A stretch of 64,000 nt of DNA from Cephalotus follicularis (taxonomy: Eukaryota; Streptophyta; Magnoliopsida; Oxalidales; Cephalotaceae), in assembly GCA_001972305.1 (NCBI GenBank), contig BDDD01003321.1, positions 1-64,000 on the forward strand, given 5' to 3'. The notes under the pieces are model-generated. The model was not told the DNA's origin. It worked only from the letters and a program-made list of their open reading frames with translations, and did no database searches. Made by a program: the position numbers and the translations under genes. Positions 1 to 64,000 of the stretch are shown piece after piece; the first letter of the stretch is position 1; every line of letters begins with the position of its first letter.

Positions 1-120
1 TTTTCTGCAGATGGCATTTAGACTTTGATATTCAACTTGTAATTCCTTGCACATAAATCAACTTAGTTAGATGCAAATATGTTATCATCAAAACAAGGAT
101 TGAGACTTAAAACGTCAACA
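1..120 (-). mobile_element. Edge of a Sirevirus-like LTR
   Basis: The last 60 bases resemble the 5' edge of the S1/S2 LTRs read on the minus strand: a stretch like atgttatcatcaaaac, then a terminus ending gtcaaca, which is the reverse complement of TGTTGAC. The rest of this LTR lies left of the window. It abuts a copia gag remnant without a gap, so it probably inserted into that gene. No target duplication can be checked because the other end is not visible. Confidence 0.6.
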
Positions 121-794
121 CTTTAGATTCGCCCCTTTTGGGGGTTGTCCGGGAAGAAGAAGATGGAAGCATCATCACATGTAAATTGGATTTCCCATGG
201 TCCATGTCTGCTTTGGCTGTACGAAGCATTTCCACAAGTTCAGGTAGAGTACACTCCACCTTGTTCATGTGGAAATTTGTGATGAATTGGTAAAAAGACC
301 GGGGAAGGGACGCTAACATGAGGTCAACATAATAACCTTCGTCCATGACTAGATCCAACTGAGCCAGCTGCTCAATGAGATCAATCATTTTCAGCCCATG
401 TTGGTGGACTGAACCTCCCTCGGATAATTTTAACCAGAAGAGCTGACGGGACAAGTTGAACCGTTGGTTCTTGACCTAGCACCATATAACTCCTTCAGTC
501 TAAGGAGTATGGCACCCAAGGTCTCAAGCTTCTCATGTTGTCTTTGCAATTCCGGAACCATACCCGTAATCGCTAAGCATCAAGCCTGCTCATCCTCGTC
601 TCTCCACTTGGCCACTTTTGCCTTATGCTCTTTGGTTGGGTCTCTTCCCAAAACCGAATTTGCATCAGTCATCACATGAGCCAGCTTCATGCTCGTGAGT
701 ACAAGGTGTAGATTGCGCACCCAATCCAAAAAATGAGGACCCTCTAGCTTGTTTGTTTATAGTATTCTTGCTAGGGTGGTGTTTACAGACATTT
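121..794 (-). pseudogene. Decayed copia gag (UBN2-type)
   Basis: Read from about 794 down to 121, the minus strand gives a copia Gag polyprotein fragment. It starts with a Met-Ser-Val stretch, then the motifs GPHFLDWVRNL, AHVMTDAN, KEHKAKVAKW, LKELYG and LPRSFYQFI, in the order normal for the gag_pre/UBN2 region of retrotransposon capsids. An in-frame stop lies near the start (before TNKLEG), another follows DEDEQA, and a frameshift sits near 455-475 between the LYGARSRTN segment and the LSRQLFWLKLSEGG segment. The C-terminal zinc knuckle and all of pol are absent, cut off at 121 by the LTR edge. It is not Sirevirus gag; the lineage is uncertain (Tork/Ale-like would fit). The protein would package retrotransposon RNA, but this copy is dead. 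Confidence 0.75.
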
Positions 795-1283
795 TAGCAG
801 AATATATATCTTGCAACCTACAAGAGGAAATAAAAAGAGAGAAAAATTAGCAAATCCTTCCATTACAAGTTATTACCATAATTCTTGGTCTTCAGAAATT
901 ATGGCTCCTCCCACTATTCTAATCATATCGCACACCCCCATATGGAATTCGGGAAGCCTCTTGCTTCCTAGTAGGGATCGGAATCTATCCAACATCCTAT
1001 AGTCTCACCTGTCATCGACAAACCATAATACCTGAATAGGTAGACGTAAACGTCAAATTGCATTAGGGCCTCGCCCTTGAAATGCAAGATCCGACACAGA
1101 TTTGGCCTCCCAACCCATATAATCCACAGTTGTTTCCATGCCAATAATATGGTCCCGGTATAAGTCCGAACCCATAATCCTCAAAGAAATTGACATGTTT
1201 TAGCACCCACATATGTCCGTGTACAGATGCCAAAACAATGCCATTTCCTTCCAATGTACCTCACACTGAAATTATGTAGTAAT
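795..1283. other. Unassigned spacer
   Basis: About 490 bases with no recognisable domain. Short open frames exist on both strands (811-1002 plus, 1063-1254 minus), but neither resembles a known family and both are the length expected by chance. It may be the upstream part of the copia remnant at 121-794, but I see no primer-binding site. The last five bases, gtaat (1279-1283), flank the T1 LTR and would be its left target duplication. Confidence 0.4.
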
Positions 1284-1563
1284 TGTCACACCCCATCTTC
1301 AATTTAACACACGGTTAAACAATTAATCGATTAATTACCAATTAAACAAAGTATTAACATTTGCGGAAGCATTCAAATATACTGGATTATTCAAAAGTAT
1401 TCACATGCAGCCCATACTACATGCTTAAAGTAGTACAATTCAATTTATATATTACATATTGGAAATGTAAATATAACATAACAAGGTATGACTTAATTAC
1501 AATTTACAACCTTCAAGAAAAACCTACAAAGTAGGCTTTAACAGCACCTGTCCCGATCCTTTG
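1284..1563 (-). repeat. T1 3' LTR, outer piece
   Basis: Terminal 280 bases of the T1 LTR, starting TGTCACACCCC on the plus strand. It is alignable by eye with the equivalent ends of the T2 LTR (5316 onward) and T3s (30842 onward), including the words gcggaagca and cccatactac. The final five bases ctttg (1559-1563) are one half of the S1 target duplication; the other half is 53817-53821, after which the LTR continues. Confidence 0.8.
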
Positions 1564-1720
1564 TGTTGACATTTATGTGTTATAATCTTGTTTATCCCTT
1601 GTTTTGATTATTACAAAACACCCAACATGTGTGTTTGATGTGAAGGAATAGTTTATCTAAGTTATCTAAAGTTAACTTGTGTTGCAAGAAAGCCAAAACT
1701 TTCATATCAGTACTTTTGGC

Positions 1721-1949
1721 ATCAACGACTATGTCATACGCGTCAACGTACTGGAAATGGATACGCGTTCTAGACTTGACAAGATGATTATCGTCAACGT
1801 CATCTCTATCCGCGTCAACGTTCTGAGAAATTATTATTTAAGTCAACTCCTATATCGAGATGTCAACATTAAAGACTTGAGTGTCAACGCAGAAATCAAG
1901 TGGAGTCAACACCTTGACTATGGACGTCAATGCCATATCAAGACGTCAA
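1721..1949. repeat. Phased GTCAAC motif array in the S1 5' LTR
   Basis: The core (G/A)TCAA(C), usually inside cGTCAACg, starts at 1721, 1742, 1793, 1814, 1842, 1862, 1883, 1905, 1926 and 1945. The steps are 21, 51, 21, 28, 20, 21, 22, 21 and 19. The bases between cores are not repeated, so this is a spaced motif array and not a simple tandem repeat. The 3' LTR has the same array at about 52656-52940, and it sits upstream of the TATA box. Because 21 is a multiple of three, long spurious open frames run through it. Confidence 0.8.
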
Positions 1950-2568
1950 CGCAAATTATGCACATTTTGGATAGAGAGTTTGGACGTCAGAGCAAAGGAA
2001 TAATGGAGTTAACACCATTGAATAAACTACAAGGGGGGGGGGGGGTGAATTGTAGTTTCTAAAAATAATCTCAACTTTTCGCAGTGAACAAGAATAATGA
2101 ACAATAGCAATACGAACAACAATGTAAAGAGATAGAGTTAGAGAGATTTGCAAACACTAGTTTAGAGTGGTTCAGCGAAACTCTTGCCTACGTCCACTTT
2201 TCCCAAGGATCTCCTTGAGTTTCCACTAGTTCTACGAATACAATTACGAGTGCTATTCGGTACACCTTTGTGATTGACCTCAATCACTTACAATTCTCTT
2301 TGGGTTCACTCCCCAAATTCACTAGGGTTCACTCCCCTATTACAATCAAAGTATAAAGAGTAGTGTTGGTGTCTAAACCTCTCACAAGGTTGGATTTTAC
2401 AAGATAAGATTGCTCAAAACAGTGAGAACAAGAATTGGCTTAAAATGTAAAATAAAAGCTTTTGAATGAGCTTTTGATTTTGATACTCTTTGAATGTTTT
2501 CTTTGAATGATGTTTGTATATATGTTTTGCTTGTGTTGTTCTCTCCTTCATTCTTCAAAACATTCGTC

Positions 2569-2576
2569 TATTTATA
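2569..2576 (-). promoter_or_regulatory. TATA box, S2 3' LTR
   Basis: TATAAATA on the minus strand, in the context GCTATAAATAGACG. The same octamer is at 17256-17263 in the 5' LTR. This is the standard plant Pol II core promoter form. The motif array lies 90-480 bases upstream in element orientation. Confidence 0.7.
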
Positions 2577-2663
2577 GCTTCTTGCCTCATAGATCCGTTG
2601 GGAAAGCATTAGCGTAAATTCCTTAATGGAATGTCCACTAAAATTCTGTAAAAAACTGTTCCA

Positions 2664-3045
2664 GCCGACTAAAGCATCGACTGTCTCCTTCAAAGCGTCG
2701 ACGGTCATGTTACCGTTGGGGATCTCAAATTTGAATATTCAGCTCAAAGCGCAGGCGTTCAAAGTTGGGGTCGACCGTCACCTCAAAGCGCTGACGCTTA
2801 GACTTGGGCTTCGACGCTTAGGCCCCTTTTAATAGAAGTTGTGTCCACTGGTTTAATCGGACGGCGCTTTGCACTAAGAGCAGGCGCTTTGTACCTCAAA
2901 GCGCAGACGCTTGAATTTGAGCGTCGACGGTTTGAGTGTTACTTCCATTTCTCCAAACACTCCACCGGTAGACGCTTAGGCTGTTATCTCAACCGCCTCA
3001 TAAAGCGCTGACGCTTTAAGCTTGGGCGTTGACGGTCTGGGCTGT
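2664..3045. repeat. GTCGAC-type motif cluster upstream of the S2 TATA box
   Basis: Cores at 2676 (atcga), 2697 (gtcga), 2770 (gtcga), 2790 (gctga) and 2810 (ttcga) have steps of 20-21 within groups. More copies of the form gcgctgacgctt and gcgtcgacgg lie between 2850 and 3045. Full palindromic forms include AAGCGTCGACGGT and AAAGCGCTGACGCTTT. The 5' LTR carries the same cluster at about 17350-17725. Confidence 0.7.
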
Positions 3046-3161
3046 GTTCTGCATAATTCTTGCTGTTTTGCTCACTTTATTGCTTTCTTGCACATTAAGA
3101 AACTTTGTCAGATACAAATATGTTATCATCAAAACTTAGGATTGAGACATAAATGTCAACA

Positions 3162-3475
3162 ATCTCCCCCTTTTTGATGATGACAAAATTTGTTACATTT
3201 AAAGCATAATAATTGTTAAGTTTATAATCATTAACAAATAAAGTATATATGATGCAAAAATTGAGAACTTTGTTAAGAGCTCAAAGGCAATAGCTCCCCC
3301 TGAGTTTATTACCTCCCCCTTAGTCATATAAGGGTTATATTACTTTGTCAATAAACGCATAATGCATTTATATGCTATCTCTCAAATTCTCTCCCAACTC
3401 TCCCAATATCTCTCAATTTCTCCATTTCTCCCCCAAATCCAAACTTACACAATATTCTCCCCCTTTTTGTTATCA
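3162..3475 (-). other. Multiple polypurine tracts upstream of the S2 3' LTR
   Basis: The base block next to the LTR is AAAAAGGGGGAGAT on the minus strand (3162-3175), the primer for plus-strand DNA synthesis. Further copies of the form aGGGGGAG occur near 3292, 3312 and 3461. Repeated purine tracts before the 3' LTR are a known Sirevirus trait. The stretch to 3995 is AT-rich with no gene. Confidence 0.75.
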
Positions 3476-3995
3476 TCTTAAAAGGGATTAAAAGCTACAT
3501 CCAAACTTATGATTAAAGTCCTTTGAGCATGCAATCTATGCTTCCAATATTAACTTTTCAACAAAAAGGTTACCAATGTGAACAAGAATAATGAACAAGT
3601 TGTTAAACCATATTACACATGAGCTTAAACCTTGTAAACATCCTGCAAAAACTACTAAACCAAGCATATCAAAACTGTTAAGCACATGGTATGAAAAAAA
3701 CAAGCATCCATAATATTTGAGACTTGCATAGTCCACAATATAGAACTACCTATTAAACCAAACATACCACAACACAATATGCACATCCATTGCATATATC
3801 AAACTGCACAATTCCAGTCCAATACATTTAAGACAAACCACATTGCATATACTTATGAAAATAGCAAAGTCATTTCCATTACACAAGATAGTTTGTTACA
3901 AAAGTCATTTCCAAATAATACAAGCTGCAAAACACAAGTTACAAATCCATAGCAAAAACAACAGAAAATGCAAATGAGACATGAGATGCAAAATC

Positions 3996-5315
3996 TCATT
4001 CATCCATATGAGTGCCCTCATCACCACCTCCGACATCTCCCTCCATATCGTCGGTTGCAGCCTCGTCCGGGGGATCGTCGTCGTGGCTAGAAGATGAAGA
4101 TATGAGGCCACCATACTCTATAATGCCTGTGTCAGCAAATCTTTTGGCAAGTCTCTTATGTCGTCTCCTTACGCACTGCATACTCGTCTCCATCTTCGCA
4201 ATATTCTGCTGCATGCCTTTGATAGCGTCGAATATCTCATCTAACCTATTTCTTGGAAGATGGACATCCGGGATTGGTTTGGGTTGAGGTTCGATCTGTA
4301 GAGGTATATTCTCAGCTTCTTCCCCTGCCTCGGCTTCTCCCTCCTCTTCCACAACTCTATTGGAATCCTCATCCCTCGGAATCCATGTACCAAGCCTCTT
4401 GTGCTTTTTGAACCCCATCCTACCGAGGGTTCCTTTTCCAAGTTTGTCTGCACTTTGGAGATCATGGTGCACTTCTCCAGTAAGGCCGACTTTGAAATAT
4501 TGGAGAATCTTGGTTATAATATTGCTATAACCTAATCTTGCATTCTCCCGGTCGTGAATAGAATGCATATGATAAACCATCAGGGATAGAACATTTATTT
4601 GTCGGCCGGTTATCAAATGATACATCGTATAGGCTTCCATGTGGGTTACTTCATCAAACCCACCGGCTTTTGGTAGAATACGCGTGCATACAACACGGTG
4701 TAGGAATCTATAATGTAAAGGGAGATCCCTAGTATACATCCTCTGAATATAGTCAACATTCTCACCAAAAAGAACACGTACACAGTCTTGCTTATCAAAG
4801 TCTTCGCTATTTACCCAAGACCGTTGGTTCCAACCCTTAGCACCAAGGTTCGGAACCCTTAGGATAGTGTTTAAATCATCTAAGTCTAGGTCAATACTCG
4901 TGTTTTTGACCATTGTTATTACACTATCCAAAGAACCACCACGCATGTGTACATAGAACTCTTTCATGAGTTCGGGATAACTAGGCAGATTAATAGTGAA
5001 AAAAGGTTCTAAACTTTGAGCCCTAATCCACTCAACAATGGGAAATCCTTCCCTAATGCAAAAATCAAAGTCTAATATTTTCCCTACAAGTATTTTCCTA
5101 CTGAAATAAGCCTCTGGATACCTAGGTTTAGAAGGAATCACCTCAGGAGCTGCAGATTCAGTGGCAACCCCCTTTCCCTTCTTCCCTGTCGTCTTCTTCT
5201 TGCCCTTGCAGCTCTGTCCAACCTCAACATTCTTGGTTCTAGGAATGGTTGATGAAGTATGATGATGTAGCTTTGATTTCCGAGTGATAGTCGCCACAAA
5301 ATCACCGGAGAAGGG
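3996..5315 (-). pseudogene. Sirevirus env-like gene (putative plant transposon protein domain), split by T2
   Basis: About 440 codons open on the minus strand, ending at 3996, between pol and the 3' LTR where Sireviruses carry their env-like ORF. Layout: a basic Lys/Gly-rich stretch (GKKKTTGKKGKG); a conserved central block with RYPEAYF, ILDFDF, FYVHMRGG, LNTILRVPN and HMEAYTMYHLI that I recognise as the plant-transposon domain of these ORFs; a Glu-rich hinge; a helical segment (LDEIFDAIKGMQQNIAKMETS) likely to form a coiled coil; and an acidic Asp/Gly tail. The 5' end is cut at 5315 by T2. Upstream sequence resumes at 11540, where this frame soon meets a stop, so the start is uncertain. No membrane segment is visible in the retained part. 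The role of this family is unproven. Confidence 0.75.
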
Positions 5316-7764
5316 TGTCACACCCCGTCTTTCACAACATAGACAACATATAAGTGGTAAAACAATCAACATAAGGTAATCCAGCTCATACAAAATTACC
5401 AACAATTAAAATCCTTCGATAGCGGAAGCAACAACATAAATGAGCCGAAAATAAATACGCATCACGCATCCCATACTACGTGATGCCCGATAATCCAAAC
5501 ATAACTGTTGATCGCCCAATACGGAGCGTGAAATAATAATACCGTACGAGATAACAATGTAATCCATGTTACAAACAATCCAAAATACATATCATGATCA
5601 ATGTTCAACAACCCAAATACATAAAAAGAGAATATCCAAGCCTTCTCTTTAAGTCTGCCAGCATGCTCCATATCAAGACCCACTTCATTAATCTGTTACA
5701 ATAGGGGTTAGCCTTTGTCCTCACTCGGCGAAGTGAATAAATGCATAAATACAGTTCGAGTCATAAGATAAAGAGTATCATGAATGAATGCATAATGATG
5801 AGCCATGACATGTAATATTTACAAAAAAAATACCTCTGTATGTACATATAAAAATATATGCATGCTCGCAATACAAGTATAACTCAAAAGTTATATCAAC
5901 ACAAGCAGTAAATATGTTCCCAAAAAGGAACCAGACAAACAAGTCGTCATGACCGTCGCCACCTCCTGGCCCCAAAGTCATGCACTCTTACTCCATCCCG
6001 AACGGTTTTGGAGCAAGTCCTCACTAAGTTGTTTACCACGGCGGCTAAACCAACAGCAACTTACTATCACAGTGGCTAAGTAATCAACAACTTATTAGCA
6101 CGGTGGCTAATAGTCAACAAGTTATTAGCACGATGGCCAATAATCAACAAGTTATTAGCACGATGACCAATAATCAACAAGCACAAGCATTTCACAGTAC
6201 AAGTCAAGCAATTACATATGATTACTTGATCAAATATATTTTTTTAAAATATACTTTTCCGTTCACAAGTTCTAATAAGTCATAAACTTAAAACAATACA
6301 TTTCTCTTTGCCTTTGGAAATACTTCCCCAATCATTTCGAAAATATATACATTCATAATTTATACATTTTCGCAAATTTCCTTTGGTTTCATAATCAAAC
6401 CTTTAAAACATTTCTCTATCATCGGAAATAGTTCCCCAACATTTCGAAAACATATAAATTCATATATTGACAAATATACATTTTCGCGCAAATGATCATA
6501 ATAATCATGCAAGCTTTTCAAAATGGTTTAACACTTTCAGGAAAGCAACCATAATGCAAATCACAGTAACAATGCAAACTTATGCTCAGAGTGCATCTAG
6601 GTTCATTCCTTGGGTCGTTACGGGTCCAGCGGGTCCTAATTGAGTGAAATCCGACTGATCAGGGGAAAAGGCGTCGATGTCAATCACTAAGGCGTCGACG
6701 TCTTTATCATACCAGAGAGTGTCTATACGCGAGTCTTGGTTCAGGAGGGTGAAATCTGACCTATTAATCCCTCATGAAATCGAATATCACTCTCTAAACG
6801 TGTAAGGAATGCTACTGGTTAACAGCAACATAACCAGAACATCAAATCGAAATCAAACAGGCGATCCCAAGTGGCTTAAATGGCCATCTGAAATGAACCT
6901 TACGGTTCAACGATTTTTCCTGAAAGGGCGTCGAAGTCAATCAAAAGACATCGATGTCTTTCACATATTCATACGAAGGCATCGACGTCTTTACATAGGC
7001 GTCGATGTCTTCACAACCCAGAATGTCATTTCCACAATTTTAACATACCAAGCCATTAACAAATCCATCCTTTACACAACCAGTCCACATATTCATGTAA
7101 TCGTACATGTATAATTAACTCAGTGTATCACATTAACACTACAACAAGTCCAGAATCTCAATTCGATCATTAACATGCAATTCACCATGCTATTCATTAA
7201 CTTAGAACTCAAAATGCATATATAAATCCATCACTTTCCCCTACCTTATTGTTCCAAGTTAGGAACTAGAAGGTCCACCTCTTTAAGTCCCCAAGTTCTG
7301 GATACCAGCAACTCCAAGGTTCCTTCAGCAGCTGCCACCCACGAGCTCCAATCTCAAGCTTCAAGCAAACTCAACAATGGTGGCTCTCACACTCACTGTT
7401 TTCTTTCCTCTCTTTCTTCTGGTGTTTTAAAACGAGAGAGAGAAGTGGGGAGGGTTGTTCTTATGCAGATGGCTCCCCCCCCTAACATTCCTTCTCTTAC
7501 ATATAATGGCCACTTCCGTGTTGTCTCCCACTTTCCTTCTTTCTGCATTTCTTTTGTTTTCTTTAACCTTCCTTTTTGCAGGTTGCATGTTAGGGTATAA
7601 TCCCTTGCATGTTCCAAGTGAGGGACATGTTTGGAACATGCCAGGCAGCACACCATTGTGATTAACACGTCACAATGCACTTGTTAGAGCGTCTGTAAAG
7701 CCTCATAAAAATTCCCTTGCATGTTACTCTGCCGATGAAGAACGTGACAGCCATTCTTTACAAA
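5316..7764 (-). repeat. T2 3' LTR (partial)
   Basis: About 2.45 kb of LTR from its 3' terminus. The stretch 6936-7764 is duplicated at 10383-11210 in the 5' LTR. The last 320 bases toward the LTR 5' end (11211-11534 in the other copy) are missing. It holds the shared Tekay box (ggggttagcctttgtcctca, about 5704-5723), an AT-rich TATA-like run near 5845, a short repeat of ttattagcacg and aacaagttatt units (6060-6180), and GTCGA motifs at 6673, 6693, 6930, 6950, 6981 and 7001. Confidence 0.8.
6673..7005. repeat. GTCGAC-type motif array, T2 LTR cluster II
   Basis: Cores at 6673 and 6693 (step 20), then 6930, 6950, 6981 and 7001 (steps 20, 31, 20). The family form is AAGACATCGATGTCTT or GGCGTCGACGTCTTT, close to a perfect palindrome. 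The last four sites recur at 10385-10450 in the 5' LTR. Confidence 0.75.
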
Positions 7765-8171
7765 TTGGTGAGTCTATCCACGATGACCCACACGACATTA
7801 TGACGGTTCCGAGTCAGAGGAAAACCAGAAACAAAATCCATCGTAACATGTTCCCACTTCCACTCCGGAATGGGCAAAGGCTGTAGCAAGCTTGCCGGTC
7901 TCTAGTGCTCGGCCTTAACTATCTGGCAAGTCCAACACTTCGCCACATACTCAGCGATCTCCCGCTTCATGCCGGGCCACCAATAACACTTCTTCATGTC
8001 CTGATACATTTTTGTGCTACCAGGATGAATGTTGTACATAGATTTATGAGCCCCGCAGAGTAGCTCATCCTTCACCCTAGGCTCATTCGGAAGACATACA
8101 CGTCCCCGATATCTCATAATACCGTCTTCGTGTACTCTAAAATCAGTCTTCGAATCCACATTCTCTCGAAT
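7764..8171 (-). pseudogene. T2 integrase, zinc-binding and start of catalytic core
   Basis: Minus-strand fragment continuous with the RT-RNase H frame above it (a stop at 8172-8174 separates them). It contains the HHCC zinc finger, with HKSMYNIHPGSTKMY supplying two His and CWTC two Cys, and the typical [15 protein letters not shown] stop follows IVKAEH (7899-7901). The frame then continues with [14 protein letters not shown], whose Asp is the first catalytic residue, and stops at VIVDRLT where integrase joins LTR sequence. The other two catalytic residues and the chromodomain are gone. Confidence 0.8.
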
Positions 8172-8174
8172 CCT

Positions 8175-9438
8175 CTATAACTCAGGATCATGTGGTTGTG
8201 CCTCTTTGATGCGATGCAGTAACACTGGTTCTACCCGCATGTCTGCTAGAATGATTCCTGGTGACTGATTAAACGGACACCATTCTTGGAAGTCTCCCAG
8301 CATCTTCCATTGTGACACCATCGTACTAGCAAGCATAGCCTTGCGACTCAAGGCATCAGCGACTACATTCGCTTTCCCTGGGTGGTACTGGATACTGCAG
8401 TCATAATCATTAAAGAATTCTACCCATCTGCACTGTCTCATGTTCAGCGTGTCCTGACAGAACAGGTATCTCAGACTTTTATGATCGGTAAAGATCTCAA
8501 ACTGCGCCCCATAAAGATAGTGTCTCCACTTCTGAAGGGCGAAGATGATAGCTGCAAGCTGAAGGTCATGAGTCGGGTAGTTTTCTTCATACGGCTTCAG
8601 CTTCCTCGAGGCATATGCGATCACCTTTCCTCGTTGCATCAGCACGCAGCCCAAACTCTTACCTGATGCATCGCTGTACACTGCGAAACCTTCATTACCC
8701 TCAGGTAATGCCAAGATAGGAGCGGAAACTAACCGATCCTTCAGTTCACGGAAACTAGCTTCGCAATCATCATACCAGACAAACAAAGTCTTCTTCTGGG
8801 TCAATCTTGTCAAAGGCTTAGCTATTCTCGTGAAATTCTGGATAAATCTTCTGTAATATCCCGCCAAGCCAGGAAAACGACGCACCTCCGACACATTCCT
8901 CGGCTGTGGCCAATCTGGTACTACCTCTGTCTTTGACGGATCCACTGCCAAACCCTCTCCAGATACTATGTGACCAAGAAAGATCACACGGTCAAGCCAA
9001 AATTCACACTTGCCGAACTTGGCGTACAATCGGTGTTCTCTGAGAACCTGTAATACCATCCTCAGATGTCGAGTGTGTTCTTCCTCACTCCTCGAGTATA
9101 CCAGTATATCATCTATAAATACCACAACGAACTGGTCCAGGTACGGTCGGAATACGTCATTCATTAATGAGATAAAAGTTGTTGGTGCATTGGTAACACC
9201 GAAAGGCATCACCAAGAACTCGTAGTGACCATACCGTGTTCGGAAGGCAGTTTTCTCAATGTCCCCTTCCCTTATTCGCAACTGGTGGTAACCCGTTCTC
9301 AAATCGAGCTTAGAAAACACCCTCGATCCCTGCAACTGATCAAATAAATCCTCAATGTGGGGTATAAGGATATTTATTCTTGATAGTTGATTTGTTCAAC
9401 ATTCGGTAATCGATACAGAGTCTCATCGACCTTCTTCT
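8175..9438 (-). pseudogene. T2 reverse transcriptase and RNase H
   Basis: Chromovirus polymerase. RT spans [15 protein letters not shown], the active-site motif FIDDILVY (two Asp), FLGHIVS and GYYRRFI. RNase H follows with [17 protein letters not shown] (first catalytic Asp), [15 protein letters not shown] and [11 protein letters not shown]. The open frame runs 9335-8175, and its upstream part ([10 protein letters not shown] to LFDQLQ) continues in the same frame to about 9438, where a one-base shift breaks it from the protease/RT start. It would copy retrotransposon RNA into DNA. It is strongly similar to the T3 copy at 28878-30646. Confidence 0.9.
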
Positions 9439-9940
9439 TGCCGAACAGTACCGGTGCACCCCATGGAGAAACACTGGGTCTTACAAAACCTTTATCAATC
9501 AGGTCTTGTAACTGTAGCTTCAACTCTCGGAACTCAGCCGGAGCCATCCGATAGGGCGATTTAGAGATAGGAGCCGTTCCAGGAACAAGGTCAATAATGA
9601 ACTCCATACTCCTCTTGGGTGGTAAGGATCCCAAGTCATCCGGAAATACATCTGGAAATTCACACACTACTGGGATCTCTTCCAGGCTCAAACCTTTCTC
9701 CTTCCTTCGATCAATCACATAAGCAAGATACCCTTCACATCCCTTCTCGAGATACCTAGACGCATGGATGAAGGATATAATCGGTGTAGAAAACCCCTTG
9801 TCTCCCTTGAACTGGAAAGTAGTACCATCGGGCAGACGAAAACCAACCGTCTTGCTGTAGCAGTCCATGTAAGCATGATGTGCTGACAGCCAATCCATCC
9901 CCAAAATGACATCAAAATCGCGGATAGGTAAAACTATCAA
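9374..9940 (-). pseudogene. T2 protease tail and RT N-terminus
   Basis: Continues from the gag-protease segment after an in-frame TGA (9944-9946). It carries DFDVILGMDWL (protease C-terminal region), VCEFPDVFPDDL, YRMAPAEFRELKLQL and [17 protein letters not shown], the hallmark entry into chromovirus RT. It ends in a wrong-frame tail (NVEQINYQE) because of a frameshift near 9438. Confidence 0.85.
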
Positions 9941-9946
9941 GTCCGC

Positions 9947-10387
9947 TCACAAGGAAATGCCTGACATAGACATCTCACAACCCCTATATATAGTGTTTGT
10001 ATACATGGAAACTCCGACGGGTGTGCTCACATCCAAGGTATATGGCATGCAGTTAGGTGTCATATCAAAACATGATGCAAAATGTGATGAAATGAAAGAA
10101 TGTGATGCTCCAGGCTCCATCAATACTCTAGCAGCAAAACCATAAATATGCAGTGTACCTCCAACTACTAAGGTAGACTCCGGAACCTCTGTCTGTAAAA
10201 GGGTAAAAACTCTACCTTTCGCAACGCTCTTGCCAGTGTCCCTTCGCTGTGAAGGCCCTGCTGCGGCCCTGCTGCTGCTAGCCGGTCCGGTAGGTGCTGT
10301 AGTCTGATTCTTCGGGCAATCTTTCATCGAATGGCCAGATGCTCCACACCTCAAACATAGCCCATTCATCCTCCAACAATCCGTCAA
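9947..10387 (-). pseudogene. T2 gag zinc knuckle and protease active-site region
   Basis: It begins at the deletion junction. The knuckle CLRCGASGHSMKDC (CX2CX4HX4C) binds RNA in the capsid. After a Gly/Ser/Ala linker comes protease with AARVLMEPGASHSFI. The family consensus is LIDPGATHSF, so the catalytic Asp is replaced by Glu here, which should inactivate the protease. All gag upstream of the knuckle is missing. Confidence 0.85.
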
Positions 10388-11534
10388 TCAAAAGACATCG
10401 ATGTCTTTCACATATTCATACGAAGGCATCGACGTCTTTACATAGGCGTCGATGTCTTCACAACCCAGAATGTCATTTCCACAATTTTAACATACCAAGC
10501 CATTAACAAATCCATCCTTTACACAACCAGTCCACATATTCATGTAATCGTACATGTATAATTAACTCAGTGTATCACATTAACACTACAACAAGTCCAG
10601 AATCTCAATTCGATCATTAACATGCAATTCACCATGCTATTCATTAACTTAGAACTCAAAATGCATATATAAATCCATCACTTCCCCCTACCTTATTGTT
10701 CCAAGTTAGGAACTAGAAGGTCCACCTCTTTAAGTCCCCAAGTTCTTGCTACCAGCAGCTCCAAGGTTCCTTCAGCAGCTGCCACCCACGAGCTCCAATC
10801 TCAAGCTTCAAGCAAACTCAACAATGGTGGCTCTCACACTCACTGTTTTCTTTCCTCTCTTTCTTCTGGTGTTTTAAAACGAGATAGAGAAGTGGGGAGG
10901 GTTGTTCTTATGCAGATGGCTCCCCCCCTAACATTCATTCTCTTACATATAATGGCCACTTCCGTGTTCTCTCCCACTTTCCTTCTTTCTGCATTTATTT
11001 TGTTTTCTTTAACCTTCCTTTTTGCAGGTTGCATGTTAGGGTATAATCCCTTGCATGTTCCATGTGAGGGACATGTTTGGAACATGCCAGGCAGCACACC
11101 ATTGTGATTAACACGTCACAATGCACTTGTTAGAGCGTCTGTAAAGGCTCATAAAAATTCCCTTGCATGTTACTCTGCCGACGAAGAACGTGACAGCCAT
11201 TCTTTACAAAGGAGTCGACGTCTTTCCTTAGACGTCGATGTCTTTTCCATTTTTTGTAAGAAGGTGTCGATGCCTTCTCTCCATGTCGACGTATATGCCC
11301 TTACAATCACGCGCACCTCAAATCACAAAGGCGTTGACGTCTTTACAAAGACTTCGATGTCTTTGTCCCAAATCAGTGTCGTTTCAAGCTTCGACATACA
11401 CATTCCATTCCCAAAATCTCAACTAGGGTTTGTAAGCATATTTTGAGTGCAAAATCTCAACATTCTTATTAAATCAAGTTTAAGATTATGTCATAAATCG
11501 AAATATTACATTTAGGAAAACATCGAGCGTTACA
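10383..11534 (-). repeat. T2 5' LTR (partial)
   Basis: Homologous to 6936-7764 over 10383-11210, then continues to the LTR terminus at 11534 with sequence missing from the other copy. The LTR tail and primer site are deleted. It carries motif cluster I at 11214-11404 (cores at 11214, 11234, 11266, 11285, 11333, 11353, 11378 and 11400, with 19-20-base steps within pairs). Confidence 0.85.
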
Positions 11535-11539
11535 AAGGG

Positions 11540-11848
11540 TGTATTTTGAAGTTAGGGTTTTTGAAAACGCGTAAAACAAAGTGGCAGACGGCGCTTTCTA
11601 ACTAAAAACCCGATTAAAGTGTCGACGGAATTGGTTTAAGCGTCGGCGCTTAGACCATTTTCCCCAATATTCGAACCCTAATTTTTTTTTAAAGCGCTGA
11701 CGCTTTAAAAGCAACGGTCGGCGCTTTGCTCTATTTTTCTGCAGATTTGCCGTTTTGTGCGCGAGAACGAATGCAAATGATGCAATCATGGAAAAATAAG
11801 CAATTTGAACAATCATACATATTCACATCAATCATAGAAACATGTTAA
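11540..11848 (-). other. S2 spacer between pol and env-like gene
   Basis: No convincing gene; the open frame 11598-11816 looks incidental. It holds two pairs of GTCGAC-type motifs: gtcga at 11621 with gtcgg at 11642 (step 21), and gctga at 11696 with gtcgg at 11717 (step 21), inside forms such as AAAGCGCTGACGCTTT. This is the S2 cluster that lies outside an LTR. Confidence 0.6.
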
Positions 11849-12202
11849 TCAGTCAATTTCACACAAACCGAATTCCAATCTAAATTTCGAGAAGGTTTGT
11901 TCATCTAGGGGTTTTGTGAATATGTCCGCGACTTGTTCTTCGGTCGGGACGAAAACTAGTTCTATATCACATTTTTCAATGTGGTCTTTTATGAAATGAT
12001 ATCTAATGTCTATGTGCTTAGTTCTTGAGTGGTGAACTGGGTTTTTCTCTAAGCATATAGCACTAGTGTTATCACACCTAATTGGCACTTTTTCAAAGAT
12101 AAAACCATAGTCAAGGAGTTGTTGCTTCATCCATATGATTTGTGCGCAACAACTACGTGCAGCAATATATTCGGCTTCGGTAGTTGAAAGTGCTACCGAA
12201 TT
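11849..12202 (-). pseudogene. S2 RNase H, C-terminal part
   Basis: The end of copia Pol, with STTEAEYIAA, CDNTSAICL, HIDIRYHFIKDHI and ADIFTKPLDEQTFSKFR, finishing in LCEID. It is separated from the preceding segment by an in-frame TAA where the family has a Gln codon (WFSKK then stop then NSVALS). The catalytic RNase H residues in the EAEY and DNTSA blocks are present. The region ends near the normal Pol C-terminus. Confidence 0.85.
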
Positions 12203-12724
12203 TTATTTCTTGCTAAACCAAGAAATGAGCATATTGTCTAAGAATTGACAAGTGCCACTTGTGCTCTTTCTATCCACCTTATATCCTCCGAAATCGGCAT
12301 CGGAGTAAGTGTGAAGGTCAAATGATGATTTCCTAGGATACCATAATCCTAAGGTCGGTGTATATGCTAAATATTTGAAAATGCGTTTTACGGCATGCAA
12401 ATGAGATTCTTTGGGACAAACTTGAAATCTAGCACATAAGCATACACTAAACAAGATATCCGGCCTACTTGCCATTAAATAGAGCAAAGATCCTATCATA
12501 CTTCTATATAATTTTTTATCGATTGACTTACCCTGCTCATCCTTGTCAAGCTTTGTCGTTGTGCTCATGGGTGTCTTGCTCTTTTTAGCATTCTCCATCC
12601 CAAATCTCTTAAGTAAGTCCTTGACGTACTTTGATTGATTGATGAAGATGCCTTCCTCCAATTGTTTGACTTGAAGTCCTAGGAAGTAATTGAGCTCACC
12701 CATCATGCTCATCTCGAATTCCAC
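12203..12724 (-). pseudogene. S2 RT connection and RNase H N-terminal part
   Basis: Contains ELNYFLGLQVKQ, IFINQSKYVKDLLKRF, MIGSLLYLMASRPDI, HLHAVKRIFKYL and YSDADFGG (RNase H first Asp). It follows an in-frame stop after SFAKIM and continues the same protein. Closely similar to S1 51271-51800. Confidence 0.85.
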
Positions 12725-12727
12725 CTA

Positions 12728-13297
12728 CATAATCTTAGCAAAGCTCATGCACAAGTTTTTGTTAGTAGAACCGAATATGATATCATCTACATGCACTTGA
12801 ACAATCAAAATTTCATCATTGACAGATTTTGTAAAAAGTGTAATGTCAATAGTGCCTCTTTTAAAACCGTTTTCAAGTAAATAACCACTAAGCTTTTCAT
12901 ACCAAGCTCTAGGAGCTTGTTTCAAGCCATATAAAGCCTTTGAAAGCTTAAAAACATGATTGGGATAATGAGGGTTTTCAAACCCGGGAGGTTGTTCCAC
13001 ATACACTTCCTCCTTAATTAACCCATTTAAGAAAGCACTTTTGACATCCATTTGAAAGAGAGTAAAATCTTTAAAAGATGCATATGCAAACAACATACGA
13101 ATGGATTCTAATCTTGCTACGGGAGCATAAGATTCATCAAAGTCAATTCCCTCTTCTTGGGAATAACCCTTAGCAACAAGTCTAGCCTTGTTCCTAATTA
13201 CAATACCTTGGTCATCTACCTTATTACTATATACCCATTTTGTACCTATTATATTTTGATTACTCGGTCTAGGTACTAAGTTCCATACTTTACTCCT
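12728..13297 (-). pseudogene. S2 reverse transcriptase, N-terminal two thirds
   Basis: The open stretch runs from KVWNLVPRP through [52 protein letters not shown] and [14 protein letters not shown] to the active site. There the family YVDD reads HVDD ([11 protein letters not shown], near 12775-12810), a Tyr-to-His change next to the catalytic Asp pair. A TAA precedes the segment (about 13298) and a stop follows SFAKIM. It would synthesise cDNA; this copy is broken. Confidence 0.85.
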
Positions 13298-13308
13298 TTA
13301 AAATTGGT

Positions 13309-14256
13309 TCAATTCCTGTTGCATGGCATTGATCCAATTTTCATCTTTTCGGCCTCATTTATATTTTTAGGCTCAATTTGAGATAGGAATGCAATATAAT
13401 TATGATTAATGCTACTTCTAGTGGAAACACCTAATCTAGGATTACCTATAATGGCTTCATGCGGATGTCCTCTTACCACCTTCAAGGTCTTGTCATGAAG
13501 AGCCTCTTCAAAGCTTTCTTGAGGGTCATCTCCTTCGGTGGACTCCTCCCTCTTTGCTTCATCTAGATTAATCTTGCTAACACCATTTTCAATGAAATCT
13601 ACACAATCATCAACATTAACTTCTTTTGGAAGTTTAGGGTTAGATTCATCAAAAACCACATGCATGGATTCTTCAACAAGTAAGGTTCTTTTGTTAAAAC
13701 ATCTATAAGTCCTACTAGTGGAAGAATAACCAAGAAATATGCCTTCGTCGACTTTAGAGTTGAATTTTCCAAGATGCTCTTTTCCATTATTGTGGATAAA
13801 GCATTTGCATCCGAAGGTATGAAAATAACTAATGTTAGGCTTTCCCCCCCTCCATAACTCATATGGAGTCTTTTTGAGAATTGGCCTAATTGATATATGA
13901 TTAAGAATATAACATGAAGTATTTATTGCTTCAGCCCAAAAGTATTTTGGTAAACTATTTTCATTCAAAAGAGTTCTACACATTTCTTGTAGAGTTCTAT
14001 TTTTCCTCTCAACAACCCCATTTTGTTGAGGTGTTCTAGGAGTGGAGAACTCATGAATAAAACCATTTTCATTACAAAAGTTTTCAAACAAATGATTTTC
14101 AAAATCTTTTCCATGATCACTTCTAATTTTAGAAATAGAAGTGTCTTTTTCATTTTGAACGGTTTTGCAAAAAATTGAAAATTCTTTAAAAGAATCACTT
14201 TTGTGGGCTAGAAAAATAGTCCATGTATATCTTGAATAATCATCTACAATGACCAT
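13309..14256 (-). pseudogene. S2 integrase core and linker
   Basis: Copia integrase with VIVDDYSRYTWTIFL, the second catalytic Asp in IRSDHGKDFEN, and the catalytic Glu in TPQQNGVVERKNRTLQE. The C-terminal motifs are YELWRGGKPNISYFHTFGC and CFIHNNGKEHLGKF. The linker to RT follows with HPHEAIIGNPRLGVSTRSS and [18 protein letters not shown] frameshift near 13350 separates it from RT. The first catalytic Asp (HLDLFGP) lies just upstream at about 14290-14310. Confidence 0.9.
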
Positions 14257-14921
14257 GGCATATGATTTTCCTCCTAGGCTTCTAACATCTATAGGTCCAA
14301 ATAAGTCTAGATGTAAGAGTTGTAAAGGCCTAGTTGTGGATGCTATGTTCTTGCTTTGAAAAGAGGCTCTAGTTTGTTTTCCATATTGGCATGCATCACA
14401 AACTCTATCCTTTTCAAAGCTAATCTTAGAAGACCTTTAACTAGTTCATGTTTCAAAAGCTTTGAAATGGTTGTCATACCTACATGACCTAGTCCTCTAT
14501 GCCATAGCCAACTATCATCATTCATGGAAACTAAGCATTTAATATTGACTAAGTCATCTATGTCTACTACATATACATTTCCATGTCTATGTCCAATAAA
14601 CTTTACCTGATCATCATTTATATTTATTACTTTGCATAAGTCCTTTTCAAAAATGACTCTACAATCCTTGTCACATAATTGACTTATGCTCAATAGATTG
14701 TGCTTGAGTCCATCAACAAATAACACATTATGAATAGAAGTTTTGAGATTACCTATGAAGCCAACACCTTTGATTTTTCCTTTTGCATTGTCTCCAAAAG
14801 TTACTTCTCCTCCTTCCTTAGATTCACACTTGACGAAGAGACTCTTGTCACCCGTCATATGCTTGGACCATCCACTATCCAAGTACCATTGTGTCCTCTT
14901 GGATAATGCCTTCAAGCACAC
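14257..14921 (-). pseudogene. S2 protease end, GAG-pre-integrase and start of integrase
   Basis: Starts with TQWYLDSGWSKHMTG, the protease/GAG-pre-integrase entry (LDSG is the protease active-site block), then HNLLSISQLC, GNVYVVDI and LWHRGLGHV with zinc-finger His. A one-base deletion near 14431 (GLPK reads GLLR) shifts the frame. The correct frame resumes with CDACQYGKQTRASF and LLHLDLFGP. A TAG lies just before the segment and the gag stop is 18 bases upstream in the same frame. Confidence 0.85.
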
Positions 14922-14936
14922 CTACAAACACAAATT

Positions 14937-15715
14937 TCAAATATTTGTTTGAGGTACCCAACAAATCTTGGGTCCTTTAGGGTTAGTCAATATGGTTCCT
15001 TTGGGAACCCAACCTCTTTTTACCTTTGAGAAATTCAAGTCATTCAAAATATTTTGTTTATAAAAACATGAGGATGAGGTATGGCCATTGTTACCACAAA
15101 CATTGCAAGACACAACTACATGTCTTTTATGCACATTATTTCTTCTATGAAAACAAGATGAAAATGCATGACCATACTTACCACAAAGAGTACACATGAC
15201 ATTCATTCTTTTCTTACTAATGGCATTCTTCCTATGATAACATTGTGAAAGTGTGTGTCCATGTTTTCCACAAAAATTACATGATCTAATCACATTTTTC
15301 CTAAACATGGCATTCTTTTTATGAAAGCAAGTAAAGGATGTGTGTCCTATTTTACCACAATAATCACACATGGTTTTCTTTTTAACCTTGGCCTTTTCAA
15401 CCTTTTCCTTTTCAATTTTCTCCTTCCTATCAAAGAATGTTTGATAAAGCTTGACATTATTCATTTCTTCATATCCTAATTCGGCTTTATCAAATACACA
15501 TCTTTGCATCCCAAGAAGTTTTTCAAGCTTCTCACTACTATTAGAGAACTTTGAAAAGGTTTTATTTAAGGCTTCTATCTCTTCCTTGTGATTTTTGTCC
15601 TCCTTTACAAGGTAAGCTATTTCATTTTCAAGGAGGTCTACCTCAATTTCATTTGAGGTTTCTTCTTTAGACAATTTTATTTCATCATTTTCATTTGTTA
15701 ATGACTTAACCTTTT
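14937..15715 (-). pseudogene. S2 gag C-terminal half: coiled coil and four zinc knuckles
   Basis: Continues gag after a frameshift near 15700-15715. The first ~90 residues are helical with heptad-like Leu/Glu/Lys content. Four CX2CX3GHX4C knuckles follow: CDYCGKIGHTSFTC, CNFCGKHGHTLSQC, CTLCGKYGHAFSSC and CNVCGNNGHTSSSC, separated by basic KKN/RRN linkers. It ends with WVPKGT and WVPQTNI, the usual Sirevirus gag end. With the upstream knuckle this makes five RNA-binding modules, more than the one or two usual in copia Gag. Confidence 0.85.
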
Positions 15716-16849
15716 CTTCAATGAAGCAATCATAGAACTATATTTTTCTACTAATAAGACAAGTTTGTCATATGTTACCTCATCATTTTCTTCTTCTTCT
15801 TGATCCTCCAAAGCCATCAAAGCTATTTGAGCCACCTCTTCGTTTGTGTCTTCCTCCGAGCTGGATTCATCACTATCATCCCAAGTTGCGATCATAGCCT
15901 TCTTCTTCTTCTTCAAAATGTCCTTCTTCTTGAGGGGAAGGCAATTACTTTTGTAGTGCCCCGGTTTATTGCACTCGAAGCATATAATTTCTTCAAGCTT
16001 GCTTGCCTCTCCCTTTTGGTGGAATTTCTTATTTGGTCTTCCACCAAATTTCTTTTTGCTGGCAAGAAACTTCTTGAACCTCCGACTAATGAATGCTAGC
16101 TCTTCATCATCATCATCATCATCCTCGGAGTCTTCGGTTTGGGATGATTTTAATGCAACAATCTTCTTCTTCTTCTTCTCCTTTTCTTCATCGTCATCCT
16201 TCTTTTGCATTGACAATTCATGAGTCATCAATGACCCCAGGAGATCTTCCAATGCAAGAACATTAAGGTTCTTTGCTTCCTCAATTGCAGTGACCTTTGG
16301 CATCCATGATCTTGGCAAGCACCTAAAAATTTTTCTTACCATTTCACTGTTAGAATATGTCTTATCTAAAGCTTGTAAAGCATTGATAATGTTAGTAAAT
16401 CTAGAGAACATGGATTTAATATCCTCATTCTCGTTCATAGTAAACATTTCATAATCATGTACAACCATGCTGATTTTGGACTCTTTAACTTGATTTGTCC
16501 CTTCGTAGGTGACCTCAAGTCTATCCCACATTTCCTTGGCGGAAATGCAAGATGAAATTCTATTAAAATCATTGGAATTTATAGCACAAATAATAATATG
16601 CTTGGCCTTAGCATTTATTTGGACTCTCTTCCTATCATTGTCATCATATAGATTCCTAGGCTTGGAAACTACATCCCCATTCTCAAGTGTGATGGTGGGG
16701 AGATTAGGACCATCAACTATGAGGTCCCAAAGGTTATAGTCAAGGGATTGAATCAAAATAGTCATCTTAGCCTTCCAATGGCTATAGTTATTGTCATCGA
16801 AGTAAGGGGGTTTTGAGATGTTTTGGCTTTCTCCTATGTTTGAGTTCAT
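15698..16849 (-). CDS. S2 gag N-terminal half (DUF4219/UBN2, zinc knuckle)
   Basis: 383 codons from an ATG 50 bases after the primer site. Residues 1-40 hold PPYFDDNNYSHWKAKM (DUF4219). UBN2 follows with AKEMWDRLEVTYEGTNQVKESKI, FSRFTNIINALQAL and LPRSWMPKVTAI. Then come a Lys/Glu/Asp-rich hinge, the knuckle CFECNKPGHYKSNC, and an acidic tail with EEVAQIALMALED. It would form the virus-like particle shell. The frame ends at a stop at 15698 beyond the frameshift, so the intact protein would continue into 14937-15715. This is the longest undamaged S2 frame. Confidence 0.85.
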   Translation of the reverse strand: MNSNIGESQNISKPPYFDDNNYSHWKAKMTILIQSLDYNLWDLIVDGPNLPTITLENGDVVSKPRNLYDDNDRKRVQINAKAKHIIICAINSNDFNRISSCISAKEMWDRLEVTYEGTNQVKESKISMVVHDYEMFTMNENEDIKSMFSRFTNIINALQALDKTYSNSEMVRKIFRCLPRSWMPKVTAIEEAKNLNVLALEDLLGSLMTHELSMQKKDDDEEKEKKKKKIVALKSSQTEDSEDDDDDDEELAFISRRFKKFLASKKKFGGRPNKKFHQKGEASKLEEIICFECNKPGHYKSNCLPLKKKDILKKKKKAMIATWDDSDESSSEEDTNEEVAQIALMALEDQEEEENDEVTYDKLVLLVEKYSSMIASLKKRLSH

Positions 16850-16898
16850 TGTCGTCTAAGATCGTTAAAGGCTCTAACAATTAAGAATTATAAGCCTT

Positions 16899-16912
16899 CC
16901 TCTCTGATACCA
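16899..16912 (-). other. S2 primer-binding site (initiator Met tRNA)
   Basis: TGGTATCAGAGAGG on the minus strand, two bases after the LTR end TTCA. It is complementary to the 3' end of plant initiator Met tRNA, which primes minus-strand synthesis. The same sequence follows the S1 5' LTR. Confidence 0.9.
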
Positions 16913-16914
16913 AT

Positions 16915-17848
16915 TGAATAAACTACTACAATTTCGGGTGCTATTCGGTACACCTTTGTGATTGACCTCAATCACTTACAATTCTCTTTGGGTTCACTCC
17001 CCAAATTCACTAGGGTTCACTCCCCTATTACAATCAAAGTATAAAGAGTAGTGTTGGTGTCTAAACCTCTCACAAGGTTGGATTTTACAAGATAAGATTG
17101 CTCAAAACAGTGAGAACAAGAATTGGCTTAAAAAGTAAAATAAAAGCTTTTGAATGAGCATTTGATTTTGATGCTCTTTGAATGTTTTTTTGAATGATGT
17201 TTGTATATATGTTTTGCTTGTGTTGTTCTCTCCTTCATTCTTCAAAACATTCGTCTATTTATAGCTTCTTGCCTCATAGATCCGTTGGGAAAGCATTCGT
17301 GTAAATTCCTTAATGGAATGTCCACTAAAATTCTGTCAGAAACTGTTCCAGCCGACTAAAGCGCCGACTGTCTCCTTCAAAGCGTCGACGGTCATGTGAC
17401 CGTTTGGGATCTCAAATTTGAATATTTAGCTCAAAGCACAGGCGTTCAAAGTTGGGGTCGACCGTCACCTCAAAGCGCTGACGCTTAGACTTGGGCGTCG
17501 ACGCTTAGGCCCCTTTTAATAGAAGTTGTGTCCACTGGTTTAATCGGACGGCGCTTTGCACTAAGAGCAGGCGCTTTGTACCTCAAAGCGCAGACGCTTG
17601 AATCTGAGCATCCACGGTTTGAGTGTTACTTCCATTTCTCCAAACACTCCACCGGTAGACGCTTAGGCTGTTATCTCGACCGCCTCATAAAGCGCTGACG
17701 CTTTAAGCTTGGGCGTCGACGGTCTGGGCTGTGTTCTGCATAATTCTTGTTGTTTTGTTCACTTTATTGCTTTCTTGCACATTAAGAAACTTTGTCAGAT
17801 ACAAATATGTTATCATCAAAACTTAGGATTGAGACATAAATGTCAACA
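16915..17848 (-). repeat. S2 5' LTR (934 bp, internal deletion)
   Basis: Pairs with 2019-3161 but lacks about 210 bases near its 3' end. TATA box at 17256-17263 (minus strand). Motif cluster at about 17350-17725, with forms like AAAGCGTCGACGG and AAAGCGCTGACGCTTT. Ends at 17848 with TGTCAACA, then S1 LTR sequence resumes. Confidence 0.9.
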
Positions 17849-18725
17849 ACCTGGACTATATACGTCAACGCTTTGGATGCGCGTCAACGCAAATAGAGCT
17901 AAGGCTGAAAAAGAGCTAGGAATATCATCGCAGAAAGCTACAGGAGTCAACGCATAAGAGGATAGGAGTCAACGCCATGCGTACACGTCAACGCCAATGA
18001 CAGCCAGACACGAAATCTGCAAAGAATGAAGGTGGTGAAATTGTGTGATCCTTTCCATACTTGATTCAAACGGCTCTCTGACGATTCCTTGACTCTAGAA
18101 ATGGTAACAAGCCTCTGAACAGTATAAGTAATGGCTCAATCAAAGAAGAAAATAACTCAAGCCAAAGCAAGCAATATCCAATCAATACAAAGAGCAAGAA
18201 AAGTTGAAATTTATTGAGTTCTTATTTTCTGAGTTTCTGAGCTTTAGTGTTATCTGTTATTCAACCTTTTGAGAGGTCTTAAACACTTCAAAAACATTCA
18301 GAAATCTCATTTCTAACCCAAGGTCATTAGTACCTTACTCAAAGTTAGGATTTAGCTTTAAAATCCGAGTTGGGATTGAACTCGCAAAAGTCCAAGTTTG
18401 GATTGAACTTGTAAAAATCCAGAGTTACTGTTTGTAATCGGTGGGATTACATTCTAGTGGAACCTCAAGTTGCGGCTTGGGAGAGTGGACGTAGGCATCG
18501 ATTGGGCTGAACCACTATAAACTTTGTTTGCCACTTCTTCCCTTACTCTTTATCTTATTACAATTTAGTTTATTGCTTATATTTGATTTATCTGTTTTTG
18601 ATTACTTGTTTACTTTATCTTTGGACAAGTTTTAAAAAGGTAACAAATTTAAAAAGGGTAGTTATTTTTTTTTTTTACATAACCAATTAACCCTCCATCG
18701 TGGTTGCTTTTGTGGACCTATCAAT

Positions 18726-18739
18726 TGGTATCAGAGAGG
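18726..18739 (+). other. S1 primer-binding site (initiator Met tRNA)
   Basis: TGGTATCAGAGAGG, two bases after the LTR end CCTATCA. Same primer as S2. Confidence 0.9.
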
Positions 18740-18777
18740 GTCGTTATCGTTAATCTTAATTGAGATAACTAGATTCC

Positions 18778-19717
18778 ATGGAAACCGTTGATAATGTTAA
18801 TCGATTTGTTAATATGCCTCCTTTCTTTGATGGTGATAACTTCAATGAATGGAAAATAAAAATGACATCTTTTATTCAATCTATTGACTATGATCTTTGG
18901 AATGTTGTTGTTTATGAACCTAACTCAAGGGCTAGATATGTTAAGAATGATAGAGAAATTTTAAGATTGAATGCAAAAGTTAAACATATTATCTATTGTT
19001 CTTTGAGTTCTAATGTTTTTGAAAGTATTTCATTGTGTTCTTCGGCAAAAGAAATTTGGAACAAGCTTGAAGAATGTTATGGAACAAGCTCATGTCTTAT
19101 GGCAATCAAAGAATCGGGAAGCGATAGTAATGAAGATGGTTCAAGCAAAGGAGCGGGTGAGGTAAGTTATGATGATTTCATTGAAGTTGTAGATAGGTAC
19201 ACATCTATTATTTCCTCTTTAAAGGCTAAGATAAAAGGATTAACTATTGAAAATAATGAGCTAAAATCAAATGCTTCTAAGGATGAAATAGATATATTGA
19301 AAAAAGAAGTTAATCGCTTATCTAAAGAAAATGAATCTTTGAAAAATGAATTAGATATCGTTAACATGTCTTTAGAATTATCTACTAGTGCTACTGATGA
19401 AAATGAAAAGTTAAAAATTGAAGTAGATGCCCTTAAGAAGACCTTTTCAAAATTTTTAAATAGTAGTGAAAAACTTGATAGGCTTTTAGGTGTTCAAAGG
19501 TGTGTTTTTTATAGGGCTGGTCTAGGTTTTGATGAAATGAATAAAGTTGTTCCTTTTGATAATTCGATTGATAGAAAGAAAAATGATAATGTTGTTAAAA
19601 AGAAAATTAACAATGTTTCTTGTAATGATTGTGCTAAAGTTGGACATGTTCCTAGTAAATGTTGGCATAGAAAGCATGTTATCTCTTGTAATGTTTGTGG
19701 CAAGTATGGACATACTT
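18778..19717 (+). pseudogene. S1 gag, N-terminal part with internal deletion
   Basis: ATG at 18778, then PPFFDGDNFNEWKIKM (DUF4219) and AKEIWNKLEECYG (UBN2 start). The sequence jumps at about residue 105 straight to an acidic segment normally near the middle of gag, so most of UBN2 and the first zinc knuckle are deleted in frame. The remainder is a long coiled coil (about residues 125-230, rich in Leu/Glu/Lys/Asn) and the knuckle CNDCAKVGHVPSKC. The second knuckle starts CNVCGKYGHT and is split by L1 at 19717. Codons after 19717 belong to L1. The reading continues at 22798. Confidence 0.85.
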
Positions 19718-22700
19718 TGACACGCTCCGTTCCCGAGCACCCCCGCCTGAGGATGACCGTGCCAGGTGGAAGGATCCCTCACCTAGATCCCTAACCAACA
19801 CCAACAACAACAAGGCTAACTCTAAGGCCGGGGCAGGCGTTAATAGTGCACTGCCGAGGAGAGACGCGCTCCCCAGGCCCAACGCTACCAAGGCATAAAA
19901 ACAAGAAATGCCCAAGCGGGAAGGAGGAAGGAAGGAAAGATAAAACTGTAAAAGAACCCTCACTTAAAACCATTCCTCAAAACTCAACGTTTAACTAAAA
20001 GAAACACACACAACACCCACTCAGAAAAATGCACCGTTTAACTAAAGGGATCAACGCACCACACCCACTACCCAAACGCACCATTCCACTAAGGGAACAT
20101 GCCAGGGAAGGGAGCCAGGGCAGAAAACGCAATACTAGGTCTTGCCTGGGGTCCCGGGCAGAGGATGCCAACACAACATAACGTAGCGCAAGCCAGGCCT
20201 GTGCCCCATCCTAAAACATGCCTTCCCAGGATGAACCATCCTCGGACATGTCCTCATTGGACGACAACACATAACAAAAACTAAGCCTGAGATCAGTACC
20301 AAGGACCCGGGGACCAACGCCAAGTGCATAGGATGACTACTCGAGCTCCCACAAACGCTCAAACTACCCCAAGGAGATAGAATCTCACCCTGGTCAGGTG
20401 CCCAGGGGATCCACCAAGGCTCACCCATCCAAAACATCTCCAAGGACTGAACTGGTCCGAGGTCGGGAGGTCGGGCAAAACTAAAGAAAACTACGTACCT
20501 CCACATAACGCCTACGGCAAGCCTGGGGAAAACGCCCGAGAACGCCACCAAACCCCAGGTTAGGGTAAACCAACCCGAGCTACAAAGTCAACCTAAGGTT
20601 TGACCAACCCTGATCAAGCCACCGCTGTTCCCCCGGCATCTCTGCAGAGGTACCACGCACGAAAGGCCCGAGGAGAAACACTGCAGTTTCACCAAGGCCA
20701 GGGCTGGGAAGACCTGCTACCCTGCCCAAGGTCCCACAGCCCCCGAACTCACACGTCGCCCCCGCATACCCAAACACTAAGCAAAACAGCGCCAGGGCTG
20801 GGAAAACAGCACAAACAACAAAGTATATAAAACATGGGAAATGAATTATATACACGGTCCCGGGCAAATTGCCGAGGACGCCCAACATCCAAGAGCTTAT
20901 ACACATGTTACAGAGAAGGTTTTACAAGGCATGGATATAAACAAAACTATACAAAAACCCCATGAATGTCCCTAAATGCATGAAGGTGTCCGAGGCCTAG
21001 GAGCCATCCTAAGGTGCTGCGTCCAGCGTCTACCTTTCTCTACAAGCTGTCCTTAGTGGAACTCAAGTACAATGTTGCCCCGCTCCCTCTGCACACAAAA
21101 CTGAGAGGGGATTAGTCCAACTGACTAGTGAGTAAGATCGAAGAATATCCTGGGTGACCCACTCCGACCGGGGTGCCAAGAGTCAAGGTGAACGTGCCCT
21201 GCCCCAACTGAGCTGGGAATAACCCATCTCCCCTCTCAACGAAACAAGGCAGAGGTGAAAGTATACAGGGATATCAGTAACAAAGGAAAGTCCAAGGAGA
21301 CGTCAGAGCTACCAACTCCATGACTGACTTCAAGGAAAGAGAATAAACAACAGTTTATATATATAAATGAACATGCCAGGGATCCAAGGATCAACAAAAG
21401 ATCAACTCTAAGGATCAACAATGCTCAAGGGACTACTGGTACTGTATCAAACACAAGCACATACCACACACGCACATGCACAATCGACTCACACACTTCC
21501 ATAGCCAGAACCACCTCTGCAGCATACATAATAAACTCCGCTGACGTTCTATCAACGCATTCATGGGCTACAGGATTGAACACATCCCTCATATACACCG
21601 TATAGATACCCACTTCTAGAGCACCGCATAAACATCGGTTGAAGGGCTACGCAAGCACTCCTCCCATAAAAAATCATACATTGGCGCACCTTACCACATG
21701 AACCTCGCACGAGGGGCTACGCAAGCCCACCCCCGTCAACAATCACGAGCTCGGTACTACACTAGGTGAACCTCGATCAAGAAGCTACCTCATCGGCAAT
21801 CACATAGTGTTAATATCGTTCAAGGGGCCCGCGAATCATGGCTCAGCTCCACCCTTGATGAGATAACAGAGGAGAACCTCGGCTCAGAGGTAAGTGTATC
21901 ACCACTTAGACCATCTCGTGCCGGCAATCTCGTGCATAACCAAGTAACTAGCACCCAGTAACCAGTATTCAGGGACAACAACACATGATATCAATAAAGC
22001 ATGAATACTCAACAAGAAACAGGAAACAATAAGCTCAACCCAGGCAAAGCGGTATTCATATACAATATCAACGAGATGACAGGAGAAGAAGTCGTAGTCA
22101 AAGGTAATATCATGGAAAGGTATGAAATCAATAAACTCTCAGTTATCAATTGATAGAAAGAAAAACATCCCACTCACTAGTATCAACTGCTTTCTCAGCT
22201 AGCTCCCTTGTTGCACGGGGTCTGAGCCTAGATCTTCCTCTGCAAGTCCAACACACAACAACGCTTGGCTACCATGAACAACATCTCTGAAGCTATGCAA
22301 GAACCACATACAACCATGAAAACCAAGGCGAAGCTCTTCCTCAGCCTCAAATATCGTGCCTGCACCAACCATGCGATGCACCAAAACACACTGAGGAGGA
22401 CACTCACCTGCTAGACGTGTAAACGGGTGAAAGAAAGTTCCAACCTCAAACAGCACTCAAGCTTCAGAAGAAAGACAAAGAAGAAGATGAAAGATGAAAG
22501 CTCACTCTCCCAACTGTTTCTTCAGACGTGAAAGATGGATAAGACATCTGCCGAAACCAATAGCCAAACTTCTTAAGCAAGCTTTGCACATCTCCCAACA
22601 CCAACTAAACCTCTCATATAACTTAACCACACACATAAACCATTGGCAACTATAGGGCCTCCACCAAGCCCAAAGCCAACAAAACTTAACCAAGAAGGAG

Positions 22701-22792
22701 AAGCCCAAGCCAACCACAACCAAGGAGAAAAGAAAAGAAAATTTCCCCCTAGCCCAACATCAATTTATCCAAAATTAATGCGGGTCGTTAAA
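19718..22792 (-). mobile_element. L1: solo LTR of a gypsy element in S1 gag
   Basis: 3075 bases bounded by TGACACGC at the left (reverse complement of an LTR end GCGTGTCA) and gggtcgttaaa at the right (an LTR start like TGTAACGACCC with two changed bases). Target duplications tactt are perfect (19713-19717 and 22793-22797). Removing it restores the gag reading GHTSYTCWHRS, confirming the boundaries. It is more GC-rich than its surroundings, has no coding capacity, and has no GTCGAC array. No interior is present, so it formed by LTR-LTR recombination. Confidence 0.85.
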
Positions 22793-22797
22793 TACTT

Positions 22798-22919
22798 CAT
22801 ATACATGTTGGCATAGAAGTTACAATGTTAATGTTAAAAGGGTTTGGGTTCCAAAAGGAACTTTTACAACTAACCTAAAAGGACCCAAAGTTGTTTGGGT
22901 ACCAAAAACATCAACTTGA
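22798..22919 (+). pseudogene. S1 gag C-terminus
   Basis: Completes the second zinc knuckle (…SYTCWHRS), then VKRVWVPKGTF and KGPKVVWVPKTST before TGA at 22917-22919. It corresponds to the end of S2 gag. Confidence 0.85.
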
Positions 22920-22935
22920 TTTTGATTCCTTGTAG

Positions 22936-24075
22936 GAGCACTTGAATGCCAAAACCAATCAATGGTATATGGATAATGGATGCTCCAAACATATGACGGG
23001 TAACAAGAATCAATTCATTACCCTAAAGCTAAAAGACGGAGGACTTGTAACTTTTGGAGATAATGCGAAAGGGAAGATTGAAGGGGTTGGCACTATAGGT
23101 AAAAATTCCTCAACTTCTATTGATAATGTCTTGTTTGTTAGAGGACTCAAACATAACCTCCTTAACATAAGTCAATTATGTGATAAAGGTTATAGAGTTA
23201 CATTCGAAAAGACACATTGCATTGTAGTGAATGTTTTAGATAATTCGATCAAGTTCATTGGATATAGACAAGACAATGTTTATGTTGTTAATATAAAAGA
23301 CCTTGATTTTCAAAATGTTAAATGTCTTGTTTCTATGAAAAATGATAATAGTTGGTTATGGAATAGGAGATTAAGACATGCTAGTATGAATACTATTTCC
23401 AAAATTTTGAAACTTGATCTTGTTAAAGGCCTTCCCAAAATCTCTTTTGAAAAGGATAAAATTTGTGATGCTTGTCAAATGGGAAAGCAAACAAGAACAT
23501 CTTTTAAAACTAAAAATGTTATTTCTACAACTATGACATTAGAACTATTACACATGGACTTGTTTGGACCATCTAGAATTAGGAGCCTTGGTGGAAAACA
23601 ATTTGTTTTAGTAATTGTTGATGATTTTTCAATGTTGACTTGGACTTTATTTTTGACAAATAAAAGTGATGCCTTTAATGAATTTAAAATATTTTGTAAG
23701 AAAGTTCAAAATGAAAAGAACTCTACTATTAAGTATATTAGAAGTGATCATGGTAGAGAATTTGAAAATGTTGATTTTGAGACCTTTTGTAATGAAAATG
23801 GTTTTAATCATAATTTTTCAACCCCTAGAACTCCTCAACAAAATGGAGTTGTAGAAAGGAAAATTCGCACTTTACAAGAAATGGCTAGAACTATGTTATG
23901 TGAAAATAGTTTACCTAAATATTTTTGGGTTGAGGCTGTAAACACTGCATGCTATGTGTTGAATCGAATAACAATAAGGCTAATTCTCAAAAAGACTCCA
24001 TATGAATTATGGAGGTAGAGAAAGCCTAACATTAGTTACTTTCGAGCTTTTGGATGAAAGTGTTTTGTGCATAAC
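22936..24075 (+). pseudogene. S1 pol: protease end, GAG-pre-integrase and integrase core
   Basis: Frame opens after a TAG at 22933-22935, in the +1 frame relative to gag. Contains NQWYMDNGCSKHMTG, HNLLNISQLC, NVYVVNI, the zinc finger (LWNRRLRHA, with Arg where the family has HRRLGH; CDACQMG), the first catalytic Asp in LLHMDLFGP, the second in IRSDHGREFEN and Glu in TPQQNGVVERKIRTLQE. After YELWR there is a TAG, then RKPNISYFRAFG, a TGA, and KCFVHN, where T3 interrupts at 24076. The changed zinc-finger His would hurt function independently of the stops. Confidence 0.85.
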
Positions 24076-24272
24076 TGTAATAACCGCAATTTCAATTTGA
24101 TGTATATTGATCCAATTATTGAAATAAAATTTACATTTTAATTGAATTTTGTCCCAATATGATATTCTTCTGTGTGTATTTTATGATTGGAATGAATGGC
24201 AGTTCGTTTGGTGAAAACCGAACTTGTGAAACCCTAATTTCACTCTTGACAATCGGCTGACACAGAGGATCA

Positions 24273-24326
24273 GTCGACTGCCTGACTCGTGTAATGGACA
24301 GTCGACTGTTCCATGAATCCAGTCGA
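24273..24326. repeat. CAGTCGACTG motifs, T3 LTR cluster I
   Basis: Three perfect or near-perfect CAGTCGACTG palindromes, cores at 24273, 24301 and 24322 (steps 28 and 21), about 200 bases from the LTR start. The two neighbours cggctgac (24255) and tcgaca (24335) look like decayed members. Confidence 0.8.
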
Positions 24327-25367
24327 CTGTAAATTCGACAGAACATGTGTCTGTGCAGGTGTCAACTGAACTTGGGGCGTGGCATGCTTAAGGACGGGTG
24401 TCTGGGACATGCATAAACGGCCATGACATGCAAGGAGAGCCCTTGCATGTGCTCTACAACCTGCAAGCCTGCCACCTGCAAGAATCAAGAAAGAAAGATA
24501 AGAAAACATGTGCATGTAAGAGAGAGGGAAATGTGGGAAATGTTGGAGCAAATGGTCTCTGGCGAAATACAAACTCCAAAGCCTTTATATCAACTTCTAG
24601 CTCTGCTTGTGTGTGTTGTTAAACACTAAAAGAAGGAGGAATTGTTGAAGGATTACTTAGAGAACGTGCATTGGAAGGATTGGAGTTTGAAGCTCAAAGT
24701 AGGAGCTTGAAAGCTTGAACATCTCCTGGTAAGTTCAATTCAAACCCTCTGTGTTAATGTGATGTTGTAATCCAACAGCAAGTCATCTAGGAAGAATGCT
24801 TAATCTCTATTAACATGGTTATGATTAGCATGTTCTAGGATTGAATGGTTTTAAAATGGAATATAGCACTTGGTGCATGAAGGGATGTAATCTCTAATTG
24901 AATAGTAGGTTGTTGTTAGTTGCCATAAGCTACAGATTTCTTATGAAAATACGTACACATCTACTGTCCACTTGGGAGATAATGGATTGATGGAATTGAT
25001 AAGTGCATAATTGGGGTAAAAGAGAGTTAATGTAAAGCTTAATGAACAAATGGATTAAGCTACTGATTTGAATGGTTATAAATGTTACTGAACCAACTGA
25101 ACTGATGCATGCGCCTGTAACATGCATAGATTGAACCTACTGAGATAAAAGGATTGATTGGTGAAAGCTTGGAAAAGTATTTGGAAGCTTTAAAGAGAAA
25201 GATCATTGCAATTGATCTTGGGATAGCAAATTGAGGTAGGGGTAGTGTTATGTTTTGGAAGATATGATCATGCATGACATGTATGTTAATTTCTAATTGC
25301 ATTTGAGTTGATTTGGCATTGAATTGCACTGCACATAAACTGATCTGCCTGCATTTCTGGGTAAAAC

Positions 25368-25440
25368 CAGTCGACTGGCATAGAATGCAGTCGACTACTC
25401 AACCCCAACAGCCGACTGGTTCTTGAGGCAGTCGACTGTT
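25368..25440. repeat. CAGTCGACTG motifs, T3 LTR cluster II
   Basis: Cores at 25370, 25390, 25411 and 25431 with steps of 20, 21 and 20. About 1.3 kb from the LTR start. The third site reads gccga. Intervening bases are unrelated to each other. Confidence 0.85.
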
Positions 25441-26948
25441 CTGGGCTGGAACTGCATAATAATCACTGAATTGCTACTGTTTTGCATTGTGGATGATTTG
25501 TATATGTTACCAACATAATGCACATACTGTATGATGTTAGTTAACATCATTACCACTGATATTTCACTGATCGAAGGAATTATGTATTATATGCATAATT
25601 TATGACTTAAACACCATTTCAAGTGAAAGCTATGATTTACAAAATCTATTGATTTGATTAAAGTTATTGTATATACTACTTATGTTAGTATATATCTACT
25701 GTTTGGTGCTATTTAAACACCATTGTTACTGATATTTCAATGATTGATCGAACTAAGTACCACATGTACAAATTATGGTTTAAACATCATTTCCAAATGG
25801 GACTATTGATTACAAAACTACTGTTTTGATTAATGATACCGTGTATACTACTTATATTAGTATATACATAATGTTTGGTGCTATTAACTCCACTACTACT
25901 GATATTTTAAAGATTGAAACCGTTGATGGGACTTGAACCCAAAATTATAATAACTTACTATCCTTTTCAAAGAGAGGTTTTAAACTACTGTTTTCCTCCA
26001 CATGAGAGGTACCGACTGTTTTGTTTCCAAATTGGAAACCACTACTGTACTGATATCGTTTCCTCACATGAGATGCACGATTACTGAACTGTTATATGTT
26101 CTAAAGAAAACATTCGATAATGCATATAAATTATATATGTAATATTACTACTGATTGTACTGATTGAATTGATTGTCTATGCTTACTGCCGTAGTTCGGT
26201 GATGGAGGTTATCACTGGCTATGGATGTGATTCTGGGTGCCAGGAGTTGGCCAGAGTATCACCTACTGTCTGCAATTGCAGAATTACTGTTAAACTACCC
26301 GCCAATGCCGGTAGTAACTGATACCTTTTCTATCATTCTCGGAGTGTAGGGTGATAGTTAGGTGGTGCACAGTTGGGGGCTAGGAGTTAGCGACATGTGA
26401 CACCCAAACGACTGAATGAATTGATTGTACCCTTGTGCGGTATCTTTGCATATGTACTGTTCATGGCCAATTGGCTTGATTGCTTATATATATTGGCACA
26501 CTGAAATGATATTTTGATATAAACTGTCATACATATTGCATTCATATAATCCTCAGCATACATTATCTTCCTGCTTAGCCAAGTGAGGACAACGGCTAAC
26601 CCCTACCATTACAGATTGAGCAAGGACATTTGGAGTCTGCTGCCGAAGCTTGGAGAGCTTCTTCTGTTTATCGTTTAAGGTTGTTATTTATCTTAAATAC
26701 TGTAATGAACGAACGAATCATGCCTCGTTTTACTGTTTTATTCCTTATGATAAGGATAATTTTGACTTGTAACCGCACGTAGTTTGGGATGCGTGCGAAG
26801 GCTTGTATTTTTATATATTCTGGCTTATTGACTGCTTCCGCATACTGTTATATATTACTAAATGACATGCTGGAATGTATGTTTAATACTGATATCGCCA
26901 TATATGCTCGTCTTAACGAATGTACCGAAATAGCGGGGTGTGACAGCA

Positions 26949-26960
26949 TGGTATCAGAGC
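26949..26960 (+). other. T3 primer-binding site (initiator Met tRNA)
   Basis: TGGTATCAGAGC three bases after the LTR end GTGTGACA. Standard for Tekay/Del chromoviruses. Confidence 0.9.
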
Positions 26961-27047
26961 ATATTCCATATATGCTAGCTGGGATGAGTTTCTCAGAAAT
27001 TAATGAAATGTTTCCTAATGATTTTGTCATTCCATATAGGAAACTAA

Positions 27048-28796
27048 ATGGATCCAAGAAGAGGACGGAGGGGAAGGCGTAGAGCCAACGACGGATTCAA
27101 TGCTCCGCCCGTACCCGAAAACTTTCCGCAAATGAATGAAGGAATGAACGTTCCTCCAGTCCATGAGGAGCGGAGTAATTTTGATAACTTAGCTGATCTC
27201 TTCCGACAGCAAATGCAATCAAATGCAGCAAACATGGAGCAGATCTGACAGATGTATGAAGCTAACCAGGCATATCAACCAGCACCGGATGCTTGTCTTG
27301 CAGGTGGATTTGGCCGAGATCTGGAGCGGTTCATGCGGCAGAATCCTCCGACCTTTAATGGTGAACTAAATGCCACTGCTGCTGGGAGATGGATTAGAGA
27401 TCTGGAGAAGATATTTACTGCTCTAGACTGTACTGATGAGCAGAAGCTCAGTTTTGCTGTGTACCGCCTGTGGGGCGAAGCTACGTACTGATGGGAGAGA
27501 ACAGAAGCTAAATGGGAATCCCGTGGACTCAATAGAACTTGGGACAGATTTCAGTCCGAGTTTCTGAATGCTTATGTAGCGCAGATAGAGCGTGATAGAT
27601 GGGAGACAGAGCTGATGGAGCTACGTCAAGGAGACATGACGGTAGCTCAGTACCAGACCATATTTATAGAGCTGGCCAGACACACGCCTTATCTAGTAGA
27701 GGGAGAGTCACGGTTGATCCAGAGGTTCCTAAAAGGCCTTCGACCTGATATCAGATCCAAACTATTGGCGCTGCAGCTTACATCTTTTGTTGAAGTTGCT
27801 AAGAGGGCGATGATTCTTGAGGAAGATGCTAATGAGAGGAGGACAGAACGGTCTCGAGCTACTCAGTCGAGGGCCGTACAGTCGCAAGGGCAGGGAAGCA
27901 ATAACCCTGTTAGGTCAAACAAGTCTGAAAACAGTGGGCAAGGTAGTTCTCGACGCAACCGATCAAGGACACCTGGCCGGAACAGTCAGCAGAATGCCAG
28001 TGGATGTACCTTTTGCGGCCGTCAGAATCATGATGAGGCCGAATGCTGGAAGAGAATGGGAAAGTGTTTGAGATGTGGCTCTCAAGATCACATGCTGGGT
28101 AACTGTCCAAAGATGAGGGATCACGCACGCAACCAACAGGGGAGTGCTGGTGCGAGTGGTAGTGCTGCGGCAGCTCAACCGCAGAGGGATACCGGAAAGG
28201 GGATCATGAAAGGTAGGGTCTACACCTTATCTAAAGATGATGTGCCAGAATCTACTACTGTTGTGGGAGGTACCATTTACATATCTGGCATATTAGCACA
28301 TGTGTTGATTGACCCTGGTGCAACACATTCTTTTATTGCATCTAGTTTTGCTCGCAAGTTGCATGGTGTTACATCTAGACTGCCATATGTGTTAGAGGTG
28401 AGTACTCCTGCGGGTACTTGTCTCCTATCTGACACTGTTATGAATGACTGTGAAATCGTGTTAGCCGGGATTGAATTGTCCGCTGACTTGATTGTGTTAT
28501 CCATCCGGGAGTTTGACGTAATCTTGGGGATGGACTGGTTATATGCTCATCATGCTTGTGTTGATTGCTACAACAAGATGATGACCTTCTATCTGCAAGA
28601 TGGAACGGAGTGCAAGTTTATCGGAGAGAAGAATGTTACTACTCCGATTATCTCATATACCCGAGCACAGAAGTATCTTAAGCAAGGGTGTGAAGGCTAT
28701 TTGGCGTATGTGATTGATCATACGAAAGGTACGCCTAGTATGGAGCAAGTTCCAGTTATATGTGATTTTCCTGATGTATTTCCAGATGTTCTCACT
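27048..28796 (+). pseudogene. T3 gag and protease
   Basis: One frame from ATG at 27048 (MDPRRGRRGRRR) with TGA stops at 27246 and 27489 and a TAA at 28797. Gag has FRQQMQSNAANMEQ, the capsid block NPPTFNGELNATAAGRWI, and SEFLNAYV through GLRPDIRSKL. A Ser/Arg/Gln-rich linker leads to two knuckle-like motifs: CTFCGRQNHDEAEC and CLRCGSQDHMLGNC. Protease has the catalytic block HVLIDPGATHSFI and DFDVILGMDWL. The TGA at 27246 fits CGA-to-TGA and that at 27489 fits TGG-to-TGA, both typical of deamination of methylated cytosine. Apart from the stops the frame is whole. Confidence 0.9.
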
Positions 28797-28799
28797 TAA

Positions 28800-30646
28800 C
28801 TACCACCGGAGAGAGATATTGAGTTCAGTATTGAGCTACAACCTGGGACTGCTCCGATATCCAAAGCATCTTACCGAATGGCTCCTGCCGAACTGAAGGA
28901 GTTGAAAGTTCAACTGCAGGACTATCTTGACAAAGGTTTCATCAGATCGAGTGTATCACCATGGGGAGCACCGGTCCTATTTGTGAAGAAGAAGGATGGG
29001 TCAATGCGTCTGTGCATTGACTATAGACTGCTAAATCAAGTGACGGTCAAGAACAAATATCCTCTGCCACACATTGAGGAATTGTTCGACCAGTTGCAAG
29101 GTTCGACCGTATTCTCAAAGCTTGACCTAAGAACAGGCTATCATCAGTTGAGGATCCGAGAAGGTGATGTGGAGAAAACCGCGTTCCGAACCAGATATGG
29201 GCACTACGAGTTTCTGATATTTCCATTTGGTTTGACGAATGCACCTGCAGCCTTTATGTGCCTGATGAACAGAGTGCTCCAACCTTATCTTGATCAGTTT
29301 GTTGTGATATTTTTAGATGACATCTTGATCTACTCAGAGAGTGTTGAGGAACACATGCAGCACTTGCAGATCGTGTTGCAGATTCTACGGAAGGAACAGT
29401 TGTATGCCAAATTCAGCAAGTGCGAATTTTGGCTGGATCATGTGACATTCCTAGGTCACATAGTATCGAGTGATGGATTGTCAGTGGATCCTTCGAAGAT
29501 AGAAAGCATTGTTGATTGGCCCCAACCGAGGAACGTTACGGAGGTGCGTAGTTTCTTGGGATTGGCTGGCTATTATCGCAGATTTATCGAGGGATTCTCG
29601 AAACTTGCTACACCACTGACACAGTTGACACAGAAGAAGTCCAGCTTTGTGTGGGACGATTATTGTGAGGCAAGTTTCCAGGAATTGAAGAGTCGGTTGA
29701 TTTCGGCTCCAGTGTTGGCATTACCTGAAGGTAATGAGGGGTTTACTGTCTATTCTGATGCTTTTGGGAAAGGATTGGGATGCGTTCTGATGCAACATGG
29801 AAGGGTAATTGCATACGCATCAAGGAAGCTAAAACTGTACGAGGAGAACTATCCCGTACATGATCTGGAACTGGCAGCCATAGTGTTTGCTTTGCAGAAA
29901 TGGAGGCACTACCTCTATGGGGCTCAGTTTGAAATATATACTGACCACAAGAGCTTAAAATACTTGTTTTCCCAGAAGGAGCTCAACATGAGACAGAGAC
30001 GATGGGTGGAGTTCTTCAATGACTACAACTGTAATATCCAGTACCACCCGGGGAAAGCAAATGTAGTAGCTGATGCGCTGAGTCGTAAGGCGATGATTGC
30101 TGGAGCTATGGTCTCACAGTGGAACCTATTGGAGGAATTTCAGAGGTGGAACCCGTTCATGGTTTCCCGAGGAGTGATTGTGGCAAGTATGAGACCACGA
30201 CCGGAACTCCTCGAGTGTATTTTGACTGCTCAGTATAGTGATGCTGATTTGTGGAGTATTCGTGAGAACCTTGACACTGATTCTGAGTTCTCCGTACATA
30301 CTGATGGCATACTGAGGTTCCGGGGAAGGATTTGTATTCCGAATGATGAGAGTATCAAGAGTGAGCTACTGCAACAAGCTCACAAATCGAGGTACAGTGT
30401 TCACCCAGGAAGTTCCAAGATGTGGCACGACCTCAAAAAGAACTACTGGTGGAGCGGTATGAAGAGAGAGATTGCCGAATATGTAGCACGATGTTTGACC
30501 TGTCAGAGAGTGAAGGCTGAACATCAGAAACCTGCGGGACTGCTACAATCGCTACCAGTAGTGGAATGGAAATGGGAACACATGACCATGGACTTTGTGT
30601 CAGGATTGCCGAGGTCACGAAACCAGCATGAGGCAGTATGGGTTGT
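28800..30646 (+). pseudogene. T3 pol: reverse transcriptase, RNase H, start of integrase
   Basis: In frame with gag after the TAA at 28797. RT runs [58 protein letters not shown], active site FLDDILIYS, and [14 protein letters not shown]. RNase H has [32 protein letters not shown] and [10 protein letters not shown]. Integrase has the HHCC finger ([15 protein letters not shown] with CLTC), then [18 protein letters not shown] with the first catalytic Asp, and ends at AVWVV. From that point the codons ([12 protein letters not shown]) belong to S1. The 687-codon open stretch to 30941 is therefore a chimera plus a little LTR sequence. Confidence 0.9.
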
Positions 30647-30836
30647 TAGAGACCATCCTAGTGATGCAATCATAGGTAACCCTTCTAGAGGTGTAACTAC
30701 TAGGCCATCATACAATGCGTGTAACTATTTAGCTTTTCTTTCACAAATTGAGCCTAAAAATATAAATGAGGCTGAAGTTGATGAAATTTGGATTATAGCT
30801 ATTCAAGAAGAGCTAAATCAGTTTAAACGTAACAAT
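30647..30836 (+). pseudogene. S1 pol linker between integrase and RT
   Basis: Copia sequence [35 protein letters not shown] and [11 protein letters not shown], matching S2 13330-13480. The reading resumes across T3s at 50739 with WEPVARPND, giving NNVWEPVARP as in the family. The flanking gtatg (30837-30841) is the T3s target duplication. Confidence 0.85.
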
Positions 30837-32149
30837 GTATGTGTCATACCCCATTTTTCAAAGACAACATATATGGAGATATCAGTTATAATAATAATCC
30901 AGCATTCAACATTAAATCAAATTTTATTAAACAAAAGCTGAAGCATTCCATAACCGGATTATCCAAATTATCTGCACGTAGCCCATAATACGTGCTTATA
31001 CAAATCAAAATAAGTATTCTTTTACATATTGGAAATGTAAAAACAACAACGGAGCATGATTATTACTGTAACGCCCCTAAATTTCATAAATAATTATTAT
31101 CAAATTGGTGCGTGTACAATCGTAAATAAAACGGATAGATACCCGGAGTAATAAAAAGGCATTAGGTATTGAAGCCGTAATTACGTTGCCCAAAACGGTA
31201 AATAAAACTTATTTTTAATGCGCGACAACAAATCTCAATGTTCGCATTATTATTATGGTTATTTTTGTAGCCGTTTGGATAGTTTATATCGCGATTCACG
31301 AAAAAATCGGGACCCAAACCGTGGTATTCTGTTAGTAAATACTAAAGAGGAAGCAAAATTAATAGAGGAGAAGGGAGAGGAAACGGGCGCATCACGCACC
31401 CGTGCAAAAGAAATAAGCAGGAGATAGACGCGCGCGAGAGAAAGAGAAGTAACAGGAGAAACAGCGGAAGAGAAAGGGGGAGAGAGCGCTGGAGATGACG
31501 CCGGAGCCAACCACCTGACCGGGAGAGCACAGTGGTCAACCCAGTTCCTCCAGCCGACGGTAACTTCTCCTTTCCTCTTCTCTTTTCCTTCATTTTTCCC
31601 TTCTCTTTCCCCGGCGTTTTCGCCTCTGTCGTGCATTTTTGAGGCCAATAGCGTCGCGGATGGAGGGGGTTTTCATCTAGCAGGCCCATTCTGTCCATTT
31701 TGACCACTGTTGAGGCGTGGTTCGGCTAGAATCGGCCAGAATTAGTGGACCGAGTCAACTCAAGGAGTCGACTCACGGCCGCCTGAGACCATACTTTTGG
31801 CGCCGAGTCTCGGCGAGTCTTGTGAAGGGATGTGTATAACTGGTGAATGTGTGGCATTTTTGGGTGGCGATCGGACCTGTTGAGGTCTGCGAGATGACTC
31901 AGTGAGTCGTAACTCACTACCGGCCGTGGCGCGGCGTTCGGCCCCGATTCACGGCGAGTTTTGAGCAGTTTTGTGTAGACCGTTTGATATGGAACCCGTT
32001 TATGGGTGTTTCACAAGCTAGATGACTTTGCCGGAATCCAGCCGGCATTTCGGTGACGGCAATGTTTTGTGTGTCGAGCATAATGGAAATGTGATGTATG
32101 TGCAGTATGTGAGTGGCAATTGGATTTGGCAGTGAGGAACTGATCAATC

Positions 32150-34317
32150 TGTTAGATATAGTGATCCGACAAGCCATCAGATGGGTTGTCACATTATATC
32201 TTATCTTGTATGAAACAATCTTATTCCTTATATATGATGAGTGCTAATTTTCTTATGGCTATATCACTTGTGTTTTATCACTTAATTGAAGTAGTTTATT
32301 ATTTACCTGCTTACACTTGTGATGCCCTGACATAAGGTTGAATGCCTAGCATGGAGGCTGTGAGATTGGTTACCTTATTCCTTATGTAAAATTAGTTCCA
32401 AGTCATAGGTTCACTTTGTGGGCATTAGTGAACTGGATAGACTTGCGTGTATGTTGCCTGCTCATGGAATTGGAGGATGGATTCTCCCACTACCATCTGT
32501 GTTGGACACTAGGGCAAATACGGGGTGCACGCTGGGAGCGTGTACACTGAACAGGACCGGCGTAGGAGACACTGTTCGGAGAGTCGCTATTCTCGTGTCA
32601 GTAGTGACTCCTACTTGTTGCGGTTGTGTATAAGTAATTATCACTTAGCGAGTTCTTTAACTCGTCTGATCCTTAGACCTGAGTGACTACTCTATATTGT
32701 ATGGAGACTGTTATGCTTTGATCTCCACCTTACCCAGTCCTTGCGCAGGGCTGGCAATCGGGTGGTCTTTGGGTATGATCGAATCTGTATGAATATAAGT
32801 GAGTGCGCAATATGGGATTGTCACACCTGAGAGAAGGTGATCGGCCCTATTATGGTCTGATTATACTGGACTTATGAAATCCTTGGCCAAGGTTGAGGTA
32901 GACTGGAAATTAGATTTCCGGAGAGTTTACCAAAGGTTCTAGTAATGATCAGATATTTTAACCATTGAGGTACTATCTAGGGTTGACACATATCCTTACC
33001 CTAGACCTCAATCGGGGCCAAGTATGACAAGGGATTATAGTACACACGAACCGATGACTCATAAAATCTAGGGTTGATGAGGTATGCAATAAATTGTGGA
33101 AAAATTAATTAGATTAATTTTTCCATCTGGATAATATTAGATATTACTCAGAGAGCATTTAAATTAGTCGAGGACCATTTAGAATGGCTAAACTGGACCA
33201 AAGGGGTATTTCGGTAATTTATGAACACCTCTCGTTTTAACTAAGATTTTAAAGGTTCCCTGCCTTATAATGATTAGATCTTTAATATGTTGGACATATT
33301 AAGTCTTGGTGTCAGATATCGGTTATGTGGATTTTGCATTTAGTGGAAACACGTATGCTTGATCTTACTTAACCAATATTTGAAGGGTACATGAGATCAC
33401 TAAAAGAGTTAGACTCTTTAATGCTTCACTAGCCAGAAGGGGTCGATGTGTTTTAGAAAGACGTCGATGCTTATCTCTGATAAAGACGTCGATGTCTTTT
33501 AGAAAGCATCGATGTGCTTTAGTACCACATTGCATGGGCGTCGACGTCTTTTGGAAGGCGTCGACGTCTTTGAGCAGAACGTGTAACCTGTGCATGACCT
33601 CACTTCGTGGGCACTTCTTCTCTCACATCCTTAGCCGGTATCTCTTGTTTTTACACGTTTTAGAAATGTGGGAATCATGGCTTCGGACTCCTAGGGAGTG
33701 AAGGCCATGATCCTGAGTAAATGGGAGATTGGGAGAGAGAGATTGAGTCTAGTATATAGGCATTTTTCTGCAGAAAGTGTGAGTGTGGAAAACAGTTTGA
33801 GTTTTTGCTGGGAAATTGAGAGCTCGAATTCCTCTATATATTGTGAGTGATTCTTCATCTGGTATACACCAAGCAAAGGCTTATCTAGGGTGGATTGATT
33901 GTTGACTTCATTAGTCAAAATCAATACACCTTTTCTAAGCTAAGTGAGAGAGAGTGTGAGTTCAAGCACTTGAATATTGCTGGGTGGATTACTTGCTGTT
34001 CCCGAGGCTTGGATAACATCAAAGGGAATCTACTCAAGCTCGTAGCGGCAAAGAAAGAAGGAGCCTTCACCCACTGGTATAATCTTTGGCCCCTCTTCTT
34101 CTTGCCATGCTTGTGTGCCACCATTGTTTCCAATGGTGACACCAATTCAATTTAGTAGATGCTGTGGTGATCCATGTGATCTGTGGACGTGTCATTATGG
34201 ACTAATTTGTTATATAGGGTGTTATTCCGCTGCTATGATTGTTTGTTTAAGTTTTATTCTATACCCTTACACCCTTTGTCCATTTTGGCACCGGACTCGG
34301 TATATCCGATTCCAACA
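32150..34317 (+). repeat. C1 LTR1 (2168 bp)
   Basis: Nearly identical to 35301-37467. It includes a GTCGAC array at 33442-33564 (cores at 33442, 33463, 33488, 33508, 33540 and 33560), a possible TATA box tatatagg at 33753-33760 about 190 bases downstream, and the terminus TTCCAACA. No gene; the 60-90-codon frames are incidental. Confidence 0.9.
33442..33564. repeat. GTCGAC-type motif array, C1 LTR1
   Basis: Six cores with steps 21, 25, 20, 32 and 20. The forms include AAAGACGTCGATGTCTTTT and GGCGTCGACGTCTTT. The same array is at about 36592-36714 in LTR2 and 38580-38703 in LTR3. Confidence 0.8.
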
Positions 34318-34318
34318 A

Positions 34319-34330
34319 TGGTATCAGAGC
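34319..34330 (+). other. C1 primer-binding site (initiator Met tRNA)
   Basis: TGGTATCAGAGC one base after LTR1. An identical site follows LTR2 at 37469-37480, which confirms that a second interior begins there. Confidence 0.85.
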
Positions 34331-34619
34331 ATCCCACATCATCCTTAATTTAATATGTATGCCTTAGATGATGTACTGATTAATAGTTTAATCAATGGAT
34401 GTGTTTAGTGATCAAACTAAACTTTCTAAGTGCCTTAATGAAAATTAATTGAAATTGGATTTCATTGAGTTTTTGTGCTGGGAATGTTGTTTTAATGTGT
34501 TTAGAATAATGTTTGGAACATGCATAGAGCATTATGGAATGCCAGAAAGGTATTCCATAGTCTAAACCATTGTTTTCAGCCCGTTTCAAAATGCAGAAAC
34601 TGCCCAGGGGGCCATAGAC

Positions 34620-34851
34620 GTCGACTTTGTTGGTAGACGTCGATGTCTTGTTCATGTTTCCAGGAAAGACGTCGATGTTCTTCATAGACATCGATATCTG
34701 GTTCATGTTTTTGGAAAAAGGGTCGACGTTATTCAAAGACGTCGATGCGTTGTTCATCATTTCCAGGAAACGCGTTGATGTTCTAGATGAACATCGACGC
34801 CTTGTTCATGTATTCCCAGAAGACACGTCGATGCCTTTAGATAAGCGTCGA
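34620..34851. repeat. GTCGAC-type array with alternating 19/32 spacing, C1 interior
   Basis: Cores at 34620, 34639, 34671, 34690, 34722, 34741, 34774, 34793, 34827 and 34847. The steps are 19, 32, 19, 32, 19, 33, 19, 34 and 20. Each 51-54-base unit holds two palindrome-like motifs (gacgtcgatgtc) and between units a conserved word ttcatgttt or ttcca. Ten sites in 230 bases is the densest array in the window. Confidence 0.85.
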
Positions 34852-35108
34852 CGTCTTTTTAAAAAAAAACTGGTTTTTGATAAAATTGGATTTTATACAT
34901 TTTGGCACTTGGAAGATTAAAAATCATTGCTTGATTTAGTGGGAGTTTGATCAATTAACAATCATTGAATTAAATTGTGTAATTGGTTATCATTTATGGC
35001 ATTTGTTTTATTTGTGGTTTTATTATATTGGATATAATATAGATCTTATGCACAATGGATGGCCCGAAAAGGACTTTGACCTAGTTTAAAGTTTTTCTTT
35101 GTGTGAAT

Positions 35109-35286
35109 GGATTTATTTATTTATTATCTTTAAAGGTCGAGATTATTGGTAGGGGAGATATACAGCTTGAGAGGGTCTCCTCAGAGGAGAACACAGCAGA
35201 TCCACTGACCAAGGCAATGGGCACAAAGGCTCTGGAGCATCATCGTGGGACAATGGGTCTAGGTCATAGGAATTCATGGCTTGAGG
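35109..35286 (+). pseudogene. C1 remnant of copia RNase H C-terminus
   Basis: Short frame with IIGRGDIQLERVSSEENTAD, then PLTKAMGTKALEHHRGTMGL. This is the end of a copia RNase H of a lineage different from S1/S2 (which read ADIFTKPLDE). Everything upstream in pol is absent. A purine tract AGTGGGAGAT follows directly before LTR2 (35291-35300). It shows that C1 derives from an autonomous copia element by internal deletion. Confidence 0.8.
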
Positions 35287-35300
35287 GTCAAGTGGGAGAT

Positions 35301-37467
35301 TGTTAGTTATAGTGACCCGACAAGCCATCAGATGGGTTGTCACATTATATCTTATCTTGTATGAAACAATCTTATGCCTTATATATGATGCGTGCTAATT
35401 TTGTTATGGCTATATCACTTGTGTCTTATCACTTAATTGAAGTAGTTTATTATTTACCTGCTTACACTTGTGATGCCCTAAGATAAGGTTGGATGCCTAG
35501 CATGGAGGCTGTGAGATTGGTTACCTTATTCCTTATGTCAAATTAGTTCCAAGTCATAGGTTCACTTTGTGGGCATCAGTGAACCAGATAGACTTGCGTC
35601 TATGTTGCCTGCTCATGGAATTGGAGGATGGATTCTCTCACTACCATATGTGTTGGAAGCTAGGGCAAATACGGGGTGCGCGCTGGGAGCGTGTACACTA
35701 AATAGGACCCGCGTAGGAGACACTGTTCGGAGAGTCGCTATTCTCGTGTCAGTAGTGACTCCTACTTGTTGCGGTTGTGTATAAGTAATTATCACTTAGC
35801 GAGTTCTTTAACTCGTATGATCCTTAGACCTGAGCGACTACTCTAAATTGTATGGAGACTGTTATGCTTTGATCTCCACCTTACCCAGTCCTTGCGCAGG
35901 GCTGGCAATCGGGTGGTCTTTGGGTATGATCGAATCTGTATGAATATAAGTGAGTGCGCAATATGGGATTGTCACACCTGAGCGAAGGTGATCGGCCCTA
36001 TTATGGTATGATTATACCGGACTTATGAAATCCTTGGCCAAGGTTGAGGTATCTGGAAATTAGATTTCCGGAGAGTTTACCAAAGGTCCTAGTAATGATC
36101 AGATATTTTAATCATTGAGGTACTATCTAGGGTTGACACATATCCTTACCCTAGACCTCAATCGGGGCCAAGTATGACAAGGGATTATAGTACACGCGAA
36201 CCGACGACTCATAAAATCTAGGGTTAATGAGGTATGTACTAAATTGTGGGAAAATTAATTAGATTAATTTTTCCATCTGGATAATATTAGATATTACTCA
36301 GAGAGCATTTAAATTAGTCGAGGACCATTTAGAATGGCTAAACCGGACCCAAGGGGTATTTCGGTATTTTATGAACACCTCTCGTTTTAACTAAGATTTT
36401 AAAGGTCCCCTGCCTTATAATGATTAGATCTTTAATATGTTGGACATATTAAGTCTTGGTGTCAGATATCGGTTATGTGGATTTTACATTTAGTGGAAAC
36501 ACGTATGCTTGATCTTACTTAACCAATATTTGAAGGGTACATGAGATCACTAAAAGCGTTAGACTCTTTAAAGCTTCACTAGCCAGAAGGGGTCGATGTG
36601 TTTTAGAAAGACGTCGATGCTTATCTCTGATAAAGACGTCGATGTCTTTTAGAAAGCATCGATGTGCTTTAGTGCCACATTGCATGGGCATCGACGTCTT
36701 TTGGAAGGCGTCGACGTCTTTGAGCAGACCGTGCAACCTGTGCATGACCTCACTTCGTGGGCACTGCTTCTCTCACATCCTTAGTCGGTTTCTCTTGTTT
36801 TTACACGTTTTAGAAACATGGGAATCATGGCTTCGGACTCCTAGGGAGTGAAGGGCATGATCCTGAGTAAATGGGAGATTGGGGGAGACAGATTGAGGCT
36901 AGTATATAGGCATTTTTCTGTAGAAAATGTGAGTGTGGAAAACAGTTTGAGTTTTCGCTGGGCAATTGAGAGCTCGAATTCCTCTGTAGATTGTGAGTGA
37001 TTCTTCATCTGGTATACACCAAGCAAAGGCTTATCTAGGGTGGATTGATTGTTGACTTCATTAGTCAAAATCAATACACCTTTTCTAAGCTAAGTGAGAG
37101 AGTGTGTGAGTTCAAGCACTTGAATATTGCTGGGTGGATTACTTGCTATTCCTGAGGCTTGGAGAACATCAAAGGGAATATACTCAAGCTCGTAGCGGCA
37201 AAGAAAGAAGGAGCCTTCACCCACTGGTATAATCTTTGGCCCCTCTTCTTCTTGCCATGCTTGTGTGCCACCATTGTTTCCAATGGTGACACCAATTCAA
37301 TTTAGTAGATGCTGTGGTGATCCATGTGATCTGTGGACGTGTCATTATGGACTAATTTGTTATATAGGGTGTTATTCCGCTGCTATGATTTTTTGTTTAA
37401 GTTTTATTCTACACCCTTACACCCTTTGTCCATTTTGGCACCGGACTCGGTATATCCGATTCCAACA
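35301..37467 (+). repeat. C1 LTR2 (2167 bp)
   Basis: Starts TGTTAGTTATAG directly after the purine tract, ends TTCCAACA before a second primer site. It differs from LTR1 by scattered substitutions, many of them C/T or G/A. Its first two bases of difference (tta for ata) lie just inside the terminus. Confidence 0.9.
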
Positions 37468-37623
37468 ATGGTATCAGAGCATCCCACATCATCCTTAATT
37501 TAATATGTATGCCTTAGATGATGTACTGATTAATAGTTTAATCAATGGATGTGTTTAGTGATCAAACTAAACTTTCTAAGTGCCTTAATGAAAATTAATT
37601 GAAATTGGATTTCATTGAGTTTT

Positions 37624-38463
37624 NNNNNNNNNNNNNNNNNNNNNNNNNNNNNNNNNNNNNNNNNNNNNNNNNNNNNNNNNNNNNNNNNNNNNNNNNNNNN
37701 NNNNNNNNNNNNNNNNNNNNNNNNNNNNNNNNNNNNNNNNNNNNNNNNNNNNNNNNNNNNNNNNNNNNNNNNNNNNNNNNNNNNNNNNNNNNNNNNNNNN
37801 NNNNNNNNNNNNNNNNNNNNNNNNNNNNNNNNNNNNNNNNNNNNNNNNNNNNNNNNNNNNNNNNNNNNNNNNNNNNNNNNNNNNNNNNNNNNNNNNNNNN
37901 NNNNNNNNNNNNNNNNNNNNNNNNNNNNNNNNNNNNNNNNNNNNNNNNNNNNNNNNNNNNNNNNNNNNNNNNNNNNNNNNNNNNNNNNNNNNNNNNNNNN
38001 NNNNNNNNNNNNNNNNNNNNNNNNNNNNNNNNNNNNNNNNNNNNNNNNNNNNNNNNNNNNNNNNNNNNNNNNNNNNNNNNNNNNNNNNNNNNNNNNNNNN
38101 NNNNNNNNNNNNNNNNNNNNNNNNNNNNNNNNNNNNNNNNNNNNNNNNNNNNNNNNNNNNNNNNNNNNNNNNNNNNNNNNNNNNNNNNNNNNNNNNNNNN
38201 NNNNNNNNNNNNNNNNNNNNNNNNNNNNNNNNNNNNNNNNNNNNNNNNNNNNNNNNNNNNNNNNNNNNNNNNNNNNNNNNNNNNNNNNNNNNNNNNNNNN
38301 NNNNNNNNNNNNNNNNNNNNNNNNNNNNNNNNNNNNNNNNNNNNNNNNNNNNNNNNNNNNNNNNNNNNNNNNNNNNNNNNNNNNNNNNNNNNNNNNNNNN
38401 NNNNNNNNNNNNNNNNNNNNNNNNNNNNNNNNNNNNNNNNNNNNNNNNNNNNNNNNNNNNNNN
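37624..38463. other. Assembly gap (840 N)
   Basis: Run of N. From the flanks (interior at the position equivalent to 34474, LTR at the position equivalent to 36475) the missing sequence should be about 2.0 kb if the second interior and LTR3 are full length. The gap is therefore either an estimate or hides a shortened unit. All open frames running through it are artefacts. Confidence 0.95.
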
Positions 38464-39477
38464 ATGTGGATTTTGCATTTAGTGGAAACACGTATGCTTG
38501 ATCTTACTTAACCAATATTTGAAAGTTACATGAGATCACTAAAAGAGTTAGACTCTTTATGCTTCACTGGCCAGAAGGCGTCGATGTCTTTTAGAAAGAC
38601 GTCGATGCTTATCTCTGATAAAGACGTCGATGTCTTTTAGAAAGCATCGATGTGCTTTAGTGCCACATTGCATAGGCGTCGACGTCCTTTGGAAGGCGTC
38701 GACGTCTTTGAGCAGAACGTGCAACCTGTGCACGACCTCACTTCGTGGGCACTACTTCTCTCACATCCTTAGCCGGTTTCTCTTGATTTTACACGTTTTA
38801 GAAACGTGGGAATCATGGCTTCGGACTCCTAGGGAGTGAAGGCCATGATACTAAGTAAATGGGAGATTGGGAGAGAGAGATTGAGGCTAGTTAATAGGCA
38901 TTTTCTGCAGAAAATGTAAGTGTGGAAAAAGTTTGAGTTTTTGCTGGGCAATTGAGAGCTCGAATTCCTCTGTAGATTGTGAGTGATTCTTCATCTGGTA
39001 TACACCAAGCAAAGGCTTATCTAGGGTGGATTGATTGTTGACTTCATTGGTCAAAATCAATACACCTTTTCTAAGCTAAGTGAGAGAGAGTGTGAGTTCA
39101 TACACTTGGTGATTGCTGGTTGGATTACTTGCTGTTCCTGAGGCTTGGAGAACATCAAAGGGAATCTACTCAAGCTCGTAGCGGCAAAGAAAGAAGGAGC
39201 CTTCACCCACTGGTATAATCTTTGGCCCCTCTTCTTCTTGCCATGCTTGTAAAAAACCATTGTTAAACCAATGGGTGCCACCATTGTTTCCAATGGTGAC
39301 ACCAATTCAATTTAGTAGATGCTGTGGTGATCCATGTGATCTGTGGACGTGTCATTATGGACTAATTTGTTATATAGGGTGTTATTCCGCTGCTATGATT
39401 TTTTGTTTAAGTTTTATTCTACACCCTTACACCCTTTGTCCATTTTGGCACCGGACTCGGTATATCCGATTCCAACA
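38464..39477 (+). repeat. C1 LTR3 (3' part)
   Basis: Matches the last 1.0 kb of LTR1 and LTR2. It carries the same motif array (cores from about 38580) and a 20-base insertion-like difference near 39250-39270 (aaaaaaccattgttaaacc) that the other two copies lack. Terminates at 39477 before the caatc duplication. Confidence 0.9.
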
Positions 39478-39839
39478 CAATCGACAAGAACCGGATTCGG
39501 TTCAATGGTTATTGGGAAAGGTTCGGCAATTGAACCTGCGATTCGACTATGTTGTTGCTACCGTGATTCCTAACTTGGAATTCCAGGTAGGGGTAATTGT
39601 TGGGGATTTATACATGCATATTTGAGTTCAATTGTCATGAGTGTTCATTTGATGAAATGCATGGATTGTGAATTGTGCGACTCTGTTAGGGTTACTAGGA
39701 ATAGTTAACATGTCATGCATATTGTATTTTACGATGATGGTGGATCAGATTGCATGTGTTGTATGCCTTGAATTCTCTTGGTCTTGAGACGTGTTGAAGG
39801 AACCATGTTTTGGTTCACTTCAATTCTTACGAAAGAAGC

Positions 39840-40039
39840 GTCGATGCTATGGACTGTTATACGGAGAATGAGCTATGTTTTCGCGATAAACGTCGACACC
39901 ATGATTCGTTGTGTGTGAGAATGGACACATGTAGTGTTGACGCCTACGGTTCCTACCTCAAAGCGTCGATGCCGAGGGGATAAGCGCATGCTTAATGGTT
40001 CTTGCCTTGAGTGTCGACGCGGAATGGATAAGACGTTGA
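39840..40039. repeat. GTCGAC-type motifs, T4 5' LTR
   Basis: Cores at 39840, 39892, 39936, 39965, 40013 and 40035. Compared with 46156-46476 in the 3' LTR several members are missing: where the 3' copy has two GTCGAC sites 19 bases apart (46229 and 46248), this copy has one (39892), and a 79-base duplicated unit is absent. Confidence 0.7.
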
Positions 40040-41100
40040 CTCGAATAGAGCCCGTTTGCATTTTGAGCATATGTTTGCGTTGCATAGTGCTATAGACTGG
40101 ACTGTGGAATGAATGTGTATGATTTCTAAAGTGTTTTAATGTTTTAGGTAACTGTGATTTCGGTCATTACGACCAATATTTGTACGAAATATTATGTTTC
40201 AAAGATTGAAACGGGGTTTCAAAGGATTGTTACATATTTTGAATAAATATGTTTTGGCAAGTACTTTATTTTACATAAATTACTTGATAACTGTTTTGAA
40301 AGGACTGTTTTGTATACATCGATATTTATAGATATGATTTCAAGCATTTATGAAAATATAGACTACTTGAAACATAATTGATTGGATTGATTGATTGTTG
40401 AGCTTTCCTAGCACCACGGGACGGTTAGCTACGCCCTTTCCCAGCTCGGGGCCAGTTAGCATCATTGGATTGTTTGAGCTTTCCTAGTACCACGAGACAG
40501 TTAGCTGTGCGATTTCCTAGCTTGGGGCCGGTTAGCATCATTGACGGATGGTCGAGCTATTCCCAGCCATGTGCCGGTTAGCCGGTGAGCTTTCCTAGCC
40601 TTGGACGGTTAGTATCGACATGGGGCGAGCTTTCCCAGCTTCGAGCCAAATAGCCGTGAGCTTTTCTTGTCCAGAACGGTTAGCGTCGCTTCATAGGGGT
40701 TGGTCCTTTGGACGTGCTTGATTGATTGGTTGATTGAGCTTTCCCCCGCCTATGTGCCGGTTAGCATCAATTGTTTGATCAAGCTTTCCCCACCTACGTA
40801 CCGGTTAGCATCGATAGGAGATACTACCAACCTTTGGGTGGTAGATATCGGACTCAGATTGGGTTGATTGGTCCTTTGTGACATGATTGATAGATTAGTT
40901 GTCCGATGTGACTGATTGATTGTTGTGGCTGTGGCTGTTACTAAACGCAGAGCGGAATTAACCGGGCTACTAAACACAGAGTGGAAGTAGCTAGGGACTC
41001 CCACATTCGACGGTTACTAAACGCAGAGCGGAAGTAATCGGGTTACTAAACACAAAGTGGAAGTGACCAGATCTAAACACAGAGTGGAAGCATCCCTAAA

Positions 41101-41310
41101 AGGATTGTGTGTCCGATGTGACAAGATTGATAGATTGTGTGTCCGATGTGACATGATTGATGGATTGTGCGTCCGATGTGACAAGATTGATAGATTGTAT
41201 GTCCGATGTGACATGATTGATGGATTGTTTGTCTGATGTGACATGATTGATGGATTGTGTGTCTGATGTGGAACGATTGATAGATAGTGTGTCTGATGTG
41301 ACATGACTGA
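41101..41310. repeat. 30-base tandem repeat, T4 5' LTR
   Basis: Seven exact-period copies of a unit gtccgatgtgacatgattga plus tggattgtgt, with gtccgatgtg or gtctgatgtg starting at 41111, 41141, 41171, 41201, 41231, 41261 and 41291. Alternate units differ (tagattg versus tggattg), suggesting a 60-base ancestor. All frames stay open because 30 is a multiple of three. Confidence 0.9.
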
Positions 41311-41950
41311 TTGGATTGATTGGTCCATTGTGACTTGATGGGTTGCATGGTTGTAGCCACTTGGCATGGTCGCTCAATTATTGATCAATATACGCATACA
41401 CATACGTATTGTATATATATAGTATCGCATCATGAATGCATTCATTACATGACATTCATTATCACTGTCCACAAATTGTATTTATATTCTCTCTACTTAG
41501 CTGAGTAAGGACAAAGGCTAACCCCATACATTTCAGGTTGGTGCTGCAGATTGTCACCGTTGGGCTTTGGGTAGCGAAGTGAAGTTTAAATTTTTTTTTT
41601 CCTTCGAGGAATGTTTAAGTTAGTCGTTGTAATAATGAATTGTCCTTATGTTGTATTTACCTTAAGAAGTGTTTACTTTTGGGATTACTGTATTGGTGTT
41701 TTAATGTAACTGATCGAATATCAGATCACGCTCCGTTTGAGGGCAATTGACAATGGTTATAAGGTGATGAATGCTAGTATCGTGTAGTATGGGATGCATG
41801 ATACGTGTGGTTTGAGCTTATGATTCATATGCTTCCGCAAAGACATTATGTGTTGAAAGGTTTTAATTTATTCGTATTTTGCAATAAGTTGAATATATGT
41901 TGATTGCCATGACCTAAATGTTGTATTATGGAAGCAGGGTGTGACAACAG

Positions 41951-41962
41951 TGGTATCAGAGC
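41951..41962 (+). other. T4 primer-binding site (initiator Met tRNA)
   Basis: TGGTATCAGAGC four bases after the LTR end GTGTGACA. Confidence 0.9.
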
Positions 41963-44701
41963 TTATATTCCTTTTATAAGCTATCGCTGGGATACTATCC
42001 TTGGCAATTAACAATTGTTTCTTTGAGATGATTAATAATCATCCTCCTTAAAGGAAACGAAATGGACTGAAGGAGAAGATGCGGAAGGCCTTGCGCCGCT
42101 AATGGAAATGTTCCTGAGGAAGTAAATGACGGAACGGACCCTATGAGCTGTATAGCGGATTACTTCTAGCAACAGATGGCTACGAATGCTACAAACATGG
42201 AGGATATGCGTCAATTGTACGCACAAGCATAGCCAAGGCACATGGTTCCTGACCATGTTGCACGGCATCATGGAAACCATTTTGGGAGAGCCTGATATGA
42301 ACGTAGATACCTAGAGTGATGACATCGACGCCCAAGGTATGGTGTTGACACCAATAGCCCTGTTTTGGTGAAACTGCCCAGTTTTGCATGGATCTTGATC
42401 CCGATTGAGATCAGGCTAATGTTTAAGCCTCCAAACTAGTGCCTAAGGCTTCCAAGCAGTCTAGACTTGCCAGGAAGGCCGACCTCAAGAAGGCAGACCT
42501 CTTGAAATCCTATGAGAATCATCGAATGGAGTGACAGTGAGGGCTTTGAAGTCCGAAATGGTCAAGTGACCAATCAAATAGGTCGTAATGGCTAATTGGT
42601 CGATCGAATAGGCCGAAAGGCGTAAGTGCTTTCGAAAAAGTTTTTCGTATCGAATAGTGGTTGATCGAGATAGAATATGAATGGTCATTATGAATGGCTA
42701 GTGTATCATCATCGATCGTATCGTATTGTTATCGATCGTATCGTATGGACCGTTGTTGAACGGTTAGTGATCAAATGCACCATTGTTGAACGGATAGTGA
42801 TCAAATGGGTCATTATTGATCGGGTAGTGGTCGAATGGACTGTTATCGAATAGATGGGCATTGCATGGATGCTCGAACAAGATTGCGAATGAACTAATAG
42901 GGCGGCCAACTACTTATATGTGCTGGTATGGGATAGTATATATATTTTTTCGACCGTTAGATGTCAACTAAATATGTTGTTAGCCTCTAGATTCCTAGTA
43001 GAGTGTGAACGGATATGGACCGTAAACGGCTGTTGGCCGTAACGGATATGAATTGTAAATTGGTATGGACCGTAAACGGTTGTGGACCGTAAACGGATAC
43101 GATTTGTGAATGGATATGGAACCGTAAACGGACATGGAATGTAATGGATATAGCACGGTCATAGTTTGGTATGGGGCGAATGGCTCCAGATGATGGGATA
43201 TGGTAGAGTTACTGATGGCGTATTGTGTTATGACTTATATAGATGTGAAATGACATTGTTCACATCTCTCATGCTCTGTATGCATCTCACATTATCGATA
43301 TTATATATACATACTACACCCCTGCACTCATTTATTACTTATGTGTATTGTACACAGCCATTGGCTGCTGACCTGTTTCATTAAAATGAAGTAGTTCAGG
43401 TTCAGGTTTAGATGACAGTTACAGTGATTAGTCAGGACAAGCGTAGGGTAAGAAATTTCATTTCTCTAGCCTATCTTGTATTATATGAATAAAGTAAGGG
43501 AACTAATGTTTTGAGGCTTATTATTGTACATTATATGACATGCTGGCTTGTGGCAGTGCTGGAAAGTAAATGTGTGTTGATGTATTGGACCTGCCGGTAT
43601 GTGGCAGTGCATAAGTTGATCGGTGTATGATATTACGGGATATGATCAGACCCGTCTTTTGAGGTTTTGACATGACTATCCTTCGCATGCGTATGATATT
43701 ATTGGATATGATCAAGCCCATCATTTGACGGTATTGAAAGGATTATCCTTCCGCCTGCAAACGAAATATTTGATTTAGTTGTGATGTAGTCTGGTGAGGG
43801 CTGAGCCCCCAGTACATAAATTGCGATGAGATATGAGGGTTGATCCCCAAACATACAACTGTGGTTTATTAGGTGGCATGGAGTCCGATAAACGAATACT
43901 TTATGCCCAATTTTTGAGAAATCCTAAGAGTATGATTTTAATGGATTCATCACTTGAGGTTCTAGAATGATGTAATTCTATTGAGTTGCAGTTTGTTGAG
44001 GGCTGAGCCCATTTGTGAACTGCTGATTCCTCCTTCGGGAGTGTGGACATATAAAATGTGTTTTCTTTGCAAGGGGCATAGTCCGATAAGTAAATACTTC
44101 ATGCCCGATTTTTGGGAGATTATAAGAGTTAGAAGTATTCAATCGATTTTTTTTCGGCTTACATGATGTGATTGTTTAAAGTTCTAGATTATAGCACTTT
44201 TGGGTATGATTGATATATGATTGTTTGACTTGGACGGAACTATGCAGGATATACTGGTGTAGGATCCTTACTGTTGGGAGATTGAAGGTGATTAACTGAA
44301 TAAGTGCTAATTGGAGTTAATTGGATTTGCGAAATAATAATGGGTGATATGTTTGGTCCATGGAGACCCAGTGATATGGATATAGTATGGTTACAAATTG
44401 AATGGATACAGATTGTACGGTTACGGATTGTGCAGTCATAAACCATATGGTTATGGATCATATGATTATGAATTGTTTGATGTGGATGAGCTATGGTCAC
44501 AAGCCTATCGCTCCAGTTTCTCCGTACATCCGGCGATTAGCAAGATGTATCGAGATCTGAAGATTGATATTGGTGGAAGTGTGATGGTAATACCATGGGC
44601 TTGGAAAGCCACTTAGAACGTGAGGAAGAAGTGAAGGCATTCTACCTTCACATGTTTAATCTAGGGAATCTCAGGATGAGATTTCTCTAAGGTGGGGAGG
44701 A
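41963..44701 (+). other. T4 interior: decayed, with gag scrap and local repeats
   Basis: Gag scrap at about 42058-42300: codons reading QQMATNATNMEDMRQLYAQA match T3 gag FRQQMQSNAANMEQ, with stops. The stretch 42520-42900 is built of short degenerate units (gtcgaatgg, cgatcgtatcgta, gttgaacgg), and 43005-43150 of accgtaaacgg units. 43790-44130 holds two imperfect ~180-base units, each with gagggctgagccc and later agtccgataa. A purine tract aaggtggggaggatg (about 44690-44703) precedes the 3' LTR. No open gene remains. Confidence 0.75.
44478..44595 (+). pseudogene. T4 integrase zinc-finger scrap
   Basis: Codons reading ELWSQAYRSSFSVHPAISKMYRDLK match the Tekay integrase H2C2 region (T3: [21 protein letters not shown]). 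The first zinc His of the family is Tyr here and the Cys pair is lost. Flanked by unrelated degenerate sequence, so it is a deletion relic. Confidence 0.75.
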
Positions 44702-45064
44702 TGTAACGCCACTAAATTTCATAAATAATTATTATGAAATTGGTGCGTGTACGATCGTAAATAAAACGGATAGAGACCCGGAGTAATAAAAAGCCATTAC
44801 GCATTAAAGCCATAATTACGTTGCCCAAAACGGTAAATAAAACTTATTTTTAATGCGCGACAGCAAAGCCCAATGTTCACATTATTATTACGGTTATTTT
44901 GGTAGCCGTTTGGATAGTTTATATCATGATTCGTTGAAAAATTGGGACCCAGACCTTAGTATTCTGTTAGTAAATACTAAAGAGGAAGCAAAATTAATAG
45001 AGGAGAAGGGAGAGGACACGGGCGCATCACGCGCCCGTGCAGAAGAAAGAAGCAGAAGAATAAC

Positions 45065-45066
<2 letters not shown>

Positions 45067-45110
<44 letters not shown>
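45067..45110. repeat. GA microsatellite
   Basis: About 22 uninterrupted GA units in the T4 3' LTR. The equivalent place in the 5' LTR (about 31430-31445) has only a few, so it expanded after insertion. Confidence 0.95.
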
Positions 45111-45113
<3 letters not shown>

Positions 45114-46155
45114 AGTGGGAGAGACAGCGGGAGAGAAAGCGGGAAAGAGCACCGGAGACGACACCGGAGCCAACCACCTGACCGGGAGAGCACAGCGGTC
45201 AAACCAGGACCTCCAGACGACGGTAACTTCTCATTTCCTCTTCTATTTTCCTACTTTTTTCCCTTTTCTTTCCCCGGCATTTTTGCCTTTGCCGTGTGTT
45301 TCCAACGCCGTTAGCGTCGCAGATGGAGGGGGTTTTCATTTAGGAGGCCCGCTCTATCCATTTTGACCACCGTTGAGGCGTGGTTCAGTAGGAATCGGCC
45401 AGAATCAGTGGACCGAGTCGACTCAACGAGTCAACTCACGGCCGCCTGAGACCGCGCTTTTGGCGCCGACTCTCGGTGAGTATTGTGAAGGGATGTGTAT
45501 AACTGGTGAATGTGTGGCATTTTCGGGTGGTGATCGGACCTGTTGAGGTCCGGTGAGTTGACTCAGTGAGTCGCAACATGCTGTCGGCCGTGGCACGGCG
45601 TTCGGCGCCAATTCACGGTGAGTTTTGAGCAGTTCTGTGTAGACCTTCCGATGTGGATCCTGTTTATGGGTGTTTCACAAGCTGGATGAGTTGGCCAGAA
45701 TCCGGCCGGCGTTTCGATGACGGCAATGTTTTGTGTGTCGAACATAACGGAAATGTGTTGTATGTGTAGTATGCGAGTGCCAATTGGATTTGGCAGTGAG
45801 GAACTGATCAATCGACAAGAACCAGATTCGGTTCAACGGTTATTGGGAAAGGTTTGGCAATTGAACTTGTGATTCGACTATGTTGTTGCTACCGTGATTC
45901 CTAACTTGGATTTCCAGGTAGGGGTAGTTGTAGGGGATTTATACATGCATATTTGAGTTCAATTTTCATGAGTGTTCATTTGATGAAATGCATGGATTGT
46001 GAATTGTGCGACTCTGTTAGGGTTACTAGGAATAGTTAACCTGTCATGCATATTGTATTTTACGATGATGGAGGATCAGATTACATGTGTTGTACGCCTT
46101 GAATTCTCTTGGTCTTGAGACGTGTTGAAGGAACCATGTTTTGGTTCACTTAACC

Positions 46156-46476
46156 GTCGACGCTTAGGAAAGAAGCATTGACGTTATGGACTGTTATACG
46201 AAGAATGAGATATGTTTTCGCGATAAACGTCGACACTTAGAGAAAACGTCGACACCATGATTCGTTGTGTGTGAGAATGGACACATGTAGTGCTGACACC
46301 CCTCGGCATCGACGCTTTGAGAAAACGTCGACACCATGATTCATTGTGTGTGAGAATGGACACATGTAGTGCTGACACCCGAGGTTCCTACCTCAAAGCG
46401 TCGATGCCGAGGGGATAAGCGCGGACGCTTAATGGTTCTTGCCTTGAGTGTCAACGCTGAAGAGATGAGACATTGA
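46156..46476. repeat. GTCGAC-type motif array, T4 3' LTR
   Basis: Cores at 46156, 46177, 46229, 46248, 46291, 46308, 46327, 46370, 46400, 46421, 46450 and 46472. Steps within pairs are 21, 19, 17, 19, 21 and 22. The form AACCGTCGACGCTT occurs at the left edge. A unit of about 79 bases (from one GTCGACACCATGATTC to the next, 46248-46327) is tandemly duplicated. Confidence 0.8.
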
Positions 46477-47530
46477 CACGAATAGAGCTCGTTTGCATTT
46501 TGAGCATATGTTTGCGTTGCATAGTGCTATAGACTGGACTGTGGAATGAATGTGTATGATTTCTAAAGTGTTTTAACATTTTAGGTAACTGTGATTTCGG
46601 TCATTACAACCAATATTTGTATGAAATATTATGTTTCAAAGATTGAAACGGGGTTTCAAAGGATTGTTACATATTTTGAATAAATATGTTTTGGCAAGTA
46701 CTTTATTTTACATAAATTACTTGATGACTGTTTTGAAAGGACTGTTTTGTATATATCTATATGTATAGATATGATTTCAAGCGTTTATGAAAATATAGAC
46801 TACTTGAAACATAATTGACTGGATTGATTGATTGTTGAGCTCCTAGCACCACAGGACAGTTAGCTACGCGCTCTCCTAGCTCGGGGCTGGTTAGCATCAT
46901 TGGATTGTTTGAGCTTTCCTATCATCGCGAGATGGTTAGTTGTACGTTTTCCTATATCAGGGCCGATTAGCTTCATTGACAGATGGTCGAGCTATTCTCA
47001 GCCATGTGCCGGTTAGCCTGTGACCTTTCCTAGCCTTGGACGGTTAGTATCGACATGTGGCGAGCTTTCCCAGCTTGGGGACAGATAGCCACGAGCTTTT
47101 CTGGTCCATGACGGTTAGCGTCGCTTCGTAGGGGTTGGTCCTTTGGACGTGTTTGATTGATTGGATGATTGAGCTTTCCCCTGCCTATGTGCCGGTTAGC
47201 ATCAATTGTTTGATCGAGCTTTCCCCACCTACCTGTTGGTTAGCATCGATATGAGATACTACCAACCTTCGGGTGGTAGATATCGGACTAGGATTGGGTT
47301 GATTGGTCATTTGTGACATGATTGATAGATTGGTTATCCGATGTGACTGATTGATTGTTGTGGCGGTTACTAAACGCATAGCAGAAGTAACCAGGCTACA
47401 AAACATAGAGTGGAAGTGGCTAGGGACTCCCACATTCGGCGGTTACTAAATGCAGAGCGAAAGTAACCGGGTTACTAAACACAGAGTGGAAGTGACCGGG
47501 TGCTAAACACATAGTGGAAGCATCCCTGAA

Positions 47531-47740
47531 TGGATTATGTGTTCGATGTGACAAAATTGATAGATTGTGTGTCCGATGTGATATGATTGATGGATTGTAT
47601 GTTCGATGTGACAAGATTGATAGAGTGTGTGTCCGATGTGACATGATTGATGGATTGTGTGTCCGATGTGACATGATTGTTGGATTGTGTGTCTGATGTG
47701 ACATGATTGATAGATAGTGTGTCTGATGTGACATGACTGA
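47531..47740. repeat. 30-base tandem repeat, T4 3' LTR
   Basis: Seven units, gatgtgac cores every 30 bases from 47541 to 47721. Same copy number as the 5' LTR. Confidence 0.9.
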
Positions 47741-49431
47741 TTGGATTGATTGGTCCATTGTGACTTGATGGGTTGCATGGTTGTAGCCACTTGGCATGGT
47801 TGCTCAATTATTGATCGATATACACATACACATACGTATTGTATATATATAGTATCGCATCACGAATGCATTCATTACATGACATTCATTATCATTGTCC
47901 ACGAATTGTATTTATATTCTCTCTATTTAGCCGAGTGAGGACAAAGGCTAACCCCCTACATTTCAAGTTCATGTAGCGGATTGTCACCATTGGGCTTTGG
48001 GTAGCGAAGTGAAGTTTAAATTTTATTTTCCTTCGAGGAATGTTTAAGTTAGTCATTGTAGTAATGAATTTTCCTTATGTTGTATTTACCTTGAGAAGTG
48101 TTTACTTTTGGGATTACTGTATTGGTCTTTTAATGTAACTGATCGAATATTAGATCATGCTCCGTTTGAGGGCAATTGACAATGGTTATAAGGTGATGAA
48201 TGCTAGTATCATGTAGTATGGGATACATGATACGTGTGGTTTTAGCTTATGATTCATATGCTTCCGCAAAGATATTATGTGTTGAAAGGTTTTAATTTCT
48301 TCGTATTTTGCAATAAGCTGCATATATGTTGATTGCCATGACCTAAATGTTGTGTTATGGAAGCGGGGTGTGACAATTACAATACAGTATTTAACAACCT
48401 TAAGAAGATATAAGCTCTCCAATAATGCTTTAGCAGCACTTGACCAACACCTTCGTCAATCTGAAATTGTAGGGGTTAGCCTTTGTCCTCACTCGGCTAA
48501 GTAGGAATAAAGCATGAGAAAGAATATACAAATGTAAATATGTATGACAGTTTATTTTGAAATAACATACATATTTAAGTATTCCAATATCTATGAGCAG
48601 TCATGCCAAGTGCCCATAGATAATACAATTCAAGAATACCGCACAAGGGTAAAATCAATCAATACAGTTGTTTGGGTGTCACATGTCGCTAACTCCTAGC
48701 ACCAATTGCGCACCACCTAACTATCACCCTACACTCCGAAGATGATAGATCAGGTAACAATTCATTCGATATTTAGCGGGCAGGTAACAGTCAGGATCTG
48801 CATTGCAGATAAGTGTGGTGGAAGCCCTAACCAACTCCTGGCACATAGGACCACCCCGTAGCCAGTGATGTCTCCTATTATTCAACTAACGGCAATAACA
48901 TAGACAAACAATTCAATAACAATATTACATATATCTATAATATGCAATATAGTAATTGTTTTCTTTTAGAAACATTTAACAGTTCAGTGACCGTACCTCT
49001 CTTTTGGAGGAAACAATATTCAATACAGTAGTGGTACCTCTCATTGGAGGAAAATCAGTAAATTGTTTGACAGTATGTTTTCGTTTGAAACTTAGTTAAA
49101 TCCATATTTGTGCTTAGAGCACTAGTTGGTTTAATCCTTGAAATTAGGTGATATAATAGTGTTTATGAACACTTAATGGATATATAATACCTGTAACAGT
49201 AGCATTATACCACGACATAACAATATAGACAGTCGCAGTGCAAGGATTCAAAAGCACAACCATATCAATATTACACAATTCACACAAGGAAAAGCATAAG
49301 TTGTTTAATTCCTGTAATGTAACTACATATGGCCAGGATTGAATATTACAATCATCCCATGTTGAGGCCAGGGTAATTACATATCAATTAAGCCTAAACA
49401 GTAACTAAAATCAGCAATTTGTCTCTTAACA

Positions 49432-49545
49432 GTCGGTTGTTCATATGAATAGTCGGCTGTTTATATTGAGCAGTAACAGTCGACTGTTTGTCCTTAACAG
49501 TCGACTGTTTTCATTGAGCAGTCGACTGTTAGGATCAACAGTCGA
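49432..49545. repeat. CAGTCGACTG array, T3s cluster II
   Basis: Six sites with steps 20, 27, 21, 21 and 20. The last four are the perfect palindrome CAGTCGACTG or one base off; the first two read gtcgg. Confidence 0.85.
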
Positions 49546-50461
49546 CTGTTTTGCCCAGAAAACGCTAGGCAGTGGTTTGGCAGAAATAGAGTATGCATGT
49601 ACAATGTCCAATTCAATGCAATTAACAACATGCAATCACAGAGAAATTATCCAGACATGCTATACATATTATATCTCCAAAAGCATGTCAATACCCCTAC
49701 CTCAAATACTATCCCGAAATGAAATTGAGTTGATTTCTCTCTTTATGTCCAATGCTCTTCACACCAATTGAATCTCCAATTTCCAGAAATTAATCTATAT
49801 AGTTGCATGTTTACATGTATATACATTAAAACCAGTAAGTTATTTTGTTATCTAACCGTGATAACAACTATTACCCAAATCAGTAGCTTATAGTAATCTT
49901 CCTAAGCTTCAAACTCTTCTTTGCCAATTTACTTAATTCAATCATCAACTCCAGGCTTTATCATTCCATGTTCATGTTGACAATGGATATATATAGCTAA
50001 CATCAGTATGTTTACATCATTAACAACCTTGATATCAGTAATGAACTCGGATTGGTGACTTACCAGGAGGAATCAAGCTTCACTTGCACTTTGAAGTCCC
50101 CACATCAACATGCAATCTCCAGAATTCTCCCTCTCTCTTTTAGTGTTTTCTAACATTCAACTTACTCACACAATCTATGTTATAAAGGAAATTGTATTAA
50201 CAATTCTGTTGCAGTCATTAACTCCCTTTTCAGCCTTTCCTCTTTCTCTCTCTCACATGCTTATCTCTCTTGTTTTCTTCTTCAATGTTTTGCAGGTGTG
50301 CATAGATGGAGAACACATGCAAGGCACTCAGTCTGGCATAGCCAACAGCTGGCAACAATTCCCTTGCATGGCTAACACGTCCATGTACACATGTTAAATC
50401 AATTACCATGCTTCTGCCCTGTTTCACCCGCCATACACAGACACCTGTCTGAGCTAGGCCA

Positions 50462-50582
50462 GTCGACTGTCTTGAGCTGGCAGTCGACTTCCCACTTATG
50501 GCAGTCTAGTCGACTGTTACCCTGTGACAGTCGGCTATTCTTCCATAAACCAGCCAGTCGACTGTTACCCTGTGACAGTCAC
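50462..50582. repeat. CAGTCGACTG array, T3s cluster I
   Basis: Six sites with steps 20, 27, 21, 27 and 21. The repeat cagtcgactgttaccctgtg occurs twice within it. Lies 155-271 bases from the LTR start. Confidence 0.85.
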
Positions 50583-50738
50583 CTGTTGGGTGCTGATTTT
50601 GGTTACTTAAGTTTATTCCCCCAATTAACTTAACAACCACAATTCATATAACAATTGGACATTAAATCTCAATATAATGCATATTTTATTCAACATTGTA
50701 CAATATACATTAATTGAAATTGTAGTTATTACAGTATG

Positions 50739-52173
50739 GGAACCTGTAGCTAGACCTAATGATCATTCAGTTATTGGTACAAAATGGGCTTTTAGAAATA
50801 AAATGGATGATCAAGGTATAGTTGTTAGGAACAAGGCTAGACTTGTTGCTAAGGGCTATTCTCAAGAATAAGGGATAGATTTTGATGAAACGTATGCTCC
50901 CGTAGCTAGACTTGAATCCATTCGCATGTTACTTTCTTTTGCATCTCATAAAAATTTTACTTTATATCAAATGGATGTTAAAAGTGTGTTTTTAAATGGA
51001 TTTATAAAAGAAGAAGTTTTTGTTGAACAACCCACTGGTTTTATTGATCCTTTTTATCCTGATCATGTTTTTAAATTGCAAAAAGCTTTGTACTGTTTAA
51101 AATAAGCTCCACGAGCTTGGTATGAAAGATTGAGCAATTTCCTAATTTTAAATGATTTTAAACATGGTTTTGTTGATATTACCTTGTTTACAAAGAAACA
51201 TAATGATGATATCTTGATTGTTCAAATTTATGTGGATGATATTGCATTTGGTTCTACTAACGAATTGTTATGTAAGAATTTTGCTAAGTTGATGCAAATT
51301 GACTTCGAAATGAGTACGATGGGAGAACTCAGTGTCTTTCTTGGACTACAAATTAGACAACTCAAAGACGGGATCTTTATAAGTCAATCCAAATATGTAA
51401 GGGATCTACTCAAATGCTTTGGTTTAGAGAATGCAAAACATAACAAGACACTGATGAGTACTTCAACAAAGCTGGATAAGGATGAGAAAGGTAAATCTGT
51501 TGATCAAAAGCTTTTTAGAGGTATGATAGGTTCTTTGTTATATCTTACTGCAAGTAGACCTGACATATTATTTGCTGTGTGTTTGTGTGCACATTTTCAG
51601 TCTGATCCTAAAGAATCACATTTCTCTGCTGCAAAACGTATTTTTAAATATCTTGCATATACACCTACACTAGGCTCATGGTATCCTAGCGATTCTAATT
51701 TTGAATTGCATACCTATTCCGATGCCGACTTCGGCGGATACAAAGTTGACCAAAAGAGCATAAGTGGCTCTTGTCAATTCCTAGGTAGCATGTTAGTCTC
51801 ATGGTTTAGTAAAAAGCAAAACTCTGTTGCACTATCTACTACTGAGGCTGAGTACATTGCGGTGGGAAGTTGTTGTGCCCAAGCACTTTGGATGAAACAA
51901 CAACTAGTAGATTATGGCTATAGATTTAGTAAAATTCCTATTAAATGTGATAACACTAGTAGCATTTGTTTGTCTAAAAATCATGTTCATCATTCTAGAA
52001 CAAAGCATGTAGACATTAGACATCACTTTATTAGAGATCACATAGAAAAAGAAGATGTTACTCTCACATACATTCCCACACAAGAACAGATTGCTGATAT
52101 TTTCACCAAACCACTTGATGAAAGTACATTCTCACACTTTAGGAGAGAACTGGGCTTATGTGAAATGGAATAG
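50739..52173 (+). pseudogene. S1 reverse transcriptase and RNase H
   Basis: Continues S1 pol after T3s. [34 protein letters not shown], stop TAA at 50869-50871, [29 protein letters not shown], stop TAA at 51103-51105 (family Gln), APRAWYERL, and active site YVDDIAFGSTN at 51229. RNase H: YSDADFGG, STTEAEYIAV, CDNTSSICL, HVDIRHHFIRDHI and ADIFTKPLDESTF, ending LCEME. From 51106 onward the frame is intact through the natural C-terminus, with catalytic residues in place. Confidence 0.9.
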
Positions 52174-52500
52174 TTTCATATGCATCTATGTCTTTGATTA
52201 AGGGGGAGTTATGAATCCTTTTTTATGCTTTCCAAAAAGGGGGAGATATTGGGCTTTATTGGTGTATGTATTTCTGTTAAAAAAAATGGGAGTGTGATTA
52301 AGGGGGAGATTTCATTTCTTTGATTATCTGGTATTGTGCTTTATTGGTGTATGTATTTGTGTTCAAAAAAAAATATTGGTATTTTAGATGACATATGCAT
52401 AGTGTGTATTGACATTTACATGTTACTTCTTGCACAAGTTAAATTTATGTTTTATACCTTCCTATTATGAATGTTTTTTCATCATCAAAAAATGGGAGAT
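52174..52500 (+). other. S1 tail with repeated polypurine tracts
   Basis: No gene, and no env-like ORF. Purine tracts of the form AAGGGGGAG lie near 52199, 52240 and 52300, and aaaaaatgggagat directly abuts the 3' LTR (52487-52500). The sequence gctttattggtgtatgtatt occurs twice. Multiple purine tracts match Sirevirus structure. Confidence 0.8.
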
Positions 52501-53816
52501 TGTTGACATTTATATGTTACAATCTTGTTTATCCTTTGTTTTGATGATTACAAAACACCTAACATGTGTGTTTGATGTGAAGGAATAGTTTATCTAAGTT
52601 ATCTAAAGTTAACTTGTGTTGCAAGAAAGCCAAAACTTTCATATCAATACTTTTGGCATCAACGACTATGTCCTACGCGTCAACGTACTGGAACTGGATA
52701 CGCGTTCTGGGATTGACAAGATGATTCTCGTCAACGTCATCTCTATCAGCGTCAATGTTCTGGGAAAGTATGATTTACGTCAACTCCTATATCGAGATGT
52801 CAACGTTAAAGACTTGAGTGTCAACGCAAAATTCAAGTGGAGTCAACACCTTGACTATGGACGTCAATGCCATATCAAGACGTCAACGCAAATGATGCAC
52901 ATTTTGGACAGAGAGTTTGGACGTCAACGCAAAGGAATAATGGAGTTAACACCTTGACTTTATACGTCAATGCCTTGGATGTGCGTCAACGCAAATAGAG
53001 CTAAAGTTGACAAATTGCTAGGAATATCAACGCAGAAAGCTACAGGAGTCAATGCATAAGAGGATAGGAGTCAACGCCATGCGTACACGTCAACGCCAAT
53101 GACAGCCAGACTTGAAATCTGCAAAGAATGAAGGTGCTGAAATGGTGTGATCCTTTCCATACTTGATTCAAACGGCTCTCTGACGATTCCTGGACTCTAG
53201 CAACGGTAACAAGCCTCTAAACACTATAAATAGAGGCTCAATCCAAGAAGAAAATAACTCAAGCCAAAGCAAGCAATATCCAATCAATACAAAGAGTAAG
53301 AAAAGTTGAAATTTATTGAGTTCTTATTTTCTGAGTTTCTAAGCTTTAGTGTTATCTATTATTCAACCTTTTGAGAGGTCTTAAACACTTCAAAAACATT
53401 CAGAAATTTCATTTGTAACCCAAAGTCATTAGTACCTTACTCAAAGTTAGGAATTAGCTTTAAAATCTGAGTTGGGATTGAACTCGCAAAAGTCCAAGTT
53501 TGTATTGATCTTGTAAAAATCCAGATTTACTGTTTGTAATCGGTGGGATTACATTCTAGTGGAACCTCAAGTTGCAGCTTGGGAGAGTGGACATAGGCAT
53601 TGTTGGGCCGAACCACTATAACTTTGTTTGTCATCTCTTCCCTTACTCTTTATCTTATTGCAATTTAGTTTATTGATTATATTTGATTTATCTGTTTTTG
53701 TTTGCTTGTTTACATTATCATTGGACAAGTTTTGAAAAGGTGACAAGTTGAAAAAGTTGGTTTTTTTTTTCGCATAACCAATTCACCCCCCTCTTGGTTC
53801 CTTTGTGGACCTATCA
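52501..53816 (+). repeat. S1 3' LTR (1316 bp)
   Basis: TGTTGACA to CCTATCA, uninterrupted, the reference for the split 5' LTR. GTCAAC array at about 52656-53095, TATA box tataaata at 53225-53232, T-run at 53760-53770. The target duplication ctttg follows. Confidence 0.95.
53225..53232 (+). promoter_or_regulatory. TATA box, S1 3' LTR
   Basis: tataaata in the context acactataaatagaggctc. The 5' LTR equivalent reads tataagta (18123-18130), so the promoter that would drive S1 has decayed. The GTCAAC array ends about 130 bases upstream. Confidence 0.75.
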
Positions 53817-54769
53817 CTTTGCTTGTCAATCTGAAATTGTCGGTATTAGCCTTTTGTCTATTCGGCTAAGTAGGAAGTATGCATGTAAATGAATATATAA
53901 CTGTAATCATGCATGACAGTTTATATTTCAGTACAATATATATATGTATATATGCCAATATATATAAGCAAACATGTCAAGTGACTACAATCAGTCAGAT
54001 ATCATGAATACCGAAAAGGGTACAAACAGTATAGTTGTCCGAAGACCAGTAGTGGGTGTCAAACGTCGCTACCTCCTAGCCCCAACGATGCACCACCTAA
54101 CTACCACCATACACTCCAATGATGATAGAAAAGGTAAACATTATTCCCGGCAATTAGTGGGAAATTAACAGTCACGATTTGCATTGCAGATAAATTTGGT
54201 GTATAAGCTCTAGCCAACTCCTGGCACCTAGGCGCACCTCTGCAGTCTGTAATACTCTCCAATCACAAGACCATCAGACTATCAATCATAAACAGTACAG
54301 TACAATTATTACATATATAATGTAATATAATTGTAATTCTCATTTGAAAGAGAAAATAGTAGAACAATCCAGTGGGTTCTCTTTTTGAGAAAAAAGTAAC
54401 ATACGACGTATAACAGTAACATTAATTCTCATTTTGAGAAAACAGTACGTAGAAAACTTTTAATTGTGCATATAGCACTCAGTCCTTGAAAACCTTAAAC
54501 AGTGGTATTATATAAAATACTTTGATAGATATGAAATATCTATAACAGTAAACAATATGCAATGCATAGCAGTACATTCATTAACTGTTCAAGGATCAAA
54601 CAGTAGATAAACAGTACACTCAATATCAATTTATAAGAATCAAAAAAGTAGTGTTTAAGTTATTCAATTCCTATAATCTGACTACATATAGCAAGGATTG
54701 ATTGTTGGAATCATCCCATATGGAAGCCAGTGTGATCAGGAGAATTGAGCATAAAATAGGCACTTTAGC

Positions 54770-54946
54770 GTTGATAGTTTCTACTAAAGCACCAACAGTT
54801 TCTTCCCAAAGCGTCGATAGTTTATTTAAAGTGTCGACGGTATCACTTCTTAAGCGTCGATGAATTTTCACTTAAAGCGTCGACAATTTGACCTTAAGCC
54901 TCAACAATTTCACCTGAAGCATCGACGGTTCCCTATCAAGCGTCGA
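54770..54946. repeat. GTCGAC-type array with 21-base phasing, T1 LTR cluster II
   Basis: Nine positions: 54770, 54792, 54813, 54833, 54856, 54879, 54900, 54921 and 54942. The steps are 22, 21, 20, 23, 23, 21, 21 and 21. The form is AAGCGTCGACGGTTT with decayed members such as accaac, gttga and ctcaa still holding the register. The spacer bases are mostly T/C-rich and unrelated. Confidence 0.85.
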
Positions 54947-55458
54947 CGGTTTCTATTGATCATACAATTTTCAATAGACAGAGCATGCATTTTCATACTT
55001 CAATTCATCCAACAACAACATATAATCATATATAAACCATCTTGACATAATATACATGCTAAATCTTCAAAATCATGTCATAAACCATACCTCAATTCGC
55101 TATCCCAGAATCAATTGATTGATTCTTCTCCTTGGAGTTCCAATACTCCACCAATTCAATTCAACTTCAATTTTCAGAATTCAATCTATGTTTACATGTT
55201 AATAGTAGATATATAACAGGAATCAGTATGCATATAGAACTGATTACTATAATACTAACACTAAATTCGATTTGGAAGCTTACTAGTCAAATTTAAGCTT
55301 CCCATTTTCAACTTTGAAACTCCCTTCCTTGCATGAAATTAGCACAGTAGATGATTTCTCTTTTCCAAGACATTTTCTAACTCTCAGCTCTCTCTAAAAT
55401 CTGTTATAAATCAATTTTCCCTTCAGTGATTCATCAATTCCATTAACTCAAATGTCTA

Positions 55459-55463
<5 letters not shown>

Positions 55464-55488
<25 letters not shown>
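55464..55488. repeat. CT microsatellite
   Basis: Uninterrupted CT run of about 12 units in the T1 LTR. Confidence 0.9.
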
Positions 55489-55489
<1 letters not shown>

Positions 55490-55627
55490 AACTGCCCCTA
55501 ACTAGTAGCTGGCGCCATGTTGTGCATTGTTTGACATGTTTCTAGCACACCCGTCCAGTTTAGAAACAATTCACGCCACTGCTCTGTTCCAATTTACTTG
55601 TATCAGACACCTGTCTATGGGCAAAGC

Positions 55628-55701
55628 GTCGATGGTATGCTGCTTGGCGTTGATAGTTTGGCACCCGCCCAACGCGTTGATGATTTGGTCTTTGGCGTCG
55701 A
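55628..55701. repeat. GTCGAC-type motifs, T1 LTR cluster I
   Basis: Cores at 55628, 55649, 55676 and 55697 (steps 21, 27, 21), the same step pattern as the T3s cluster I although the flanking bases of the motif differ (GGCGTCGACGGTTTGG here). Confidence 0.8.
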
Positions 55702-55968
55702 CGGTTTGGCGCTAGAATTCCATTATTTAAGTTTTTTAAAATCAACTTCCAATTTATTTCAATTCAGTCCTTCACTCACCTTAATTTCATTCACTCAAAC
55801 CCTCAATTTCACCCAATAACAATAATTAACTTGATCAAGGGGCAATTAAGCATTAATTTCAAATCAATATATAAATTATTCATCATTTACACAATATACA
55901 TTAAATTTGAAATTGTGGTTATGAAATTCCCCCCTCCATACAGAAAATACGTCCTCGAATTTAAATCT

Positions 55969-56693
55969 TTACATACCAAAGAAATGAGGAAATCTTTCCG
56001 TCATTTCAGCTTCACGTTCCCATGTAGTTTCCTCAGCTCCGTGGAACTGCCACAGTACCTTTACCATAGGAACGGTCTTGGTTCTTCCAACTTTCTCTTT
56101 CCTGTCCAGAATCCTCATTGGCCTTTCTTCATATGATAGAATGTCACTGATAAATCCAGGATCATAGCTCAATACATGAGAAGAATCAGCTACGTATTAT
56201 CGTAGCATGGAAATATGGAATACATTCAGTAAATTAGACAGGTTGGGTGGCAACGCTATTTGATACGCTACTTCCCCAACTCTCTCTAATATCTCGTATG
56301 GTCCATGGTATCGTGGACCTAATTTTCCTTTCTAACCATATCTGGATATCCCTTTTGAAGGCGAGATTCTCAGAAAAACATGATCTCCCTTCTCAAACTC
56401 CAACTTCCTTCTTCTTCTATCTGCATAACCCTTTTGCCGACTCTGAGCAGCGACTAACCTTTTCCTGACTATCATAACCTTATCGATAATTTCTTGGACA
56501 AAGTCAGGTCCCAACACTTGTCTTTCACCCACTTCATCCCAGCATATAGGAGATCTGCATTTCCTTTCATATAAGGCTTCATAAGGAGCCATCCCGATGC
56601 TAGAATGATAACTGTTGTTGTAGGCGAATTCAATCAGTGGAATATGATCCTCCCAACTTCCAGCAAAATCAATTACACAAGCCCAGAGCATAT
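55969..56693 (-). pseudogene. T1 integrase C-terminus and chromodomain
   Basis: One minus-strand frame from 56691 to 55969 with two stops (at about 56332 and after HISMLR). Integrase: GSWEDHIPLIEFAYNNSYHS, IGMAPYEALYERKCRSPICW, RRRKLEFEKGDHVFLRISP, KLGPRYHGPYEILERVGEVA and LSNLLNVFHISMLR. The C-terminal chromodomain has RPMRILDRKEKVGR and VKVLWQFHGAEETTWERE, the family signature that places the element in the chromoviruses. Chromodomains steer integration toward modified histones. The N-terminal side is cut at 56694 by A1. Confidence 0.9.
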
Positions 56694-58317
56694 TGTTTCA
56701 CATAAAAATGTGTTATTTTTAATGATATATTTGTTTTATTTTTATGTTTGGAATAGACTACTGTGGTTGTATTTGTTTGATTTTCAGATATTATGTTTAT
56801 TATCGTGAAATAAGAGAAAATGGAGGATAAACGCTACTTTTCGAGTTAAAGTGGTTTGAAGTTAAAGATCGGTTCAAGAGTATGCCCACTTAAGCGAGAG
56901 AAGTCAAAATATAAGGCTCAAAAGATATTGAATATTGGGTTCATTTTTTTTATAGAATTATTTGGAGAATTTTTCGTTCTTGGGCTGATTCATTCTGAAG
57001 CTCCGATAAAGAGATATTGCAAGAAAACATATGTTAAAACACGTGGAGCCCACTGATTACATCATCATGACGTCACTCTCAATATTTGCAATTCTTTCCC
57101 TCATGCATGCAACCCATGCATACATCAGCCCATGCGTCTCCAGCATCTCATGCATGCAACTATGCACTTCATGCCACGATGAGCCCCGAGTCACATTCTC
57201 ACCATGCAATCCATGAGCCCATGCGTCCATGCAGCATCCTCTCCATGCAGCAACAAAACATCAAGGAGCCCATAAACCATATATCAATTCATGAGTCCAT
57301 GTAACATGCAGTAACATGATGCGCCAATCAGTCCATGCAGCAACATTCCACTTGCGCCAAGGAAGGGAAAGAAAAAATTACCTGTTTTTGATTTCTTTAT
57401 GCGTGGGATCATAGATTGATTTAGGTTTCTTTTAGTCTGGATATAAAAAGAGAGTAGCAGAGGCAGGCAGGTGACGCACGGAAGAAAAATGCAGCAGCCA
57501 ATTCCATTAGTTTTCTCCTTTCTTTTCTTTGTAAATTTTGATCTTAATGTTTTCTAGCTAACTTTTCAAGGTTTTTAGGGTTAGAACAAAACCTAGATTA
57601 TATTGCTTCAATTCCATCAATAAAAATCCTTGAAGTTTTGATTTGTTCTTCAATTTTTTGTCTTCACACACACTTTGTCTGTCTAATTAAAATCCACAAA
57701 CATCTAGTCGGTGAATACGAAAGTTGGTGAATAAATGGTTTTCAATGCAATCAAAGGAGTCTACTCATACGGTTTGTCATGCCGAACACACTTTGTATAG
57801 ACCTAGCATGACTACTCATACGATTTGTTTGATTAAAATCCACACTCCGTATAGACCTAGCATGACCACTCATATCTCTTGTCATCACAATTGCTCTCCG
57901 TATAGACCTAGTTGCCGTTGGTTACCAAGGTATGATCGTTCAAGTAAGTGAATTGTTCAATACAATCTATGGTGAGTTTCTATACCCTAAAACGGTTTTT
58001 TAATTATATATTTTCTTCAGTTTTATTTATTGTTTTGATTAGTTTTAAGATTGCATGCTTTATTTTCTGTTATTTTCAATTCAGTGTTCTTAACCGTCGA
58101 CGCCTACCCTGTAAGCGTCGACTCTTTCCCTGTTTTGAATAGTTTACTTGAGTTTGCATATTTAGGTGTGGTTTTTGATAGTTTTGCCTGAATTTTTCAT
58201 ATTTCACCTAGGTTGGATAAATTATAACTAGTTTAATGTTTCCTTGTGTTCGACCCGTTACTGCATGATCTGTGCACTTACGGCCATAAATTTTAAAATA
58301 TTCTTTTTTCGTGAACA
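56694..58317 (+). repeat. A1 5' LTR (about 1.6 kb)
   Basis: Matches 63091-64000. Includes a stretch of CATGCA-rich sequence (57100-57335), the TATA box tataaaaa at 57442-57449 followed by gagagtagcagaggcaggca, tctagtcgg and atagacctagcatgac repeats (57700-57915), and two GTCGAC motifs (accgtcgacgcc at about 58096 and aagcgtcgactc at about 58117, 21 bases apart). The end gtgaaca is at 58317. The ~60-90-codon frames inside are incidental. Confidence 0.8.
57442..57449 (+). promoter_or_regulatory. TATA box, A1 5' LTR
   Basis: tataaaaa, conserved in the 3' LTR at 63829-63836 within the same gagagta...gaggcaggcagg context. It is the only strong core-promoter match in this LTR. Confidence 0.7.
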
Positions 58318-58325
58318 AGTTTTTT

Positions 58326-58343
58326 GCGCCGTTGCTGGGAAAC
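58326..58343 (+). other. A1 primer-binding site (Asp tRNA type)
   Basis: tgcgccgttgctgggaaa is close to TGGCGCCGTTGCCGGGGA, the Asp-tRNA primer sequence used by Athila/Tat elements, with a few mismatches. Lies 8 bases after the LTR end. Confidence 0.8.
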
Positions 58344-58660
58344 AAGTGTAAGATTAATTTTAATTTATTTAACTGATTCATAGTATTTAGTTTAGTTTTC
58401 AGTTTAATTAAAAAAGACAAAAAAAATGGTTTTCTTTTTGTTTTTTGTTTTTAATTTGTTAGTTGATTTGATATTTTATGTTTTAGTAACTATTTTGTGT
58501 TAGTTTTTATTATTCCTGTTAGTGCGTCCCATTAGTGTCTAAGTTAGTATCTTCTTTGTGTTAGTATTTTCTTTGTTGTCCATTTTTGCGTTAATGTATG
58601 CCTGATTAGGTACATGGTCACAATAATCGTTTAGAAAGAATTAACCCATCAATTGCACCA

Positions 58661-60241
58661 ATGGCTAACGCGCACCCAATTCAAACTCTTCGTGATAGAT
58701 TCTATCCCGCAAGGACAGCGCAACCATCCAGTATCCTGTTGCTTGCACCTCAAGGGAACAATTTTGAGTTGAAATCCCAGTTCATTAGCATGCTTTCGCA
58801 CTTTCATGGATTACCCAATGAGGATACATATCTCTTCCTTCGCGAGTTCGAGGAAGTATGCGCCCTCATGAAACTCCAGCAACTATCTGACGATGATATC
58901 AGGTTGCGATTCATTAATTTTGCTCTTAAAGATGGAGCTAAGAAGTGGCTCTATAGTCTCCCCACTAATTCCATCTCTTCATGGGATCAGTTCACTATCT
59001 CGTTCTTAAAGAAATTCTTTCCATTACATAAAACAAATAAGATTAGGAATGACATTCTCCAGTTTCGTCAAAAACCCAATGAATCATTTTCTAGGTGCAT
59101 GGAACATTTCAAAGACCTCCTTTTAGAGTGTCCTTGTCATGGTTTGAACATGTGGAATTTATGCCAAATCATCTACGAAGGGATCGACTACCCGACCAAG
59201 CAATTGGTCCAGTCTGTGTGTCCTGATGGGTTCACCTCGTACACAGATGAAAACGAGGCTTGGAACTTTCTTTTAGATTTGGGTGAGGGAACTAGGGAGT
59301 GGGAGTCCACTCAAGTTTCAGAGAGAGCAATGCCAAGTAAGGGGTATATTATAGAAGGGGAAGTTGCTAAGGAGGCACAGTTAGACAGCCTCATCACGAG
59401 ATTAGAGTCGATCGTTAGCGGTTCCGCACAAGTAAATCACATCGATCAAAGTGCCCTTGTGTGTTCTTGGTTCCAGTCACCGAATCGTGTCGTTGAAGAA
59501 TGCCAAAATTACATTGAAAATCATTATCTTACTAAGAATGTGTCCGCAATGAACCAATACAACCCATATAGTAATACCTACAATCCGGGTTGGCGAAATC
59601 ATCCAAAATTATCATGGAGTCAAGGGCATAACCAAAGAGGACCATCGAATTTTTTTGGTCAAACAACAAATTTTTGTGGTTAACCTTCACACTTTTCGGG
59701 GAAACCTTCGAGCTTCCCTAACCAGTCTGCACCATAGCAGACTTTTCAAAGGTTTCTCCCAAATTCAAACAACGTCCAACTGTCCTTCCCACAAAATAAA
59801 TTCCAAAATCAACAATCACCTGGATTGTTGAACCAAATGGAAGACACGTCTAGGATCTCATCACTAGAAAAGAGCGTGAAACTTCTCATGAGAACTATGA
59901 TGACTAGCCAACACGTCATAGAGAAACAAATCTCTCAGCCAGCATATGCGTTGCATACGAGAGAAAAAAGAAAAATGCCTTCGCAACTTGAACCAAATCC
60001 TAGGACTGCCATCATCCAGCTCACGCACACTCAACCTACGCCCAATCCACAATGCTCCTCTTCCTCCTTGGGCCCTCCAAAACAAAGCCTAAGGAGTGGA
60101 AAAGAGTACCAACCATCAGAGAAAACAGAAAATTTGAGCGAGAAATTGGATGAGTCCTTGGTGTATGAAAATTTAAATGAAAATTTGGTTGACTCCTTTG
60201 TGCAACCAAAAAATTTAAACACACAAGAAGAAGTGGGGTAA
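58661..60241 (+). pseudogene. A1 gag (Athila-type)
   Basis: One frame from ATG 58661 to a stop at 60239-60241, with a TAA at 59681-59683 and a TAG near 59732. The capsid region has ELKSQFISMLSHFHGLPNED, LFLREFEEVCALMK, LRFINFALKDGAKKWLYSL, FTISFLKKFFPLHKTNKI and FKDLLLECPCHGLNMWNLCQ, matching the retrotransposon gag domain of Athila. The C-terminal half is low complexity: Asn/Pro/Gln-rich, then Ser/Glu-rich. No zinc knuckle, which is usual for Athila. About 340 residues precede the first stop. Confidence 0.85.
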
Positions 60242-60309
60242 GAAAGAGACGAGGAAAAGAAAAAGGAACAATAAGCGGTGTTACCCGAGCGTTTGTATGA
60301 TCCCCCCAA

Positions 60310-60939
60310 GTTCCTTTTCCAAAGAGATTGGAGAAAAATAAGAAAGTCCCCGTAATGGAAAAGATCATCGGTACATTTAAGCAAGTCTAAATAAACATTT
60401 CATTGCTTGATGCTATTGCACAGGTGCCCTCTTACATAAAAGTCCTAAAAGACTTATGCATGAAAAAGAGGATCCTTCAAACTCCAAAAAAGGCTTTCTT
60501 GGCAACCAATATCATTGCGATTATCTCGAAACCAAAGATTCCAAAGTATAAAGATCCTGGTTGCCCCACAATCTCTTGTATTATCGGCAACACCAAAATT
60601 GAACATGCTTTGCTTGGTCTAGGAGCAAGTGTGAATTTGTTGCCTTCTTCAGTTTTTGAGAAACTCGGTTTAGAAGAGTTGCACCCGACCACCACGACTT
60701 TACGATTAGCTGATAGGTCGGTGAAAGTACCAAGAGGGAAAATTGAGGATGTTTTGATAAAGGTTGGTGAGTTTTTCTTTCCTGTTCACTTTGTCGTTTT
60801 AGATACCCAGCTTGTTGTGAGTATAAAAGATCAAATCCCAATTATCCTTGGTAGACCATTCTTGGCCACGAGTAATGCGTTGATCAATTGTCGAAATGGT
60901 CTCGAAGTTGAATTTTGGAAAGTCTTCAATGGACTTTAA
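60310..60939 (+). pseudogene. A1 aspartic protease, catalytic Asp lost
   Basis: Frame +2 relative to gag, reached through a frameshift near 60300. PFPKRLEKNKK leads in, with a TAA at 60388-60390. The retroviral protease fold is recognisable by SCIIGNTKIEHALLGLGASV, NLLPSSVFEKLGL, TLRLADRSVKVPRG and IPIILGRPFLATSNALIN. The active-site triplet of this family (Cys/Ala-Asp-Leu-Gly-Ala-Ser) reads GLGAS, so the catalytic Asp is Gly and the enzyme is dead. Confidence 0.85.
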
Positions 60940-60948
60940 CATTTTCAG

Positions 60949-61895
60949 TTGGGGAAGCATCAAAGTGACTATGATGATGTCTATCTGATACACTCTATTC
61001 CTGATACTATTTACTCGTATTTTAATGCCGACTTTGATCGCGACTTCATGGAGTGTATGAGAGATTTCAAGAAAATGGAAGCTACTCAAAAGGATATGTT
61101 AACTTGGCTGGAAAATGAGGAAGCATTAACATGGTTAGAAAATAAGATCAATGTGCCAACTTAGGGCGGTGAATGGGATTATCTATCCCATTACACACAC
61201 AAACTCACCATGCCTGACCAAATGTACTTTGACGTAGATTTTGAGAACAACTTCATGGAATGTTTGCAAGAATTTGAGGAATTAGAGGTAACACAAAAGG
61301 AAATTCTGAGTTGGTTGGACGATGGGATAGTTTATTCTACTTCAGATAGTGAATGGGATGATCTTTCCCATTTCACACACAAGCTTAGCATGTTGTCTCA
61401 CCCTCACACAATCCTCGAAAATAATTCTTTCCCTATTAAAGACCAAATAGGATGGAGGGTGTGCACTTTCGATGCCACAAAGTTTGACTGGTTGGTTGGC
61501 CACGATTATTCTTGTTCTCTTGATGGTTTTTACTGGTGGAAATCCTGTTGGGATGGTTCTAATATTGCAAAAATTGTTTTTTTTTCACGTGATAAGTTGG
61601 CATTCTTTCTTAATAGTTTCTACTGGTTCATAATTTTTATTTTGTAAAACCTGTTTTCTCCCATTATGAGTTGGAATTTAATTTTTATGGTTTTTATTGG
61701 TGGAAATCTCGTTGGGACTATGTTTATATTGTTAAAACTCTGCTTTCACCTGGTATGTTCAAGTTTTGTAAGACATGTACGAATGATGCTTTCGAGGTAA
61801 ATGGGCTGCAAGCAATTGAGTTTCTAAAGCTTCAAGATGCATTGACGGAAGAGGCCATGGACCTTCATGAGCCTCCTTATTTTGAGCCTCCATGA
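60949..61895 (+). pseudogene. A1 post-protease region with internal duplications
   Basis: Opens with LGKHQSDYDDVYLI, the usual Athila sequence after protease. It then has two copies of a block: ADFDRDFMECMRDFKKMEAT with EWDYLSHYTHKLTM, and VDFENNFMECLQEFEELEVT with EWDDLSHFTHKLSM, separated by a stop after NVPT. Further on there are two copies of GFYWWKS.WD (about 61527 and 61686). The last open piece, 61671-61895, ends in MDLHEPPYFEPP. I do not recognise a domain; RT is expected here in autonomous Athila but is absent. Confidence 0.6.
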
Positions 61896-62277
61896 TTATA
61901 TTTGGTAAACTCTACCCCTTTTGTTCTTTATTTTATTGTATTGTTTCTTGTCTTCTTGATCATTCATTGTCATTTTTATAGTTGATTTTTATTGCATTGA
62001 GGACAATGCAAAATTTAAGTACGGGGGGTTTAGACAAAAGTTAATTTTAATTTTGAAAGTAGGAATAAATGTTGATTACTTAGAAATAATAGGAAACCTC
62101 ATAGGAGAAACAATAAAAATTTTGTTTTCAATGAAAAGAAAAGGAATTCATCTCAAGGCAGGAGTTTGTGCAATAATTAAAATAATAAATGAAAGACAAA
62201 TAAACCAATCTTGTGTGTTTTTCAAAGTTTCATAAATCTTAGTGAGGAGGAGGATAATGAATTGATGTTCTTTCATA

Positions 62278-62321
<44 letters not shown>

Positions 62322-63090
62322 AACAATAAATAAATAAAAGAAAAAGAAAAAATAAAGTTATTTTATCTGCTTGAATTCAGTCTTAGTCTGTAGCCTATTT
62401 GATTCGAGTAATTAAACCTTAAGGGTATTCTACATCTAGTTCCTTAAAGCCAACTAGTTTGAGAGTAACTAGTCGAAAGCTCGCTACATGGGTCTTATAG
62501 AAAGCTTAAGAGGCTAAGACATTGCATGAATTTAAGTTGGTAAAATTTTCATTGATCTCATGTGCAAATAGAAAAAAAAATCTGACACTATTTAGTACTT
62601 TGGATGTCTGGTGTTTGCTCCATCCATGACAATTCAGATGGAAATGAGTGGAGGAATGAGTTTAATAAAAAGCAAGCAAAAAGAAAGAAAAATATATATG
62701 TATATATGTGAGTGCTAAAAGTTCTTTTGTCTAACTCCAAAGTAGGATTTTATGTTGCTACGAATGCATATCTTGATTGGTCATTAATGGTGAAATAATA
62801 GAATAATTTGCTAAAAGCTGCTTAATTGAGATGTGTTTTGATTCTATAACTTGGAACGAGATAATAAAATTCAAGTATGAGGGTGGCTATGAATTCTAAA
62901 CTCGTCCACTAGGGACACTTAGGGATTTAACGGCTTGTTGCATGTGCTAAATGCAATCGTGATTCCTACGAATGTGAGTTAGATTTTTGCTTGCGTTTTT
63001 TGTTTTAGTTTTTTTTTTGTGTTTGTGTTTTTGTTTTAGCTTTCCATTCGGTTTGCTTGAGGACAAGCAAAGTTTAAGTATAGGGGTATT
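61896..63090 (+). other. A1 non-coding spacer with two polypurine boxes
   Basis: AT-rich, no gene. Box one is tgaggacaatgcaaaattta then agtacgggggg (about 61997-62028); box two is ttgaggacaagcaaagttta then agtataggggt (about 63057-63087). Both match the conserved purine tract of Athila/Tat elements, and the second abuts the 3' LTR. A GT/AT microsatellite lies between (62277-62320). Confidence 0.7.
62277..62320. repeat. GT/AT compound microsatellite
   Basis: About 12 GT units followed by about 9 AT units, uninterrupted. Confidence 0.95.
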
Positions 63091-64000
63091 TATTTCGCAT
63101 AAAATGTGTTATTTTTAATGATATATTTGTTATATTTTTATGCTTGGAATTGACTACTATGGTTGTATTTATTTGATTTTTAGGTATTATGTTTATTATC
63201 GCGGAATAAAAGAAAATGAAGGATAAATGCTACTTTTTGAGTTAAAGTGGTTTGAAGTGAGGATCGTTCAAGAGTACGCCCACTTAATCGAGAGAAGTCA
63301 AAATTTAAGGCTCAAAAGATATTGAATATTGGGCTCATTTTGTTTATCAAATTATTTGTAGCATTTTTCGTTCTTGGGCCGATTCATTCTAAAGTTTCGA
63401 TGAAGAGATATTGCAAGAAAACAAATGTTAAAACACGTGGAACCCACTGATTACATCATCATGACATCACTATCCATATTTGCAATACTTTCCTGCATGC
63501 ATGCAGCCCATGCATACATCAGCCCATGCGTCTCCAGCATCTCATGCGTGCAACTATGCATTTCACGCCACGATGCGCCACGAGTCACATTCTCTCCATG
63601 CAATCCATGCGTCCATGCAGCATCCTCTCCATGCAGCAATAAATGCCAAGCAGCCCATAAACTATATATCAATCCTTGAGTCCATGTAACATGCAGTAAC
63701 ATGATGCGCCAATCAGACTATGCAGCAACATTCCACTTGCCCCAAGGAAAGGAAAGAAAAAATTGTTGGTTTTTTATTGCTTTATGCGTGGGATCATAGA
63801 TTGCTTTAGGTTTCTTTTAGTCTGCATATATAAAAAGAGAGTATCAGAGGCAGGCAGGTGACGCACGGAAGAAAAAACGCAGCAGCCAATTCCATTAGTT
63901 TTCTCCCTTCTTTTCTTTGTTAATTTTTATCTTAATGTTTTGTAGTTTTTCAAGGTTTTTAGGGATAGAACAAAACCTAGATTATATTGCTTCAATTCCA
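63091..64000 (+). repeat. A1 3' LTR (5' part, continues beyond window)
   Basis: 910 bases matching 56694 onward, including the CATGCA-rich block (63490-63720) and the TATA box at 63829-63836. The LTRs are similar but clearly diverged by point changes and small indels. Confidence 0.85.

Follow-up and report, generated by a model that had tools for sequence, protein, structure and literature searches.

The window, by which we mean the whole 64,000-nucleotide stretch of Cephalotus follicularis DNA analysed here, carries arrays of short units centred on GTCGAC or a near variant in copia and gypsy-type retrotransposons. The features are listed below under labels of our own, which have no one-to-one match to those of the initial annotation.

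2657..2934, minus strand: LTR array of S1 (copia, Sirevirus), with GTCGAC at 2697, 2770 and 2923 plus GTCGAT and GTCGGC units; LTR about 2239-3161
17340..17727, minus strand: the array in the second S1 LTR copy, with GTCGAC at 17384, 17457, 17497 and 17715
2568..2577, minus strand: S1 TATA box CTATAAATAG, at LTR position 587 of about 923
3164..3171, minus strand: S1 polypurine tract (PPT) AGGGGGAG, exactly 10 bp ahead of the 3' LTR
52679..53095, plus strand: 3' LTR array of S2 (copia, Sirevirus), 15 GTCAA[CT] units on a lattice of ~21 bp; LTR about 52501-53816
1740..2012, plus strand: first piece of the S2 5' LTR array; this LTR is interrupted by S1 and its remainder starts from 17849
53224..53233, plus strand: S2 TATA box CTATAAATAG, at LTR position 725 of about 1316
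24245..24333, plus strand: LTR array A of T1 (gypsy), four units of CAGTCGACTG type; LTR about 24076-26945
25363..25442, plus strand: LTR array B of T1, four units
50455..50568, minus strand: array A of T4 (solo gypsy-type LTR with target duplication GTATG), five units
49425..49553, minus strand: array B of T4, six CAGTCGACTG-type units
54763..54955, minus strand: array of T5 (gypsy-type LTR), nine AACCGTCGACGCTT-like units at steps of 20-23 bp
46150..46410, plus strand: 3' LTR array of X, seven units; first X LTR copy about 39838-40045
33435..33571, plus strand: T3 LTR array, six AAGACGTCGATGTCTT-like units; other T3 LTR copies about 36592-36720 and 38570-38710
34613..34858, plus strand: T3 leader array, ten units with steps alternating between 19-20 and 32-34 bp
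11207..11344, minus strand: 5' LTR array of N (gypsy, nested in S1), five units
6666..7010, minus strand: 3' LTR units of N, with centres at about 6675, 6696, 6952 and 6983
58096..58122, plus strand: two units of A1 (gypsy-type gag), 21 bp apart

The carriers are two copia elements of Sirevirus type, a set of gypsy LTRs resembling Tekay, the unclassified T3 and A1, which, as the initial annotation had it, carries the motif weakly. Copia domains were found in S1 and S2 by domain search, and their class as Sireviruses follows from their features rather than from an RT tree; the two S1 LTRs are 97% identical. Gypsy RT, RNase H and protease were found in T1 and N, both truncated in integrase, and among the 120 T1 relatives listed, two carry a chromodomain (PF00385). 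The Tekay-like class of T1 and N is accordingly provisional, as is that of T4, T5 and X, which are placed there by their LTRs; X and T3 are without a class from coding sequence. T1, T4 and T5 belong to a single LTR family, their arrays lying in an aligned stretch although the flanks of the units switch, and X and N have stretches or ends in common with these LTRs. The gypsy examples are therefore not independent, and the independent carrier lineages number perhaps three or four. A reading of the 24-26 kb and 48-50 kb regions as the inverted repeats of a single DNA transposon was rejected, as both are gypsy-type LTRs, related and oppositely oriented, and one is solo with its own target duplication.

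GTCGAC occurs 48 times in the whole window against 8.25 expected from base composition and, with second LTR copies masked, 35 times against 4.1 expected from dinucleotides, the top ratio among the 64 palindromic hexamers; under the same masking, CGTCGA/TCGACG (51 against 5.7) has the top z among all hexamers. The excess sits in the LTRs and leaders. Summed over rows, the eleven LTR/leader rows (19.8 kb) hold 36 GTCGAC against 1.8 expected and the remaining nine rows of internal or other DNA (31.3 kb) hold 1 against 2.3; the 36 of this location count and the 35 of the hexamer count are different sets, with other copies of some LTRs taken. As to spacing, 8 of the 20 GTCGAC pairs within 70 bp lie 20-21 bp apart (a jitter null gives 1.4 for 19-22 bp) and 21 of 66 [AG]TCGA[CT] pairs lie 19-22 bp apart (null 4.2), and none of 5000 jitter-null draws matched either observed count. 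By number of 19-22 bp steps, GTCGAC ranks first of 1118 hexamer classes; among its steps of 10-60 bp, 8/13 fall at 19-22 bp against 291/3268 in the pooled background, and for GTCAAC the figure is 7/10. The hexamer ranking, enrichment and location counts depend on the motif and are independent of the choice of arrays. Enrichment, null and ranking agree with the claim that copia and gypsy LTRs have a centre and a preferred spacing in common, and we regard the enrichment, its LTR/leader location and the preferred step as real and confirmed observations.

Twelve arrays were then delimited by eye, along with their core variants, once the motif was known. Steps of 19-23 bp make up 43 of their 66, with longer ones recurring at 25-28 bp (6/66) and 32-34 bp (6/66), much as initially described. 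Among arrays with at least four steps (T1 arrays A and B and one piece of N being left out), a single-period lattice reaches significance in T5 and S2 only; T4 and X are marginal, and T3, N and S1 gave none; as the arrays were chosen after the motif had been seen, the P values of this and of the symmetry test are descriptive. The suggestion that units are two DNA turns apart rests on the 19-23 bp mode and is not supported by the longer steps, 21 of which (24-75 bp) show no 10.5-bp phase (Rayleigh p 0.25). Since the longer steps are unphased and only 1 of the 66 steps is shorter than 19 bp, close packing of ~20-bp footprints explains the spacing equally well.

Between the units, spacers are near random and unrepeated, in keeping with the earlier statement that they do not repeat. 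With cores masked no array is similar to that of any other family, and no sign of recent copying from one array to another was seen. Units were located via their core, and core identity within arrays is for this reason partly by construction; beyond the searched hexamer, the T1 and T4 flanks agree at 100% at offsets 4-5 on one or both sides, and mean agreement is 19-40% at 9-11 bp from the centre. The flanks had been called family-specific, which they are, and mostly palindromic, which is too broad. At offsets 4-7 beyond the core, T1, T4 and N show clear dyad symmetry and T5 a modest one (P 0.011); T3 is borderline (0.057), and none was seen in X, S1, S2 and A1 (the last with two units). The centre of S2 (TCAA) is itself asymmetric, as are the flanks of X and S1. 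The ratio GTCAAC:GTTGAC is 13:1 and 11:2 in the two S2 LTRs, and because the units point one way, the deamination origin proposed for this variant is rejected; GTCAAC in S2 is a fixed, oriented variant.

Palindromic repeats (RMs) of Sirevirus LTRs were described by Bousios et al. (2010; PMC2829016) as Sirevirus-specific within Ty1/copia, and in the passages of that paper drawn on here 12 of 13 published RMs have a CGG-CCG core, TCGA-centred RMs are given for Vitis (CGGTCGACCG) and Tnd-1 (ACAATCGATTGT), and no single binding factor could be named. These RMs are short dyad-symmetric units, present in many copies in the upper LTR half before the TATA box; the arrays of the window resemble them, with symmetry beyond the core in some families and a place before the TATA box in S1 and S2, which have Sirevirus features. 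Unlike the RMs, the arrays mostly have no CGG-CCG core (one S1 unit, CGGTCGACCC, comes close), and gypsy LTRs share the centre at ~21 bp, the unit spacing of the RMs not being stated in those passages. The Sirevirus marks named there are a PPT, AGGGGGAG, that ends exactly 10 bp short of the 3' LTR, further PPTs in the adjoining linker and a mid-LTR TATA box (cTATAA/TAT/AAg). Both S1 (3294, 3313 and 3457) and S2 (52201, 52238 and 52301) have multiple linker PPTs and a mid-LTR TATA box, and AGGGGGAG at 10 bp is found in S1 only; it is absent from the terminal tract of S2, which is of ATGGGAG type instead. Units lie at LTR positions 131-483 in S1 (with one match at 886) and 180-590 in S2, in both ahead of the TATA box, the layout published for Sirevirus palindromes in the same passages. 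A cluster that starts 200-400 bp into the LTR and precedes the TATA box is found approximately in S1 (from 131) and S2 (from 180), and also for array A in T1 and T4, and is not found for array B, T3 and X. The arrays keep an aligned position in the three diverged gypsy LTRs T1, T4 and T5, where array B lies downstream of a conserved TATA-like sequence. Units per element number 15 in S2, 11 in T4, 9 in T5, 8 in T1 and 5 in the S1 LTR, linkers left out, as compared to at least 8 in published RMs.

The reading that we favour, with modest confidence and from sequence patterns, is that the arrays are cis-regulatory repeats for a putative host dimeric DNA-binding protein. They would act as enhancer-type repeats in the LTR U3 and, in some families, further downstream as well. 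A dimer of one host protein, or of its close paralogues, would sit on each unit, contacting the TCGA/GTCGAC centre and reading the flanks peculiar to the family; neighbouring dimers, packed ~20-21 bp apart, would boost transcription from the TATA box that follows. Sireviruses (copia) and Tekay-like elements (gypsy) would have come by convergence to use one factor family, the sites being kept while the intervening DNA drifted. From the pattern of the arrays we infer protein binding, host origin, activation and one family serving all elements. The dimeric protein of the initial annotation remains the best fit to all families. Enrichment confined to LTRs and leaders, the preferred step, the conserved flank columns and the aligned gypsy arrays speak for this reading, as do the layout of S1 and S2 and the lack of relation between masked arrays; the downstream position of array B, the shared ancestry of the gypsy cases, the few families with a single-period lattice and the asymmetry of the S2 centre and of the X and S1 flanks count against it.

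A role of the palindromes in element RNA, where they would fold or pair into small-RNA hot spots or dimers with the centre as loop and the flanks as stems, is in our estimate unlikely. Among the 13 stretches folded (T1 array A and A1 left out), folding lies far under that of dinucleotide-shuffled sequence for T4 (z -11.0 and -4.2), the T3 LTR (-7.9), the T3 leader (-3.8 and -5.2), N (-3.2) and T1 array B (-3.0), and in maize the Sirevirus palindromes are described as hot spots of small RNAs (Bousios 2016, cited in the part of PMC10760457 used here). However, the signal is weak in S1 (-1.3 and -2.0) and missing in T5 (-0.1), S2 (+0.6 and +0.8) and X (-0.9), and the families without it have the same centre, or a fixed variant, and the preferred step; RNA hairpins were thus rejected as a function common to all arrays. 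The maize palindrome CACCGGACNNNGTCCGGTG is likewise clustered in LTRs, and as it is also reported as the top motif in Helitrons (same source), it sets a precedent for sharing across classes; it differs in sequence, and RNA structure is invoked there while the signal is missing in several families here.

About equally improbable is that the arrays are read in silencing or anti-silencing, by a host repressor, a methylation recruiter or an element-encoded VANDAL-like protein. The target motifs of VANC, as described in the portion of PMC5735166 relied on here, form non-coding arrays in VANDAL elements, spread via repeat formation and vary by family, and our arrays resemble them as dense short motifs in non-coding TE DNA with family variants and units that change together, as in the flank switch between T4 and T5. 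Those, however, are family-private motifs of DNA transposons read by an element-encoded protein, and according to the same source VANC21 motifs are seldom found in TEs of other families. Here a single centre is common to two superfamilies of retrotransposons; an element-encoded factor would therefore need to act across them. The TTTTGCTTAT repeat tied to REM-GDE1 recruitment of Pol IV (as given in part of PMC12270911) differs from the array units, and the REM/CLSY3-linked motif was rejected on this ground. Slightly less probable still is a mutational origin only, in which independent ~21-bp tandem duplications diverged in their spacers and the TCGA centre is a coincidence or a legacy of composition. 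Tandem Repeats Finder reports periods of 20-22 at several arrays (e.g., 49474-49551, 54808-54926 and 38575-38658), and the P values of the arrays, which were chosen once the motif was known, are descriptive. Nevertheless, flank columns beyond the searched core stay alike between near-random spacers, the LTRs of copia and gypsy elements have the same centre while internal DNA has hardly any, and other repeats of the window differ in period and centre (e.g., 30 bp at 41103-41311).

As for known plant factors, the secondary motif of ETTIN/ARF3, TGTCGACA, is a palindrome centred on GTCGAC (in the part of PMC6918188 consulted) and shares the centre of the arrays. Nevertheless, ETTIN/ARF was rejected as binder, with no TGTCGACA in the masked window, rare TGTC half-sites (6 of 70 half-sites have T ahead of the core) and TGTCGG at 7 against 11.5 expected. 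TTGACC (25 against 30.1) and TGTCTC (17 against 25.4) are not enriched in the window; GCCGAC is (13 against 5.9), with one-mismatch array units contributing, and TTGACG mildly so (27 against 17.1), because S2 units contain its complement. Scans of viral contigs gave no T1 pol relatives and no CAGTCGACTG pairs, and the 81 stretches with GCGTCGACG pairs were taken for chance matches; a scan of genome contigs gave four loci, each with 0 or 1 GTCGAC, which were taken for plant contamination.

Sirevirus LTR palindromic repeats have been in print since 2010, TCGA-centred ones from eudicots among them (PMC2829016, in the passages used); a TCGA-centred array common to copia and gypsy LTRs was not found described in the open papers searched, and its carriage by gypsy elements is the extension made here. 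The shared centre suggests that copia and gypsy elements use the same host DNA-binding protein. More tentatively, and in our view rather less likely than not, one host protein family may read the close-packed ~21-bp TCGA array as a promoter code that the copia Sireviruses and the Tekay-like gypsy elements of one genome have in common, the array-wide flank switch (CAGTCGACTG in T4, AACCGTCGACGCTT in T5) would mark a change of paralogue, and unrelated elements would converge on, and compete for, few factors. If true, gypsy elements with the same centre and packing would mean that the factor is no Sirevirus peculiarity, and the common core and footprint would provide a concrete bait for it. It would also offer a clear example of convergence on a single host regulator by unrelated retrotransposons, for which any eudicot genome could serve as a test bed.

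From our count of hexamers in the window, made after the duplicate LTR of every pair had been masked and with expectations taken from dinucleotides, GTCGAC showed the highest ratio among the 64 palindromic hexamers (35 occurrences against 4.1 expected) and CGTCGA the highest z among all hexamers. The window is made of plant LTR retrotransposons inserted one within another, and we worked out their arrangement from target duplications, Pfam domains, and comparison of the window with itself.

Elements of the nest
T5: minus strand; gypsy-type LTR, split by S2
S2: copia element inserted in T5; target duplication CTTTG on both sides
S1: minus strand; copia element inserted in the 5' LTR of S2
N: 6936-11227; gypsy element with deletions, without gag and without the integrase end, within the span of S1
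T1: plus strand; gypsy element truncated in the integrase, inserted in the pol region of S2
T4: minus strand; solo LTR inserted in the pol region of S2; target duplication GTATG
X: element inside T4; target duplication ATTAC
T3: 32150-39477; LTR-leader-LTR-leader-LTR tandem inside the 5' LTR of X; target duplication CAATC; second leader interrupted by an 840-N gap (37624-38463)
A1: right end of the window; gypsy-type gag

The enrichment is confined to LTR and leader DNA: GTCGAC occurs 36 times in the eleven LTR/leader rows (19.8 kb; 1.8 expected) and once in the nine internal or other rows (31.3 kb; 2.3 expected), which bears out the initial annotation of this centre in both copia and gypsy LTRs. 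Single-row P values were 2e-4 for S1, 7.5e-9 for T1, 1e-13 for T4, 9e-6 for T5, 5e-4 for X, 6e-5 for the T3 leader, 8e-4 for the N flanks, 0.005 for A1, and 0.02 for the T3 LTR. Exact GTCGAC is absent from the N LTR row, where [AG]TCGA[CT] was found three times (0.3 expected), and from S2, which carries GTCAAC or GTTGAC 13 times (0.9 expected; P 1.6e-11). Array units include the types CAGTCGACTG, GCGTCGACGC, and GCGTCAACGC. In the T3 leader (34318-35300), 19 of 25 CpGs fall in the 108 bp that the motif units make up, and in T5, 18 of 42 fall within 96 of 2101 bp (the motif units), a concentration that arises partly because the core itself contains CpG. The S1 LTRs (2600-3000 and 17330-17760) contain, in addition, AAGCGTCAGCGCTTT and AAGCGTCTGCGCTTT-like palindromes, with the same GCG...CGC flanks and a different centre.

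The preferred spacing emerged from a ranking of the 1118 hexamer classes with at least 20 occurrences by their number of consecutive 19-22 bp steps. GTCGAC ranked first: of its 13 steps measuring 10-60 bp, 8 fell in that range, against a pooled background of 291/3268; GTCAAC had 7 of 10, and TCGA stood out among the 16 palindromic tetramers (23/65). Against a null of jittered positions, pairs at 19-22 bp numbered 8 versus 1.4 for GTCGAC and 21 versus 4.2 for [AG]TCGA[CT], so the proposed mode near 21 bp holds. Across twelve arrays set by hand (66 steps in total), 43 steps measured 19-23 bp and one was shorter than 19 bp; the recurrent 27- and 32-base steps described earlier were recovered as six steps of 25-28 bp and six of 32-34 bp, and the other 10 were longer. 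A single-period lattice test was significant for T5 (nine units, steps 20-23; 0/4000 null draws) and S2 (P 0.004; 15 units, and steps of 41, 43, and 63 that look like skipped units), marginal for both T4 arrays and X (P 0.03-0.04), and 0.09 for the T3 LTR; it found no lattice in the T3 leader, N, or S1. Steps in the T3 leader alternate between 19-20 and 32-34 bp. The suggestion that units stand two DNA turns apart agrees with the 19-23 bp mode and not with the longer steps, as a 10.5-bp phase was absent from steps of 24-75 bp (n=21, p 0.25). In our reading, the spacing reflects footprints of about 20 bp packed side by side, and the units may lie on one DNA face.

The arrays do not look like recent copies of each other. 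Averaged over arrays, agreement among unit pairs is 88-94% for the four core columns, a figure owed in part to the search itself, which picked units by core, and 19-40% for columns 9-11 bp from the centre, in keeping with the claim that spacers are not repeated. Independently of how units were picked, the columns that flank the searched hexamer, on one side or on both, reach 100% agreement within the T1 and T4 arrays, and the core is itself much commoner than chance would give. With cores masked, comparison of the arrays in pairs gave a single match below E 1, 11 bp long (E 0.63), and since this comparison is nearly empty, recent copying between arrays, which the initial annotation had named among the outcomes that would count against it, is not seen. 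The arrays of T1, T4, and T5 occupy the same aligned LTR stretch, and the unit, CAGTCGACTG in T1 and T4 and AACCGTCGACGCTT in T5, was switched across the array with centre and packing unchanged. Deamination had been offered as the source of GTCAAC. In S2 this variant outnumbers GTTGAC 13:1 and 11:2 in the two LTRs, and CGTCAA[CT]G in the 3' LTR is oriented 9 to 0; such a fixed, oriented variant would not result from deamination on two strands, and the bias speaks against that origin.

S1 and S2 contain copia gag, integrase, and RT domains and show Sirevirus features as PMC2829016 defines them. The S1 polypurine tract (PPT) AGGGGGAG lies 10 bp before the LTR with three further copies in the linker; S2 has three linker copies and an altered terminal tract, and both elements carry the TATA box CTATAAATAG near the middle of the LTR. 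Among relatives of S1 gag, the 12 with the best scores show 84-92% identity across 85-99% of gag; at least six of the 12 are named Cephalotus follicularis, and the host is therefore probably this species or one closely related to it. T1 encodes gypsy gag, protease, RT, RNase H, and an integrase zinc-binding domain. The proteins related to it come from plant Ty3/gypsy elements, and 2/120 among the matches listed carry chromodomain PF00385. T4 and T5 LTRs are akin to that of T1 (about 60-75% identity in alignable pieces), X and T1 have in common the LTR end GGTGTGACA, the TGGTATCAGAGC primer site, and a leader stretch 71% identical, and N has a gypsy pol 68% identical to that of T1, while its LTR-end stretch at 5316 matches that of X at about 60% identity. 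This gypsy group presumably belongs to the lineage named Tekay. No coding sequence was detected in T3, whose ends are AAGTGGGAGATTGTTAG...CAACA; its PPT and ends look to us more copia-like than gypsy-like. Perhaps three or four independent lineages are represented (Sirevirus; the T1/T4/T5/X/N gypsy group; T3; and A1, with two units), so the claim across superfamilies draws on few independent cases, the first two of them strong. Scans of viral and other genome contigs yielded no plant LTRs suitable for comparison.

Several further pieces were noticed in the nest. The left window edge (43-120) is 85% identical to the start of the S1 LTR and is probably another Sirevirus LTR cut by that edge. A copia pol piece at 30641-30841 (70% identical to S1), between truncated T1 and T4, prolongs the T1 open frame, making the 713-aa ORF at 28800-30941 a chimera of two elements. 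In N, the same 0.85-kb LTR piece adjoins the truncated pol on either side (copies 98% identical), and between the S1 linker and the N LTR end lies a 469-aa open frame (3996-5405, minus) with Transposase_32 (PF20167, 'putative plant transposon protein'). The X LTRs hold a separate 30-bp tandem repeat of seven copies without a TCGA centre (41103-41311 and 47533-47741).

Motif matches in S1 span LTR 131-483, with one more at 886 and the TATA box at 587; those in S2 span 180-590, with the TATA box at 725. This order is that of the published Sirevirus layout, in which repeated palindromes are followed by the TATA box (PMC2829016). TTTATA[TA][CA]A is conserved in T1, T4, and T5 at LTR 509, 551, and 514; the first array of T1 and T4 (array A, LTR 174-285) precedes it, the corresponding T5 region has two matches only (221 and 290), and the second array (B, about 976-1355) lies downstream. 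The two T3 arrays lie at LTR 1293-1411 and in the leader. A position upstream of TATA is thus true for S1, S2, and array A, and not for every array.

Could the palindromes act in RNA? In folding of 13 stretches against dinucleotide shuffles, z was strong in T4 (-11.0 and -4.2), the T3 LTR (-7.9), the T3 leader (-3.8 and -5.2), N (-3.2), and T1 array B (-3.0), weak in S1 (-1.3, -2.0), and without excess in T5 (-0.1), S2 (+0.6, +0.8), and X (-0.9). These families share two things, the preferred step and the DNA centre (in S2, a fixed variant of it), and a DNA-binding dimer would account for both alike. RNA structure may be a by-product in some families and perhaps a small-RNA source in some. As for binders, ETTIN/ARF was tested and fails, and the REM-linked motif differs from the array unit.

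The best-supported reading is that the arrays are cis-regulatory, for a putative host factor, and of the same kind as the Sirevirus repeated motif (RM), by analogy with which they may work. Published RMs include eudicot TCGA-centred palindromes (Vitis CGGTCGACCG and Tnd-1 ACAATCGATTGT; PMC2829016), which places S1 and S2 near a type already described. Nearly all published RMs have a CGG-CCG core signature that the window arrays mostly lack, and we therefore do not file the arrays as RM members. In maize, a Sirevirus palindrome is also reported in Helitrons, another class (PMC10760457). The open literature searched yielded no prior description of this centre and packing in gypsy LTRs; relative to those papers, the advance is their occurrence in gypsy LTRs alongside copia LTRs of one genome.
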